From the NCBI GenBank assembly GCA_009599575.1, contig VWND01000003.1, forward strand, positions 1 to 64,000: a stretch of 64,000 nt of DNA, in the 5' to 3' direction. This document shows positions 1-64,000 of this stretch, piece after piece (the stretch's first letter is position 1; each line of letters opens with the position of its first letter). Made by a program: the position numbers and the translations under genes. Under the pieces are notes generated by a model. The model searched no databases. It saw only the letters and a program-made list of their open reading frames with translations, and had not been told where the DNA came from. Source of the DNA: Blumeriella jaapii. Taxonomy: Eukaryota > Ascomycota > Leotiomycetes > Helotiales > Drepanopezizaceae.

Positions 1-445
1 CTTTCTATTACTTATTTCATTATATATTTTATTTACATATAACTTTTTTTCATAATATATACGCTTCCTATGCCCCTTTTATATTTTTTCTTATATTTTC
101 TTTTTAATATTTACGCTTTCTATTACTTATTTTATTATATATTTTATTTATATATAACTTTTTCTTAACATTTACGCTTTCTGTTACTTATTTTATTATA
201 ATTTTTATTTATATTACTTTTTCATAACTTTTTCACGCTTTCTATTACTTATTTCATTTATTTTTTTATTTATTCATAACTTTTTCATGAAATTTACGCT
301 TTCTATTATTTATTATGCTTATTTTTTTTTTTTTTTTTAATTATATATTAATTCTTTATAATTTATACGATTTCCATTACTTATTTTATTATATGTTTTA
401 TTTATTTATTATTTATTTTAAATTAATACGCTTTTCATAACTTTT
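1..445. repeat. Degenerate ~60-bp T-rich tandem repeat
   Basis: Five or six imperfect copies of a roughly 60-base unit are visible. Each contains ACGCTTTCTATTACTTATTT followed by AT-only sequence and a TATAACTTTTTC stretch. No coding potential. The window starts inside the array, so its left end is not seen. Confidence 0.6.
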
Positions 446-1316
446 TCTATTATATTCTATTATATTCTATTATATTCTATTATATTCTATTATATTCTAT
501 TATATTCTATTATATTCTATTATATTCTATTATATTCTATTATATTCTATTATATTCTATTATATTCTATTATATTCTATTATATTCTATTATATTCTAT
601 TATATTCTATTATATTCTATTATATTCTATTATATTCTATTATATTCTATTATATTCTATTATATTCTATTATATTTTATTTTATTCTATTATATTCTAT
701 TATATTCTATTATATTCTATTATATTCTATTATATTCTATTATATTCTATTATATTCTATTATATTCTATTATATTCTATTATATTCTATTATATTCTAT
801 TCTATTATATTCTATTCTATTCTATTCTATTCTATCTATTCTATTCTATTCTATTCTATTCTATTCTATTCTATTCTATTCTATTCTATTCTATTATTCT
901 ATTCTATTCTATTCTATTCTATTCTATTCTATTTTATTTTATTATATTCTTTTATATTCTATTATATTCTATTATATTTTTTTATATTCTTTTATATTAT
1001 ATTATATTATATTCTATTCTATTCTATTATATTCTATTCTATTCTATTCTATTTTATTTTATTATATTTTATTATATTCTTTTATATTATACTATATTCT
1101 ATTATATTCTATTATATTCTATTCTATTCTATTCTATTTTATTTTATTATATTTTATTATATTCTATTATATTCTATTATATTTTATTATATTTTATTAT
1201 ATTCTTTTATATTCTTTTATATTCTATTATATTCCATTATATTCTATTATATTCTATTATATTCTATTATATTCTATTATATTTTATTATATTTTCTTAT
1301 ATTTTCTTATTTTTCA
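446..1316. repeat. 10-bp (TATTATATTC) minisatellite grading into 5-bp repeats
   Basis: A near-perfect array of the decamer TATTATATTC runs to about 800. It then alternates with the pentamer TCTAT (about 800-960) and with variants TATTATATTT, TTTATATTCT and TCTATTTTAT up to about 1,316. It is AT-only apart from one C per unit, which lies almost always on the plus strand. Open frames here are low-complexity artefacts. Confidence 0.9.
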
Positions 1317-1649
1317 TGATATTTCTATTAATATATTCTGTTAATATATTTTTTTGTTAATATATTTTGTTAACATATTTTGTTAATATATTTTGTTAAT
1401 ATATATTTTGTTAATATATTTTGCATTTCTAATATATTTTGTTAATCAATTTTTAATCAGTTTTTTTAATATAATTTTGAATGCATTTTATAATATATTT
1501 TTTAATATATTTTTTAATATATTTTTTTAATATATTTTTTAATATATTTTTTTAATTGATTATTTTAAAAAAGAAATTAATATATTATTTCAATTTTTTT
1601 CGTTATATATTTTTCCCTTATAATTCATCCGCTTTTAATTTCTAATTTT
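1317..1649. repeat. AT-rich TTTTGTTAATATA repeats
   Basis: Short imperfect repeats of TTTTGTTAATATA (about 1,340-1,445) are followed by TTTTTTAATATA repeats (about 1,495-1,555) and plain AT-rich DNA. Nothing coding seen. Confidence 0.6.
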
Positions 1650-2012
1650 ATGTTATATTTATTTCTATATTATTTCTATTTATTTTTCTATTTTATTTCT
1701 ATTTTATTTTTTATTTTTTATTTCTATTTTATTTCTATTTTATTTCTATTTTATTTCTATTTTATTTCTATTTTATTTCTATTTTATTTCTATTTTATTT
1801 CTATTTTATTTCTATTTTATTTCTATTTTATTTCTATTTTATTTCTATTTTATTTCTATTTTTTATTTCTATTTTATTTCTATTTTATTTCTATTTTATT
1901 TCTTTTTATTTTATTTTATTTCTATTTTATTTCTATTTTATTTCTATTTTATTTCTATTTTATTTCTATTTTATTTCTATTTTTTTTCTATTTTTTTTTA
2001 TTTTTTTTTTAG
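1650..2012. repeat. 11-bp (TTTCTATTTTA) minisatellite
   Basis: About 30 copies of the 11-mer TTTCTATTTTA. Because 11 is not a multiple of three and the unit lacks stops in rotation, a 120-residue open frame of F/Y/L/I is produced. Its composition shows that it is a by-product of the array, not a gene. Confidence 0.88.
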
Positions 2013-5000
2013 TTTATTTTTTTTTTATTTTATAATAAACGCTATCCGTTGCAAATCTTTTAATAAATCTTTTTATTATAATTTATACGCTATTTTCTGC
2101 TGGTTTTATTATGTATATTTTATTTTAATATGTTTTCATATCTTTTGCTTTTTTTATTTTTTTATTTTTTTTATTTATTTTTTTATTTTTTTATAAATAA
2201 AATTTTTATAGTTTGAACGCCACCCCGTTTTTCGTTTAATTTAAATTAAACTTTATTTATTTATATTATTATTTCTTATAATATATACGCTATACCCAGT
2301 TTAAATTATTATATACTTTAAATTTTTAATTTATAATCTTTTTTTATGAATTTTAAGCTGATTTTTTGTTTTTTTTATTATATTTTTTTTTTTCGATTTT
2401 TATATTATTGTTTTTAAATTTTAAGCTATTTTTTTGTCTTTTGTATTATGAATTTATTTCTTTAGATTTTTATTTTAATTTTTTTATAATTTATATTATG
2501 TTATATATTAATATTCTTTTATAATTTTTATTTATACTTTTTTCTGATATATATTTATTTATATATTTATTTATTATAAATTAAACGCCACTTTGTTTTT
2601 TTGTAATATAAGTTTTTTTTTTATTATTTATATTTATCTTTCTTTTATTTTTATACGCTATTTTTTATTTATTTATTAAATATAATAATTATTTAATTTA
2701 TATATTATTTAATTTATATATTATTTAATTTATATATTATGTAATTTTAATTTATACGCTATTCTTGCCTATTTTATTATAATATTATATTTTGATTTTA
2801 TATATTATTTCCCTAGAACTTATACGCCTTTTTTTTCTTATTTAATTATATATTTAAATAAATATTTTTTCCGAAATATAAGTTTTACTTTCTATTTATT
2901 TTATTATATATATTTAATTTTTATAATTTTTAAAATTTCTTTTACTTTTTCTATTATATAATTTTTGTTTTTTTTGTTTTACTTATTTATATTATAAATC
3001 TTTATAATTTAAATACCACCTTCTGTTTATTATAATTTAAATTATTTTTCTAATAATATTTTTTCTTATAATATATACACTATCTGCTTTTATTTTAATA
3101 TAAGTTTTAATTTTTAATTATATTATTTTTCATAACTTAAACGCTACCGCTTTGTTTTTTTATTAAAAAAATCTTTTTTTATTTAAATATTAACTTTTAA
3201 AAATATATATCCTATTTTATACTTATTATTTTATTTTTTTAATATTTTAATTTTTTTTAAATATTTATACTATTTTTTTTTATATATTTATATAAATAAA
3301 GGTTTTTTTTATTACGCTATCCGCTGTTTTTTAATCAACTAGTTTTTTTTCATAACTAAAGTTTTTCTTTAAATTAATTTATTAAATATTTTATTTTATA
3401 ATTATTTTCATAATAATTCTCGTATTTTATACGCTATTTAATTTAAGAGTTTTTTCTTTAAATATTTTATTTTTTACAAAATTTTTATTACTTAAATTTA
3501 TTTTACCGTTATTTTTATTTTGCTTATTTTATACTTTTATTTTTATTTTAAAATTATTTTTTATAATATATTAAATTTCGTAAAAATATTTATTCTTCTG
3601 CAATTTATTCGTTAATTCTTATTTTGCTTATTTTAGTTAATACTTTTTTTTCAATTATTATATGATTTTCCCTGCCGGTTACTCGGTATTTTCATTTTTA
3701 GCTTTTTTTTTTTTTTTTTAATTATTTTCAATTATACGATATATAAATTCTTTATTTATTTTTTTTTCTTTATATTTTTTTATAATATTATTAACATTTG
3801 TAATACATAATTGTAATATTTTTGCTATTGAGGCCTTTTTTACTTTTTTGTTTATTTTATAATATATTTTATTTTTTTACAAATCATACGATTTTTTGCT
3901 TTGCTTTTTTTTTTAAATATTAATTGTATAAATCATATATTATTTAAACTGATTATTTTGATGTTTTCTGTTTTAAATTTTTTATTTTTTATTTTATTTA
4001 TATAAAATAATTTTTAACTTTTGTTTATTAACCGTTATTCGCATTTTTACTTATTGAATCAAAAATTACGGTTTTTTAAAAAATATACGATCTTGTTACT
4101 TTGCTTATTATATTATATATTTCAATTTTATGAATTTTATTATATTGAATTTTATTTTATTGAATTTTATTTTATTTATTTTTTTAATTTATTTTTTTAT
4201 TAAATTTTCATTTAATAAATTTTTTTTAGGCGTATTTTTTTTCAACTTTTTAAAAAAACATTTTGTTTATTTAAATAATATTTTACTTTTTGCTATTTAA
4301 CCATTTGTTACATTTTGCAAATATTATAATAAATTATATATTTTTAATAAATTAAATTTATAAAATTACGATTTTGTTATTTTCCATATTTTATTATATA
4401 TTTTATTATTATAAACTATACGTTATTTAAGTTTATTTAAGCGTAATTTTTTTTTTTTTATTTTTTTAAAATATATTCTGTTTAAACAGTTTATATATTA
4501 CTTTTTATTATATAATTTTTTTTATACTTTTGTTTGATTTTTAATAAATTTTACCTTTTATAAAATACTCGGGTTTATTACCTTACCTTTTCCTTTTTTT
4601 TTCAAATTTTTTTTATAAATTATAAGTAGTTTAAGTTTCTTAAGCGTAATTCTTTTTTGCTTTTTTAAAATATATTTTATTTATATAAATTTTATTTTAC
4701 TTTTTTTTTTATTTAAATTTTTTATTTTTTGGAATATTTTATAGAAAATTATATTTTTTTAAAATATTAGCTATTTAAATCTTTTAATACTTTTTTTTTA
4801 CGTTTTTTTAATACATTTTGTTTATAAAATATATATTTTGCTTTTTGTTATTTAGTTTTTTTACATTTTTACTCATTTTATAAAAAATTTTATTATTTAT
4901 AAATTATACAATTTGTTAGCTTTGCTATTTTTAATATATATATTTTAATTTTATAAATTTTATATTATTTAAAGCTATTATATCGGAATATTTTGTTTAT

Positions 5001-5500
5001 GCTTATTTTATAAATTATTTTTATTTTTATATATTATACGCTATCTTCTGTGGCTAAACTATTGTTTTATTTTTTTATTTATTATATAATATATTTTTTT
5101 TTAATTATATATCTAATTTATAAATTATCTTTTATCAAATATTACGCGATTTCCTGTTTTTGTAAATTATCGATTAATAAATTTATAAAATATAAAATAT
5201 TTTTGTTTTATATATACTATCAATTACTAATTGATTTTATAAAATGAAATACAATTTTTACAATTTATATATTGTTTTTTAAAATAATATGAATTTTGCG
5301 AATTTTCTTTAATTTTGAAAATTATATAAATTGAATTGCTTTTAATCGCTACTTTTAATAATTTTTTATTTATATAATTTCCATTTGCTTAATATAAAAT
5401 TAAAAAATTTATTAAATAATCTTTGGTACTAAAACATGTATATATTCAATTTTATCGATACGTTAATTAAATAATTTTGAAAGATTTTATTAAATATTTT
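2013..5500. other. T-biased AT-rich desert with recurrent ATACGCTAT core
   Basis: Around 90% A+T with T far above A on the plus strand. A core like TTTATACGCTATC recurs irregularly (near 2,085, 2,285, 2,650, 2,753, 3,130, 3,315, 3,430 and 5,035), which suggests a very old and heavily diverged repeat. Open frames at 4,021-4,203 and 5,050-5,247 are compositionally indistinguishable from the surroundings and are not called as genes. Confidence 0.55.
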
Positions 5501-5600
5501 ATTTTTTTTGTAGAAAAAAAATCGAAATTTTGAAAAAAATCGAAAATTTTGAAAAAAGTTCGAAAAAATTTGAAAAAAAAAAAAAATTGAAAATAAAAAA
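5500..5600. repeat. A-rich TCGAAAATTTTGAAAAA short repeats
   Basis: Four to five imperfect copies of (T)CGAAAATTTTGAAAAA, grading into A-tracts. They sit immediately left of the GC-richer island at 5,617. Confidence 0.5.
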
Positions 5601-5616
5601 AAAGTGAAGAATAATG

Positions 5617-5820
5617 TGTAATACCCTTTTTAATTCCCTCCTCTTTACAACATTATTAGCTTACAAGCTCGCCCGCAAGCTTATAAGGTTCTTATTCTTC
5701 TGATTATAGCTTATTATCATAAGCTCACCAACTAAGCTAACGGGCAGTTGGTGTGGTTTGGTTGCAAAAAATACAATGAAATCTAACTATAACCTTTACT
5801 TTCAAATCAAACTTCACGTT
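5617..5820. other. GC-richer island with two hairpins, possible solo LTR
   Basis: Base composition changes abruptly here. The island opens with TGTAATACCC, a start typical of fungal LTRs, and keeps CpA/TpG dinucleotides that are scarce on both sides. Two inverted repeats are visible: CTTACAAGCT (5,660-5,669) against AGCTTATAAG (5,678-5,687), and a perfect CACCAACT (5,726-5,733) with AGTTGGTG (5,746-5,753). No matching second copy or target duplication was found, so the LTR reading is tentative; a structured non-coding remnant is equally possible. Confidence 0.3.
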
Positions 5821-6859
5821 ACGATTAATATATTATAATAAAAATTAAAAAATCTGTTATTTATAATTTTGTTATTAAAAAAATATATATATAAACTTTA
5901 ATAATTTTCAAGTAATTATAATTTTTTTTTTGCGTTTTCAAGTTTAATCGAAAATTTCCAATATGTTTCAAATTTTGTAGCCGAAAAATTTAATAATTTT
6001 TTTTTATATATTTTTTTTTTAATAATTATTTAAAATAATTATATTAATTACCCTCGATAATAAACTATAATTAAAAATAAAAACTAATATTATTATATAT
6101 CTTATAAAAATTATATTTAAAAATTTAATTATTTCAATAACATATATAAATTTAATTTAAATTAAATTATTATAAAAAAGCAAAAAGTAATTGTTTTCGT
6201 TTTAGAATTTAATTTACAATTTGTTATATGTATTTATAGTATATATCAGATATTATAAAATATGTAAATTTTTCAATTTATTTATTATTTTACATTTTTA
6301 AATAAAAGTTATTTTAAAAAAAAAAAATTTTATTAAATAGATTGATATATTATTTTCATTATATATCCTATATTATATTAATAATTTTTTCTCTATTTTA
6401 TTTACTATTTTATTTACTATTTCATATTGTTATATATTATATTTCTTATATATCCGATATTATATTATATTAATATTTTTTTTTTTTTTTTTTTAGTATT
6501 TCAAATTTCTATATAAAAGTCTTTTTAGATTTTTTTTTTTTTAATAAGATTTATATATATTAATTTATATTTTCATTTTAATATTTACCTTGAAATTCAT
6601 ATATTAATAAATATTAAAAAAATTATAATTACTACTTTTGTTATTCTAATCATATACTTAACTTCGAGTTTTATTTATATTATTATATAAAAAGGTATGA
6701 AAATTTTTTAATTGCGTTTTCGAATTTACTTCGTAGTTTTTTAATATAATTTTTTTGTATTATATCGCCGATAAATATATTAATATATTTTTCTTATATC
6801 TGTTAATTTAATCTTAATATGTATAATTTTTTTTAAATAATTATTAATTATATTTGTAG
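5821..6859. other. AT-rich stretch with old copies of the module's left-flank motif
   Basis: No gene seen. The motif TTGCGTTTTCRARTTTA occurs at 5,930 and 6,712, and again inside the first module at 7,033 and 7,245. The neighbouring string GCCGAAAAATTTAATAAT (near 5,978) matches GCCGAAAGATTCAATAAT at 7,091. This suggests that the stretch holds decayed copies of the same flank sequence. Related ~100-bp segments around TATATCCGATATTATATTA repeat between 6,237 and 6,520. Confidence 0.4.
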
Positions 6860-7290
6860 TTATGGCCCCTTATTTTTAAACCAAACTTACTGTAAAAATG
6901 AATTAAATAATAAAAATAAGGAAATTCGATAATTAAATTAATTTAATAAGTTAACAAACCCAGCTTTAATTTAAATTATTATAAAAATAATTATTTATTA
7001 TTATAAAAGTAATTATAAATTGTTTTTTTTATTTGCGTTTTCAAATTTATTAAATATTTGTTTTTTTTTTTTATATATTTTATTATATAGCCGAAAGATT
7101 CAATAATATATATTTATATTATTAATATTATATTGTATTTTAATAAAGGAAATTTGAAGTAATTAATTGCATTGTTATATTAATATGTAAAAGCTTAATT
7201 TTTATTTGTATTCTTATGTAAAAAGTTAAAAACAATATTAATATTTGCGTTTTCAAATTTAATTAATAATTTCAAATATATTTACGTTTA
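6860..7290. other. Module 3' flank, non-coding
   Basis: AT-rich sequence beginning TTATGGCCCC, duplicated almost base for base at 16,781-17,215 in block 2. Carries two TTGCGTTTTCAAATTTA motifs (7,033, 7,245). No coding signal. Confidence 0.6.
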
Positions 7291-7608
7291 TATTTATATT
7301 TAGATTTAAGTTTCTATTTTTCACGTTTCTATTTATATTTATATTTCTATTTATATTTCTATTTATATTTCTATTTATATTTCTATTTATATTTTTAATT
7401 ATATTTCTATTTATATTTCTATTTATATTTCTATTTATATTTCTATTTATATTTCTATTTCTATTTCTATTTATATTTCTAATTATATTTCTATTTAATT
7501 TCTATTTCTATTTCTATTTCTATTTCTATTTCTATTTCTATTTCTATTTCTATTTCTATTTCTATTTCTATTTCTATTTCTATTTCTATTTATATTTATT
7601 TATATCAA
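7290..7608. repeat. TTTCTA / TTTCTATTTATA microsatellite
   Basis: Dodecamers TTTCTATTTATA grade into hexamers TTTCTA just downstream of the helicase stop codon. The block 2 counterpart (17,221-17,670) is interrupted by a second partial copy of the gene's 3' end, so the array has been reshuffled by slippage or unequal exchange. Confidence 0.85.
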
Positions 7609-7676
7609 ATGTTTTAATGAATTTCAGACAGATAAAATATTAATAATTTAATCTGTAAAGAAAATAAAAATTTAAT

Positions 7677-9440
7677 CTAAGATATTTCATCTGTTAAGTC
7701 AATAAATATATATTTAAGACCTAAAATAGATTCAGTATCTAATTCCGTAATATAAACCTGTTTAGTAAAACTTTTTATAAAACTATTTATATTCGAAATA
7801 GATTTATTATCAAATAGATTTTGATAATAATCGGAATTTCGGTTTTTAGGCCATAATTCATTTCGTTTAAATAATAAACTTATTATTTGATAAACAAAAT
7901 TTATTAATACACATTTATTTTCAAATTCGAAAGATTGACGTAATCGATAACAAATAACAGTAGGTAATAAACAAATAAAACAACAACTATTTTCGTATAA
8001 ATAAAAACTATTTCGAATAAATTCTTCTTTTATATTTTGTGAAAATAAATCAAGATTCGCAAATTCAATACAATCGCGAGTACAATGATTACTAGTATTT
8101 TGCGTATAAATAAAATAACAATACGTGCAAAAATTATTATTTTCAAAACTTTGCGATAAAACCCAAATTAAATCATTTCTTGCGTTTTCGACTTCTTTTG
8201 TAATTGTATTAATAATTTGCGCTTGTTTTTCGTAAATATTATTACGATTTATACAAAGATCGCAATTTGCACTAGTTTTAAAACACTGATCTAAAATAGT
8301 ATTATTTAAATATAAAGAAATTAATCGTTTACGACAGACTACTTCGCGTAAATAACTTTTAATTAATCTTTTATTTAACGAATCGTTTTCGATTTCTTTT
8401 TCAAAACCTGAATTATAAAAAAACATCGATATAGCTTCGTTTTTATCGCGGCCGGCCCGACTGGAACCTTGTAAAAAACCGTTAAATTCGAAAGCTAATT
8501 CATAATAAATAGTAGCACGTATATTAGAATAATCAAAGCCTTCTTGCAAACCGCTAGTACAAACTAAAATATTATAAAAAGTTGTATAATCGGTAGTAAA
8601 ACTTTTTAAAACCGATTCCTTTTCATTTTTTGATAATTCAGACGTATATTTCGCGCAATCTAAAAATTCAGATAATTTATCGACAAGCGCAATTGTAGGA
8701 CAAAATATTATTATTTTATCTAAATATGATTTAAAATTCGATTTTAATTCAAAACAATATTCTTCGATTTCTTTAAATTTATTTTGCATACTTTTAGATT
8801 TAAAACTTGAAGCTCGATATGATATATTATTACGTAAACAATCGGCCCGTATTTTAGCAAAAGTTTGTAAATTTAATTCATTAATTAATTGATTTTCTTG
8901 ATTTACGGATAATGTACCAGTTAAAAATACTGTTTGAATTTTCAAATTAAGAATTTTTTTAAATTGATATATTATAAAACGATAATTAGCCGCAGTTATT
9001 AGCAAATGACATTCGTCTAATATAATTCTATCAATTTTTCCTTTATCGATTTTATTTATTAATAAATTAATAAATATATCGTTTTTCAAAGTTTCAATAG
9101 AAATAAGAGTTATAGTTTTAAATTCAAGATTATCTTCGTAATTACTAACAGGAATTCCAAATTCATTTGCACGTTTAAATAAATCGCTTTTTAAATCAAT
9201 TAACGGTACGATAATAATAGTAATTTTGGCGTTAGATAAAGCAGCGCATAATAAATAAATCAAAGATTTACCACTACTAGTAGGTAATATTCCTAATATA
9301 TAAGGCACTTTTAATAAAATACTTTTTAATAAAGTTTTTTGTTCAGGAATAATAAAATCGATTTCGGAATTATTTAAAAATTCGCGTAATAATAATAATA
9401 ACGTATTATCTCCGATAGGCATAGTAGATAAATAATTCAA
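7677..9440 (-). CDS. RecQ-type (telomere-linked-helicase-like) helicase domain, C-terminal part of a split gene
   Basis: ATP-dependent 3'-5' DNA helicase domain by family resemblance. In this 587-residue frame motif I is PTSSGKS (53-59; most RecQ have TGGGKS), motif II DECH (142-145), motif III LTGTL (173-177), motif IV IIIFCPT (243-249), motif V from CTSGLQEGFDY (294-304), and motif VI QGSSRAGRD (324-332). A RecQ-style zinc site follows (C369, C386, C393, C396), then two further Cys/His clusters near 444-466 and 484-493, as in fungal telomere-linked helicases. The frame is open up to 9,495 and has no convincing ATG of its own (the first codon is TTG). It joins the upstream frame if one base is removed from the T7 run at 9,501-9,507, as in the block 2 copy. 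So this is the C-terminal third of one protein, not a separate gene. All catalytic motifs look intact. Confidence 0.85.
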   Translation of the reverse strand: MNYLSTMPIGDNTLLLLLREFLNNSEIDFIIPEQKTLLKSILLKVPYILGILPTSSGKSLIYLLCAALSNAKITIIIVPLIDLKSDLFKRANEFGIPVSNYEDNLEFKTITLISIETLKNDIFINLLINKIDKGKIDRIILDECHLLITAANYRFIIYQFKKILNLKIQTVFLTGTLSVNQENQLINELNLQTFAKIRADCLRNNISYRASSFKSKSMQNKFKEIEEYCFELKSNFKSYLDKIIIFCPTIALVDKLSEFLDCAKYTSELSKNEKESVLKSFTTDYTTFYNILVCTSGLQEGFDYSNIRATIYYELAFEFNGFLQGSSRAGRDKNEAISMFFYNSGFEKEIENDSLNKRLIKSYLREVVCRKRLISLYLNNTILDQCFKTSANCDLCINRNNIYEKQAQIINTITKEVENARNDLIWVLSQSFENNNFCTYCYFIYTQNTSNHCTRDCIEFANLDLFSQNIKEEFIRNSFYLYENSCCFICLLPTVICYRLRQSFEFENKCVLINFVYQIISLLFKRNELWPKNRNSDYYQNLFDNKSISNINSFIKSFTKQVYITELDTESILGLKYIFIDLTDEIS

Positions 9441-9495
9441 ATTTGTAAGCTTAATTTTTTTATTAATTGAATTATATTCGAAAGACGCTTGTCTA

Positions 9496-11904
9496 TTATG
9501 TTTTTTTAGCTTTTGAATTATTATTTAATAAAGGCTTTTGATAACGTAATGCAAAAGTCAAAGATTCAGTCTTGTTTTTATTAATTTTAACTTTATTAAT
9601 AATATCGAGATTATTTAAAAATGAATTATTAATAATTTCTTTATTATTTAAGCCGAAAAAATCAAAATAACGAAGGCAAAATTGTAAATACTTTGATTGC
9701 AAATCGCCTCGCGTATTTTCGAAAGTATTCGAATTACGGCCATAATTTAATTCTTCAGTTATTAACGAATGATTCATTTGATTCGCTTGAAGCTTATTAT
9801 TCGTAAAACTATTATTAGAATTAATTAATGTAATAGAATTGATATCAAGATTTTCTTTCATAAAATATTTAATAATAGCTACAATAATTTGACGATATTT
9901 TTGAATAGTTAAAGGTTGACCAATTTTTACTAAACAAAATGATTTTAAATAATTAGAAATATCGGCCGATTTTAAAAATCTTTTGTTTGTATAAAAAAAA
10001 TAAGCACTAACTGTTTTATATTGATTATTATTCGCCGAAATACTAATATTTAATATTTTAATAAATGGTTCTACTAAAACCATATAATATAATACTAAAG
10101 TACTAACTTTTAAAGGAATATATCTTATATTCGAAGCTAGCTTTTCACTAGAATATTGCGATTTAAATTTACTAATATTCATAATAAATAAACCACTTCC
10201 AATATCAAGAAATAATTCTCTTTTATTTTTACGCGAATTACAACTTCTAAGTGAAGTAAGTTCGGTTCCTCGAATGGGTAAACCACAATCTAAATAAAAA
10301 TCAATCAAAAATAACTTTTTTAAATTGAAATTTAATTTTAAATAAGCTTTAATTGCTTGGGGTTTAATTTGTAATTTTTGATTCGAAAAATTATAAAAAC
10401 GAGCTCGTAATTCTGACGATTTAATAACTTTATTAAATAACCATTTATCGTTTGCTTTTTTATTAGGATGTAAATCTTTGAAAGATAAAAAAGGCGTCGT
10501 ATTATTACGATCTTCGTATTTTGCAAAATCAGCTAACGTAATATGACTATATTCGCTTTCTGAAATATTAAAAAGAAGATCGTTTTTTAATATTTGCTCG
10601 GTTTCTAAAATTAATTCTTTAAATACAAATCGCAAATTGTCAATACTTAAAACAACGTTTTTATAACTAACTGTATTTTCAGTCAAACTATGAATTGTAA
10701 CATTACTATTGCTTGAAAGATTTTTATTTACAATAAAACAAAACGATCGGTGTAATAGCAATTCGCTTAATGCAGTATTCGAATTATTTTTAAAAAAATT
10801 ATTCATTAATTTAGTTAAAATATCATTTAAATTACTTTGAGAATTACAAACAAGAATATTTATAGCTTTATTTAAAAATATTAATTGCGAGCAATATATA
10901 AATTTAGAATAATAGCCAGATAAATCTAGAGTATCTCGTAAAGTAAAATTAGATCTTAAACTTTTAATTGCAAAATAAGCGTTAATAGGACTTTCGAATA
11001 TATTTAAATCTTGTTTTTGAATTAAAATTTCAAAAATAATATTACTTAATAATTTTTGAAATTCGATTAACAAAGGATTACGATCAGTTTCAGAATTTTT
11101 ATATTTTTTTAAAAATGAAATATAAGAATTTTGCTCTGTATCTACGTTTGATAATCTTCCAAAAGACCAAGAATTATTCGAAGTATTGCTATTATTACTA
11201 ATATTACTTGAATTGCTATCATCCGATAATATAGATTCATTGCTTATAGAATTATCGAATTCAATTTCAGAATTATCACTCGATAAATCGTCGATTAAAA
11301 TTCGATTATTATAAGCTTTATTTATATTTCGATTAATAGTTTTTGTGAAATTTTTCGATGAAACTTCAATTTTTGGATCGTTTATATAATCAATCGCTTG
11401 TAATAATAAATCGTCAATTTTTTCTTCTAGTTTTGTATCGATTTTAAAAATCGGTTTACTAGTTTTATATAATTTTAAATTATAACTACGAAAGAAAAAA
11501 GTAATAAAATTATTAAAAAAAGCAAAATAATCGACGCGAGATTTCGATGTAAGTAATATTTTAAATTCTTTATTGCCTATTTTATTAGGCTCAAAACTAT
11601 TTAAAATATTTAAATGACTTTTATTTATCCAAGTAATTTTATTTAAACTTAAATAAAGAATTTCTTGAATATTATCGATTATAAATTTAATCAATTCGTC
11701 GTCGTCTTTATTTTGATTATATAATTCACATAAATCGTATAATTCTTGCGGCTTATAATTTTGAATAAATTCAGCATATCGAGTTTTTGCTTGAAAATTG
11801 GTTAAATTATCGCTAAGATTTATTTTAGACGAATTTAAATTTTCGTAGAATAAAGATTCTTTCAAATTTAATTCTTCGATTAATAAATTTTGAGCTATTA
11901 ACAA
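9496..11904 (-). CDS. Central region with tyrosine-recombinase-like domain (same split gene)
   Basis: An 802-residue frame, open back to 11,994, with no own start (first codon TTG). Residues about 225-255 form an S/N-rich acidic linker. The C-terminal half matches a conserved block of fungal telomere-linked-helicase proteins and carries what I read as a tyrosine-recombinase core: Arg545 in LPIRGTELTSLR (box I), Lys579/581 in SKFKSQ, QKYR with Arg671 where HxxR is expected, then His712 in MNHS and Tyr721 in NYGR. His-to-Tyr spacing of nine is the usual value. The HxxR histidine is replaced by Gln and a low-complexity insert lies between R671 and H712. It is followed by the helicase frame and preceded by the zinc-finger frame, both in register apart from one lesion each. 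The recombinase assignment is inference and needs a profile search. Confidence 0.72.
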   Translation of the reverse strand: MLIAQNLLIEELNLKESLFYENLNSSKINLSDNLTNFQAKTRYAEFIQNYKPQELYDLCELYNQNKDDDELIKFIIDNIQEILYLSLNKITWINKSHLNILNSFEPNKIGNKEFKILLTSKSRVDYFAFFNNFITFFFRSYNLKLYKTSKPIFKIDTKLEEKIDDLLLQAIDYINDPKIEVSSKNFTKTINRNINKAYNNRILIDDLSSDNSEIEFDNSISNESILSDDSNSSNISNNSNTSNNSWSFGRLSNVDTEQNSYISFLKKYKNSETDRNPLLIEFQKLLSNIIFEILIQKQDLNIFESPINAYFAIKSLRSNFTLRDTLDLSGYYSKFIYCSQLIFLNKAINILVCNSQSNLNDILTKLMNNFFKNNSNTALSELLLHRSFCFIVNKNLSSNSNVTIHSLTENTVSYKNVVLSIDNLRFVFKELILETEQILKNDLLFNISESEYSHITLADFAKYEDRNNTTPFLSFKDLHPNKKANDKWLFNKVIKSSELRARFYNFSNQKLQIKPQAIKAYLKLNFNLKKLFLIDFYLDCGLPIRGTELTSLRSCNSRKNKRELFLDIGSGLFIMNISKFKSQYSSEKLASNIRYIPLKVSTLVLYYMVLVEPFIKILNISISANNNQYKTVSAYFFYTNKRFLKSADISNYLKSFCLVKIGQPLTIQKYRQIIVAIIKYFMKENLDINSITLINSNNSFTNNKLQANQMNHSLITEELNYGRNSNTFENTRGDLQSKYLQFCLRYFDFFGLNNKEIINNSFLNNLDIINKVKINKNKTESLTFALRYQKPLLNNNSKAKKT

Positions 11905-11994
11905 ATCAGATGGTAAATCTTCTGAAATTTCATTAGAATGAATATTATCTTCGATTTCGTTTACTGAATTATCAATTTGTTTAATTTCGAAATA

Positions 11995-12825
11995 CTATCT
12001 ATTTCTTTCAAGTGATTGAGTAGTTACAATTGAATAATATTTACTAATATCATTTGCAACAATAATTTCGATTTCATTTGTATGAATTTTTTTAATATGT
12101 TTTTTGATATTTATACGATTTGCTAGAATTAAAGAACAAAAATCGCATTTAAAATTGTTTTGCGATATTTCGAGTTCTGGAAAAGGTTTTAAATCGAATT
12201 CTAATGAAAAAAGTCGTATTAATTCTAAACTGTTTTTCAAAGATTCGATTTTTAACGATTGATAAATAATTAAGCCTTGTTTAATTAATTTATTTCGATC
12301 GTTTTTTGAAATTGAATGGAAATGATTTTTACGTATATGTTGTTCAAATCCAGTAATAGATGAATTACAAAACAAACAAAGCAATAATTCAAAATCTATA
12401 TAATAAGATAAAAAGTGAAAATCAGGTAAATCTTGAAACGCTTGTTTAGGATTTAAATCGTTAGTAGTACGAAAGTTACTAAAATAATGAATATTAGCGC
12501 TGTTTATCAAAGGGGTGGAAGATACTTGAATGTTTGACATATCGAATTTTTTAAAAAAAAATCGTATAATCGAAGAAATTCGAAGAAAATAAGAATAAGT
12601 TTTTTTTTTTAGGTTTTTTTTTGAAGTTTTTGAAGTTTTTGAAGTTTTTGAAGTTTTGGGAGTTTTTGGAAGTTTTGGTGGTTTTGGTAGTTTTGGGGGG
12701 TTTTTGGAGGTTTTGGAGGTTTTGGTGGTTTTTGGTAGTTTTGGGTTTTGGGGGGGTTTTGGGGGTTTTGGGGGTTTTGGGAGTTTTGATAATTTGGGTG
12801 GTGTGTGGTTTTGAAAAATTTTCAA
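11995..12825 (-). CDS. N-terminal C2H2/OrsD-like part of the split helicase gene
   Basis: A 276-residue frame with two zinc fingers: C150-x2-C153-x9-H163-x4-H168 and C227-x2-C230-x12-H243-x4-H248. The spacing and the PFPELEI segment between them resemble the OrsD-type N-terminus found on fungal telomere-linked helicases. Residues 1-75 are K/P/T repeats translated from the G/T-rich minisatellite; that tract changes length and frame between copies, so the ATG at 12,540 (MSNIQVSS) is the more likely start. The frame ends at TAG (11,995-11,997). Two paralogues read TGG (Trp) there and continue in the same frame into the 802-residue region. The change on the plus strand is CCA to CTA, a CpA-to-TpA event of RIP type. 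Confidence 0.75.
   Translation of the reverse strand: MKIFQNHTPPKLSKLPKPPKPPKPPQNPKLPKTTKTSKTSKNPPKLPKPPKLPKTPKTSKTSKTSKTSKKNLKKKTYSYFLRISSIIRFFFKKFDMSNIQVSSTPLINSANIHYFSNFRTTNDLNPKQAFQDLPDFHFLSYYIDFELLLCLFCNSSITGFEQHIRKNHFHSISKNDRNKLIKQGLIIYQSLKIESLKNSLELIRLFSLEFDLKPFPELEISQNNFKCDFCSLILANRINIKKHIKKIHTNEIEIIVANDISKYYSIVTTQSLERNR
12605..12800. repeat. G/T-rich minisatellite at the 5' end of the gene
   Basis: Repeats of GAAGTTTTT and GGTTTTGG on the plus strand, with several runs of four to seven G. The counterparts at 22,671-22,850, 28,376-28,560 and 34,380-34,580 differ in length and register, so the array is unstable. It lies just upstream of, or at, the translation start of the minus-strand gene, where the template strand is G-rich; G-quadruplex or R-loop formation is possible. 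Confidence 0.85.
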
Positions 12826-12835
12826 AACTTTAATT

Positions 12836-12960
12836 GATTAAAGTTTTCGCGTAGCCTATAGCAACGATAATTTTAATTAAATAAATTATTCGAAAACTTT
12901 AATTAAATAAATTATTCGAAACTTTATTTAATTAAATAAATTAAAACTTTAATTAAATTA
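12836..12960. repeat. ~26-bp CGAAAACTTTAATTAAATAAATTATT repeats (partial units)
   Basis: Two to three imperfect copies of a unit with CGAAAACTTTAATTAAA then TAAATTATT. Block 2 and block 4 have four copies. Positioned between the gene's 5' minisatellite and the conserved leader. Confidence 0.75.
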
Positions 12961-12964
12961 AATT

Positions 12965-13260
12965 ACAAAAAAGACACTTACAGCAGAGGGCAGACTGATA
13001 CACCGACTCATACTTATTCACCATATATACAAGACCCCGTGGGACAATTCACGGGCCGGAGCCATAGAATTTGCATGCAACTAGGTTCTATAAGTAGAGT
13101 GGCGGAGCATTAAGGCAGAACGCCTGGCAACCCTTTTCCCGTGGCTTTACGGGTTCTCAATGGGGTAACGAAGGAATTGAACCTACAGAAACCATCAACC
13201 ACTACACCATAGGTGCTTTAGGACTTTTGTCCCGAAAGCATACGAACGACTAGGTTATAT
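12965..13260 (-). promoter_or_regulatory. Conserved hairpin-rich leader upstream of the gene
   Basis: GC-richer segment conserved in four blocks (also 23,030-23,330, 28,735-29,030, 34,745-35,040). Three hairpins are visible: CCCGTG/CACGGG (13,036-13,055), CCCGT/ACGGG (13,138-13,153), and GCTTT-A-GGAC/GTCC-CG-AAAGC (13,215-13,239). The palindrome TTGCATGCAA lies at about 13,071-13,080, between ATAGAA and TTCTAT arms. It could be the promoter and 5' UTR of the minus-strand gene, or a structured RNA. No protein frame is conserved. Confidence 0.5.
13173..13209 (-). promoter_or_regulatory. tRNA-like A-box/B-box pair
   Basis: Read on the minus strand, TGGTGTAGTGG (13,199-13,209) resembles a tRNA A box and GGTTCAATTCC (13,173-13,183) a B box (consensus GGTTCGANTCC). 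They start 26 bases apart, closer than in a complete tRNA, and no acceptor stem or anticodon arm can be folded. So this is a tRNA-derived or pol III-promoter-like remnant, comparable to a SINE head, pointing toward the helicase gene. Counterparts in other blocks are mutated. Confidence 0.4.
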
Positions 13261-13360
13261 AAAGTATATAATTTTTTAAAGTTTATTTTGTGCGTGTGTG
13301 GGATTAGGCGAATGTGGGTTTAAGCGAAAGTTAAATTTTGCGACCGTGCACGATTTTCTG

Positions 13361-15629
13361 AACGTTTGCATTGCGATTAATAATAAATCGAATTGTATAA
13401 AATAAAGAAATTAAATAAGTTTTAATATTAATAACCCAAATATAAAAAGAATTATACGATTCTATTAAGAAATGGGCTGGTATTTTACTAGTAAATACGA
13501 ATACCGCAGGCTGTAGCATTAGGCTTTGGAGCCAAGCTATTCTTGGTCCGTGCGTCAGTTCGTAAAACGCTTGCATTGCGATTAATAATAAATCGAATTA
13601 TATAAAATAAAAAGAATTAAATAAGTTTTAATATTAATAACCCAAATATAAAAAGAATTGAACGATTCTATTAAGAAATGGGCTGGTGTTTTACTAGTAA
13701 ATACGAATACCGCAGGCTGTAGAATTAGGCTTTGGAGCCAAGCTTTTTTATGGCCCGTGCGTCAGTTCGTAGAACGCTTGCATTGCGATTAATAATAAAT
13801 CGAATTGTATAAAATAAGACGAATTAAATAAGTTTTAATATTAATAACCCAAATATAAAAAGAATTGAACGATTCTATTAAGAAATGGGCTGGTGTTTTA
13901 CTAATAAATACGAATACCGCAGGCTATAGAATTAGGCTTTAAAGCCAAGTTATTCTTGGTCCGTGCGTTAATTCGTAGAACGTTTGCATTGCGATTAGTA
14001 ATAGATCGAATTGTACAAAATAAAAAGAATTAAATAAGTTTTAATATTAATAACCCAAATATAAAAAGAATTAAACGATTCTATTAAGAAATGGGCTGGT
14101 GTTTTACTAGTAAATACGAATACCGCAGGCTATAAAATTAGGCTTTGGAGCCAAGTTATTCTTGGCCCGTGCGTTAATTCGTAGAACGCTTGCATTGCGA
14201 TTAATAATAAATCGAATTGTATGAAATAAAACGAATTAAATAACTTTTAATATTAATAACCCAAATATAAAAAGAATTGAACGATTTTATTAAGAAATGG
14301 GCTGGTGTTTTACTAGTAAATACGAATACCGCAGGCTGTAGAATTAGGCTTTGGAGCCAAGTTATTCTTGGTCCGTGCTTCAATTCGTAGAACGTTTACA
14401 TTGCGATTAGTAATAAATCGAATTGTACAAAAAAAAAAGAATTAAATAAGTTTTAATATTAATAACCCAAATATAAAAAGAATTAAACGATTTTATTAAG
14501 AAATATGCTGGTGTTTTACTAGTAAATACGAATACCGCAGGCTGTAGAATTAGGCTTTGGAGCCAAGTTATTCTTGGTCCGTGCTTCAATTCGTAGAACG
14601 TTTGCATTGCGATTAGTAATAAATCGAATTGTACAAAATAAAAAAAATTAAATAACTTTTAATATTAATAACCCAAATATAAAAAGAATTAAACGATTTT
14701 ATTAAGAAATGGGCTGGTGTTTTACTAGTAAATACGAATACCGCAGGCTGTAGAATTAGGCTTTGGAACCAAGTTATTCTTGGTCCGTGCTTCAATTCGT
14801 AGAACGTTTGCATTGCGATTAGTAATAAATCGAATTGTACAAAATTAAAAAAATTAAATATCTTTTAATATTAATAACCCAAATATAAAAAGAATTAAAC
14901 GATTCTATTAAGAAATGGGCTGGTGTTTTACTAGTAAATACGAATACCGCAGGCTGTAGAATTAGGCTTTGGAGCCAAGTTATTCTTGGTCCGTGCTTTA
15001 ATTCGTAGAACGTTTACATTGCGATTAGTAATAAATCGAATTGTACAAAATAAGACGAATTAAATAAGTTTTAATATTAATAACCCAAATATAAAAAGAA
15101 TTGAACGATTCTATTAAGAAATGGGCTGGTGTTTTACTAGTAAATACGAATACCGCAGGCTGTAGAATTAGGCTTTGGAGCCAAATTATTCTTGGTCCGT
15201 GCTTTAATTCGTAGAACGTTTGCATTGCGATTAGTAATAGATCGAATTATACAAAATAAAAAGAATTAAATAAATTTTAATATTAATAACCCAAATATAA
15301 AAAGAATTGAACGATTCTATTAAGAAATGGGCTGGTGTTTTACTAGTAAATACGAATACCGCAGGCTGTAGAATTAGGCTTTGGAGCCAAGTTATTCTTG
15401 GTCCGTGCTTTAATTCGTAGAACGTTTGCATTGCGATTAGTAATAGATCGAATTGTACAAAATAAAAAGAATTAAATAAGTTTTAATATTAATAACCCAA
15501 ATATAAAAAGAATTGAACGATTCTATTAAAAAATGGGCTGGTGTTTTACTAGTAAATACGAATACCGCAGGCTGTAGAATTAAGCTTTGGAGCCAAATTA
15601 TTTTTGGTCCGTGCGTTAATTCGTAGAGA
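13361..15629. repeat. 206-bp satellite, eleven monomers (block 1)
   Basis: Monomers repeat at 206-base steps, each with a GC-richer core around CCGCAGGCTGTAGAATTAGG and potential short hairpins GGCT/AGCC and CCAAG/CTTGG. Minus-strand 66-codon frames recur in many monomers but are closed by stops in others (for example the CAG codon read as TAG). Since 206 is not a multiple of three and there is no sign of codon-level constraint, these frames are not genes. Confidence 0.92.
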
Positions 15630-16690
15630 CTTAAATAACGTTATTATTAATTAATAATATTTATAAGCTTTTGCCTATAAAATATTAATAATTTGTAAGC
15701 TAAATACGAATTTAATTTTATTTTTAAAATCGAAAAATTCTTGCGAAAAAACCGATTTAGTGACCAAAAAAAGTCGGGTACCAGGGTCTGCCAAGATTAG
15801 GGTTAGAAAGGGGGGTTATTACAACTTTTTAATTTATTAATCGTATTTATAAGCTTTTGCGCATAAAAGATTAATAATTAATAAGTTAAATACAAATATA
15901 AATTTATTTTTAAAATCGAATAATTTTTGCGAAAAAACCGACCTGGTAACCAAAGAAAGTCGGTTACCAGGGTCTGCCAAGATTAGGGTTAGAAAGGGGG
16001 GTTATTACAACTTTTTAATTTATTAATCGTATTTATAAGCTTTTGCGTATAAAAGATTAATAATTAATAAATTGAATACAAATATAATTTTATTTTTAAA
16101 ATCGAATAATTTTTGCGAAAAAACCGACCTGGTGACCAAAGAAAGTCGGTTACCAGGGTCTGCCAAGATTAGGGTTAGAAGGGGAGGTTATTACAACTTT
16201 TTAATTTATTAATCGTATTTATAAGCTTTTGCGTATAAAAGATTAATAATTAATAAATTGAATACAAATATAAATTTATTTTTAAAATCGAATAAATTTT
16301 TGCGAAAAAAAAACCGACCTGGTGACCAAAGAAAGTCGGTTACCAGGGTCTGCCAAGATTAGGGTTAGAGGGGGGGGTTATTACAACTTTTTAATTTATT
16401 AATCGTATTTATAAGCTTTTGCGTACAAAAGATTATTAATTAGTAAGCTGAATACGAATATAATTTTATTTTTCAAATCGAATAATTTTTGCGAAAAAAC
16501 CGACCTGGTGACCAAAGAAAGTCGGTTACCAGGGTCTGCCAAGATTAGGGTTAGAGGGGGGGGTTATTACAACTTTTTAATTTATTAATCGTATTTATAA
16601 GCTTTTGCGTACAAAAGATAATTAATTAATAAGCTGAATACGAATATAATTTTATTTTTCAAATCGAATAATTTTTGCGAAAAAACCGAC

Positions 16691-16718
16691 CTGGTGACCA
16701 ACTTTCTTTGGTCACCAG
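16691..16718. promoter_or_regulatory. Terminal 11-6-11 inverted repeat, orientation B
   Basis: Arms CTGGTGACCAA-type and TTGGTCACCAG-type flank a 6-base centre reading CTTTCT on the plus strand. This 28-bp site is the exact reverse complement of the version at 28,200-28,227. Candidate recombination core site. Confidence 0.6.
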
Positions 16719-16731
16719 GGTCTGCCAAGAC

Positions 16732-16753
16732 TGGTCACCAACGTTGGTGACCA
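16732..16753. promoter_or_regulatory. 22-bp perfect palindrome at block terminus
   Basis: TGGTCACCAAC joined to GTTGGTGACCA, perfectly self-complementary. The half-site matches the arms of the adjacent 11-6-11 repeat in everted order. Present at all eight constant termini, 27 bases before the block end. Confidence 0.7.
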
Positions 16754-17220
16754 CCAAAATTCTCTCGCTTATAATATTAGTTATGGCCCCTTATTTTTAA
16801 ACCAAACTTACTGTAAAAATGAATTTTATAATAAAAATAAGAAAATTTGATAATTAAATTAATTTAATAATTTAACAAACCCAGCTTTAATTTAAATTAT
16901 TATAAAAATAATTATTTATTATTATAAAAGTAATTATAAATTGTTTTTTTTTTTTGCGTTTTCAAATTTATTAAATTTTTTTTTTTTTTTTTTTTATTAT
17001 ATAGCCAAAAGATCCAATAATATATTTATATTATTAATATTATATTGTATTTTAATAAGGGAAATTTGAAGTAATTAATTGCATTGTTATATTAATATGT
17101 AAAAGCTTAATTTTTATTTGTATTTTTATGTAAAAAGTTAAAAACAATATTAATATTTGCGTTTTCAAATGTAATTAATAATTTCAAATATATTTACGTT
17201 TATATTTATATTTAGATTTA

Positions 17221-17670
17221 AGTTTCTATTTCTATTCATATTTCTATTTATATTTATATTTATATTTCTATTTATATTTCTATTTATATTTCTATTTATA
17301 TTTCTATTTATATTTCTATTTATATTTCTATTTATATTTCTATTTCTATTTCTATTTATATTTTTAATTATATTTCTATTTATATTTCTATTTATATTTA
17401 TATTTATATTTATATTTCTATTTCTATTTAATTATTTTTATATCGAATGTTTTAATAAGTTTCAGACAGATAAAATATTAATAATTTAATTTGTAAAGAA
17501 AATAGAAATTTAATCTAATATTTCTATTTCTATTTCTATTTCTATTTATATTTCTATTTATATTTTTATTTATATTTCTATTTATATTTCTATTTAAATT
17601 TCTATTTCTATTTCTATTTCTATTTCTATTTCTATTTCTATTTCTATTTCTATTTCTATTTAATTTTTTT
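17221..17670. repeat. TTTCTA microsatellite split by a duplicated gene end
   Basis: CTATTT arrays at 17,221-17,430 and 17,520-17,665 enclose about 75 bases (about 17,440-17,516) that repeat the 3' end and stop region of the helicase gene found at 17,676-17,752. Confidence 0.75.
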
Positions 17671-17745
17671 ATATCAAATGTTTTAATAAATTTCAGACAG
17701 ATAAAATATTAATAATTTAATCTGTAAAAAAAATAAAAATTTAAT

Positions 17746-20700
17746 CTAAAATATTTCATCTGTTAAATTAATAAATATATATTTAAGACCTAAAATAGAT
17801 TCAGTATCTAATTCCGTAATATAAACCTGTTTAATAAAATTTTTTATAAAACTATTTATATTCGAAATAAATTTATTATCAAATAAATTTTAATAATAAT
17901 CGGAATTTTGATTTTTAGGCCATAATTCATTTCGTTTAAATAATAAACTTATTATTTAATAAACAAAATTTATTAATACATATTTATTTTCAAATTCGAA
18001 AGATTAACGTAATCGATAACAAATAACAGTAGGTAATAAACAAATAAAACAACAACTATTTTCGTATAAATAAAAACTATTTCGAATAAATTCTTTTTTT
18101 ATATTTTATGAAAATAAATCAAAATTCGCAAATTTAATATAATCGCGAATACAATAATTACTAATATTTTGCGTATAAATAAAATAACAATACGTGCAAA
18201 AATTATTATTTTCAAAACTTTGCGATAAAACCCAAATTAAATCATTTCTTGCGTTTTCGACTTCTTTTGTAATTATATTAATAATTTGCGCTTGTTTTTC
18301 GTAAATATTATTACGATTTATACAAAAATCGCAATTTGCACTAGTTTTAAAACACTAATCTAAAATAATATTATTTAAATATAAAAAAATTAATCGTTTA
18401 CGACAGACTACTTCGCGTAAATAACTTTTAATTAATCTTTTATTTAACGAATCGTTTTCGATTTCTTTTTCAAAACCTAAATTATAAAAAAACATCGATA
18501 TAGCTTCGTTTTTATCGCGGCCGGCCCGACTAAAACCTTATAAAAAACCGTTAAATTCGAAAGCTAATTCATAATAAATAATAGCACGTATATTAGAATA
18601 ATCAAAGCCTTTTTGCAAACCGCTAATACAAACTAAAATATTATAAAAAGTTGTATAATCGGTAGTAAAACTTTTTAAAACCGATTCCTTTTCATTTTTT
18701 AATAATTCAGACGTATATTTCGCGCAATCTAAAAATTCAGATAATTTATCGACAAGCGCAATTATAAAACAAAATATTATTATTTTATTTAAATATAATT
18801 TAAAATTCGATTTTAATTCAAAACAATATTCTTCGATTTCTTTAAATTTATTTTGCATACTTTTAGATTTAAAACTTAAAGCTCGATATAATATATTATT
18901 ACGTAAACAATCGGCCCGTATTTTAGCAAAAATTTGTAAATTTAATTTATTAATCAATTGATTTTCTTAATTTACGAATAATATACCAGTTAAAAATACT
19001 GTTTAAACTTTCAAATTAAAAATTTTTTTAAATTAATATATTATAAAACGATAATTAGCCGCAGTTATTAGCAAATAACACTCGTTTAATATAATTCTAT
19101 TAATTTTTCCTTTATTAATTTTATTTATTAATAAATTAATAAATATATCGTTTTTCAAAGTTTCAATAAAAATAAAAGTTATAATTTTAAATTCAAAATT
19201 ATCTTCGTAATTACTAACAGGAATTCCAAATTCATTTGCACGTTTAAATAAATCGCTTTTTAAACCAATTAACGGTACGATAATAATAGTAATTTTGACG
19301 TTAAATAAAGCAGCGCATAATAAATAAATCAATAATTTACCACTACTAGTAGGTAATATTCCTAATATATAAGGCACTTTTAATAAAATGCTTTTTAATA
19401 AAGTTTCTTATTCAGGAATAATAAAATCGATTTCAGAATTATTTAAAAATTCGCGTAATAATAATAATAACGTATTATCTCCGATAAGCATAATAAATAA
19501 ATAATTCAAATTTGTAAACTTAATTTTTTTATTAATTAAATTATATTCGAAAAACGCTTGTCTATTATGTTTTTTAGCTTTTGAATTATTATTTAATAAA
19601 AGCTTTTAATAACGTAATGCAAAAGTCAAAAATTTAGTTTTGTTTTTATTAATTTTAACTTTATTAATAATATCGAGATTATTTAAAAATGAATTATTAA
19701 TAATTTCTTTATTATTTAAGCCGAAAAAATCAAAATAACGAAAGCAAAATTGTAAATACTTTGATTGCAAATCGCCTCGCGTATTTTCGAAAGTATTCGA
19801 ATTACGGCCATAATTTAATTCTTCAGTTATTAACGAATAATTCATTTGATTCGCTTAAAGCTTATTATTCGTAAAACTATTATTAGAATTAATTAATATA
19901 ATAGAATTAATATCAAGATTTTCTTTCATAAAATATTTAATAATAGCTACAATAATTTAACGATATTTTTGAATAGTTAAAAATTGACCAATTTTTACTA
20001 AACAAAATAATTTTAAATAATTAAAAATATCGGCCGATTTTAAAAATTTTTTATTTAAATAAAAAAAATAAACACTAACTGTTTTATATTAATTATTATT
20101 CGCCGAAATACTAATATTTAATATTCTAATAAATAATTCTACTAAAACCATATAATATAATACTAAAATACTAACTTTTAAAAGAATATATCTTATATTC
20201 GAAGCTAGCTTTTCACTAGAATATTGCGATTTAAATTTACTAATATTCATAATAAATAAACCATTTCCAATATCAAGAAATAATTCTTTTTTATCTTTAC
20301 GCGAATTACAACTTCTAAATAAAATAAATTCGGTTCCTCGAATAGGTAAACCACAATTTAAATAAAAATCAATCAAAAATAACTTTTTTAAATTGAAATT
20401 TAATTTTAAATAAGCTTTAATTGCTTAGGGTTTAATTTGTAATTTTTAATTCGAAAAATTATAAAAACGAGCTCGTAATTCTGACGATTTAATAACTTTA
20501 TTAAATAACCATTTATCGTTTGCTTTTTTATTAGAATATAAATCTTTGAAAAATAAAAAAGGCGTCGTATTATTACGATCTTCGTATTTTGCAAAATCAT
20601 TTAACGTAATATAACTATATTCGCTTTCTAAAATATTAAAAAAAAAATCGTTTTTTAATATTTGCTCGGTTTCTAAAATTAATTCTTTAAATACAAATCG

Positions 20701-22605
20701 CAAATTATCAATACTTAAAACAACGTTTTTATAACTAACTGTATTTTCAGTCAAACTATAAATTATAACATTGCTATTGCTTAAAAGATTTTTATTTACA
20801 ATAAAACAAAACGATCGATATAATAGCAATTCGCTTAATGCAATATTCGAATTATTTTTAAAAAAATTATTTATTAATTTAGTTAAAATATCATTTAAAT
20901 TACTTTGAGAATTACAAACAAAAATATTTATAGCTTTATTTAAAAATATTAATTGCGAGCAATATATAAATTTAAAATAATAGCCAGATAAATCTAAAGT
21001 ATCTCGTAAAATAAAATTAGATTTTAAACTTTTAATTGCAAAATAAGCGTTAATAAAACTTTCGAATATATTTAAATTTTGTTTTTGAATTAAAATTTCA
21101 AAAATAATATTACTTAATAATTTTTGAAATTCGATTAACAAAGGATTACGATCAGTTTCAGAATTTTTATATTTTTTTAAAAATGAAATATAAAAATTTT
21201 GCTTTGTATCTACGTTTGATAATCTTCCAAAAAACCAAGAATTATTCGAAGTATTGCTATTATTACTAATATTACTTGAATTGCTATTATCCGATAATAT
21301 AGATTCATTGCTTATAAAATTATCGAATTCAATTTCAGAATTATCACTCGATAAATCGTCGATTAAAATTCGATTATTATAAGCTTTATTTATATTTCGA
21401 TTAATAGTTTTTATGAAATCTTTCGATAAAACTTCAATTTTTGAATCGTTTATATAATCAATCGCTTGTAATAATAAATCGTCAATTTTTTCTTCTAGTT
21501 TTATATCGATTTTAAAAATCGGTTTACTAGTTTTATATAATTTTAAATTATAACTACGAAAGAAAAAAGTAATAAAATTATTAAAAAAAACAAAATAATC
21601 GACGCGAAATTTCGATATAAGTAATATTTTAAATTCTTTATTACCTATTTTATTAGGCTTAAAACTATTTAAAATATTTAAATAACTTTTATTTATCCAA
21701 GTAATTTTATCTAAACTTAAATAAAAAATTTCTTAAATATTATCGATTATAAATTTAATTAATTCGTCGTTTTTATTTTAATTATATAATTCACATAAAT
21801 CGTATAATTCTTGCGGCTTATAATTTTAAATAAATTCAGCATATCGAGTTTTTGCTTGAAAATTGGTTAAATTATCGCTAAGATTTATTTTAAACGAATT
21901 TAAATTTTCGTAAAATAAAAATTCTTTTAAATTTAATTTTTCGATTAATAAATTTTAAGCTATTAACAAATCAGATGGTAAATCTTCTGAAATCTTATTA
22001 AAATAAATATTATCTTCGATTTCGTTTACTAAATTATTAATTTGTTTAATTTCGAAATACCATCTATTTTTTTCAAGTGATTAAATAGTTACAATTAAAT
22101 AATATTTATTAATATTATTTGCAATAATAATTTCGATTTTATTTGTATAAATTTTTTTAATATGTTTTTTGATATTTATACGATTTACTAAAATTAAAAA
22201 ACAAAAATCGCATTTAAAATTGTTTTGCGATATTTCGAGTTCTGGAAAAGGTTTTAAATCGAATTCTAATAAAAAAAGTCGTATTAATTCTAAACTGTTT
22301 TTCAAAAATTCGATTTTTAACGATTAATAAATAATTAAGCCTTGTTTAATTAATTTATTTCGATCGTTTTTTGAAATTAAATAAAAATGGTTTTTACGTA
22401 TATATTGTTCAAATCCAGTAATAAATAAATTACAAAACAAACAAAACAATAATTCAAAATCTATATAATAAAATAAAAATTGAAAATCAGATAAATCTTA
22501 AAACGCTTGTTTAGAATTTAAATCGTTAGTAATACGAAAGTTACTAAAATAATAAATATTAGCGCTGTTTATCAAAAGGGTGGAAGATATTTAAATGTTT
22601 GACAT
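17746..22605 (-). pseudogene. RIP-degraded copy of the C2H2-recombinase-RecQ gene
   Basis: Collinear with the block 1 gene over its whole length. Many TGG and CAG codons have become stops, so only fragments remain open: zinc-finger part near 22,081-22,305, central part 20,446-21,141, 20,089-20,376 and 19,606-19,845, helicase part 19,033-19,377 and 18,538-18,957. It keeps two informative ancestral states: TGG where block 1 has the TAG at 11,995, and a T6 run (about 19,570-19,575) where block 1 has T7, so its central and helicase frames are in register. The start ATG would be at 22,603-22,605. Not functional. Confidence 0.9.
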
Positions 22606-22670
22606 ATCGAATTTTTTAAAAAAAAATCGTATAATCGAAGAAATTCGAAAAAAATAAGAATAAGTTTTTT

Positions 22671-23425
22671 TTAGGGGTTTTTTTGAAGTTTTTGAAGTTT
22701 TTGAAGTTTTTGAAGTTTTTGAAGTTTTGGGAGTTTTAGGAGTTTTGGAAGTTTTGGTGGTTTTGGTAGTTTTGGGGGTTTTGAAGGTTTTGGAGGTTTT
22801 GATGGTTTTGGGGGTTTTGGGGGGGGGGTTTTGGGAGTTTTGATAATTTGGGTGGTGTATATGGTTTTGAAAAATTTTCAAAACTTTAATTAATTAAAGT
22901 TTTCGCGTAGCCTATAGCAACGATAATTTTAATTAAATAAATTATTCGAAAACTTTAATTAAATAAATTATTCGAAAACTTTAATTAAATAAATTATTCG
23001 AAAACTTTAATTAATTAAATTAAATTACAAAAAAAGACACTTACAGCAGAGGGCAGACTGATACACCGACTTATACTTATTCACCATATATACAAGATCC
23101 CGTGGGACAATTCACGGGCCGGAGCCATAGAATTTGCATGCAACTAGGTTTTATAAATAGAGTGGCGAAGCATTTAAAACAAAACGCCTGGCAACCCTTT
23201 TCCCGTGGCTTTACGAGTTCTCAATAGGATAAACAAAGGAATTAAACCTACAGAAACCATCAACCATTATATTATAAGTGCTTTAGGACTTTTGTCCCGA
23301 AAGCATACGATCGACTAGATTATATAAAATGTATAATTTTTTAAAGTTTATTTTGTGCGTATATGGGATTAGGCGAATATGGGTTTAAGCGAAAGTTAAA
23401 TTTTGCGACCGTACACGATTTTCTG
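22671..23425. other. Block 2 minisatellite and leader
   Basis: Counterpart of 12,605-13,360: G/T minisatellite (22,671-22,850), four ~26-bp repeats (about 22,890-23,020), then the hairpin-rich leader. The A/B-box-like segment is damaged here by C-to-T changes. Confidence 0.75.
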
Positions 23426-26400
23426 AACGTTTGCATTGCGATTAATAATAAATCGAATTGTATAAAATAAAGAAATTAAATAAGTTTTAATATTATATAA
23501 CCCAATATATAAAAAGAATTATACGATTCTATTAAGAAATGGGCTGGTATTTTACTAGTAAATACGAATACCGCAGGCTGTAGCATTAGGCTTTGGAGCC
23601 AAGCTATTCTTGATCCGTGCGTCAGTTCGTAAAACGCTTGCATTGCGATTAATAATAAATCGAATTTTTATAAAATAAAAAGAATTAAATAAGTTTTAAT
23701 ATTAATAACCTAAATATAAAAAGAATTGAACGATTCTATTAAGAAATGGGCTGGTGTTTTACTAGTAAATACGAATACCGCAGGCTGTAGAATTAGGCTT
23801 TGGAGCCAAGCTATTTTTGGTCCGTGCGTCAGTTCGTAAAACGCTTGCATTGCGATTAATAATAAATCGAATTTTATAAAATAAAAAGAATTAAATAAGT
23901 TTTAATATTAATAACCTAAATATAAAAAGAATTGAACGATTCTATTAAGAAATGGGCTGGTGTTTTACTAGTAAATACGAATACCGCAGGCTGTAGAATT
24001 AGGCTTTGGAGCCAAGCTATTCTTGGTCCGTGCGTCAGTTCGTAAAACGCTTGCATTGCGATTAATAATAAATCGAATTTTATAAAATAAAAAGAATTAA
24101 AAAAGTTTTAATATTAATAACCCAAATATAAAAAGAATTGAACGATTCTATTAAGAAATGGGCTGGTGTTTTACTAGTAAATACGAATACCGCAGGCTGT
24201 AGAATTAGGCTTTGGAGCCAAGCTTTTTATGGCCCGTGCGTCAGTTCGAAAAACGCTTGCATTGCGATTAATAATAAATCGAATTGTATGAAATAAGACG
24301 AATTAAATAAGTTTTAATATTAATAACCCAAATATAAAAAGAATTGAACGATTCTATTAAGAAATGGGCTGGTGTTTTACTAATAAATACGAATACCGCA
24401 GGCTATAGAATTAGGCTTTGAAGCCAAGTTATTCTTGGTCCGTGCGTTAATTCGTAGAACGTTTGCATTGCGATTAGTAATAGATCGAATTGTACAAAAT
24501 AAAACGAATTAAATAAGTTTTAATATTAATAACCCAAATATAAAAAGAATTAAACGATTTTATTAAGAAATGGGCTGGTGTTTTACTAATAAATACGAAT
24601 ACCGCAGGCTATAGAATTAGGCTTTGGAGCCAAGTTATTCTTGGTCCGTGCTTCAATTCGTAGAACGTTTGCATTGCGATTAGTAATAAATCGAATTGTA
24701 TGAAATAAAAAGAATTAAATAAGTTTTAATATTAATAACCCAAATATAAAAAGAATTAAACGATTTTATTAAGAAATGGGCTGGTGTTTTACTAGTAAAT
24801 ACGAATACCGCAGGCTGTAGAATTAGGCTTTGGAGCCAAGCTTTTTATGGCCCGTGCGTCAGTTCGAAGAACGCTTGCATTGCGATTAATAATAAATCGA
24901 ATTGTATGAAATAAGACGAATTAAATAAGTTTTAATATTAATAACCCAAATATAAAAAGAATTGAACGATTTTATTAAGAAATGGGCTGGTGTTTTACTA
25001 ATAAATACGAATACCGCAGGCTATAGAATTAGGCTTTGAAGCCAAGTTATTCTTGGTCCGTGCGTTAATTCGTAGAACGTTTGCATTGCGATTAGTAATA
25101 GATCGAATTGTACAAAATAAAAAAAGAATTAAATAAGTTTTAATATTAATAACCCAAAATATAAAAAGAATTAAACGATTCTATTAAGAAATGGGCTGGT
25201 GTTTTACTAGTAAATACGAATACCGCAGGCTGTAGAATTAGGCTTTGGAGCCAAGTTATTCTTGGTCCGTGCTTTAATTCGTAAAACGTTTGCATTGCGA
25301 TTAGTAATAGATCGAATTGTATAAAATAAAACGAATTAAATAAATTTTAATATTAATAAACCCAAATAAAAAAAAGAATTAAACGATTCTATTAAGAAAT
25401 GGGCTGGTGTTTTACTGGTAAATACGAATACCGCAGGCTATAGAATTAGGCTTTGAAGCCAAGTTATTCTTGGTCCGTGCGTTAATTCGTAAAACGTTTG
25501 CATTGCGATTAATAATAAATGGAATTGTACAAAATAAAAAGAATTAAATAAGTTTTAATATTAATAACCCAAATATAAAAAGAATTGAACGATTCTATTA
25601 AAAAATGGGCTGGTGTTTTACTAGTAAATACGAATACCGCAGGCTGTAGAATTAGGCTTTGGAGCCAAGTTATTCTTGGTCCGTGCTTTAATTCGTAAAA
25701 CGTTTGCATTGCGATTAGTAATAGATCGAATTGTACAAAATAAAACGAATTAAATAAGTTTTAATATTAATAACCCAAATATAAAAAAAATTAAACGATT
25801 CTATTAAGAAATGGGCTGGTGTTTTACTAGTAAATACGAATACCGCAGGCTATAGAATTAGGCTTTAGAGCCAAGTTATTCTTGGTCCGTGCTTTAATTC
25901 GTAGAACGTTTGCATTGCGATTAGTAATAGATCGAATTGTACAAAATAAAACGAATTAAATAAGTTTTATTATTAATAACCCAAATATAAAAAAAATTGA
26001 ACGATTTTATTAAGAAATGGGCTGGTGTTTTACTAGTAAATACGAATACCGCAGGCTGTAGAATTAGGCTTTGGAGCCAAGTTATTCTTGGTCCGTGCTT
26101 TAATTCGTAAAACGTTTGCATTGCGATTAGTAATAGATCGAATTGTACAAAATAAAAAAAAATTAAATAACTTTTAATATTAATAACCCAAATATAAAAA
26201 GAATTAAACGATTCTATTAAGAAATGGGCTAGTGTTTTACTAGTAAATACGAATACCGCAGGCTGTAGAATTAGGCTTTGGAGCCAAGTTATTCTTGGTC
26301 CGTGCTTTAATTCGTAGAACGTTTGCATTGCGATTAGTAATAGATCGAATTGTACAAAATAAAAAAAATTAAATAACTTTTAATATTAATAACCCAAATA

Positions 26401-27143
26401 TAAAAAGAATTAAACGATTCTATTAAGAAATGGGCTGGTGTTTTACTAGTAAATACGAATACCGCAGGCTGTAGAATTAGGCTTTGGAGCCAAGTTATTC
26501 TTGGTCCGTGCTTTAATTCGTAGAACGTTTGTATTGCGATTAGTAATAGATCGAATTGTACAAAATAAAAAGAATTAAATAACTTTTAATATTAATAACC
26601 CAAATATAAAAAGAATTGAACGATTTTATTAAGAAATGGGCTGGTGTTTTACTAGTAAATACGAATACCGCAGGCTGTAGAATTAGGCTTTGGAGCCAAG
26701 TTATTTTTGGTCCGTGCTTTAATTCGTAGAACGTTTGCATTGCGATTAGTAATAGATCGAATTGTACAAAATAAAAAAAATTAAATAACTTTTAATATTA
26801 ATAACTCAAATATAAAAAGAATTAAACGATTCTATTAAAAAATGGGCTGGTGTTTTACTAGTAAATACGAATACCGCAGGCTGTAGAATTAGGCTTTGGA
26901 GCCAAGTTATTCTTGGTCCGTGCTTTAATTCGTAGAACGTTTGCATTGCGATTAGTAATAGATCGAATTGTACAAAATAAAAAGAATTAAATAAGTTTTA
27001 ATATTAATAACCCAAATATAAAAAGAATTGAACGATTTTATTAAGAAATGGGCTGGTGTTTTACTAGTAAATACGAATACCGCAGGCTGTAGAATTAGGC
27101 TTTGGAGCCAAGTTATTCTTGGTCCGTGCGTTAATTCGTAGAG
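23426..27143. repeat. 206-bp satellite, eighteen monomers (block 2)
   Basis: Largest 206-bp array in the window. It includes recognisable variants also found in blocks 3 and 4, such as one with TTACTGGTAAATACG (near 25,412). A frame of 135 codons at 25,921-26,328 arises where small indels bring two monomers into register. Confidence 0.92.
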
Positions 27144-28289
27144 ATTTAAATAACGTTATTATTAATTAATAATATTTATAAGCTTTTGCGTATAAAATAT
27201 TAATAATTTGTAAGCTAAATACGAATTTAATTTTATTTTTAAAATCGAAAAATTCTTGCGAAAAAACCGATTTAGTAACCAAAAAAAGTCGGGTACCAGG
27301 GTCTGCCAAGATTAGGGTTAAAAGGGGGGGTTATTACAACTTTTTAATTTATTAATCGTATTTATAAGCTTTTGCGTATAAAAGATTAATAATTAATAAG
27401 CTGAATACAAATATAATTTTATTTTTAAAATCGAATAATCTTTGCGAAAAAACCGACCTGGTGACCAAAGAAAGTCGGTTACCAGGGTCTGCCAAGATTA
27501 GGGTTAGAGGGGGGGTTATTACAACTTTTTAATTTATTAATCGTATTTATAAGCTTTTGCGTACAAAAGATTAATAATTATTAAATTGAATACAAATATA
27601 ATTTTATTTTTAAAATCGAATAATCTTTGCGAAAAAACCGACCTGGTGACCAAAGAAAGTCGGTTACCAAAGTCTGCCAAGATTAGGGTTAAAAGGGGGG
27701 GGGTTATTACAACGTTTTAATTTATTAATCGTATTTATAAGCTTTTGCGTATAAAAGATTAATAATTAATAAGCTGAATACAAATATAATTTTATTTTTA
27801 AAATCGAATAATCTTTGCGAAAAAACCGACCTGGTGACCAAAGAAAGTCGGTTACCAGGGTCTGCCAAGATTAGGGTTAGAGGGGGGGTTATTACAACTT
27901 TTTAATTTATTAATCGTATTTATAAGTTTTTGCGTACAAAAGATTAATAATTAATAAGCTGAATACAAATATAATTTTATTTTTAAAATCGAATAATTTT
28001 TGCGAAAAAACCGACCTGGTGACCAAAGAAAATTGGTTACCAGGGTCTGCCAAGATTAAGGTTAGAAAGGGGTAGTAATAACTTTTTAATTAATTAATAG
28101 TATTTGTAAGCTTTTGCGTACAAAAGATAAATAATTAATAAGCTGAATACGAATATAATTTTATTTTTCAAATCGAATAATTTTTGCGAAAAAACCGACC
28201 TGGTGACCAAAGAAAGTTGGTCACCAGGGTCTGCCAAGACTGGTCACCAACGTTGGTGACCACCAAAATTCTCTCGCTTATAATATTAG
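27144..28289. repeat. 186-bp satellite (block 2)
   Basis: Six monomers with the GATTAGGGTTAG seed and G runs of about six to nine. The fifth has a shortened G run (AGAAAGGGGTAG near 28,065). Ends in the two palindromic sites. Confidence 0.9.
28200..28227. promoter_or_regulatory. Terminal 11-6-11 inverted repeat, orientation A
   Basis: Perfect arms CTGGTGACCAA and TTGGTCACCAG around the spacer AGAAAG, followed by the 22-bp palindrome. Confidence 0.6.
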
Positions 28290-28375
28290 GGGTGGAAAAT
28301 ACTTGAATGTTTGACATATCGAATTTTTTTAAAAAAAATCGTATAATCGAAGAAATTCGAAGAAAATAAAAATAA

Positions 28376-29123
28376 GTTTTTTTAGAGGTTTTTTTGAAGT
28401 TTTTAAAGTTTTTGAAGTTTTTGAAGTTTTGGGAGTTTTGGGAGTTTTGGAAGTTTTGGTAGTTTTGATAGTTTTGGAGGTTTTGGAGGTTTTTGGAGGT
28501 TTTGGTGGTTTTGGGGGTTTTGAGGGGGGGGTTTTGGGAGTTTTGATAATTTGGGTGGTGTGTGGTTTTGAAAAATTTTCAAAACTTTAATTAATTAAAG
28601 TTTTCGCGTAGCCTATAGCAACGATAATTTTAATTAAATAAATTATTCGAAAACTTTAATTAAATAAATTATTCGAAAACTTTAATTAATTAAATTATTC
28701 GAAAACTTTAATTAATTAAATTAAATTACAAAAAAGACATTTACAGCAGAGGGCAGATTGATACACCGACTTATACTTATTCACCATATATACAAAACCC
28801 CGTGGGACAATTTACGGGCCGGAGCTATAAAATTTGCATGCAACTAGGTTTTATAAATAAAGTGGCGGAGCATTAAGGCAGAACGCCTGGCAACCCTTTT
28901 CCCGTGGCTTTACGGGTTCTTAATAGAGTAACGAAGGAATTGAACTTATAAAAACTATTAACCATTATACCATAAGTGCTTTAGGACTTTTGTCCCGAAA
29001 GCATACGAACGATTAGGTTATATAAAATATATAATTTTTTAAAGTTTATTTTGTGCGTATATGGGATTAAGCGAATATGGGTTTAAGCGAAAGTTAAATT
29101 TTGCGACCGTGCACGATTTTCTG
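28376..29123. other. Block 3 minisatellite and leader
   Basis: G/T minisatellite (28,376-28,560), four ~26-bp repeats (about 28,600-28,725) and the leader with hairpins, as in block 1. The block begins only about 86 bases to the left of this segment. Confidence 0.7.
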
Positions 29124-31806
29124 AACGTTTGCATTGCGATTAATAATAAATCGAATTGTATAAAATAAAAAAAATTAAATAAGTTTTAATATTAATAACC
29201 CAAATATAAAAAGAATTATACGATTCTATTAAAAAATGGGCTGGTATTTTACTAGTAAATACGAATACCGCAGGCTGTAGCATTAGGCTTTGGAGCCAAG
29301 CTATTCTTGGTCCGTGCGTCAGTTCGTAAAACGCTTGCATTGCGATTAATAATAAATCGAATTATATAAAATAAAAAGAATTAAATAAGTTTTAATATTA
29401 ATAACCCAAATATAAAAAGAATTGAACGATTCTATTAAGAAATGGGCTGGTGTTTTACTAGTAAATACGAATACCGCAGGCTGTAGAATTAGGCTTTGGA
29501 GCCAAGCTATTCTTGGTCCGTGCGTCAGTTCGTAAAACGCTTGCATTGCGATTAATAATAAATCGAATTTTATAAAATAAAAAGAATTAAAAAAGTTTTA
29601 ATATTAATAACCCAAATATAAAAAGAATTGAACGATTCTATTAAGAAATGGGCTGGTGTTTTACTAGTAAATACGAATACCGCAGGCTGTAGAATTAGGC
29701 TTTGGAGCCAAGCTTTTTATGGCCCGTGCGTCAGTTCGAAAAAACGCTTGCATTGCGATTAATAATAAATCGAATTGTATGAAATAAGACGAATTAAATA
29801 AGTTTTAATATTAATAACCCAAATATAAAAAGAATTGAACGATTCTATTAAGAAATGGGCTGGTGTTTTACTAATAAATACGAATACCGCAGGCTATAGA
29901 ATTAGGCTTTGAAGCCAAGTTATTCTTGGTCCGTGCGTTAATTCGTAGAACGTTTGCATTGCGATTAGTAATAGATCGAATTGTACAAAATAAAACGAAT
30001 TAAATAAATTTTAATATTAATAACCCAAATATAAAAAGAATTAAACGATTTTATTAAGAAATGGGCTGGTGTTTTACTAGTAAATACGAATACCGCAGGC
30101 TATAGAATTAGGCTTTGGAGCCAAGTTATTCTTGGTCCGTGCTTCAATTCGTAAAACGTTTGCATTGCGATTAGTAATAAATCGAATTGTATGAAATAAA
30201 AAGAATTAAATAAGTTTTAATATTAATAACCCAAATATAAAAAGAATTAAACGATTTTATTAAGAAATGGGCTGGTGTTTTACTAGTAAATACGAATACC
30301 GCAGGCTGTAGAATTAGGCTTTGGAGCCAAGCTTTTTATGGCCCGTGCGTCAGTTCGAAGAACGCTTGCATTGCGATTAATAATAAATCGAATTGTATGA
30401 AATAAGACGAATTTAAATAAGTTTTAATATTAATAACCCAAATATAAAAAGAATTGAACGATTTTATTAAGAAATGGGCTGGTGTTTTACTAATAAATAC
30501 GAATACCGCAGGCTATAGAATTAGGCTTTGAAGCCAAGTTATTCTTGGTCCGTGCGTTAATTCGTAGAACGTTTGCATTGCGATTAGTAATAGATCGAAT
30601 TGTACAAAATAAAAAGAATTAAATAAGTTTTAATATTAATAACCCAAATATAAAAAGAATTAAACGATTCTATTAAGAAATGGGCTGGTGTTTTACTAGT
30701 AAATACGAATACCGCAGGCTGTAGAATTAGGCTTTGAAGCCAAGTTATTCTTGGTCCGTGCTTTAATTCGTAAAACGTTTGCATTGCGATTAGTAATAGA
30801 TCGAATTGTATAAAATAAAACGAATTAAATAAATTTTAATATTAATAACCCAAATATAAAAAGAATTAAACGATTCTATTAAGAAATGGGCTGGTGTTTT
30901 ACTGGTAAATACGAATACCGCAGGCTATAGAATTAGGCTTTGAAGCCAAGTTATTCTTGGTCCGTGCGTTAATTCGTAAAACGTTTGCATTGCGATTAAT
31001 AATAAATGGAATTGTACAAAATAAAAAGAATTAAATAAGTTTTAATATTAATAACCCAAATATAAAAAGAATTGAACGATTCTATTAAAAAATGGGCTGG
31101 TGTTTTACTAGTAAATACGAATACCGCAGGCTGTAGAATTAGGCTTTGGAGCCAAATTATTCTTGGTCCGTGCTTTAATTCGTAAAACGTTTGCATTACG
31201 ATTAGTAATAGATCGAATTGTACAAAATAAAACGAATTAAATAAGTTTTAATATTAATAACCCAAATATAAAAAGAATTAAAACGATTCTATTAAGAAAT
31301 GGGCTGGTGTTTTACTAGTAAATACGAATACCGCAGGCTATAAAATTAGGCTTTGGAGCCAAGTTATTCTTGGTCCGTGCTTTAATTCGTAGAACGTTTG
31401 CATTGCGATTAGTAATAGATCGAATTGTACAAAATAAGACGAATTAAATAAGTTTTTATTATTAATAACCCAAATATAAAAAAAATTGAACGATTTTATT
31501 AAGAAATGGGCTGGTGTTTTACTAGTAAATACGAATACCGCAGGCTGTAGAATTAGGCTTTGGAGCCAAGTTATTCTTGGTCCGTGCTTCAATTCGTAGA
31601 ACGTTTGCATTGCGATTAGTAATAAATCGAATTGTACAAAATAAGACGAATTAAATAAGTTTTAATATTAATAACCCAAATATAAAAAGAATTGAACGAT
31701 TCTATTAAGAAATGGGCTGGTGTTTACTAGTAAATACGAATACCGCAGGCTGTAGAATTAGGCTTTGGAGCCAAGTTATTTTTGGTCCGTGCGTTAATTC
31801 GTAGAG
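29124..31806. repeat. 206-bp satellite, thirteen monomers (block 3)
   Basis: Monomer variants occur in the same order as in block 4 (35,147-37,833), including the TTACTGGTAAATACG variant at position nine in both. This points to a shared duplication rather than independent amplification. Confidence 0.9.
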
Positions 31807-31939
31807 ACTTAAATAACGTTATTATTAATTAATAATATTTATAAGCTTTTGCGTATAAAATATTAATAATTTGTAAGCTAAATACGAATTTAATTTTATT
31901 TTTAAAATCGAAAAATTCTTGCGAAAAAACCGATTTTTA

Positions 31940-34323
31940 AAATTTATTAATATTTATAATAAAATAAACCATTTCCAATATCAAAAATAATTCTTTTTTT
32001 TTTTACGCGAATTACAATTTCTAAATGAAGTAAGTTCGGTTCCTCGAATAGGTAAACTATAATTTAAATAAAAATCAATCAAAAATAACTTTTTTAAATT
32101 GAAATTTAATTTTAAATAAGCTTTAATTGCTTAGGGTTTAATTTGTAATTTTTAATTCGAAAAATTATAAAAACGAATTCGTAATTCTGACGATTTAATA
32201 ATTTTATTAAATAACCATTTATCGTTTGCTTTTTTATTAGGATGTAAATTTTTAAAAGATAAAAAAGGCGTCGTATTATTACGATTTTCGTATTTTGCAA
32301 AATCATTTAACGTAATATAACTATATTCGCTTTCTGAAATATTAAAAAGAAAATCGTTTTTTAATATTTGCTCGGTTTTTAAAATTAATTTTTTAAATAC
32401 AAATCGCAAATTGTTAATACTTAAAACAACGTTTTTATAACTAACTGTATTTTCAGTCAAATTATGAATTGTAATATTGCTATTGCTTGAAAGATTTTTA
32501 TTTACAATAAAACAAAACGATCGGTATAATAGCAATTCGCTTAATGCAATATTCGAATTATTTTTAAAAAAATTATTTATTAATTTAATTAAAATATTAT
32601 TTAAATTACTTTGAGAATTACAAACAAAAATATTTATAGCTTTATTTAAAAATATTAATTGCGAGCAATATATAAAATTTAAAATAATAGCCAGATAAAT
32701 TTAGAATATTTCGTAAAGTAAAATTAAATCTTAACCTTTTAATTACAAAATAAGCGTTAATAAAACTTTCGAATATATTTAAATTTTGTTTTTAAATTAA
32801 AATTTCAAAAATAATATTATTTAATAATTTTTGAAATTCGATTAACACAAAAATTACGATCAGTTTCAGAATTTTTATATTTTTTTAAAAATGAAATATA
32901 AGAATTTTGCTTTGTATCTACGTTTAATAATCTTCCAAAAAACTAAGAATTATTCGAAGTATTGCTATTATTACTAATATTACTTAAATTGCTATTATCC
33001 GATAATATAAATTTATTGCTTATAAAATTATCGAATTTAATTTCAGAATTATTACTCGATAAATCGTCGATTAAAATTCGATTATTATAAACTTTATTTA
33101 TATTTCGATTAATAGTTTTTATGAAATTTTTCGATAAAACTTCAATTTTTGAATCGTTTATATAATTAATCGCTTATAATAATAAATCGTTAATTTTTTC
33201 TTTTAGTTTTGTATCGATTTTAAAAATCGGTTTATTAGTTTTATATAATTTTAAATTATAACTACGAAAGAAAAAAGTAATAAAATTATTAAAAAAAGCA
33301 AAATAATCGACGCGAGATTTCGATATAAATAATATTTTAAATTCTTTATTATTTATTTTATTAGGCTTAAAATTATTTAAAATATTTAAATAACTTTTAT
33401 TTATCCAAGTAATTTTATCTAAACTTAAATAAAGAATTTCTTAAATATTATCGATTATAAATTTAATTAATTCGTCGTTTTTATTTTAATTATATAATTC
33501 ATATAAATCGTATAATTCTTGCGGCTTATAATTTTGAATAAATTCAGCATATCGATTTTTTTTGCTTGAAAATTGGTTAAATTATCGCTAAGATTTATTT
33601 TAGACGAATTTAAATTTTCGTAAAATAAAGATTTTTTCAAATTTAATTCTTCGATTAATAAATTTTAAATTATTAACAAATCAGATGATAAATCTTCTGA
33701 AATCTTATTAAAATAAATATTATTTTCGATTTCGTTTACTAAATTATCAATTTGTTTAACTTCGAAATACCATCTATTTCTTTCAAATGATTAAGTAGTT
33801 ATATAATTAAATAATATTTATTAATATTATTTGCAACAATAATTTCGATTTTATTTGTATAAATTTTTTTAATATGTTTTTTAATATTTATACGATTTGC
33901 TAGAATTAAAAAAACAAAAATCGTATTTAAAATTGTTTTGCGATATTTCGAGTTCTGGAAAAGGTTTTAAATCGAATTTTAATGAAAAAAAAAAAGTCGT
34001 ATTAATTCTAAACTGTTTTTCAAAGATTCGATTTTTAACGATTAATAAATAATTAAGCCTTGTTTAATTAATTTATTTCGATCGTTTTTTGAAATTGAAT
34101 GGAAATGGTTTTTACGTATATATTATTCAAATTCAGTAATAAATAAATTACAAAATAAACAAAGCAATAATTCAAAATTTATATAATAAAATAAAAATTA
34201 AAAATCAGGTAAATCTTGAAACGCTTGTTTAGGATTTAAATCGTTAGTAGTACGAAAGTTACTAAAATAATAAATATTAGCGCTGTTTATCAAAAGGGTG
34301 GAAAATACTTGAATGTTTGACAT
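31940..34323 (-). pseudogene. Truncated, RIP-degraded gene copy (N-terminal and central part only)
   Basis: Collinear with block 1 from about 10,185 to 12,540. The helicase domain and the recombinase-like H/Y motifs are absent because the copy stops at the block 3/4 junction. It has many stops plus small indels, for example an A run near 33,990. It retains TGG at the site of the block 1 nonsense codon (near 33,768), which makes two paralogues against one. The start ATG equivalent is at 34,321-34,323. Confidence 0.88.
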
Positions 34324-34379
34324 ATCGAATTTTTTTAAAAAAAATCGTATAATCGAAGAAATTCGAAGAAAATAAAAAT

Positions 34380-35146
34380 AAGTTTTTTTAGAGGTTTTTT
34401 TGAAGTTTTTAAAGTTTTTGAAGTTTTTGAAGTTTTGGGAGTTTTGGGAGTTTGGGAGTTTGGAAGTTTTGGTAGTTTTGGTAGTTTTGGGGGGTTTTGG
34501 AGGTTTTGGAGGTTTTGGTGGTTTTGGGGGTTTTGAGGGGGGGTTTTGGGAGTTTTGATAATTTGGGGGTGGTGTGTGTGGTGGTTTTGAAAAATTTTCA
34601 AAACTTTAATTAATTAAAGTTTTCGCGTAGCCTATAGCAACGATAATTTTAATTAAATAAATTATTCGAAAACTTTAATTAAATAAATTATTCGAAAACT
34701 TTAATTAATTAAATTATTCGAAAACTTTAATTAATTATTAATTAAATTACAAAAAAGACATTTACAGCAAAGGGCAGATTGATAACACCGACTTATACTT
34801 ATTCACCATATATACAAAACCCCGTGGGACAATTTACGGGCCGGAGCTATAAAATTTGCATGCAACTAGGTTCTATAAATAAAGTGGCGGAGCATTAAGG
34901 CAGAACGCCTGGCAACCCTTTTCCCGTGGCTTTACGGGTTCTCAATAGGGTAACGAAGGAATTGAACTTATAAAAACTATTAACCATTATACCATAAGTG
35001 CTTTAGGACTTTTTGTCCCGAAAGCATACGAACGATTAGGTTATATAAAATATATAATTTTTTAAAGTTTATTTTGTGCGTATATGGGATTAGGCGAATA
35101 TGGGTTTAAGCGAAAGTTAAATTTTGCGACCGTGCACGATTTTCTG
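34380..35146. other. Block 4 minisatellite and leader
   Basis: G/T minisatellite (34,380-34,580), ~26-bp repeats and hairpin-rich leader. The minisatellite length puts its K/P/T frame out of register with the downstream finger region, which argues that this tract is not normally translated. Confidence 0.7.
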
Positions 35147-37833
35147 AACGTTTGCATTGCGATTAATAATAAATCGAATTGTATAAAATAAAAAAATTAA
35201 ATAAGTTTTAATATTAATAACCCAAATATAAAAAGAATTATACGATTCTATTAAAAAAATGGGCTGGTATTTTACTAGTAAATACGAATACCGCAGGCTG
35301 TAGCATTAGGCTTTGGAGCCAAGCTATTCTTGGTCCGTGCGTCAGTTCGTAAAACGCTTGCATTGCGATTAATAATAAATCGAATTATATAAAATAAAAA
35401 AAGAATTAAATAAGTTTTAATATTAATAACCCAAATATAAAAAGAATTGAACGATTCTATTAAGAAATGGGCTGGTGTTTTACTAGTAAATACGAATACC
35501 GCAGGCTGTAGAATTAGGCTTTGGAGCCAAGCTATTCTTGGTCCGTGCGTCAGTTCGTAAAACGCTTGCATTGCGATTAATAATAAATCGAATTTTATAA
35601 AATAAAAAGAATTAAAAAAGTTTTAATATTAATAACCCAAATATAAAAAGAATTGAACGATTCTATTAAGAAATGGGGCTGGTGTTTTACTAGTAAATAC
35701 GAATACCGCAGGCTGTAGAATTAGGCTTTGGAGCCAAGCTTTTTATGGCCCGTGCGTCAGTTCGAAAAACGCTTGCATTGCGATTAATAATAAATCGAAT
35801 TGTATGAAATAAGACGAATTAAATAAGTTTTAATATTAATAACCCAAATATAAAAAGAATTGAACGATTCTATTAAGAAATGGGCTGGTGTTTTACTAAT
35901 AAATACGAATACCGCAGGCTATAGAATTAGGCTTTGAAGCCAAGTTATTCTTGGTCCGTGCGTTAATTCGTAGAACGTTTGCATTGCGATTAGTAATAGA
36001 TCGAATTGTACAAAATAAAACGAATTAAATAAGTTTTAATATTAATAACCCAAATATAAAAAGAATTAAACGATTTTATTAAGAAATGGGCTGGTGTTTT
36101 ACTAGTAAATACGAATACCGCAGGCTATAGAATTAGGCTTTGGAGCCAAGTTATTCTTGGTCCGTGCTTCAATTCGTAGAACGTTTGCATTGCGATTAGT
36201 AATAAATCGAATTGTATGAAATAAAAAGAATTAAATAAGTTTTAATATTAATAACCCAAATATAAAAAGAATTAAACGATTTTATTAAGAAATGGGCTGG
36301 TGTTTTACTAGTAAATACGAATACCGCAGGCTGTAGAATTAGGCTTTGGAGCCAAGCTTTTTATGGCCCGTGCGTCAGTTCGAAGAACGCTTGCATTGCG
36401 ATTAATAATAAATCGAATTGTATGAAATAAGACGAATTAAATAAGTTTTAATATTAATAACCCAAATATAAAAAGAATTGAACGATTTTATTAAGAAATG
36501 GGCTGGTGTTTTACTAATAAATACGAATACCGCAGGCTATAGAATTAGGCTTTGAAGCCAAGTTATTCTTGGTCCGTGCGTTAATTCGTAGAACGTTTGC
36601 ATTGCGATTAGTAATAGATCGAATTGTACAAAATAAAAAAGAATTAAATAAGTTTTAATATTAATAACCCAAATATAAAAAAAGAATTAAACGATTCTAT
36701 TAAGAAATGGGCTGGTGTTTTACTAGTAAATACGAATACCGCAGGCTGTAGAATTAGGCTTTGGAGCCAAGTTATTCTTGGTCCGTGCTTTAATTCGTAA
36801 AACGTTTGCATTGCGATTAGTAATAGATCGAATTGTATAAAATAAAACGAATTAAATAAATTTTAATATTAATAACCCAAATATAAAAAGAATTAAACGA
36901 TTCTATTAAGAAATGGGCTGGTGTTTTACTGGTAAATACGAATACCGCAGGCTATAGAATTAGGCTTTGAAGCCAAGTTATTCTTGGTCCGTGCGTTAAT
37001 TCGTAAAACGTTTGCATTGCGATTAATAATAAATGGAATTGTACAAAATAAAAAGAATTAAATAAGTTTTAATATTAATAACCCAAATATAAAAAGAATT
37101 GAACGATTCTATTAAAAAATGGGCTGGTGTTTTACTAGTAAATACGAATACCGCAGGCTGTAGAATTAGGCTTTGGAGCCAAGTTATTCTTGGTCCGTGC
37201 TTTAATTCGTAAAACGTTTGCATTGCGATTAGTAATAGATCGAATTGTACAAAATAAAACGAATTAAATAAGTTTTAATATTAATAACCCAAATATAAAA
37301 AGAATTAAACGATTCTATTAAGAAATGGGCTGGTGTTTTACTAGTAAATACGAATACCGCAGGCTATAGAATTAGGCTTTGGAGCCAAGTTATTCTTGGT
37401 CCGTGCTTTAATTCGTAGAACGTTTGCATTGCGATTAGTAATAGATCGAATTGTACAAAATAAGACGAATTAAATAAGTTTTATTATTAATAACCCAAAT
37501 ATAAAAAAAATTGAACGATTTTATTAAGAAATGGGCTGGTGTTTTACTAGTAAATACGAATACCGCAGGCTGTAGAATTAGGCTTTGGAGCCAAGTTATT
37601 CTTGGTCCGTGCTTCAATTCGTAGAACGTTTGCATTGCGATTAGTAATAAATCGAATTGTACAAAATAAGACGAATTAAATAAGTTTTAATATTAATAAC
37701 CCAAATATAAAAAGAATTGAACGATTCTATTAAGAAATGGGCTGGTGTTTTACTAGTAAATACGAATACCGCAGGCTGTAGAATTAGGCTTTGGAGCCAA
37801 GTTATTTTTGGTCCGTGCGTTAATTCGTAGAGA
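35147..37833. repeat. 206-bp satellite, thirteen monomers (block 4)
   Basis: Near-copy of the block 3 array, differing mostly in homopolymer length and a few transitions. Confidence 0.9.
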
Positions 37834-38999
37834 CTTAAATAACGTTATTATTAATTAATAATATTTATAAGCTTTTGCGTATAAAATATTAATAATTTGT
37901 AAGCTAAATACGAATTTAATTTTATTTTTAAAATCGAAAAATTCTTGCGAAAAAAAAAAAACCGATTTAGTGACCAAAAAAAGTCGGGTACCAGGGTCTG
38001 CCAAGATTAGGGTTAGAAGGGGGGGTTATTTACAACTTTTAAATTTATTAATCGTATTTATAAGCTTTTTGCGCATAAAAGATTAATAATTAATAAGTTG
38101 AATACAAATATAAATTTATTTTTAAAATCGAATAATTTTTGCGAAAAAAACCGACCTGGTGACCAAAGAAAGTCGGTTACCAGGGTCTGCCAAGATTAGG
38201 GTTAGAGGGGGGGGTTATTACAACTTTTTAATTTATTAATCGTATTTATAAGCTTTTGCGCATAAAAGATTAATAATTAATAAGTTGAATACAAATATAA
38301 TTTTATTTTTCAAATCGAATAATTTTTGCGAAAAAAAACCGACCTGGTGACCAAAGAAAGTCGGTTACCAAGGTCTGCCAAGATTAGGGTTAGAGGGGGG
38401 GGTTATTACAACTTTTTAATTTATTAATCGTATTTATAAGCTTTTGCGTACAAAAGATTAATAATTAATAAGTTGAATACAAATATAATTTTTTATTTTA
38501 AAATCGAATAATTTTTTTTGCGAAAAAACCGACCTGGTGACCAAAGAAGTTGGTTACCAGGGTCTGCCAAGATTAGGGTTAAAGGGGGGGGTTATTACAA
38601 CTTTTTAATTTATTAATCGTATTTATAAGCCTTTGCGTACAAAAGATTAATAATTAATAAGTTGAATACAAATATAATTTTATTTTTAAAATCGAATAAT
38701 TTTTGCGAAAAAAAACCGACCTGGTGACCAAAGAAGTTGGTTACCAGGGTCTGCCAAGATTAGGGTTAGAAGGGGGGGTTATTACAACTTTTTAATTTAT
38801 TAATCGTATTTATAAGCTTTTGCGTACAAAAGATAATTAATTAATAAGCTGAATACGAATATAATTTTATTTTTCAAATCGAATAATTTTTGCGAAAAAA
38901 AAAACCGACCTGGTGACCAAAGAAAGTTGGTCACCAGGGTCTGCCAAGACTGGTCACCAACGTTGGTGACCACCAAAATTCTCTCGCTTATAATATTAG
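37834..38999. repeat. 186-bp satellite (block 4)
   Basis: Six monomers with telomere-like seed and G runs. Ends with the two palindromic sites and CTTATAATATTAG. Confidence 0.9.
38910..38937. promoter_or_regulatory. Terminal 11-6-11 inverted repeat, orientation A
   Basis: CTGGTGACCAA, AGAAAG, TTGGTCACCAG, identical to 28,200-28,227. Followed by the 22-bp palindrome. Confidence 0.6.
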
Positions 39000-39751
39000 T
39001 TTTAATATTAATTTTTAAAAATAAATAAATTTATAAAAATTTTATTAAAAAATAGGCTGGTATTTTATTAGTAAATACGAATACCGCAAGCTGTAAAATT
39101 AAGCTATAAAGCCGAGTTATTATTAATTTGTTTTTTGATTTTACGAACGCTTATTTTACGATTAATATTTAATCGAATTATATATATATATTATTAGTAT
39201 ATAATTTCGAAAAGATTTATTATAATTTAAAATTTAACAAAAAATATATATTATAAACGAATTGAAATTTTTATATTTTTTGAATTTGATTTTTCATAAT
39301 CGATTAATTATTAATAAATAAATGGCTATATCGATTTTTTCGAAATTTATATTATAAATTAAAAAGTGGCAGCTTCGATTAATTCGAAAATTAAGCTAAA
39401 AGAAAGGGGGGGGGCAGCATCGAATCGAATAATTCGAAAAATAAGCTAAAAAAAAAAAAAAGGGTTGGCTGCGCCGATTAATCGAGAAATAAGCTGAAAA
39501 AAAAAAAAGAAGGGATTTAAATAACGTTATTATTAATTAATAATATTTATAAGCTTTTGCGCATAAAATATTAATAATTTGTAAGCTAAATACGAATTTA
39601 ATTTTATTTTTAAAATCGAAAAATTCTTGCGAAAAAACCGATTTAATAACCAAAAAAAGTCGGATACCAAAGTTTGCCAAAAATAAGGTTAAAAAAAGGG
39701 GTTATTACAACTTTTTAATTTATTAATTATATTTATAAGCTTTTACGTATA

Positions 39752-39774
39752 AGGGTTAGGGTTAGGGTTAGGGG
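39752..39774 (+). repeat. Interstitial telomeric repeat (TTAGGG x3)
   Basis: Three full TTAGGG repeats preceded by AGGG and followed by an extra G. They sit exactly at the junction between a truncated 186-type monomer and a truncated 206-bp monomer. The G-rich strand reads left to right. Confidence 0.85.
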
Positions 39775-41234
39775 TTAATAATAAATCGAATTGTATGAAA
39801 TAAGACGAATTAAATAAGTTTTAATATTAATAACCCAAATATAAAAAGAATTGAACGATTCTATTAAGAAATGGGCTGGTGTTTTACTAGTAAATACGAA
39901 TACCGCAGGCTGTAGAATTAGGCTTTGGAGCCAAGTTATTCTTGGTCCGTGCTTCAATTCGTAGAACGTTTGCATTGCGATTAGTAATAGATCGAATTGT
40001 ACAAAATAAAAAGAATTAAATAAGTTTTAATATTAATAACCCAAATATAAAAAGAATTGAACGATTCTATTAAGAAATGGGCTGGTGTTTTACTAGTAAA
40101 TACGAATACCGCAGGCTGTAGAATTAGGCTTTGGAGCCAAGTTATTTTTGGTCCGTGCGTTAATTCGTAGAGACTTAAATAACGTTATTATTAATTAATA
40201 ATATTTATAAGCTTTTGCGTATAAAATATTAATAATTTGTAAGCTAAATACGAATTTAATTTTATTTTTAAAATCGAAAAATTCTTGCGAAAAAACCGAT
40301 TTAGTGACCAAAAAAAGTCGGGTACCAGGGTCTGCCAAGATTAGGGTTAGAAGGGGGGGTTATTACAACTTTTAAATTTATTAATCGTATTTATAAGCTT
40401 TTGCGCATAAAAGATTAATAATTAATAAGTTGAATACAAATATAAATTTATTTTTAAAATCGAATAATTTTTGCGAAAAAACCGACCTGGTGACCAAAGA
40501 AAGTCGGTTACCAGGGTCTGCCAAGATTAGGGTTAGAGGGGGGGGTTATTACAACTTTTTAATTTATTAATCGTATTTATAAGCTTTTGCGCATAAAAGA
40601 TTAATAATTAATAAGTTGAATACAAATATAATTTTATTTTTCAAATCGAATAATTTTTGCGAAAAAACCGACCTGGTGACCAAAGAAAGTCGGTTACCAG
40701 GGTCTGCCAAGATTAGGGTTAGAGGGGGGGGTTATTACAACTTTTTAATTTATTAATCGTATTTATAAGCTTTTTGCGTACAAAAGATTAATAATTAATA
40801 AGTTGAATACAAATATAATTTTATTTTTAAAATCGAATAATTTTTGCGAAAAAAAAACCGACCTGGTGACCAAAGAAGTTGGTTACCAGGGTCTGCCAAG
40901 ATTAGGGTTAGAGGGGGGGGGTTATTACAACTTTTTAATTTATTAATCGTATTTATAAGCCTTTGCGTACAAAAGATTAATAATTAATAAGTTGAATACA
41001 AATATAATTTTATTTTTAAAATCGAATAATTTTTGCGAAAAAACCGACCTGGTGACCAAAGAAGTTGGTTACCAGGGTCTGCCAAGATTAGGGTTAGAGG
41101 GGGGGGGTTATTACAACTTTTTAATTTATTAATCGTATTTATAAGCTTTTGCGTACAAAAGATAATTAATTAATAAGCTGAATACGAATATAATTTTATT
41201 TTTCAAATCGAATAATTTTTGCGAAAAAACCGAC

Positions 41235-41262
41235 CTGGTGACCAAAGAAAGTTGGTCACCAG
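41235..41262. promoter_or_regulatory. Terminal 11-6-11 inverted repeat, orientation A
   Basis: Same sequence as 28,200-28,227, at the end of block 5. Confidence 0.6.
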
Positions 41263-42078
41263 GGTCTGCCAAGACTGGTCACCAACGTTGGTGACCACCA
41301 AAATTCTCTCGCTTATAATATTAGTTTTAATATTAATTTTTAAAAATAAATAAATTTATAAAATTTTATTAAAAAATAGGCTGGTATTTTATTAGTAAAT
41401 ACGAATACCGCAAGCTGTAAAATTAAGCTATAAAGCCGAGTTATTATTAATTTGTTTTTTGATTTTACGAACGCTTATTTTACGATTAATATTTAATCGA
41501 ATTATATATATATATTATTAGTATATAATTTCGAAAAGATTTATTATAATTTAAAATTTAACAAAAAATATATATTATAAACGAATTGAAATTTTATATT
41601 TTTTGAATTTGATTTTTCATAATCGATTAATTATTAATAAATAAATGGCTATATCGATTTTTTTCGAAATTTATATTATAAATTAAAAAGTGGCAGCTTC
41701 GATTAATTCGAAAATTAAGCTAAAAGAAAGGGGGGGGGGCAGCATCGAATAATTCGAAAAATAAGCTTAAAAAAAAAAAAGGGTTGGCTGCGCCGATTAA
41801 TCGAGAAATAAGCTGAAAAAAAAAAAAAGAAGGGATTTAAAAATAACGTTATTATTAATTAATAATATTTATAAGCTTTTGCGCATAAAATATTAATAAT
41901 TTGTAAGCTAAATACGAATTTAATTTTATTTTTAAAATCGAAAAATTCTTGCGAAAAAACCGATTTAATAACCAAAAAAAGTCGGATACCAAAGTTTGCC
42001 AAAAATAAGGTTTAAAAAAAGGGGTTATTACAACTTTTTTTTTAATTTATTAATTATATTTATAAGCTTTTACGTATA

Positions 42079-42101
42079 AGGGTTAGGGTTAGGGTTAGGG
42101 G
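42079..42101 (+). repeat. Interstitial telomeric repeat (TTAGGG x3), second copy
   Basis: Identical tract and identical junction to 39,752-39,774, carried by the block 5/6 duplication. Confidence 0.85.
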
Positions 42102-43570
42102 TTAATAATAAATCGAATTGTATGAAATAAGACGAATTAAATAAGTTTTAATATTAATAACCCAAATATAAAAAGAATTGAACGATTCTATTAAGAAATG
42201 GGCTGGTGTTTTACTAGTAAATACGAATACCGCAGGCTGTAGAATTAGGCTTTGGAGCCAAGTTATTCTTGGTCCGTGCTTTAATTCGTAGAACGTTTGC
42301 ATTGCGATTAGTAATAGATCGAATTGTACAAAATAAAAAGAATTAAATAAGTTTTAATATTAATAACCCAAATATAAAAAGAATTGAACGATTCTATTAA
42401 GAAATGGGCTGGTGTTTTACTAGTAAATACGAATACCGCAGGCTGTAGAATTAGGCTTTGGAGCCAAGTTATTTTTGGTCCGTGCGTTAATTCGTAGAGA
42501 CTTAAATAACGTTATTATTAATTAATAATATTTATAAGCTTTTGCCTATAAAATATTAATAATTTGTAAGCTAAATACGAATTTAATTTTATTTTTAAAA
42601 TCGAAAAAATTCTTGCGAAAAAAACCGATTTAGTGACCAAAAAAAGTCGGGTACCAGGGTCTGCCAAGATTAGGGTTAGAAGGGGGGGTTATTACAACTT
42701 TTTAATTTATTAATCGTATTTATAAGCTTTTGCGCATAAAAGATTAATAATTAATAAGTTAAATACAAATATAAATTTATTTTTAAAATCGAATAATTTT
42801 TGCGAAAAAACCGACCTGGTGACCAAAGAAAGTCGGTTACCAGGGTCTGCCAAGATTAGGGTTAGAAGGGGGGGTTATTACAACTTTTTAATTTATTAAT
42901 CGTATTTATAAGCTTTTGCGTATAAAAGATTAATAATTAATAAGTTGAATACAAATATAATTTTATTTTTAAAATCGAATAATTTTTGCGAAAAAAAACC
43001 GACCTGGTGACCAAAGAAAGTCGGTTACCAGGGTCTGCCAAGATTAGGGTTAGAAGGGGGGGTTATTACAACTTTTTAATTTATTAATCGTATTTATAAG
43101 CTTTTGCGTATAAAAGATTAATAATTAATAAGTTGAATACAAATATAAATTTATTTTTAAAATCGAATAATTTTTGCGAAAAAACCGACCTGGTGACCAA
43201 AGAAAGTCGGTTACCAGGGTCTGCCAAGATTAGGGTTAGAGGGGGGGGGGTTATTACAACTTTTTAATTTATTAATCGTATTTATAAGCTTTTGCGTACA
43301 AAAGATTATTAATTAGTAAGCTGAATACGAATATAATTTTATTTTTCAAATCGAATAATTTTTGCGAAAAAAACCGACCTGGTGACCAAAGAAAGTCGGT
43401 TACCAGGGTCTGCCAAGATTAGGGTTAGAGGGGGGGGGGGGGTTATTACAACTTTTTAATTTATTAATCGTATTTATAAGCTTTTGCGTACAAAAGATAA
43501 TTAATTAATAAGCTGAATACGAATATAATTTTATTTTTCAAATCGAATAATTTTTTGCGAAAAAACCGAC

Positions 43571-43598
43571 CTGGTGACCAACTTTCTTTGGTCACCAG
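43571..43598. promoter_or_regulatory. Terminal 11-6-11 inverted repeat, orientation B
   Basis: Centre reads CTTTCT, reverse complement of the orientation A site. Confidence 0.6.
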
Positions 43599-43660
43599 GG
43601 TCTGCCAAGACTGGTCACCAACGTTGGTGACCACCAAAATTCTCTCGCTTATAATATTAG

Positions 43661-44286
43661 GTTACCAGGGTCTGCCAAGATTAGGGTTTAGAGGGGGGGG
43701 TTATTACAACGTTTTAATTTATTAATCGTATTTATAAGCTTTTGCGTATAAAAGATTAATAATTAATAAGTTGAATACAAATATAATTTTATTTTTAAAA
43801 TCGAATAATTTTTGCGAAAAAACCGACCTGGTGACCAAAGAAAGTCGGTTACCAGGGTCTGCCAAGATTAGGGTTAGAGGGGGGGTTATTACAACTTTTT
43901 AATTTATTAATCGTATTTATAAGCTTTTGCGTACAAAAGATTAATAATTAATAAGCTGAATACAAATATAATTTTATTTTTAAAATCGAATAATTTTTGC
44001 GAAAAAACCGACCTGGTGACCAAAGAAAATTGGTTACCAGGGTCTGCCAAGATTAGGGTTAGAAGGGGGTAGTAATAACTTTTTAATTAATTAATAGTAT
44101 TTGTAAGCTTTTGCGTACAAAAGATAATTTATTAATAAGCTGAATACGAATATAATTTTATTTTTCAAATCGAATAATTTTTGCGAAAAAACCGACCTGG
44201 TGACCAAAGAAAGTTGGTCACCAGGGTCTGCCAAGACTGGTCACCAACGTTGGTGACCACCAAAATTCTCTCGCTTATAATATTAG
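43661..44286. mobile_element. Block 7: short 186-bp-repeat block
   Basis: Starts inside a monomer at GTTACCAGGGTCTGCC and contains three to four monomers and the constant terminus (orientation A site at 44,197-44,224). Confidence 0.75.
44197..44224. promoter_or_regulatory. Terminal 11-6-11 inverted repeat, orientation A
   Basis: Same sequence as 28,200-28,227. Confidence 0.6.
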
Positions 44287-44547
44287 AAAATTAGTTACCA
44301 GGGTCTGCTAAGATTAGGGTTAGAAGGGGGTAGTAATAACTTTTTAATTAATTAATAGTATTTGTAAGCTTTTGCGTACAAAAGATAATTAATTAATAAG
44401 CTGAATACGAAAATAATTTTATTTTTCAAATCGAATAATTTTTGCGAAAAAACCGACCTGGTGACCAAAGAAAGTTGGTCACCAGGGTCTGCCAAGACTG
44501 GTCACCAACGTTGGTGACCACCAAAATTCTCTCGCTTATAATATTAG
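44287..44547. mobile_element. Block 8: minimal block
   Basis: Only 261 bases: part of one monomer (starting AAAATTAGTTACCAGG), one further monomer and the constant terminus, with the orientation A site at 44,458-44,485. The smallest unit that still carries both palindromes. Confidence 0.75.
44458..44485. promoter_or_regulatory. Terminal 11-6-11 inverted repeat, orientation A
   Basis: Same sequence as 28,200-28,227. A 68-codon plus-strand frame across it is an artefact of the repeat. Confidence 0.6.
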
Positions 44548-44986
44548 GGTCTGCCAAGATTAGGGTTAGAGGGGGGGGGGGGTTATTACAACTTTTTAAT
44601 TTATTAATCGTATTTATAAGCTTTTGCGTACAAAAGATTATTAATTAATAAGCTGAATACGAATATAATTTTATTTTTCAAATCGAATAATTTTTGCGAA
44701 AAAAACCGACCTGGTGACCAAAGAAAGTCGGTTACCAGGGTCTGCCAAGATTAGGGTTAGAGGGGGGGGTTATTACAACTTTTGAATTTATTAATCGTAT
44801 TTATAAGCTTTTGCGTACAAAAGATAATTAATTAATAAGCTGAATACGAATATAATTTTATTTTTCAAATCGAATAATTTTTGCGAAAAAACCGACCTGG
44901 TGACCAACTTTCTTTGGTCACCAGGGTCTGCCAAGACTGGTCACCAACGTTGGTGACCACCAAAATTCTCTCGCTTATAATATTAG
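44548..44986. mobile_element. Block 9: last block of the array
   Basis: Starts at GGTCTGCCAAG. Two to three 186-bp monomers, terminus with orientation B site (44,897-44,924), then an abrupt change to RIPped retrotransposon DNA at TTATTAAAAATTATCG. Confidence 0.75.
44897..44924. promoter_or_regulatory. Terminal 11-6-11 inverted repeat, orientation B
   Basis: Centre reads CTTTCT, as at 16,691 and 43,571. Confidence 0.6.
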
Positions 44987-46176
44987 TTATTAAAAATTAT
45001 CGAAATCGCTAAAAAACAGCTAATTATTATATTATTTAATCGTTTTGCAAAGCTTATTAGCTTGAAAAAACTTAATAAAAATATCGAAACTCTCGTGTTA
45101 AAATTTACCGATATTAAAATTCAAAAACTTTAAAGTAAAATCGAAGGTTTTATATAATAGCAAAAAAAACTTTTTTACGTTAACTCGAATAATAAAAACG
45201 ATTAAAATAACTTTTATAATAATTATTCCTTTTAAAATACGCGAAGCGATTAATTTCGCCAAGCCATTGTAAAAGTAATAATTGTTTAATAGCAACTTTC
45301 CCGTGCTAGCGATTAAAATCAGCGAAATATTAATTATAATAACGATTATTAAAAGAAAATAAAAAACCAACGCGGAAATCAAAATCGCGGCTACTAAAAT
45401 AGTAAAAATAATTATTAAAACAAATCTCGTAGTTTTAAATATAAATTTTGTAATAATAAAAAAATTTACTGCGAAAAACCTTATATTCGCTTTAAATACA
45501 AAACATTTAATTTTTATATAAATAATAATATTTGTTATATTAATAAATATAAAGCGATTTGCCTCGGACCGACGGAAGCAGGAATAGGCCCTTTTAATAA
45601 AGCTGAAAATCAGAGCTGATTAAATATTATTCGCTTAAAAATGAAAAGTACGAAATAAAACCACTGCTTAAAAAACAAAAAAAATACGAAGACGATTTTT
45701 ACCGATAAAAAAGAAAAAATATTTTAAAAAGCGTATTAATTAAAAAGAAAACTTTTATTCTAAGCGTAAATAAAATTTAAATATATAAATAAAAAACAAA
45801 TATATATATTGCTAATGCAATTATCGCATTTGCAAATATTATAGCTGCATAATCGAGCCAGCGAATTATAAAAAAGCAAAATGCTTTTGTTTTATTCGCT
45901 AAATCAGCTAATATAAAAAAAAACGTCAGAATCGAAAAGGAAAAAGATTTTGGAATTCGAAAAAAAACCGATAAAACTATCAGAAAAACACTTATAATAA
46001 AAAAAATTAACGACGATATAAAAAATATCGATACCGATATTCCGGTTCAAATCATTTAAAAAATATCAGTTTTTAAGCGCTTATTATTAATGCGAAGCGA
46101 AAAATAAATCGACAAATATATTAGTTCCGAAATCGTCGACGAAATTATTAAAAAAATTATAAAACAAAAAATTAAA

Positions 46177-46520
46177 TTGAAATTCAGCGATTTATTTAAT
46201 ATAAAAAAAAAACTCGATAAAATTATTAATAAACAAATTTTTATATTAAAAAAAAACGAAAAAATTGAAATTATTCGAAGAAAAAACGATTTTAAATTAA
46301 AAAAAAAACAGAAAAAAATTTACAATATCGCAGTTAATTTAGCCGATAAAAAAGAATCTTCGGAAAAAATCAGCTTTTTAGCTTTCGTTATAAAAACCTA
46401 AAAATCAAAACGACGAAACTGCTTTTATACGGCTATAAAAACATTAAAAATAAAAATTATATTTAAGAAAAATACGACCGCTTTCGTTTTATTCGATAAT
46501 AAAACCGAAATCAATTGCAT
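46177..46520 (+). pseudogene. Gag/protease region of gypsy element A
   Basis: A lysine-rich frame of 74 codons (46,177-46,401), then in the same frame the segment VLFDNKTEINCI (about 46,486-46,520). This aligns by eye with the retroelement aspartic protease signature in which D-S/T-G is followed by E-I/V-N. Here the D-N-K triplet replaces D-S/T-G, so it is inactive. Protease assignment rests on this short motif and its position upstream of reverse transcriptase. Confidence 0.45.
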
Positions 46521-47717
46521 AAACCAAAAAAATAGCCGAAGCTAATAATATCCCGATTATTACCGATAAGCGAATAATTTATATTATCGTTAATAAAAAT
46601 ACGATTAAATTTAATAAAATTATACGAAATATAAAAATCGACGTTAAAAATATTATTATTTATAAAAACTTTTTAATAATAAAAAAATACTTTTATTTTA
46701 TTATTTTTAAAATGCTTTGGATTTTAAAAAGTTTCGTCAGCTTTAAATATATTAAAAACGGCCAGATAAAAGCTTTTTTCTAAAATTGAAATCGATTTTT
46801 TAAAATCAAATTACCGTCGCCGGCGATAAAATCTTTTTAATCGACGTTTTATCGAAAAACGAATAGCCGGCTTTAGTTCTAAAATAAACGCTAAGCTATA
46901 ATAAAACCTGGAAAATACTTAGCCAAAAGCATTTATATCGCTAATCGAAATAATACCGCGAATAAAATTAATTAATATTAATATTTTTGGCTATTAATTC
47001 GAAAATAAAAATTTCGAAAATTTCGTTTTCGTTTTAAATAAATCCGATTTATATATTTTATTTTTTTGTATTAATATCAGCATTTTTTATAAGCGCAAAG
47101 CTAATAAAATACGATTCGTAAATCTTAGCGAATCCGATAAAAATATTTCCGAAAAAATAAACGATTAATTCGAAAAAAATAAAATAATAGAATTATTTTA
47201 ATTAATTATCGGCGAATTCGAAAAACTTATTACCGGCCGATTTTCCAATTTATTATTTAACAGCCGATTTACAAACGATTTAATAATTTAGCAATCGAAA
47301 CTCAATTTTTGCTAAAAAAGAAAAAAATCTTGTACGAAGTTTTACGCAACCGAAAAAAAATTATAGCTTTCGATTTTATCGAAATAAATTAATTTAATTT
47401 TAACGTTACGCTTTATATCGATATTAAAACCGTGCTTTACGAAGCCTGGCAAAAAAAGACTTTTTCAGTTTCTAAAATTTTTTAAAATAAAATAATCGAA
47501 ATGCTAAAAAAACGAATTAAGCAAAAAATTCTCGAATTCTGCCACGACTTATATAAAAATAAATAATTTATTATTGCGAAAAAAAAAAAGCATTTACAAA
47601 CTTATTATCGTAATCGTCGAAATAAACAAAATAATAATATAAAACGCTAACGTGCCATTTAACGTCGATTAATTTTCGAACGAATTCGCAAAATTAACGA
47701 TCGCTTTTTTTTTCGAT

Positions 47718-47996
47718 TTGTTTTTCGGCTACGATTATTTAATATTTAATTTACGATTTCGAAATATAATAATAATTCAAACTTTAATCGGTTTGCTTCT
47801 TATAATTAAAATATTTATAAAAGCCATTAATTTAATCGCCCAGTTTGTAAAAATCGTATACAAAATTTTTATAATTTGCATTTCCGATATTGCTTTGCTT
47901 TACGTTAACGATATCGGAATAAAAAACCCCAGATTATATTATAATAATAAAAAAATCTTTTTTAAAATTCGACGTTATATAATAAAATATATTTAA
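47718..47996 (+). pseudogene. Reverse transcriptase fragment of gypsy element A
   Basis: Ninety-two-codon open stretch ending in LLYVNDIGIKNPRLYY, which matches the gypsy palm motif F-V-D-D-I-G-V-K-G-P. The YXDD box reads YVND (47,901-47,912): the first catalytic Asp codon is now AAC after GTT, a TpG-to-TpA change. Downstream, after stops, come segments resembling the connection domain and RNase H (near 48,300-48,700). Confidence 0.7.
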
Positions 47997-49319
47997 AATA
48001 TCGATAAAATTATAATCTGCTTCGAAAAAGCCAAAGCTATTATTGGCCCTCGATTAAAATTTTGTATATCCGAAATAAATATCGTTAATTATATAACTAA
48101 TAGCGCTGGCCGCTACTTTTAACGAAAAAATTAAAAAAATCTGCGAATAAAAAAAGTATGAAAATATTACCGAAATCAAAGTTTTTATTGGCGTTGTAAT
48201 TTATTACCGCAATTAAATCAAAAACTTTTTTTAAAAAGCTGCATTTATTTACGCTACGATAAAAAAAAAATCGATTTCGTTTGGAAAAAAAAACAAAGCA
48301 AAGCTATAAAAGTTTTTAAAAACGATTTTTTATCGGCTTTATCGTTTATGCGAATCGATTACAGCTTAAACGCAAAAAAAATTATTTTAATTATCGACGC
48401 TAGCATTTTCGATTAAAAAGCTGTATTATAATAAATCGACGAAAACAAAAAACGGTATTTTTTACGATTCGAAAGCGGTTTATAATTTTTCGCGAAAATA
48501 CGCTACGATATTATTAAACGAAAATATCGAAGCGCTTTTAAAATAATAAAAAAGATAAAAAGCGAATTGTACGGCGTATATTTTATTTTAAAAACAAACG
48601 CAAAAGTTTTTATCGATTAATTAAATAAAAAAGCTAATAATCTGCTAAAAGCATTTGTTATTAATTAAATAGCTTGGATGCGATTTATAAATTTCGAAAT
48701 CAAATATATTAAAAAAATAATTAATATAACGGCAAACGGCCTTTTCAAAAAAACGCTTTTATCCGTTTAATTTCGTTAAATAAAACGAATAAAATATCGA
48801 CGAATAAATTGCTAACGAAATCGGCTGTTTCGTTATTTGCGCTTTGGGTTTTACAAAACCAAAATTATTCGCGTTGCTATTTCGGCTGGCATCGCGAATA
48901 AAAAATATTAATTTTCGGGCCGAAAAAGCATTCGCGTTATTATTTCGGCTAATACCGCGAATGAATTTGACCGAAAACGATCGGAATAAGCCGATTAACG
49001 ACGAAAATAAACTTTTAATCGATAATTACGAAACCGAAGATTTTTATTTAATCGTATATTATTTAATTATTTTATTTAAATTATTTAAAATGCTAAATTA
49101 TTCATTTAAATTATTTAAAAACTAAGCTTTCGATTATATTTTAGCCGATAAAAAGTTATATAAAATAAAAAATAATATATATTAAAAACGCTTAGTAATA
49201 AATAATAAAACCGATAAATTTCAAATTATAAAAAAAGCTTACGAAAAAATGTTTTATAAAAAAGCTGAAACTATTTATTACCGAATCAAAAACGATTTTT
49301 AATAAAAAAAATACTTCGA

Positions 49320-50380
49320 AAATTGTAAAGCTTTCGTTAAAAGCTGTATTTTTTGCTAAAAACGAAAGCTTGGCCGAAAAAAAAACTTATTATATTCGAC
49401 GTGGTTTTTTGAAATTTAGAAAAAAGTTAATTTCGACGTTATACGCGTATTAATTACCGATCGCGGTTATATATATTTTGTATTCGCTATTAACGATTTA
49501 TTTAAATAGCTTAAAAAAAAACCTTTTCGAAACGCTATTTTCGAAGTTATAACGACTTTTTTTTAAAAAAACGTTGTATATCGATACGGTTTGTTTGGAA
49601 AATTAAACGTCGATAATAAATCCGAAAACAAAAACGTTATCGAAACTTTTATAAAAAAATACGGCATTAAGCGTATTTAAATTTTAGCTTACAATTCGAA
49701 AAGCAACGGATTCGTTAAACGAAATTATAAAAATATTTTTAATAATTTTTTAAAAATTATTCGAAAAAGTTATAAACGTTGGTCGCGGAAATTCTCGAAA
49801 ATGCTTTTTATTATACGTATATATATATATGCTTTTATTAAAATAATTTTATTTTTTATTTAATACGATAAAAACGCTCGATTGCTTTGAGAAACAAAAT
49901 AGCTTATATAAAAGTTTTATAACGTAATTAAAATGAAAATAAAAGCAGATTTATTAGTAATAAAATTTAAATAGCTAAATTACCGCGACGTAAATATAAA
50001 AAAAATAATTTAAAAAAAAAAAAAATATAAAAAACAATTAAAAAATTTGAAATAAAACCAAGGTTTTAAAAAAAACGCTAATTAAAAAAAGAAATCTGAT
50101 TTTAATTTACAACGTTCAGCGCGCTATTAACAAATCGGCCGATATTAAGCTTGATTATAAATGGCTCGGACCCTACGAAATATGCAAGGCCGAATTAAAT
50201 AAAAGCTATTATAAGCTTACGAAATTCGATAAAACAAAATTAAAAAAAACGTTCGCCGTTAATCGATTAAAACGATTTTATAAAAGAAATTAGCAAATTT
50301 ATTTTTTGAATTTTGAATTAAAAAGCGATTCCGATTCCAGCGAATCCGACGACGATTCCGACCAAAGCGATTATATTTAA
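49320..50380 (+). pseudogene. Integrase and C-terminal tail of gypsy element A
   Basis: Segments resembling a gypsy integrase core: a TDRGY-like start (about 49,460), VYRYGLFGKL (about 49,570-49,605), then SNGFVKR (about 49,702-49,722), where related integrases have the catalytic Glu (SNG-x-VER). Here that codon is AAA (49,717-49,719) after GTT. The tail has alternating Asp/Ser residues and ends with TAA at 50,378. Multiple stops and frame changes. Confidence 0.6.
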
Positions 50381-50950
50381 AAAAAAAAAAAACTTTTTGA
50401 AAAGGTCTGGAAACAACCGAACGACAATTCCGCTGTTAAAAGCATAATTTAAATAATAATTTTATTTATAACCGAAAAAAAAAAATTATATACAAAATTG
50501 TTTATTAATTATTCTACTGTTTTTATTATTTATTATTTTTCTTTTTATTATATATTGTTTTATTATTTTTGTTTTGCTTTGCTTATATATAATTTAATCG
50601 TTTTGTTTTATATATATTATTTATTTTTAAAATTTTTTTTTATATTATTTAAAACACTTATTATACTTTTTTTTATTTAATTATACTTTTGTTTATTAAA
50701 ACAAAAGCTTTATATATATTTGAGCCGCATATTTAATATATTTATATTATTCGTATATTTTACGAAAACTATTTTTTATGCATTTTATTATTTGCTATTT
50801 TCTGTATTGTTTACTTTTTTCGTTGTTTTAAACGGATGCTTATCTAAACAATTATAATTTATTAAAAAAATAATATACGAATTCTCGTGGCTTTTAAATA
50901 TAAATATCTTATAGTTTTCGTATTTTTTTTTAATTATTTTTTAATAAATA
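50381..50950. other. T-rich non-coding stretch between retroelements
   Basis: AT-rich, with the plus strand markedly T-rich from 50,490 on. May include a degraded 3' LTR of gypsy element A. The frame at 50,498-50,680 is compositional noise. Confidence 0.4.
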
Positions 50951-53900
50951 TAATATACTTTTTTAATTAATAAACTTATCGATATTATATCGTTTCTTAA
51001 ACAAAGCGTTGCTAAACTTAGCAAATTTATTTTTAATTTATTTTGGAACGAAACTATTATACGTAATCTTTTCGAATTTAAACAAATATATAATATCGCC
51101 ATTTCAAATTAATAAGCAGCTTTTGTAAAAACATTTATAAAACAATTCGATATAATAATTAAAAACGTTAACGAATTTTTATTCGATTACAAAAGCTTTA
51201 TTAAAGCTAAATTCGTTCGCAAAAACCTTAATTACGATAAGTTTCTGCTGAATTACGATAACGCTTTAAAAATTTTCGCCGGAATAAAAAAAGCTCGAAA
51301 TAATAAAAAAAAATAACAACCGAATATTACGCTTTCTGCCAAATCAACGAAAAAAAAATATTTAAAAATACGTTTTTAACAAAATTACCGGTATTATTTT
51401 ACTTCGGCATTTCGCTCGCTTTTTCGAAATTATTACTTTTATTAAAAAAAAAATTTAAATATTAAACGCTTATATTTTTAAAACGCAAATTTTAAAAGCT
51501 AATAATCCAAAGGCCCGCAGGTTTATAAGCTTTTTTACAGCTGTTTGCAAACTGGTCGAAAACGTTATATAATCGCTAAAAAAAGTTTTAATCGGCTGCG
51601 AAATTTTAAATTTAACTTTTTTTTAAAGCAAAAAACTAAATATTATTAAATGCGGCATTTTTATACCGAAAGAAAAAAACGACGCTATTCCGATATTTTA
51701 AATTTACAACGACGAAAAAAACGAAAAAGCTAATATTATTTTCGTTTAATTCGAAAAAACATACGCGATAATAATTAATATTTTTAAAATAGCTAAAATA
51801 ATTCGGCGATTTTTATTTTTAATTATCGAAAACGAATCCGAAAACGAAACTAAAAGCGTAATAATAAATAACCGCTTATTCGAATATAAAAAATCTATTA
51901 TATTTATAAAAACGATTTCGAAAAAAATAAAAACAAAAAACGTAAAAAAGCGCGCCGATATTTTCGAACCTTTTTTATTCGAAAAAAAAAACCATTCGCG
52001 TCGTTAGTAAAAAAAGCACCGCGAATAAAAACAGCCGAAAATCGACGCCGAGCTATAATTTTTAAGCTAATTAATAAAAAACGCGACGATTTTACGAAAT
52101 TAAATTTAAAAAACGCTGGCATTTCGAAAAAAAAAAACTTAAACGATTTTAAATCTGATTTTTCGAAATTAAATACGCAAATATTAAAAACGCTTGCTAT
52201 ATTTAAAAACGTCGTACTATCGCCGCTAATATTTTAAATTTTAATAAAAGTATTTAAAATCTCGATTATTATACGATTCGACCGAAAAAGCCTGAAAAAA
52301 ATTATCGAAATTATTACGAAAAAAATTATATAAAAAGCATAAAATCAAATTATTCTGCTTAAAACTTTCGCTTTCGACGACGAAACGATTTAAAAGTTTT
52401 ATTTCGATACTTTTATATAAAAATTAAATAAATCCGTCAGCTTTTTTTTTTTTTTTTGCTTCGAACGAAAAAACTAAATTAAGTTTTTTTCGAAAAATTG
52501 CAAATATAACACGTTAAAGCAAATAAAATTTTTTTTTGAAAACGATAATCCGTTTTTATTCGAACTTTTTTTCGTTAAAAAATTCCGATTTTTTAAATTC
52601 GTATTTACGAATAACGTTAACGTTAAAAAAAACGGCAAATTTTATTATTTTTATATATATTATTACGCGGCGTATTACGATTTAATTATAAAAAAAATCG
52701 ACGTTATCGGCTTTGCTAATCGATTCGCTGTTATTAAAAATTCGGATTACGACGTGTTCGAAATTAATTTTAATAATTAATTTATATTCCGACGAAAAAC
52801 TGCGAAAATTATCCAAGCATATGCTAAAGTTTACTTAGGCTACGTAAATTTCAAAATAAATTTTAAAGCTTTTAGCGCGATTATAAAATTCGATTAAAAC
52901 GTAAAAAAATAAAAGTAACGAATATTTTCAAAAGCCGATTTTTTTGGCTTTTCGATCGAAAATATGTTTTAAAATTTATTTAAATTAAATTGCGAATTCG
53001 TTAATTACGTAAAATTTTATAACGGAAAAAAAAAATTATTTCTGCATTTTATAAAAAAAAAAATAGTTATATATAAATATTATTTCCGATTAATTAAAAT
53101 TTAAAAAGCGCCTACAGTTTTTTTCGCTAATATATTTTATAATTTTATTTAATAAACTTTTAAAATATATTTCGGTTTTTATTTCGCTGTTTTAATTATT
53201 CGAAATTTTAAAAACTGCCGCTTCGTAGCATATTTTAACGTTCCGATCGTTTTAAGTTTCGCTAATTCCGATCGTATTACGATTATAAAATTCGATATCG
53301 CCGATTTTTAAAAAAAAAAAAAAATCGAAAACTTTACCGACGCTATTTTTGATTATTACGTTTTGCTTATATTCGTATATAATTCGGAAATAATCGAAAT
53401 TTATTTGCAATTATATTACGACGCCAAACTAATTAAAACCATTTAGAAAAGCTTAGCTTTTTCGTATTTTAGCGCGTTTAAAACAATAGCTTCGGCTATT
53501 TTATCGGATTACAAAACCGAAAGCTACGAAATAAAAAATAAAATAACTTTTGTTAATTTTTCGATTAAGCAAAAAATTTTCGTTAAATTCAGAATTTAAA
53601 AAACCGACGGCGTAATACTAGTTTATTCGAACAATTATACGGCGCAAAAGTATAAAAACCATTTCGAAAACGACGTTTCGATAAGCTATTTGATATTATT
53701 TGTATTACGGCGAAAGCAATCATAATATTTTCGGTAATTTCGACTGCAAACGATTATTTCCGAATTATTTCGTAAAATAGTTTTTTTTACAAGCTTCGGA
53801 ATCTTTTTAAAAATATTCGTCGGTAAACAATCGTAATCCGACTTATCGGTTTTACGCGAAGCAAAAGCGTTAATCGGTTTTAATTACGACGAATTAATCG

Positions 53901-54389
53901 ATTATTTTTACGATTTTAATAAAAAACTTTTTAACGCTTTTTGCAAAACGTAAAACTACGTTTAAAAGCTGAAATTTATTATTTACGAAAAAAAATCGTA
54001 AAAAACATTTGTCGCGGCGACGCTTAATAATATTATCGACGAAAAAGCTATCAAAACGTTCGTAAATTTAAACGATACTTCGATTAATATTTTATCGAGC
54101 CATTTTTTAAAAAAGCAAAATAAACAAAATAATTCAAACGATAAGCGTAACGTTATTTTTTCGCAGAAGCTAATAGCAAAAAAGCTAAAAACGAATTAAA
54201 AAACCGAAAAAGTATAAAACTAAAGAATTCGGCTTTTGATTAATTGGTTTTTAAACCATATAAAATAGACTAAATTATACTTATTAAAATTATGTTTTTT
54301 TTTGATTATAATTAAAAACGATTACGTATATTATTTAAAACAAAATATAAAACGATAATATTTTATATTAATAAAAATTGGTAATTTTA

Positions 54390-54620
54390 GCTATAGTCGA
54401 GGCATGGACCCTTCCGAAACCCTCTGCCATTAACTACTTTTAATAATTATAAAAGCAAAGCATCCCCTTAGATAGTATTATAAGCACGCAGTTTAATTTA
54501 TACTTTCACTTATTTTTTTTTTCCTTTTTTCAGTTTTTTCTAGGGATTCCCTAGACTATTTTACCCACCGACATGTGGCGGTATTAGTCTGGTTTTCCTA
54601 CCTACTTTTACACCGAGATT
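54390..54620. other. Island with retained CpA/TpG and a short palindrome
   Basis: Base use differs sharply from both sides: CA and TG dinucleotides are common. It contains a 15-base palindrome CTAGGGATTCCCTAG (54,540-54,554) and TACCCACCGACATGTGGCGG next to it. It interrupts the copia-like region between the presumed integrase and reverse transcriptase. It may be a later insertion or an LTR/solo remnant; no ends were found. Confidence 0.35.
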
Positions 54621-54779
54621 AAAAACTTAAAAACTAGAAAATGCTGAAAAATTATTAAAAAAAATGAAATTATAAAACTTATTCTATTCAAATAGATTTT
54701 TATATACAAAACAAACAGCTTAAGCGAATTGCAACGATGCAAATTTAAATTAATCGTAAAAAAAAACTTTTAAAACGAA

Positions 54780-56200
54780 GCTTTAATTTTTTTTATATAC
54801 GCAGCTATATTCGCAGCCCGTTTTTTCCGAACGGTTATAACGCTAACGGTTTATTTCGATTTGAAAGTTAAGCAATTCGATATAATTAATATATTCGTTA
54901 ATATAAAACGAAACTTTAAAAATAAATTAATTACGTGCTATTTATTTAATAAATTTAAATAATCAAATATAATAATACAGCTAAACCGAGCTTTATATAA
55001 ATTAAAAAACTTTTCAGTTTTATAATACGACGAATTCGCTAATATTTTGAAAAAGCTGAAGCTCGAACTAATAAGCGAAAAACTTTATATATTCGCTAAC
55101 GAAATACGGAGCGTATACGTGGCGTTTTACGTCGACGATATTTAAGTTTTATACCACGCTTTTTTATTCGTTAAAAGCCGACGAAATTATTTTCGATTTG
55201 AAAAAAGTTTACGAATTTACAAATATAAAAAATTTAAATTATTTTTTCGATATTCGTATTTTACGAAACAAACAAAAAAAAAAAGTTTTTTTGCTTTACG
55301 ATTCGTATATCGAGAAAATCGCTACGAAGTTTAATGCATATAAAAAGCGCTTTTTAAATACGCTTTTTTTAATCTGCGAATTTATTAAAAACCCAGGCGT
55401 AGCCACGCTTTCGCAAATTAAAAAGTATTAAAAAAAAATCGATTTAATTTTATATACGGCTATTATACTTCGATCCGACGTAGCTTTCGCAGCTTTTTAG
55501 CTTTTTTATTTTTTTACCAATCTAAGTTTTTAATATTTCGAAACAGCTAATTAAACGCTTTAATATTTTTACAAAACGAAGTTTTTAAAAATCGTTTATA
55601 ATCGGAAAAAGCGAAAAAACCAATTAATAATTTCCACCGACGTTTTTTTCGCCGACGATTTAAAAATTCGGAAATTTTTTCAGAATTATATTTTTTTTTT
55701 TTTCGAAAATACTATTTTGTAAAAAACTATACGATAAAACACAGTTATTACTTTTTTTATTAAAGCGGAATTATTTGCTTATATAGCGATTGTAAAAAAA
55801 ATAATAGCATTTCAACGTTTTTTTAAAAAGCTTCGATTCGATATTATTTTTAAATAAAACGTATATTACGATAATTAGCAAATTATCAAATTAATCGTAA
55901 AAAACAAAAAAAAAATCTTTACGAAATTCCGCTACGTCGATATAAACAATATATAAATTCGCTAAAAATACTAAAATAAAAAATTTAAAATTATATATTT
56001 TTTAATAAATAAAATATACGCAAACGGTTTTATTAAAAATTTAATTCGATAAAAACACGAAAATTTCGTTAAACTTTTTAATTTACGAGATTTTCGAAGC
56101 TTTATCGAAAAACTCGATTAATCGAATTGAAAAGCTTGCATTTTGCAAACGTATATTTATTTAAACAAACTTTTATTAAAATTTAAAATATAGCAAAAAC
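54780..56200 (+). pseudogene. Copia-type reverse transcriptase and RNase H remnant
   Basis: Reads through stops as a copia reverse transcriptase: a segment like QFDIINIFVNI (near 54,868), LNRALYKLKN (near 54,985) and FYVDDI with an intact YVDD box at 55,138-55,149. In the same frame, 55,198-55,431 resembles the FLGIRI/SYIEKI region. RNase H-like text DVAFAAF follows near 55,478. The preserved Asp codon follows GTC, so its G is in CpG context. Stops throughout; not functional. Confidence 0.65.
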
Positions 56201-56812
56201 TATTTTCCAAGCAAAGAAAATCCGAATTTTTCGCAAATTTAAAAACCCAAAACCAAACCGTTTAGTTTTGCAAAAAATCAAAAATATAATTCGTTAAAAC
56301 AATAATCCGCGCCCGACGCTCCGCGATAATCAAGCCTGAAATAAACCTTTCGATAAATTTTTTAAAAATAATTGCCGCCGATTATACAGCCGAAGCATTT
56401 TTTTCCTTTTGCGAAGCTTTATCAGGCTAAAAACTAAAAACGTTTAATAAAAAGGTCGCCGCGAAATTTCTTTTTAAATTTTTAAAAACGAAAGTATTTT
56501 CTGGTAAATCGTGGCCAAGCTTTATTCCGTTAATACGTAAAGCAAAAATAAAAGTTTTTATTCGAAAAGCAAAAGTTTAAAAAATTTTACGAGCCGCGGC
56601 GAGCTTCGCGTTAATAATACGCTTTGTATTTATTAATTTTGCTTTTAAATTATAATCGATTTAAAAGTTTATTTTTTTATATTTTTAAAACCGCTTTAAT
56701 CGTAAAATAAAAAATAACTGTTATATTTTAAAAATCGATTAATAAAAACGACAAAGTTTTTCGATAAAACTGATCGTTTTAATAATTTTATTAATCCGAG
56801 TTTTACGAAAAA

Positions 56813-57445
56813 CTACGTAATTAAAACGTTCGCGTCGGCCGAAATATACGACGTATTAATTGCGTAGCATCGATAGCAACGAGCTTTAGCCAAATTCGAT
56901 AAGCAGTCGTAATTTAAGTTTTTAATTGTTTCGCGAGCAATATAAATTATATAAAAAATAAAATTGAAAAGCCCAGAAATAGCAGGTTTTTTAGTTTTAA
57001 TACGAGCGCGTTTTAAAAAACGATTATCGTCGTTATTTTTATTTTTATTTTTTCCGTTATAATAATTTCCGGTCGCTTTTTTTTTAAAAACGCTAATATT
57101 TTGCCTTTTCTTTTCTGAAATACTATTAAAACCGAAATTATCGCTAATAGCGCCTTTATCGCCAGCAGCGTTTCCGCCACCTTTTCCAAACGCTATATTT
57201 GTATTTTCGAAGCCAAGCAAATATAAATTTCCGAAAAAACCGTTTAAAAACGAAATATCGAAAAAATCGCTTTTTTCGAAAAAGTTAAAAAAAAACGAAT
57301 TAGCCGAAAAAGCCGATTAATTACGCAAAATAAATTTCGCAAAACTCCGATTACGTAAGCGCCGAAAACTGGAAATCCGAAAAGCTGGGCCAACTGGTCG
57401 CGTAAAGCCACGCGGACGACCTTTTTTAAATATAAAAAAAACCAT
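56813..57445 (-). pseudogene. AT-hook / cysteine-pair ORF of unknown function, TE-associated
   Basis: One frame of about 211 codons from the ATG at 57,443-57,445, interrupted by a single TAA (about 57,328). It starts with MVFFIFKKGRPRGFTRP, containing an AT-hook-like GRPRG, then a G/A/K-rich middle (GGGNAAGDKGAI near 57,175) and a C-terminal CLSNLAKARCYRC, which could bind zinc or DNA. The open part is 56,813-57,220. I recall similar AT-hook plus Cys proteins next to fungal retroelements, but no family name can be given. It lies antisense to, and beyond, the copia-like remnant. Confidence 0.35.
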
Positions 57446-57755
57446 ATCGATATTTCTGATTAAAATAATAAAGCTTAAATCTATTAGAAAAATAATAGAA
57501 AAATAAAAAAGTTAAGGTTTTCAAAAGCAACGAAACGCTTATTTAAGCTGAATTAGCCTTATTTACGCTTCGCAATAACAAAAAATATAAACAAATTATA
57601 TAAATATTATAATATCGCGTTACGGCCGCATTCGAATAATAAAAAGACTTTTCCGCGCTTTAAAAGTAGCTGATTACCGGATTAGCAATTAGCTAAAAAG
57701 TATATTGCGTTATATTTATATTTTTTTATTTCTTTTTATTTTTTTTGTTTCAGAT
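57446..57755. other. RIPped intergenic stretch
   Basis: No gene recognised. AT-rich with CpG retained, like the neighbouring elements. Confidence 0.4.
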
Positions 57756-58010
57756 TTATTTTTTCTGTACGCTTTTAATAATTAAATATTTCTGAAGCTC
57801 GGAAAAGCTCGTAATCACGTGATAACGAGCTTTTTCGGAAACTAGTTTTTCCGAACGACTGATTAAGCGAGCCCGAACCTTCCGTCTTCTGCGAAAAGCT
57901 CGCCAGTCAGACTTAAAACAATACAAGTAACATTTTACTGCATACAATTCATCCGTCCCAGCCTCCGGTGAAGGTTCCTACCGACTATTCGGCTATGCAC
58001 GACAGATTTT
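57756..58010. other. Un-RIPped LTR-like segment with CACGTG palindrome
   Basis: Composition shifts to CA/TG-containing sequence. A near-perfect 28-base palindrome (57,805-57,832) has arms AAGCTCGT and ACGAGCTT around an ATCACGTGAT core, broken only by one A-A mismatch pair, and the similarity extends into flanking CGGAAA/TTTCGG. The segment ends near CGGCTATGCACGACAG. It could be an LTR of the copia-like element. The 63-codon minus-strand frame here is not supported. Confidence 0.35.
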
Positions 58011-58226
58011 TTTATAATTATAATATAATTTAAAACTTTTTATTTCAACGTCGTTAACGTAAAAAAAAGCAATATCAGAAATGCAAATTATAAAAACCTT
58101 GTATACGATTTTTACGAATTAAGCGATTAAATTAATAACTTTTATAAATACTTTCGTTATACGCAGCAGACCGATTAGTATTTGAATTGCCGTTATATTT
58201 CGAAATCGAAAATCAAGCATTAAATA
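58011..58226. other. RIPped spacer before gypsy element B
   Basis: AT-rich sequence with no recognised gene. Composition changes at TGTTACGACC (58,227). Confidence 0.4.
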
Positions 58227-58242
58227 TGTTACGACCCTGGCC

Positions 58243-58362
58243 TGGCTAGTGGTAGCTGCCAGTGGTATGGCTGCCAGTGGTATGGCTGCCAGTGGTATGG
58301 CTGCCAGTGGTATGGCTGCCAGTGGTATGGCTGCCAGTGGTATGGTTGCCAGTGGTATAAAT
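58243..58362. repeat. 15-bp minisatellite GCCAGTGGTATGGCT
   Basis: About eight copies, the first and last degenerate. Rich in CA/TG, the preferred RIP targets, yet unmutated. Confidence 0.92.
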
Positions 58363-58423
58363 GCTGGTGGTGTTGGATTAAGGTTTGGGCACGGACCACC
58401 TCGGCCACTAGGCCTCGCGCTAA

Positions 58424-58461
58424 GTCACGTGACCCATAAGCGCAACCCACTGTATATAAAG
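58424..58461 (+). promoter_or_regulatory. E-box palindrome and TATA box of the LTR
   Basis: GTCACGTGAC (58,424-58,433), a CACGTG site of the bHLH type, 20 bases upstream of TATATAAAG (58,453-58,461). The arrangement suits an LTR promoter reading toward gag. Confidence 0.55.
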
Positions 58462-58802
58462 TTCGCGACCCCGAGCATTCTAGCTCGGTGTTTTTCTTTT
58501 AATTTACATGCGTACCTTTTGGTTTATATTATCTTTCTGATTACCTTTAAATTAGCTGTGATATAAAGAAAGACCAAATACATTCCGCTGGAAAGCTTTG
58601 TATTTACGGTTAAGGATTCGATCTGCTTTTGCAATTCGAATTTTTTTCAGGCCGTCCGTACCGACGTTTATTTATCGGTGCTTTAATCAGAACTTCTTTT
58701 TACTGATTTTGTTTTCAGAAAAAGCTGGAGTTTTTTTTTCCTATCAATTCGATCTGCTTTTGCAACTCGAATCACCCTTTTTTAATATTCCATGCTTTTT
58801 TT

Positions 58803-60176
58803 ATGAGTCGACGTGGCACCCGAGAACGAACGCAATCCGTACGATTCGGCTTCGAATTAGCATTTCCACCTTTTGCTTCTGCCTTTGGCGCTTCCGAATT
58901 TCCATTCGTCCTAGGTTTTTTCGACGATTCTGGCAGCGAGTTTTTATTTCACGACTTTTTTATTGAACCATAATTATTTGCTGGATTTCTTCGTTCTATT
59001 ATCGAATCTAAGATCGAGTTGTACGACGCTGACATTTTAGTACCCCCAAACCGACGAATGCTTCCACGACTGCTTAGTATATCTGCTAACGCTGAAGGAT
59101 TTACTGCGGCCCAGCAATTTCAAATCGCTCAGATAATCGTTTAAGTTATCGCCGCCGCTTATTTTTTAGCTCTCGCTAATATCGTCCGCGACGCTTTTTT
59201 TCCATTCCGAGCTTCGCGCGCTTTTACGGCGGACTTTCAATTAATTCCCGAGTATTACTTTCCCGTTCTCGACCCAGCTATTTTTCGAATCGAATTATTT
59301 AAAATTAAATACCTTCGTTACGCTTTTAGCGATTATTAAAAAAAGGTTGAATATAACGCATGGAAGATGGATATGAAGCTGTTTATTAAGGAATACTTAG
59401 GAAACTTTATATAAAGCATGGATTAAGCCAAGGCATATTTTAAGTGTATTATTAAAAAGGCAAAAATTATTATTTTAAAGCATTTAAATCCCGAGTTTTA
59501 TAACCAAGCCCAGTCGGCCCGAAACGTTTTTCGTATTTTTAATCAGCGCTTTTTTGATTATAACCGCGTTTAGTTTATCAAATTGTAATACAACAAGTTT
59601 TATATAAATAACGGTCAGATTTATAATAACTTTCGTTTTTTGTTTATTCGCTACGCAGTTATTGGCAAAGTTGCTAAAGACCGTTGGTTTAAAAATATAT
59701 GCGAAAAAGTTATTTTTATTTTTAAATACGATTTCCGAGTGGAAAAATACAAAATAAATAGTAATTATATTGTTTTGGACGAGTTTTTGGCCGTTGCGGA
59801 TAAGAAATTACGTAATATCCGAGCTGAAAAAATGGCTTCTGCCCGTCGTATAAGCTATTTTTCTTTTGCTGTGGCCTTTGTTAACCAGGATTTTAGACGT
59901 ATTTCCGGTATTTTTAAAGCTTTATAGCGTTTTATTTTCCTAGCCTTTTTTGTTCGCACGGCTTTTTTCTTTTTTGGTAAAGATTTTTACGAGCGTGTGG
60001 CTGTTATTTCTGCTATTTCCGGTTTTTTCCGCTTGGCTGCGCGTTTTTTTAGCGCTTGTTATAATTGCGGCAAGCCCGGTCATTTCGCAAACGTTTGCTT
60101 CGACGCCAAATTTAATCGCAAAATCGCCGAAATAGCTATCGACGAAAAGCAAAACGATTTGTTAAAAAACTTTTGA
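58803..60176 (+). pseudogene. Gag of gypsy element B
   Basis: Frame of about 457 codons from ATG 58,803 to TGA 60,174-60,176, with several point-mutation stops (for example TAA near 58,971 and TAG at 59,925). It encodes the structural polyprotein that packages element RNA. The segment FPFRASRAFTADFQLIPEYY (about 59,200-59,260) and downstream helices are gag-like. A perfect nucleocapsid zinc knuckle lies at 60,057-60,098 (C-x2-C-x4-H-x4-C: CYNCGKPGHFANVC). Longest open piece 59,640-59,927. The upstream ATG is chosen because it is in frame and directly follows the LTR/leader. Confidence 0.75.
60164..60170 (+). promoter_or_regulatory. Gag-pol -1 frameshift slippery heptamer
   Basis: A AAA AAC in the gag reading frame, followed by TTT TGA (gag stop). 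Slipping one base back enters exactly the frame used by protease, RT, RNase H and integrase. A downstream stem-loop was not established. Confidence 0.7.
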
Positions 60177-63100
60177 GCCGTGGCAAAAACTTTTATTATA
60201 GCAAAGGATTCGATTTGTGGAAGGATTTAAAGTTTGATTAGCGCTTTTTAATGGAAAGGCGACAGTTTTTAGTTTTTATAAAACTAGTACGTAATAAATT
60301 ATATATTAAAACATTTGCATATATCGATAGCGGAGCTAATATTTTCGGTGCGATTAAAACTTTTTTGGCGTATTAATTTTCTTAACGTTTCGGAATAAGT
60401 TTTATTCGGCTGCATAAGCTTATTATATCCACCGGCTATAATGGCGAGCCGGAGGAGCCTATTTTTTCTGCTATTTTTTTTTTTTTACGATTAACCGACG
60501 TCGTGTAAATTTTCTTTTTTTGGTTATAAACCTGGGCTTTACCGACGTTTTTATTAGTCGCAAATTTCTACAGCATTACGATTTGAAGCAAGCGTATGGC
60601 TAAGGAAAAAACAAGATAGAATGGCTATTCGATATGTTTATTATTTTTTATTTTAACGAGCAGTTGTTCGTCGATTTTAATTAGCGAATAGAACCTAAAA
60701 TGTTTAGTCGCATGCATTAAAAGGATGCAAACAGACGAAACAGCGCAATAGAAGCTTTATATACTTTTGCCAGCATTTTTACGACGATTAAAAAGGCTTA
60801 TTTAGGCTTTGGAGCTGGTAGATTCTCCATGTTTATGCGAGACCTTAAAAGCAGTTTGCATAAGATGGAGAAGTTTTTTACTGGCAGCTTTGAATCGACC
60901 AAGCCGGTTTTTCTAATCGTGCCAATTATTTTTTTTATTTTCAATTGTAATATCAGCTGTATTTCTGCCTTTGCATTTAGCGCTTTATAAACACGCTACG
61001 AAAAGCGAGTGCGGGCCGCAAAAAAAAAAAGGGTTACCATTATTTAGCGATTGTACGTTTGTTGTTTTTGTGCACGATATAGACAGAGAACGTTTCCGCC
61101 GTGCGAAGATCGCCGAGTTTGAAGAAGTTATATAGTTCGCGGCAGTAGAAGGTATTCCCGTTCCCGACGCTTTGCAAGCCAAGTATGACGACAACGTGGT
61201 TTTTATAAAAAAGCTTTTTCCAGTTTAGTATTCGGAGTTCGAGAAACTGTTTTATAAGCAAAAAGGCGATAAGCTCGCTTTTCGCCGCCCCGGTGTAAAT
61301 TACAAGATATATTTTGCTACGGAGAATACGCTTTTTATAGAACTATTTAAACGCTTCACGAATAAACAGCTTACAAAAGTCAAAAGCTATATTTTCGACA
61401 ATTTGCATAAGGGTTTTATTGAACCTTTTAATGCTTTTTTCGCCGCTCCGATTTTATTTATTAAGAAATCAGACGGCTTTATGCGCCTGTATATCGATTA
61501 CCGTAAGTTTAACGATTTTACGAAAAAAGATTTCTATTTTTTGCTTTTGATCGACGAAATGCTAGCGCGAATTATTAAGGCTAAGATGTTTACGAAGATT
61601 GATATTTAATAAGTATTTAATCGAGTCCGGATATCCGAAGAATTTGAAAAACTAATTAGTTTTCGCATCCGATACGGCATATATAAGTATAAAGTTTTTT
61701 CGTTCGGCTTTATTAATAAGCCCGTTATATTTCAACGCTTTATTAATAATATTTTTATAAAGCATTTGAATGATTTCTGCTCGGCGTATTTTAACGATAT
61801 TTTTATTTATTTCGCAAATAATTTGAAATATAAGATTTACGTTAAAAAGATTTTGTCGATTTTGAGAAAATACGGCCTGGAAGCTAATATTAAAAAGTAC
61901 GAATTTAATATTACGAAAACCAAGTTTTTAGGTTTCGTTATTAGTATCTAAAGCATTAAAGTGAATCCGGAAAAAATCGCTATTATTAAGAATTGGCAAT
62001 ATGCAGCGAATATGCGAAGCGTATAAAGCTTTTTGGGTTTTTGCAATTTTTACAAATGTTTTATAGCCGGCTACAGTCGCATTTGCCGCCCTTTCACTGC
62101 TTTTACAGGCAAAAACGTTTTTTTTGTGTTCGAAAAAAAGCAGAAAGACGCATGGAAGGCATTGCGCAAAGCCTTGCTAAATGCTTTTATTCTGTGCTAT
62201 TACGACTTTTATAAGCAAACGCGTCTGGAAACCGACTTTTCTGATAGGATAGTGGCTGGCGTATTATCGTAATTGCAAAAAAATGACTTTTATTATCCGG
62301 TCGGTTTTTTTTCTAAGATTATAATCGACGCCGAGCTTAATTATTCGATTTATAACAAGGAGCTTTTCGCTATTTTTCGCTTTTTCAAAAATTATAAGCC
62401 GGAGCTGTTGGGCGCCTAAAAAAACGTATATATATACACCGATCACCGCGCTTTAAAATACTTTATAATAATTAAGGACTTTTCGGCCCGATAAGCCCGA
62501 TGGGCCGAGTTTTTCGCCGACTTTTATTTTACAATTATATATCGGTCGGAAATTATTAATACGTTCGCTAATACTTTTTTTCGCAAAAACTAGGATATTT
62601 TTCTATTAAAAGCGCGATAACGAGCAGCTCGAAAGCAGCAGATGCTTCCAAACGATAAGTTGGATTTTTAGATTTTGAAAAAAATAGCTGCTAAAAGCAT
62701 AGCCATGCTAGCGCTTGTGGAAATAGCGTCCGATAAGCGCGACAACGATAGCACTCTTTCCGAAAACGAAGAAAATAGTAAAAACGAAAAAAATGAAATG
62801 CTTACAAAAGAATCCGCAGACTCAATTTTCGTGATCGCGTACGATATGTATGGCTACATAATTATAAACGATTTGCTGCAAGCTAATAAAAATTTTTCTT
62901 TTTTCGAAGCGCAACGAGCGCAAGCCCGCAATCATAGCTTTAATTATTAATTGCGACAGAACAAGTTGTTTTTCCAAAGCAGATTGGTAATGCTTTTGGA
63001 ATCTTCCGAACTGCGAACCTTTTTGATTCGATATATTTACGAACAGCTTTGCGTAGCATACGCTAGGATAGGGAAGATAAAACTTTTAGTCGGTCGCAAA

Positions 63101-64000
63101 TACTATTAGAAGGTTATAGGAGCAGATATATAATAGTACGTTTCGAATTGTCGTTGCATACGAATGAAAGCTAGGCGCGACAAGACCCCGGGCTTTCTGA
63201 AGCTTTTGCTTATATCCAACAGATTTTATTAATATTTGACGATGGATTTCACGAAGCTTTTATTAAACGAAGATGGTTACGACTTCGCTTTCGTAATGAT
63301 GGATCGCTTGTTCAAAAAGCTTTTGTTAGTTTTCTGCCATAAGACTATTATAGCGAAAAGGCTGGCAGCTTTGTTTTTGGTTTATTAGGTGCGCTATTTC
63401 GGCATGCCGGATTTAATTGTTTCGGACCGAAAAGCTTAGTTTGTTTCGGTTTTTTGGCAAGAATTTTGCCGTATATTAGGGACCAAGGTCAAGTTGATTA
63501 TTGCGTATAATTTTAATATCGATGGGCAGACCGAAGTGATAAACCAGTATATTAAGCAACGCTTCCGCTCTTTTTGCTTTTACTATCAAGATAATTGGAG
63601 ACGCTTTTTATTTTTAATAAATATTGCATAACTGATTTTGCCGTACGAATTTTTCGGCAACGTTTTTTTTTTCCAAGTTTTAAATGGATACGAAGTTCGC
63701 ATATTCTGGGATATAAACAATTCTCGTTTCTTTCGTTCGGCCACCGAAAAGCTTAACCGCGACGAGGCTTTGCACCTGGCCTCCCGAGCTAAAGAAGTTG
63801 TGAAATACGCGCAATCGTTTATTGCGCAATAATAAGCTAAAATGAAACGCTTCGCTAATTTACATAAACGATCAGTGGATTGGGATATGGGCGACGAGGT
63901 ATTAATAAGTATTAAGAATTGGAAGCTCGACCGACTTTTCCGAAAGCTTTCAGATAAATGGTACGGCCCAGTTAAGATCGTCGATAAAGTAGAAGAGAAT
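60170..64000 (+). pseudogene. Pol of gypsy element B (PR-RT-RNH-IN), runs off the window
   Basis: One continuous frame with scattered stops. Protease: YIDSGA at 60,320-60,337. RT: GFIEPFNAFFAAPILFIKK and LYIDYRKFND (61,403-61,609), the Asp of FTKIDI, and the palm box reading YFND (61,787-61,798) instead of YXDD. Then LGFVIS and GFCNFYKCF (62,036). RNase H: LETDFSD (about 62,225) and TDHRALKYF (about 62,438). Integrase: Asp in FVMMDRL (63,302), Asp in IVSDR (63,425) and Glu in GQTEV (63,533), that is D-40-D-35-E, all intact. A C-terminal GDEV-x-ISIKNWKLDR segment reaches the window edge. RT is inactive; integrase residues survive. Confidence 0.85.

Follow-up and report, generated by a model that had tools for sequence, protein, structure and literature searches.

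The perfect 28-bp site identifies the inner end of a fungal cassette that lies at probable chromosome ends. It is probable that this cassette is of the telomere-linked helicase (TLH) kind, that its inner end has been joined one-sidedly to chromosome ends, most likely by its own recombinase, and that an old inversion of the site's spacer has been copied onward with it. The window analyzed here covers the opening 64 kb of a contig of 1.78 Mb, and the genome searched comprises 47.4 Mb in 91 contigs.

The 28-bp site and the chain of cassettes

An exact search for CTGGTGACCAA-N6-TTGGTCACCAG returned eight sites in the window, where 100 shuffles give an expectation of 0. Their starts and spacers (five AGAAAG and three CTTTCT; Table 1) agree with those listed in an earlier note on this DNA, and so does the constant flank orientation that it described: all eight have AAACCGAC on the 5' side and GGTCTGCC on the 3' side, and the flanks are never reversed. 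The arms had been put at 11 bp (11-6-11); they pair over 12 bp when the site is folded, which gives a core layout of 12-6-12. This is the geometry of a dif/lox-type core site, with inverted arms within 11-13 bp and a spacer within 6-8 bp, the ranges described for tyrosine recombinase sites in the part of PMC3212892 used here. A further 19 sites in the window carry 1-3 mismatches (17 AGAAAG and 2 AGAAAA) and fall within 186-bp tandem arrays as internal units. The perfect site closes such an array as its final unit, with a sharp sequence edge 62 bp downstream. The genome-wide collection of sites that the earlier note had proposed as a check contains 59 perfect copies of two orientation types, which read AGAAAG (31), CTTTCT (25), AAAAAG (2) and TTTTCT (1) when oriented by their flanks.

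The last 96 bases of the cassette fold as three hairpins, the 28-bp site being the first (z -6.9). The inner end reads ...AATATTAG in 58 of the 59 copies, and the remaining copy runs into N. Beyond it lies either non-cassette DNA or another cassette cut at one of various points. A dif/lox-type core site would have its crossover inside the spacer; the joins were found 62-63 bp beyond the perfect site, outside its spacer, in 58/59 copies.

Nine cassettes follow one another in the window (Table 1), and eight of these lack their outer parts. From the sharp edge outward, the order is three hairpins, 186-bp array, 206-bp array, OrsD-like ORF, recombinase ORF, RecQ-type helicase ORF and AT-rich DNA. 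At the join 31936/31937, an internal 186-bp unit meets the recombinase ORF and the usual inner end is absent; this join looks illegitimate and of another kind than the rest. No tRNA genes or Rfam families were found in the 64-kb window. AT-rich short-period satellites (units TTCTATTATA, TTTTATTTCTA, TATTTATATTTC etc.) occur in the cassette outer zone at 445-1330, 1634-2030, 7279-7605 and 17199-17661. Telomere-like DNA occurs in every 186-bp unit (15646-16730 and later arrays), as ATTAGGGTTAG with a run of G after it. A 15-bp unit, GCTGCCAGTGGTATG, is present in seven near-perfect copies at 58255-58358, ahead of a decayed retroelement-like stretch, and at 59900-62300 we noted by eye retroelement-like pieces, in which frames are broken and which include a zinc-knuckle motif and words resembling reverse transcriptase.

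Table 1. Cassettes, ORFs, repeats and perfect sites in the 64-kb window.
Feature	Position	Strand	Basis
Cassette 1 outer AT-rich zone; reaches contig start, outer terminus beyond assembly	1..7276	.	Composition
RecQ-type helicase ORF, 587 aa, TTG start as listed	7677..9440	-	Helicase_C 6e-14, DEAD 5e-13, RecQ5 5e-10
Predicted tyrosine recombinase ORF, 802 aa; catalytic domain ~9565-11097	9496..11904	-	Alignment, structure model
OrsD-like C2H2 zinc-finger ORF	11995..12825	-	PF12013 E 2e-4, 22.2 bits, under cut-off 26.6
Cassette 1 206-bp tandem array, 11 copies	13360..15627	.	
Cassette 1 186-bp tandem array, ~6 copies; internal units with imperfect palindromes	15646..16730	.	
Perfect site, spacer CTTTCT	16691..16718	+	Exact search
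Small hairpin GTCT-GCCA-AGAC	16720..16731	+	Fold
Second perfect palindrome TGGTCACCAACGTTGGTGACCA	16732..16753	+	Fold
Cassette 1 exact inner end AATATTAG, abutting cassette cut at TTATGG	16773..16780	+	
Cassette 2, without outer part	16781..28289	.	
Perfect site, AGAAAG	28200..28227	+	Exact search
Cassette 3, without outer part and inner end	28290..31936	.	
Cassette 4, without outer part	31937..38999	.	
Perfect site, AGAAAG	38910..38937	+	Exact search
Cassette 5, starts within 206-bp array	39000..41324	.	
Perfect site, AGAAAG	41235..41262	+	Exact search
Cassette 6, starts within 206-bp array	41325..43660	.	
Perfect site, CTTTCT	43571..43598	+	Exact search
Cassette 7, starts within 186-bp unit	43661..44286	.	
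Perfect site, AGAAAG	44197..44224	+	Exact search
Cassette 8, starts within 186-bp unit	44287..44547	.	
Perfect site, AGAAAG	44458..44485	+	Exact search
Cassette 9, innermost, starts within 186-bp unit; non-cassette DNA after	44548..44986	.	
Perfect site, CTTTCT	44897..44924	+	Exact search

Proteins of the cassette

The cassette ORFs correspond to an OrsD-like zinc finger, a predicted tyrosine recombinase and a RecQ-type helicase, with the recombinase between the other two. The OrsD (PF12013) cut-off of 26.6 bits is passed by the relatives P0009, P0021, P0026 and P0036. At the start of the OrsD-like ORF (12619-12788), 9-bp G-rich repeats are translated as a stretch rich in Pro, Lys and Thr, and the protein may in fact begin at a later ATG. 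No reverse transcriptase domain was recognised in the tested cassette ORFs.

The recombinase ORF has no match in Pfam and 0 matches among PDB sequences. Its protein has 34 relatives of 681-1839 aa, 12 of which carry OrsD, DEAD and Helicase_C together; the few named ones are from Hyaloscypha and Pseudogymnoascus, which makes a Leotiomycete fungus the likely source of this DNA. In a 28-row alignment the catalytic set R-K-(H)xxR-H/W-Y is present in order: R276, R402, H443 and Y452 are found in 28/28 rows and K312 in 27/28, and the HxxR box opens with Q in 28/28. The H-to-Y spacing is 9, as it is in Cre and lambda Int. A first fold from 5 rows was unusable (pLDDT 31.9); the 28-row structure model (pLDDT 75.9, pTM 0.67, with low confidence around H443 and Y452) has the catalytic-domain fold of tyrosine recombinases. 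With VIA-align the top 26 rows are all tyrosine recombinases, the best being XerA, XerH and Cre, and the protelomerase TelA comes further down; Foldseek alone gave nothing significant (best E 0.65). An hhalign comparison with P0036 was set aside at 7% identity. From the alignment and the model we identify the unmatched cassette protein as a tyrosine recombinase with predicted strand cleavage and joining activity.

Inheritance of spacer orientation

The orientation of the spacer tracks the flank haplotype. In an alignment covering the final unit and the 62 bp after it, with the table read by eye, the 26 CTTTCT-type copies all have the same flank haplotype, different from those of the 33 AGAAAG-type copies; the flipped copy C64:498867 carries the CTTTCT-type haplotype only in its last ~146 bp. 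The imperfect internal units in the fetched DNA are all in AGAAAG orientation (184/184). When homopolymer runs were levelled, four AGAAAG copies (C3:38910, C3:41235, C9:8697, and C60:7414) agreed at every position with C3:16691, a flipped copy, over 127-158 bp upstream, and three of the four (not C60:7414) were also identical to it across all 62 bp downstream. Because AGAAAG and CTTTCT copies share near-identical flanks, the spacer was truly turned round; the loop is reversed with stem and near flanks unchanged, as in a hairpin-loop inversion. Perfect hairpins can mislead assembly, but the 25 CTTTCT copies are at separate places with differing neighbours and all on one haplotype, so that an assembly artefact at the hairpin is hardly conceivable.

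Copies with a common junction form seven groups (17 copies), and the orientation is concordant in 6/7; in the discordant pair, on C19, the upstream haplotypes differ too. A common junction may represent a single event that was duplicated or two events at one place. Since several junctions are duplicates, site counts do not equal event counts.

The earlier note had held that its reading would fail if all CTTTCT sites traced to one duplicated ancestor with no variation within a locus. The findings come close to this, with 26 copies on one flank haplotype and most same-junction groups concordant; yet every tree, built from 340, 440, or 1080 bp of flank, needs three orientation changes (shuffled labels need ~18-20). 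The flipped copies came together as a single clade in 2% of the bootstrap trees of one analysis and 0% in two others. A forced single clade was not rejected with 340 and 440 bp of flank (p-AU 0.23 and 0.36) and was rejected with 1080 bp (p-AU 0.008), where the tree had 55/59 rows, four rows under 500 bp being left out. In the 1080-bp and 440-bp trees, branches with good support call for two changes or more, and in the 440-bp tree the flipped C64:498867 clusters with four AGAAAG copies while the AGAAAG copy C29:43237 is placed among flipped ones. The 1080-bp tree was likely misled by array register and joins, because 450 bp adjoining the site on C74 are 99% identical to the flipped copy C3:16691 and C64:498867 differs from other copies past ~150 bp; the equivalent comparison for C75 went out of register. 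A single event can account for the flip, the trees giving no proof of one, and two or three separate flips are possible. It is safe to state that spacer orientation is inherited, without a running switch, and goes back to one to three flips followed by copying. The flip looks like a rare inherited accident.

A crossover between two such sites leaves the spacer unturned relative to fixed flanks, whereas inversion of a hairpin loop turns it; this speaks against a dif/lox-like switch in which the cassette recombinase would flip the spacer repeatedly, and so do the tracking of the flank haplotype and the concordance of same-junction groups. Such a switch could draw on the fit of arms and spacer to tyrosine recombinase site geometry (PMC3212892, in the part used), on the enzyme encoded in the cassette, on the nearly even split of 26/59 vs 33/59 and on the three changes asked by the trees, and we rate it as very unlikely. 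What stands of the tyrosine-recombinase reading in the earlier note is the geometry and the recombinase encoded in the same cassette, not the recurrent flipping by recombination.

Spacer inversion as such is an ordinary and already known kind of event. In rRNA genes, 69 mutation clusters from template switching have the loop reversed and the perfect stem unchanged, as described in the portion of PMC8794818 consulted. No special enzyme is needed for the inversion, because that source describes loops turned round at hairpins with perfect pairing. The cassette resembles these cases in its turned loop and intact stem, and differs in that the inversion is inside a spreading cassette and has been copied to 26 sites. 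In our preferred explanation, both orientations would derive from one hairpin-loop inversion (or very few) in one lineage, produced by replication template switching or cruciform turnover and then copied with the cassette.

Proposed joining at the inner end and relation to known chromosome-end systems

At the 49 junctions with a readable uninterrupted homologue, the join is preceded by G in 34 cases, by A in 14 and by T in 1; an A before the join may be a mutated G, the DNA being AT-rich. One to four bases are shared at the join, and the inner end alone is observed. Some joins fall in the spacer of imperfect internal units, which served as targets. Among the copies joining inside 186-bp arrays, 9/11 do so at internal palindromes, or 5/7 with same-junction groups merged; the background for the latter is 8/31 G-preceded places (~0.015 by hand arithmetic, the hypothesis having been chosen post hoc), which is suggestive only of a preference for internal palindromes.

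In contigs >90 kb, 49 sites are located at 24 contig ends, all within 62.6 kb and with the helicase side outward in 24/24; the other 10 sites are on 9 contigs <50 kb, four of them nearer the opposite end. A cassette that supplies the chromosome end itself could persist in just one polarity, which would explain this pattern without targeting. The repeat (TTAGGG)4 is absent across the assembly, the contigs stopping short of the telomere. The outer-zone piece 5200-6858 is present at 29 places, own copy included, where the zone runs on past TTATGG with no boundary seen; a first reading of TTATGGCCCC as the outer end of the cassette was dropped because of this outward homology. Six of the 16 fetched contig ends start in the same sequence (by eye). 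At the ends of contigs C64 and C91 the outermost DNA differs from that of the other fetched contig ends in being a degenerate AACCATAACTTAA-like repeat.

Because the contigs end before the telomere, the second side of a two-sided insertion could lie off the contig. An ordinary two-ended tyrosine-recombinase transposon (a Crypton-like circle), located near chromosome ends by chance, would have its outer end and the other target half beyond the contig starts, and would account for the recombinase gene, the exact inner end and the short shared bases at the target. We consider it unlikely: one polarity at 24/24 contig ends is unexpected for free insertion, the shared start of 6/16 contig ends looks as if the chromosome end were near, and no boundary is seen where the outer zone continues. 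Cryptons, as described in the part of PMC3212892 available, are similar in being fungal tyrosine recombinase DNA elements without inverted terminal repeats; each of their two ends has a direct repeat of 4 or 6 bp, and one end is observed for the cassette. The word helicase is absent from the main text of that paper.

It could also be argued that the cassette has simply spread as subtelomeric DNA, through homologous recombination or break-induced replication, its inner edge being an old homology limit. Subtelomeric blocks with RecQ genes are shared among chromosome ends in another fungus (PMC4522978, as far as consulted), and some junctions here are duplicated. Homology would not be expected, however, to give one and the same purine-preceded breakpoint beside many unrelated sequences, which makes this account rather improbable. 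We favor one-sided joining. The inner end would be joined to a chromosome end after G (or A), with loss of the DNA formerly outside, most likely through action of the cassette-encoded recombinase at the end with its hairpins; after several rounds, chains of outer-truncated cassettes such as that in the window would result.

The Drosophila HeT-A/TART telomere arrays are retrotransposons in head-to-tail chains at chromosome ends, with the fixed end inward and outer parts missing. The cassettes are arranged in the same way, but no reverse transcriptase was recognised in their tested ORFs and the genome has a telomerase domain; telomerase loss was dropped as an idea, one Telomerase_RBD match (with one in-frame TAG) having been found. 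Integron attC sites are used by a tyrosine recombinase, have an end that folds as single-strand hairpins, and go to loose targets where one G matters. The cassette likewise combines a tyrosine recombinase with an end predicted to fold into hairpins, but it does not belong to a bacterial gene cassette system. By this analogy, TLH regions of this kind might be mobile chromosome ends, in which recombinase and helicase would use the three-hairpin inner end as a folded single strand, attC-like, and join it to nearly any purine-ended target in place of everything formerly outside, and the recombinase would build and repair ends beside telomerase; we put this forward as a long shot.

Fungal chromosome-end RecQ genes with OrsD alongside are already known. 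The cassette has the RecQ-type helicase gene that marks TLH regions and, like those of Ustilago (UTASa/UTASb), Magnaporthe, Fusarium, and M. graminicola in the descriptions available, combines a low-GC RecQ-type gene with OrsD nearby, tandem repeats and truncated copies; those regions lie at chromosome ends, and the cassette copies at probable ones. Unlike TLH regions as so described, it has a tyrosine recombinase between OrsD and the helicase, and its inner end meets unrelated DNA at an exact point. Among the best literature matches, with little subscription coverage, no paper joined TLH with a tyrosine recombinase or reported a constant inner edge. Fungal chromosome-end RecQ genes have long been known and their role is unsettled. 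The flip represents a clean example of a hairpin-loop inversion that was propagated as its carrier was copied. With an exact inner edge, and with a recombinase belonging to the same protein family, TLH would become testable as a chromosome-end-swapping element, and such an element would help explain the fast turnover of subtelomeres.
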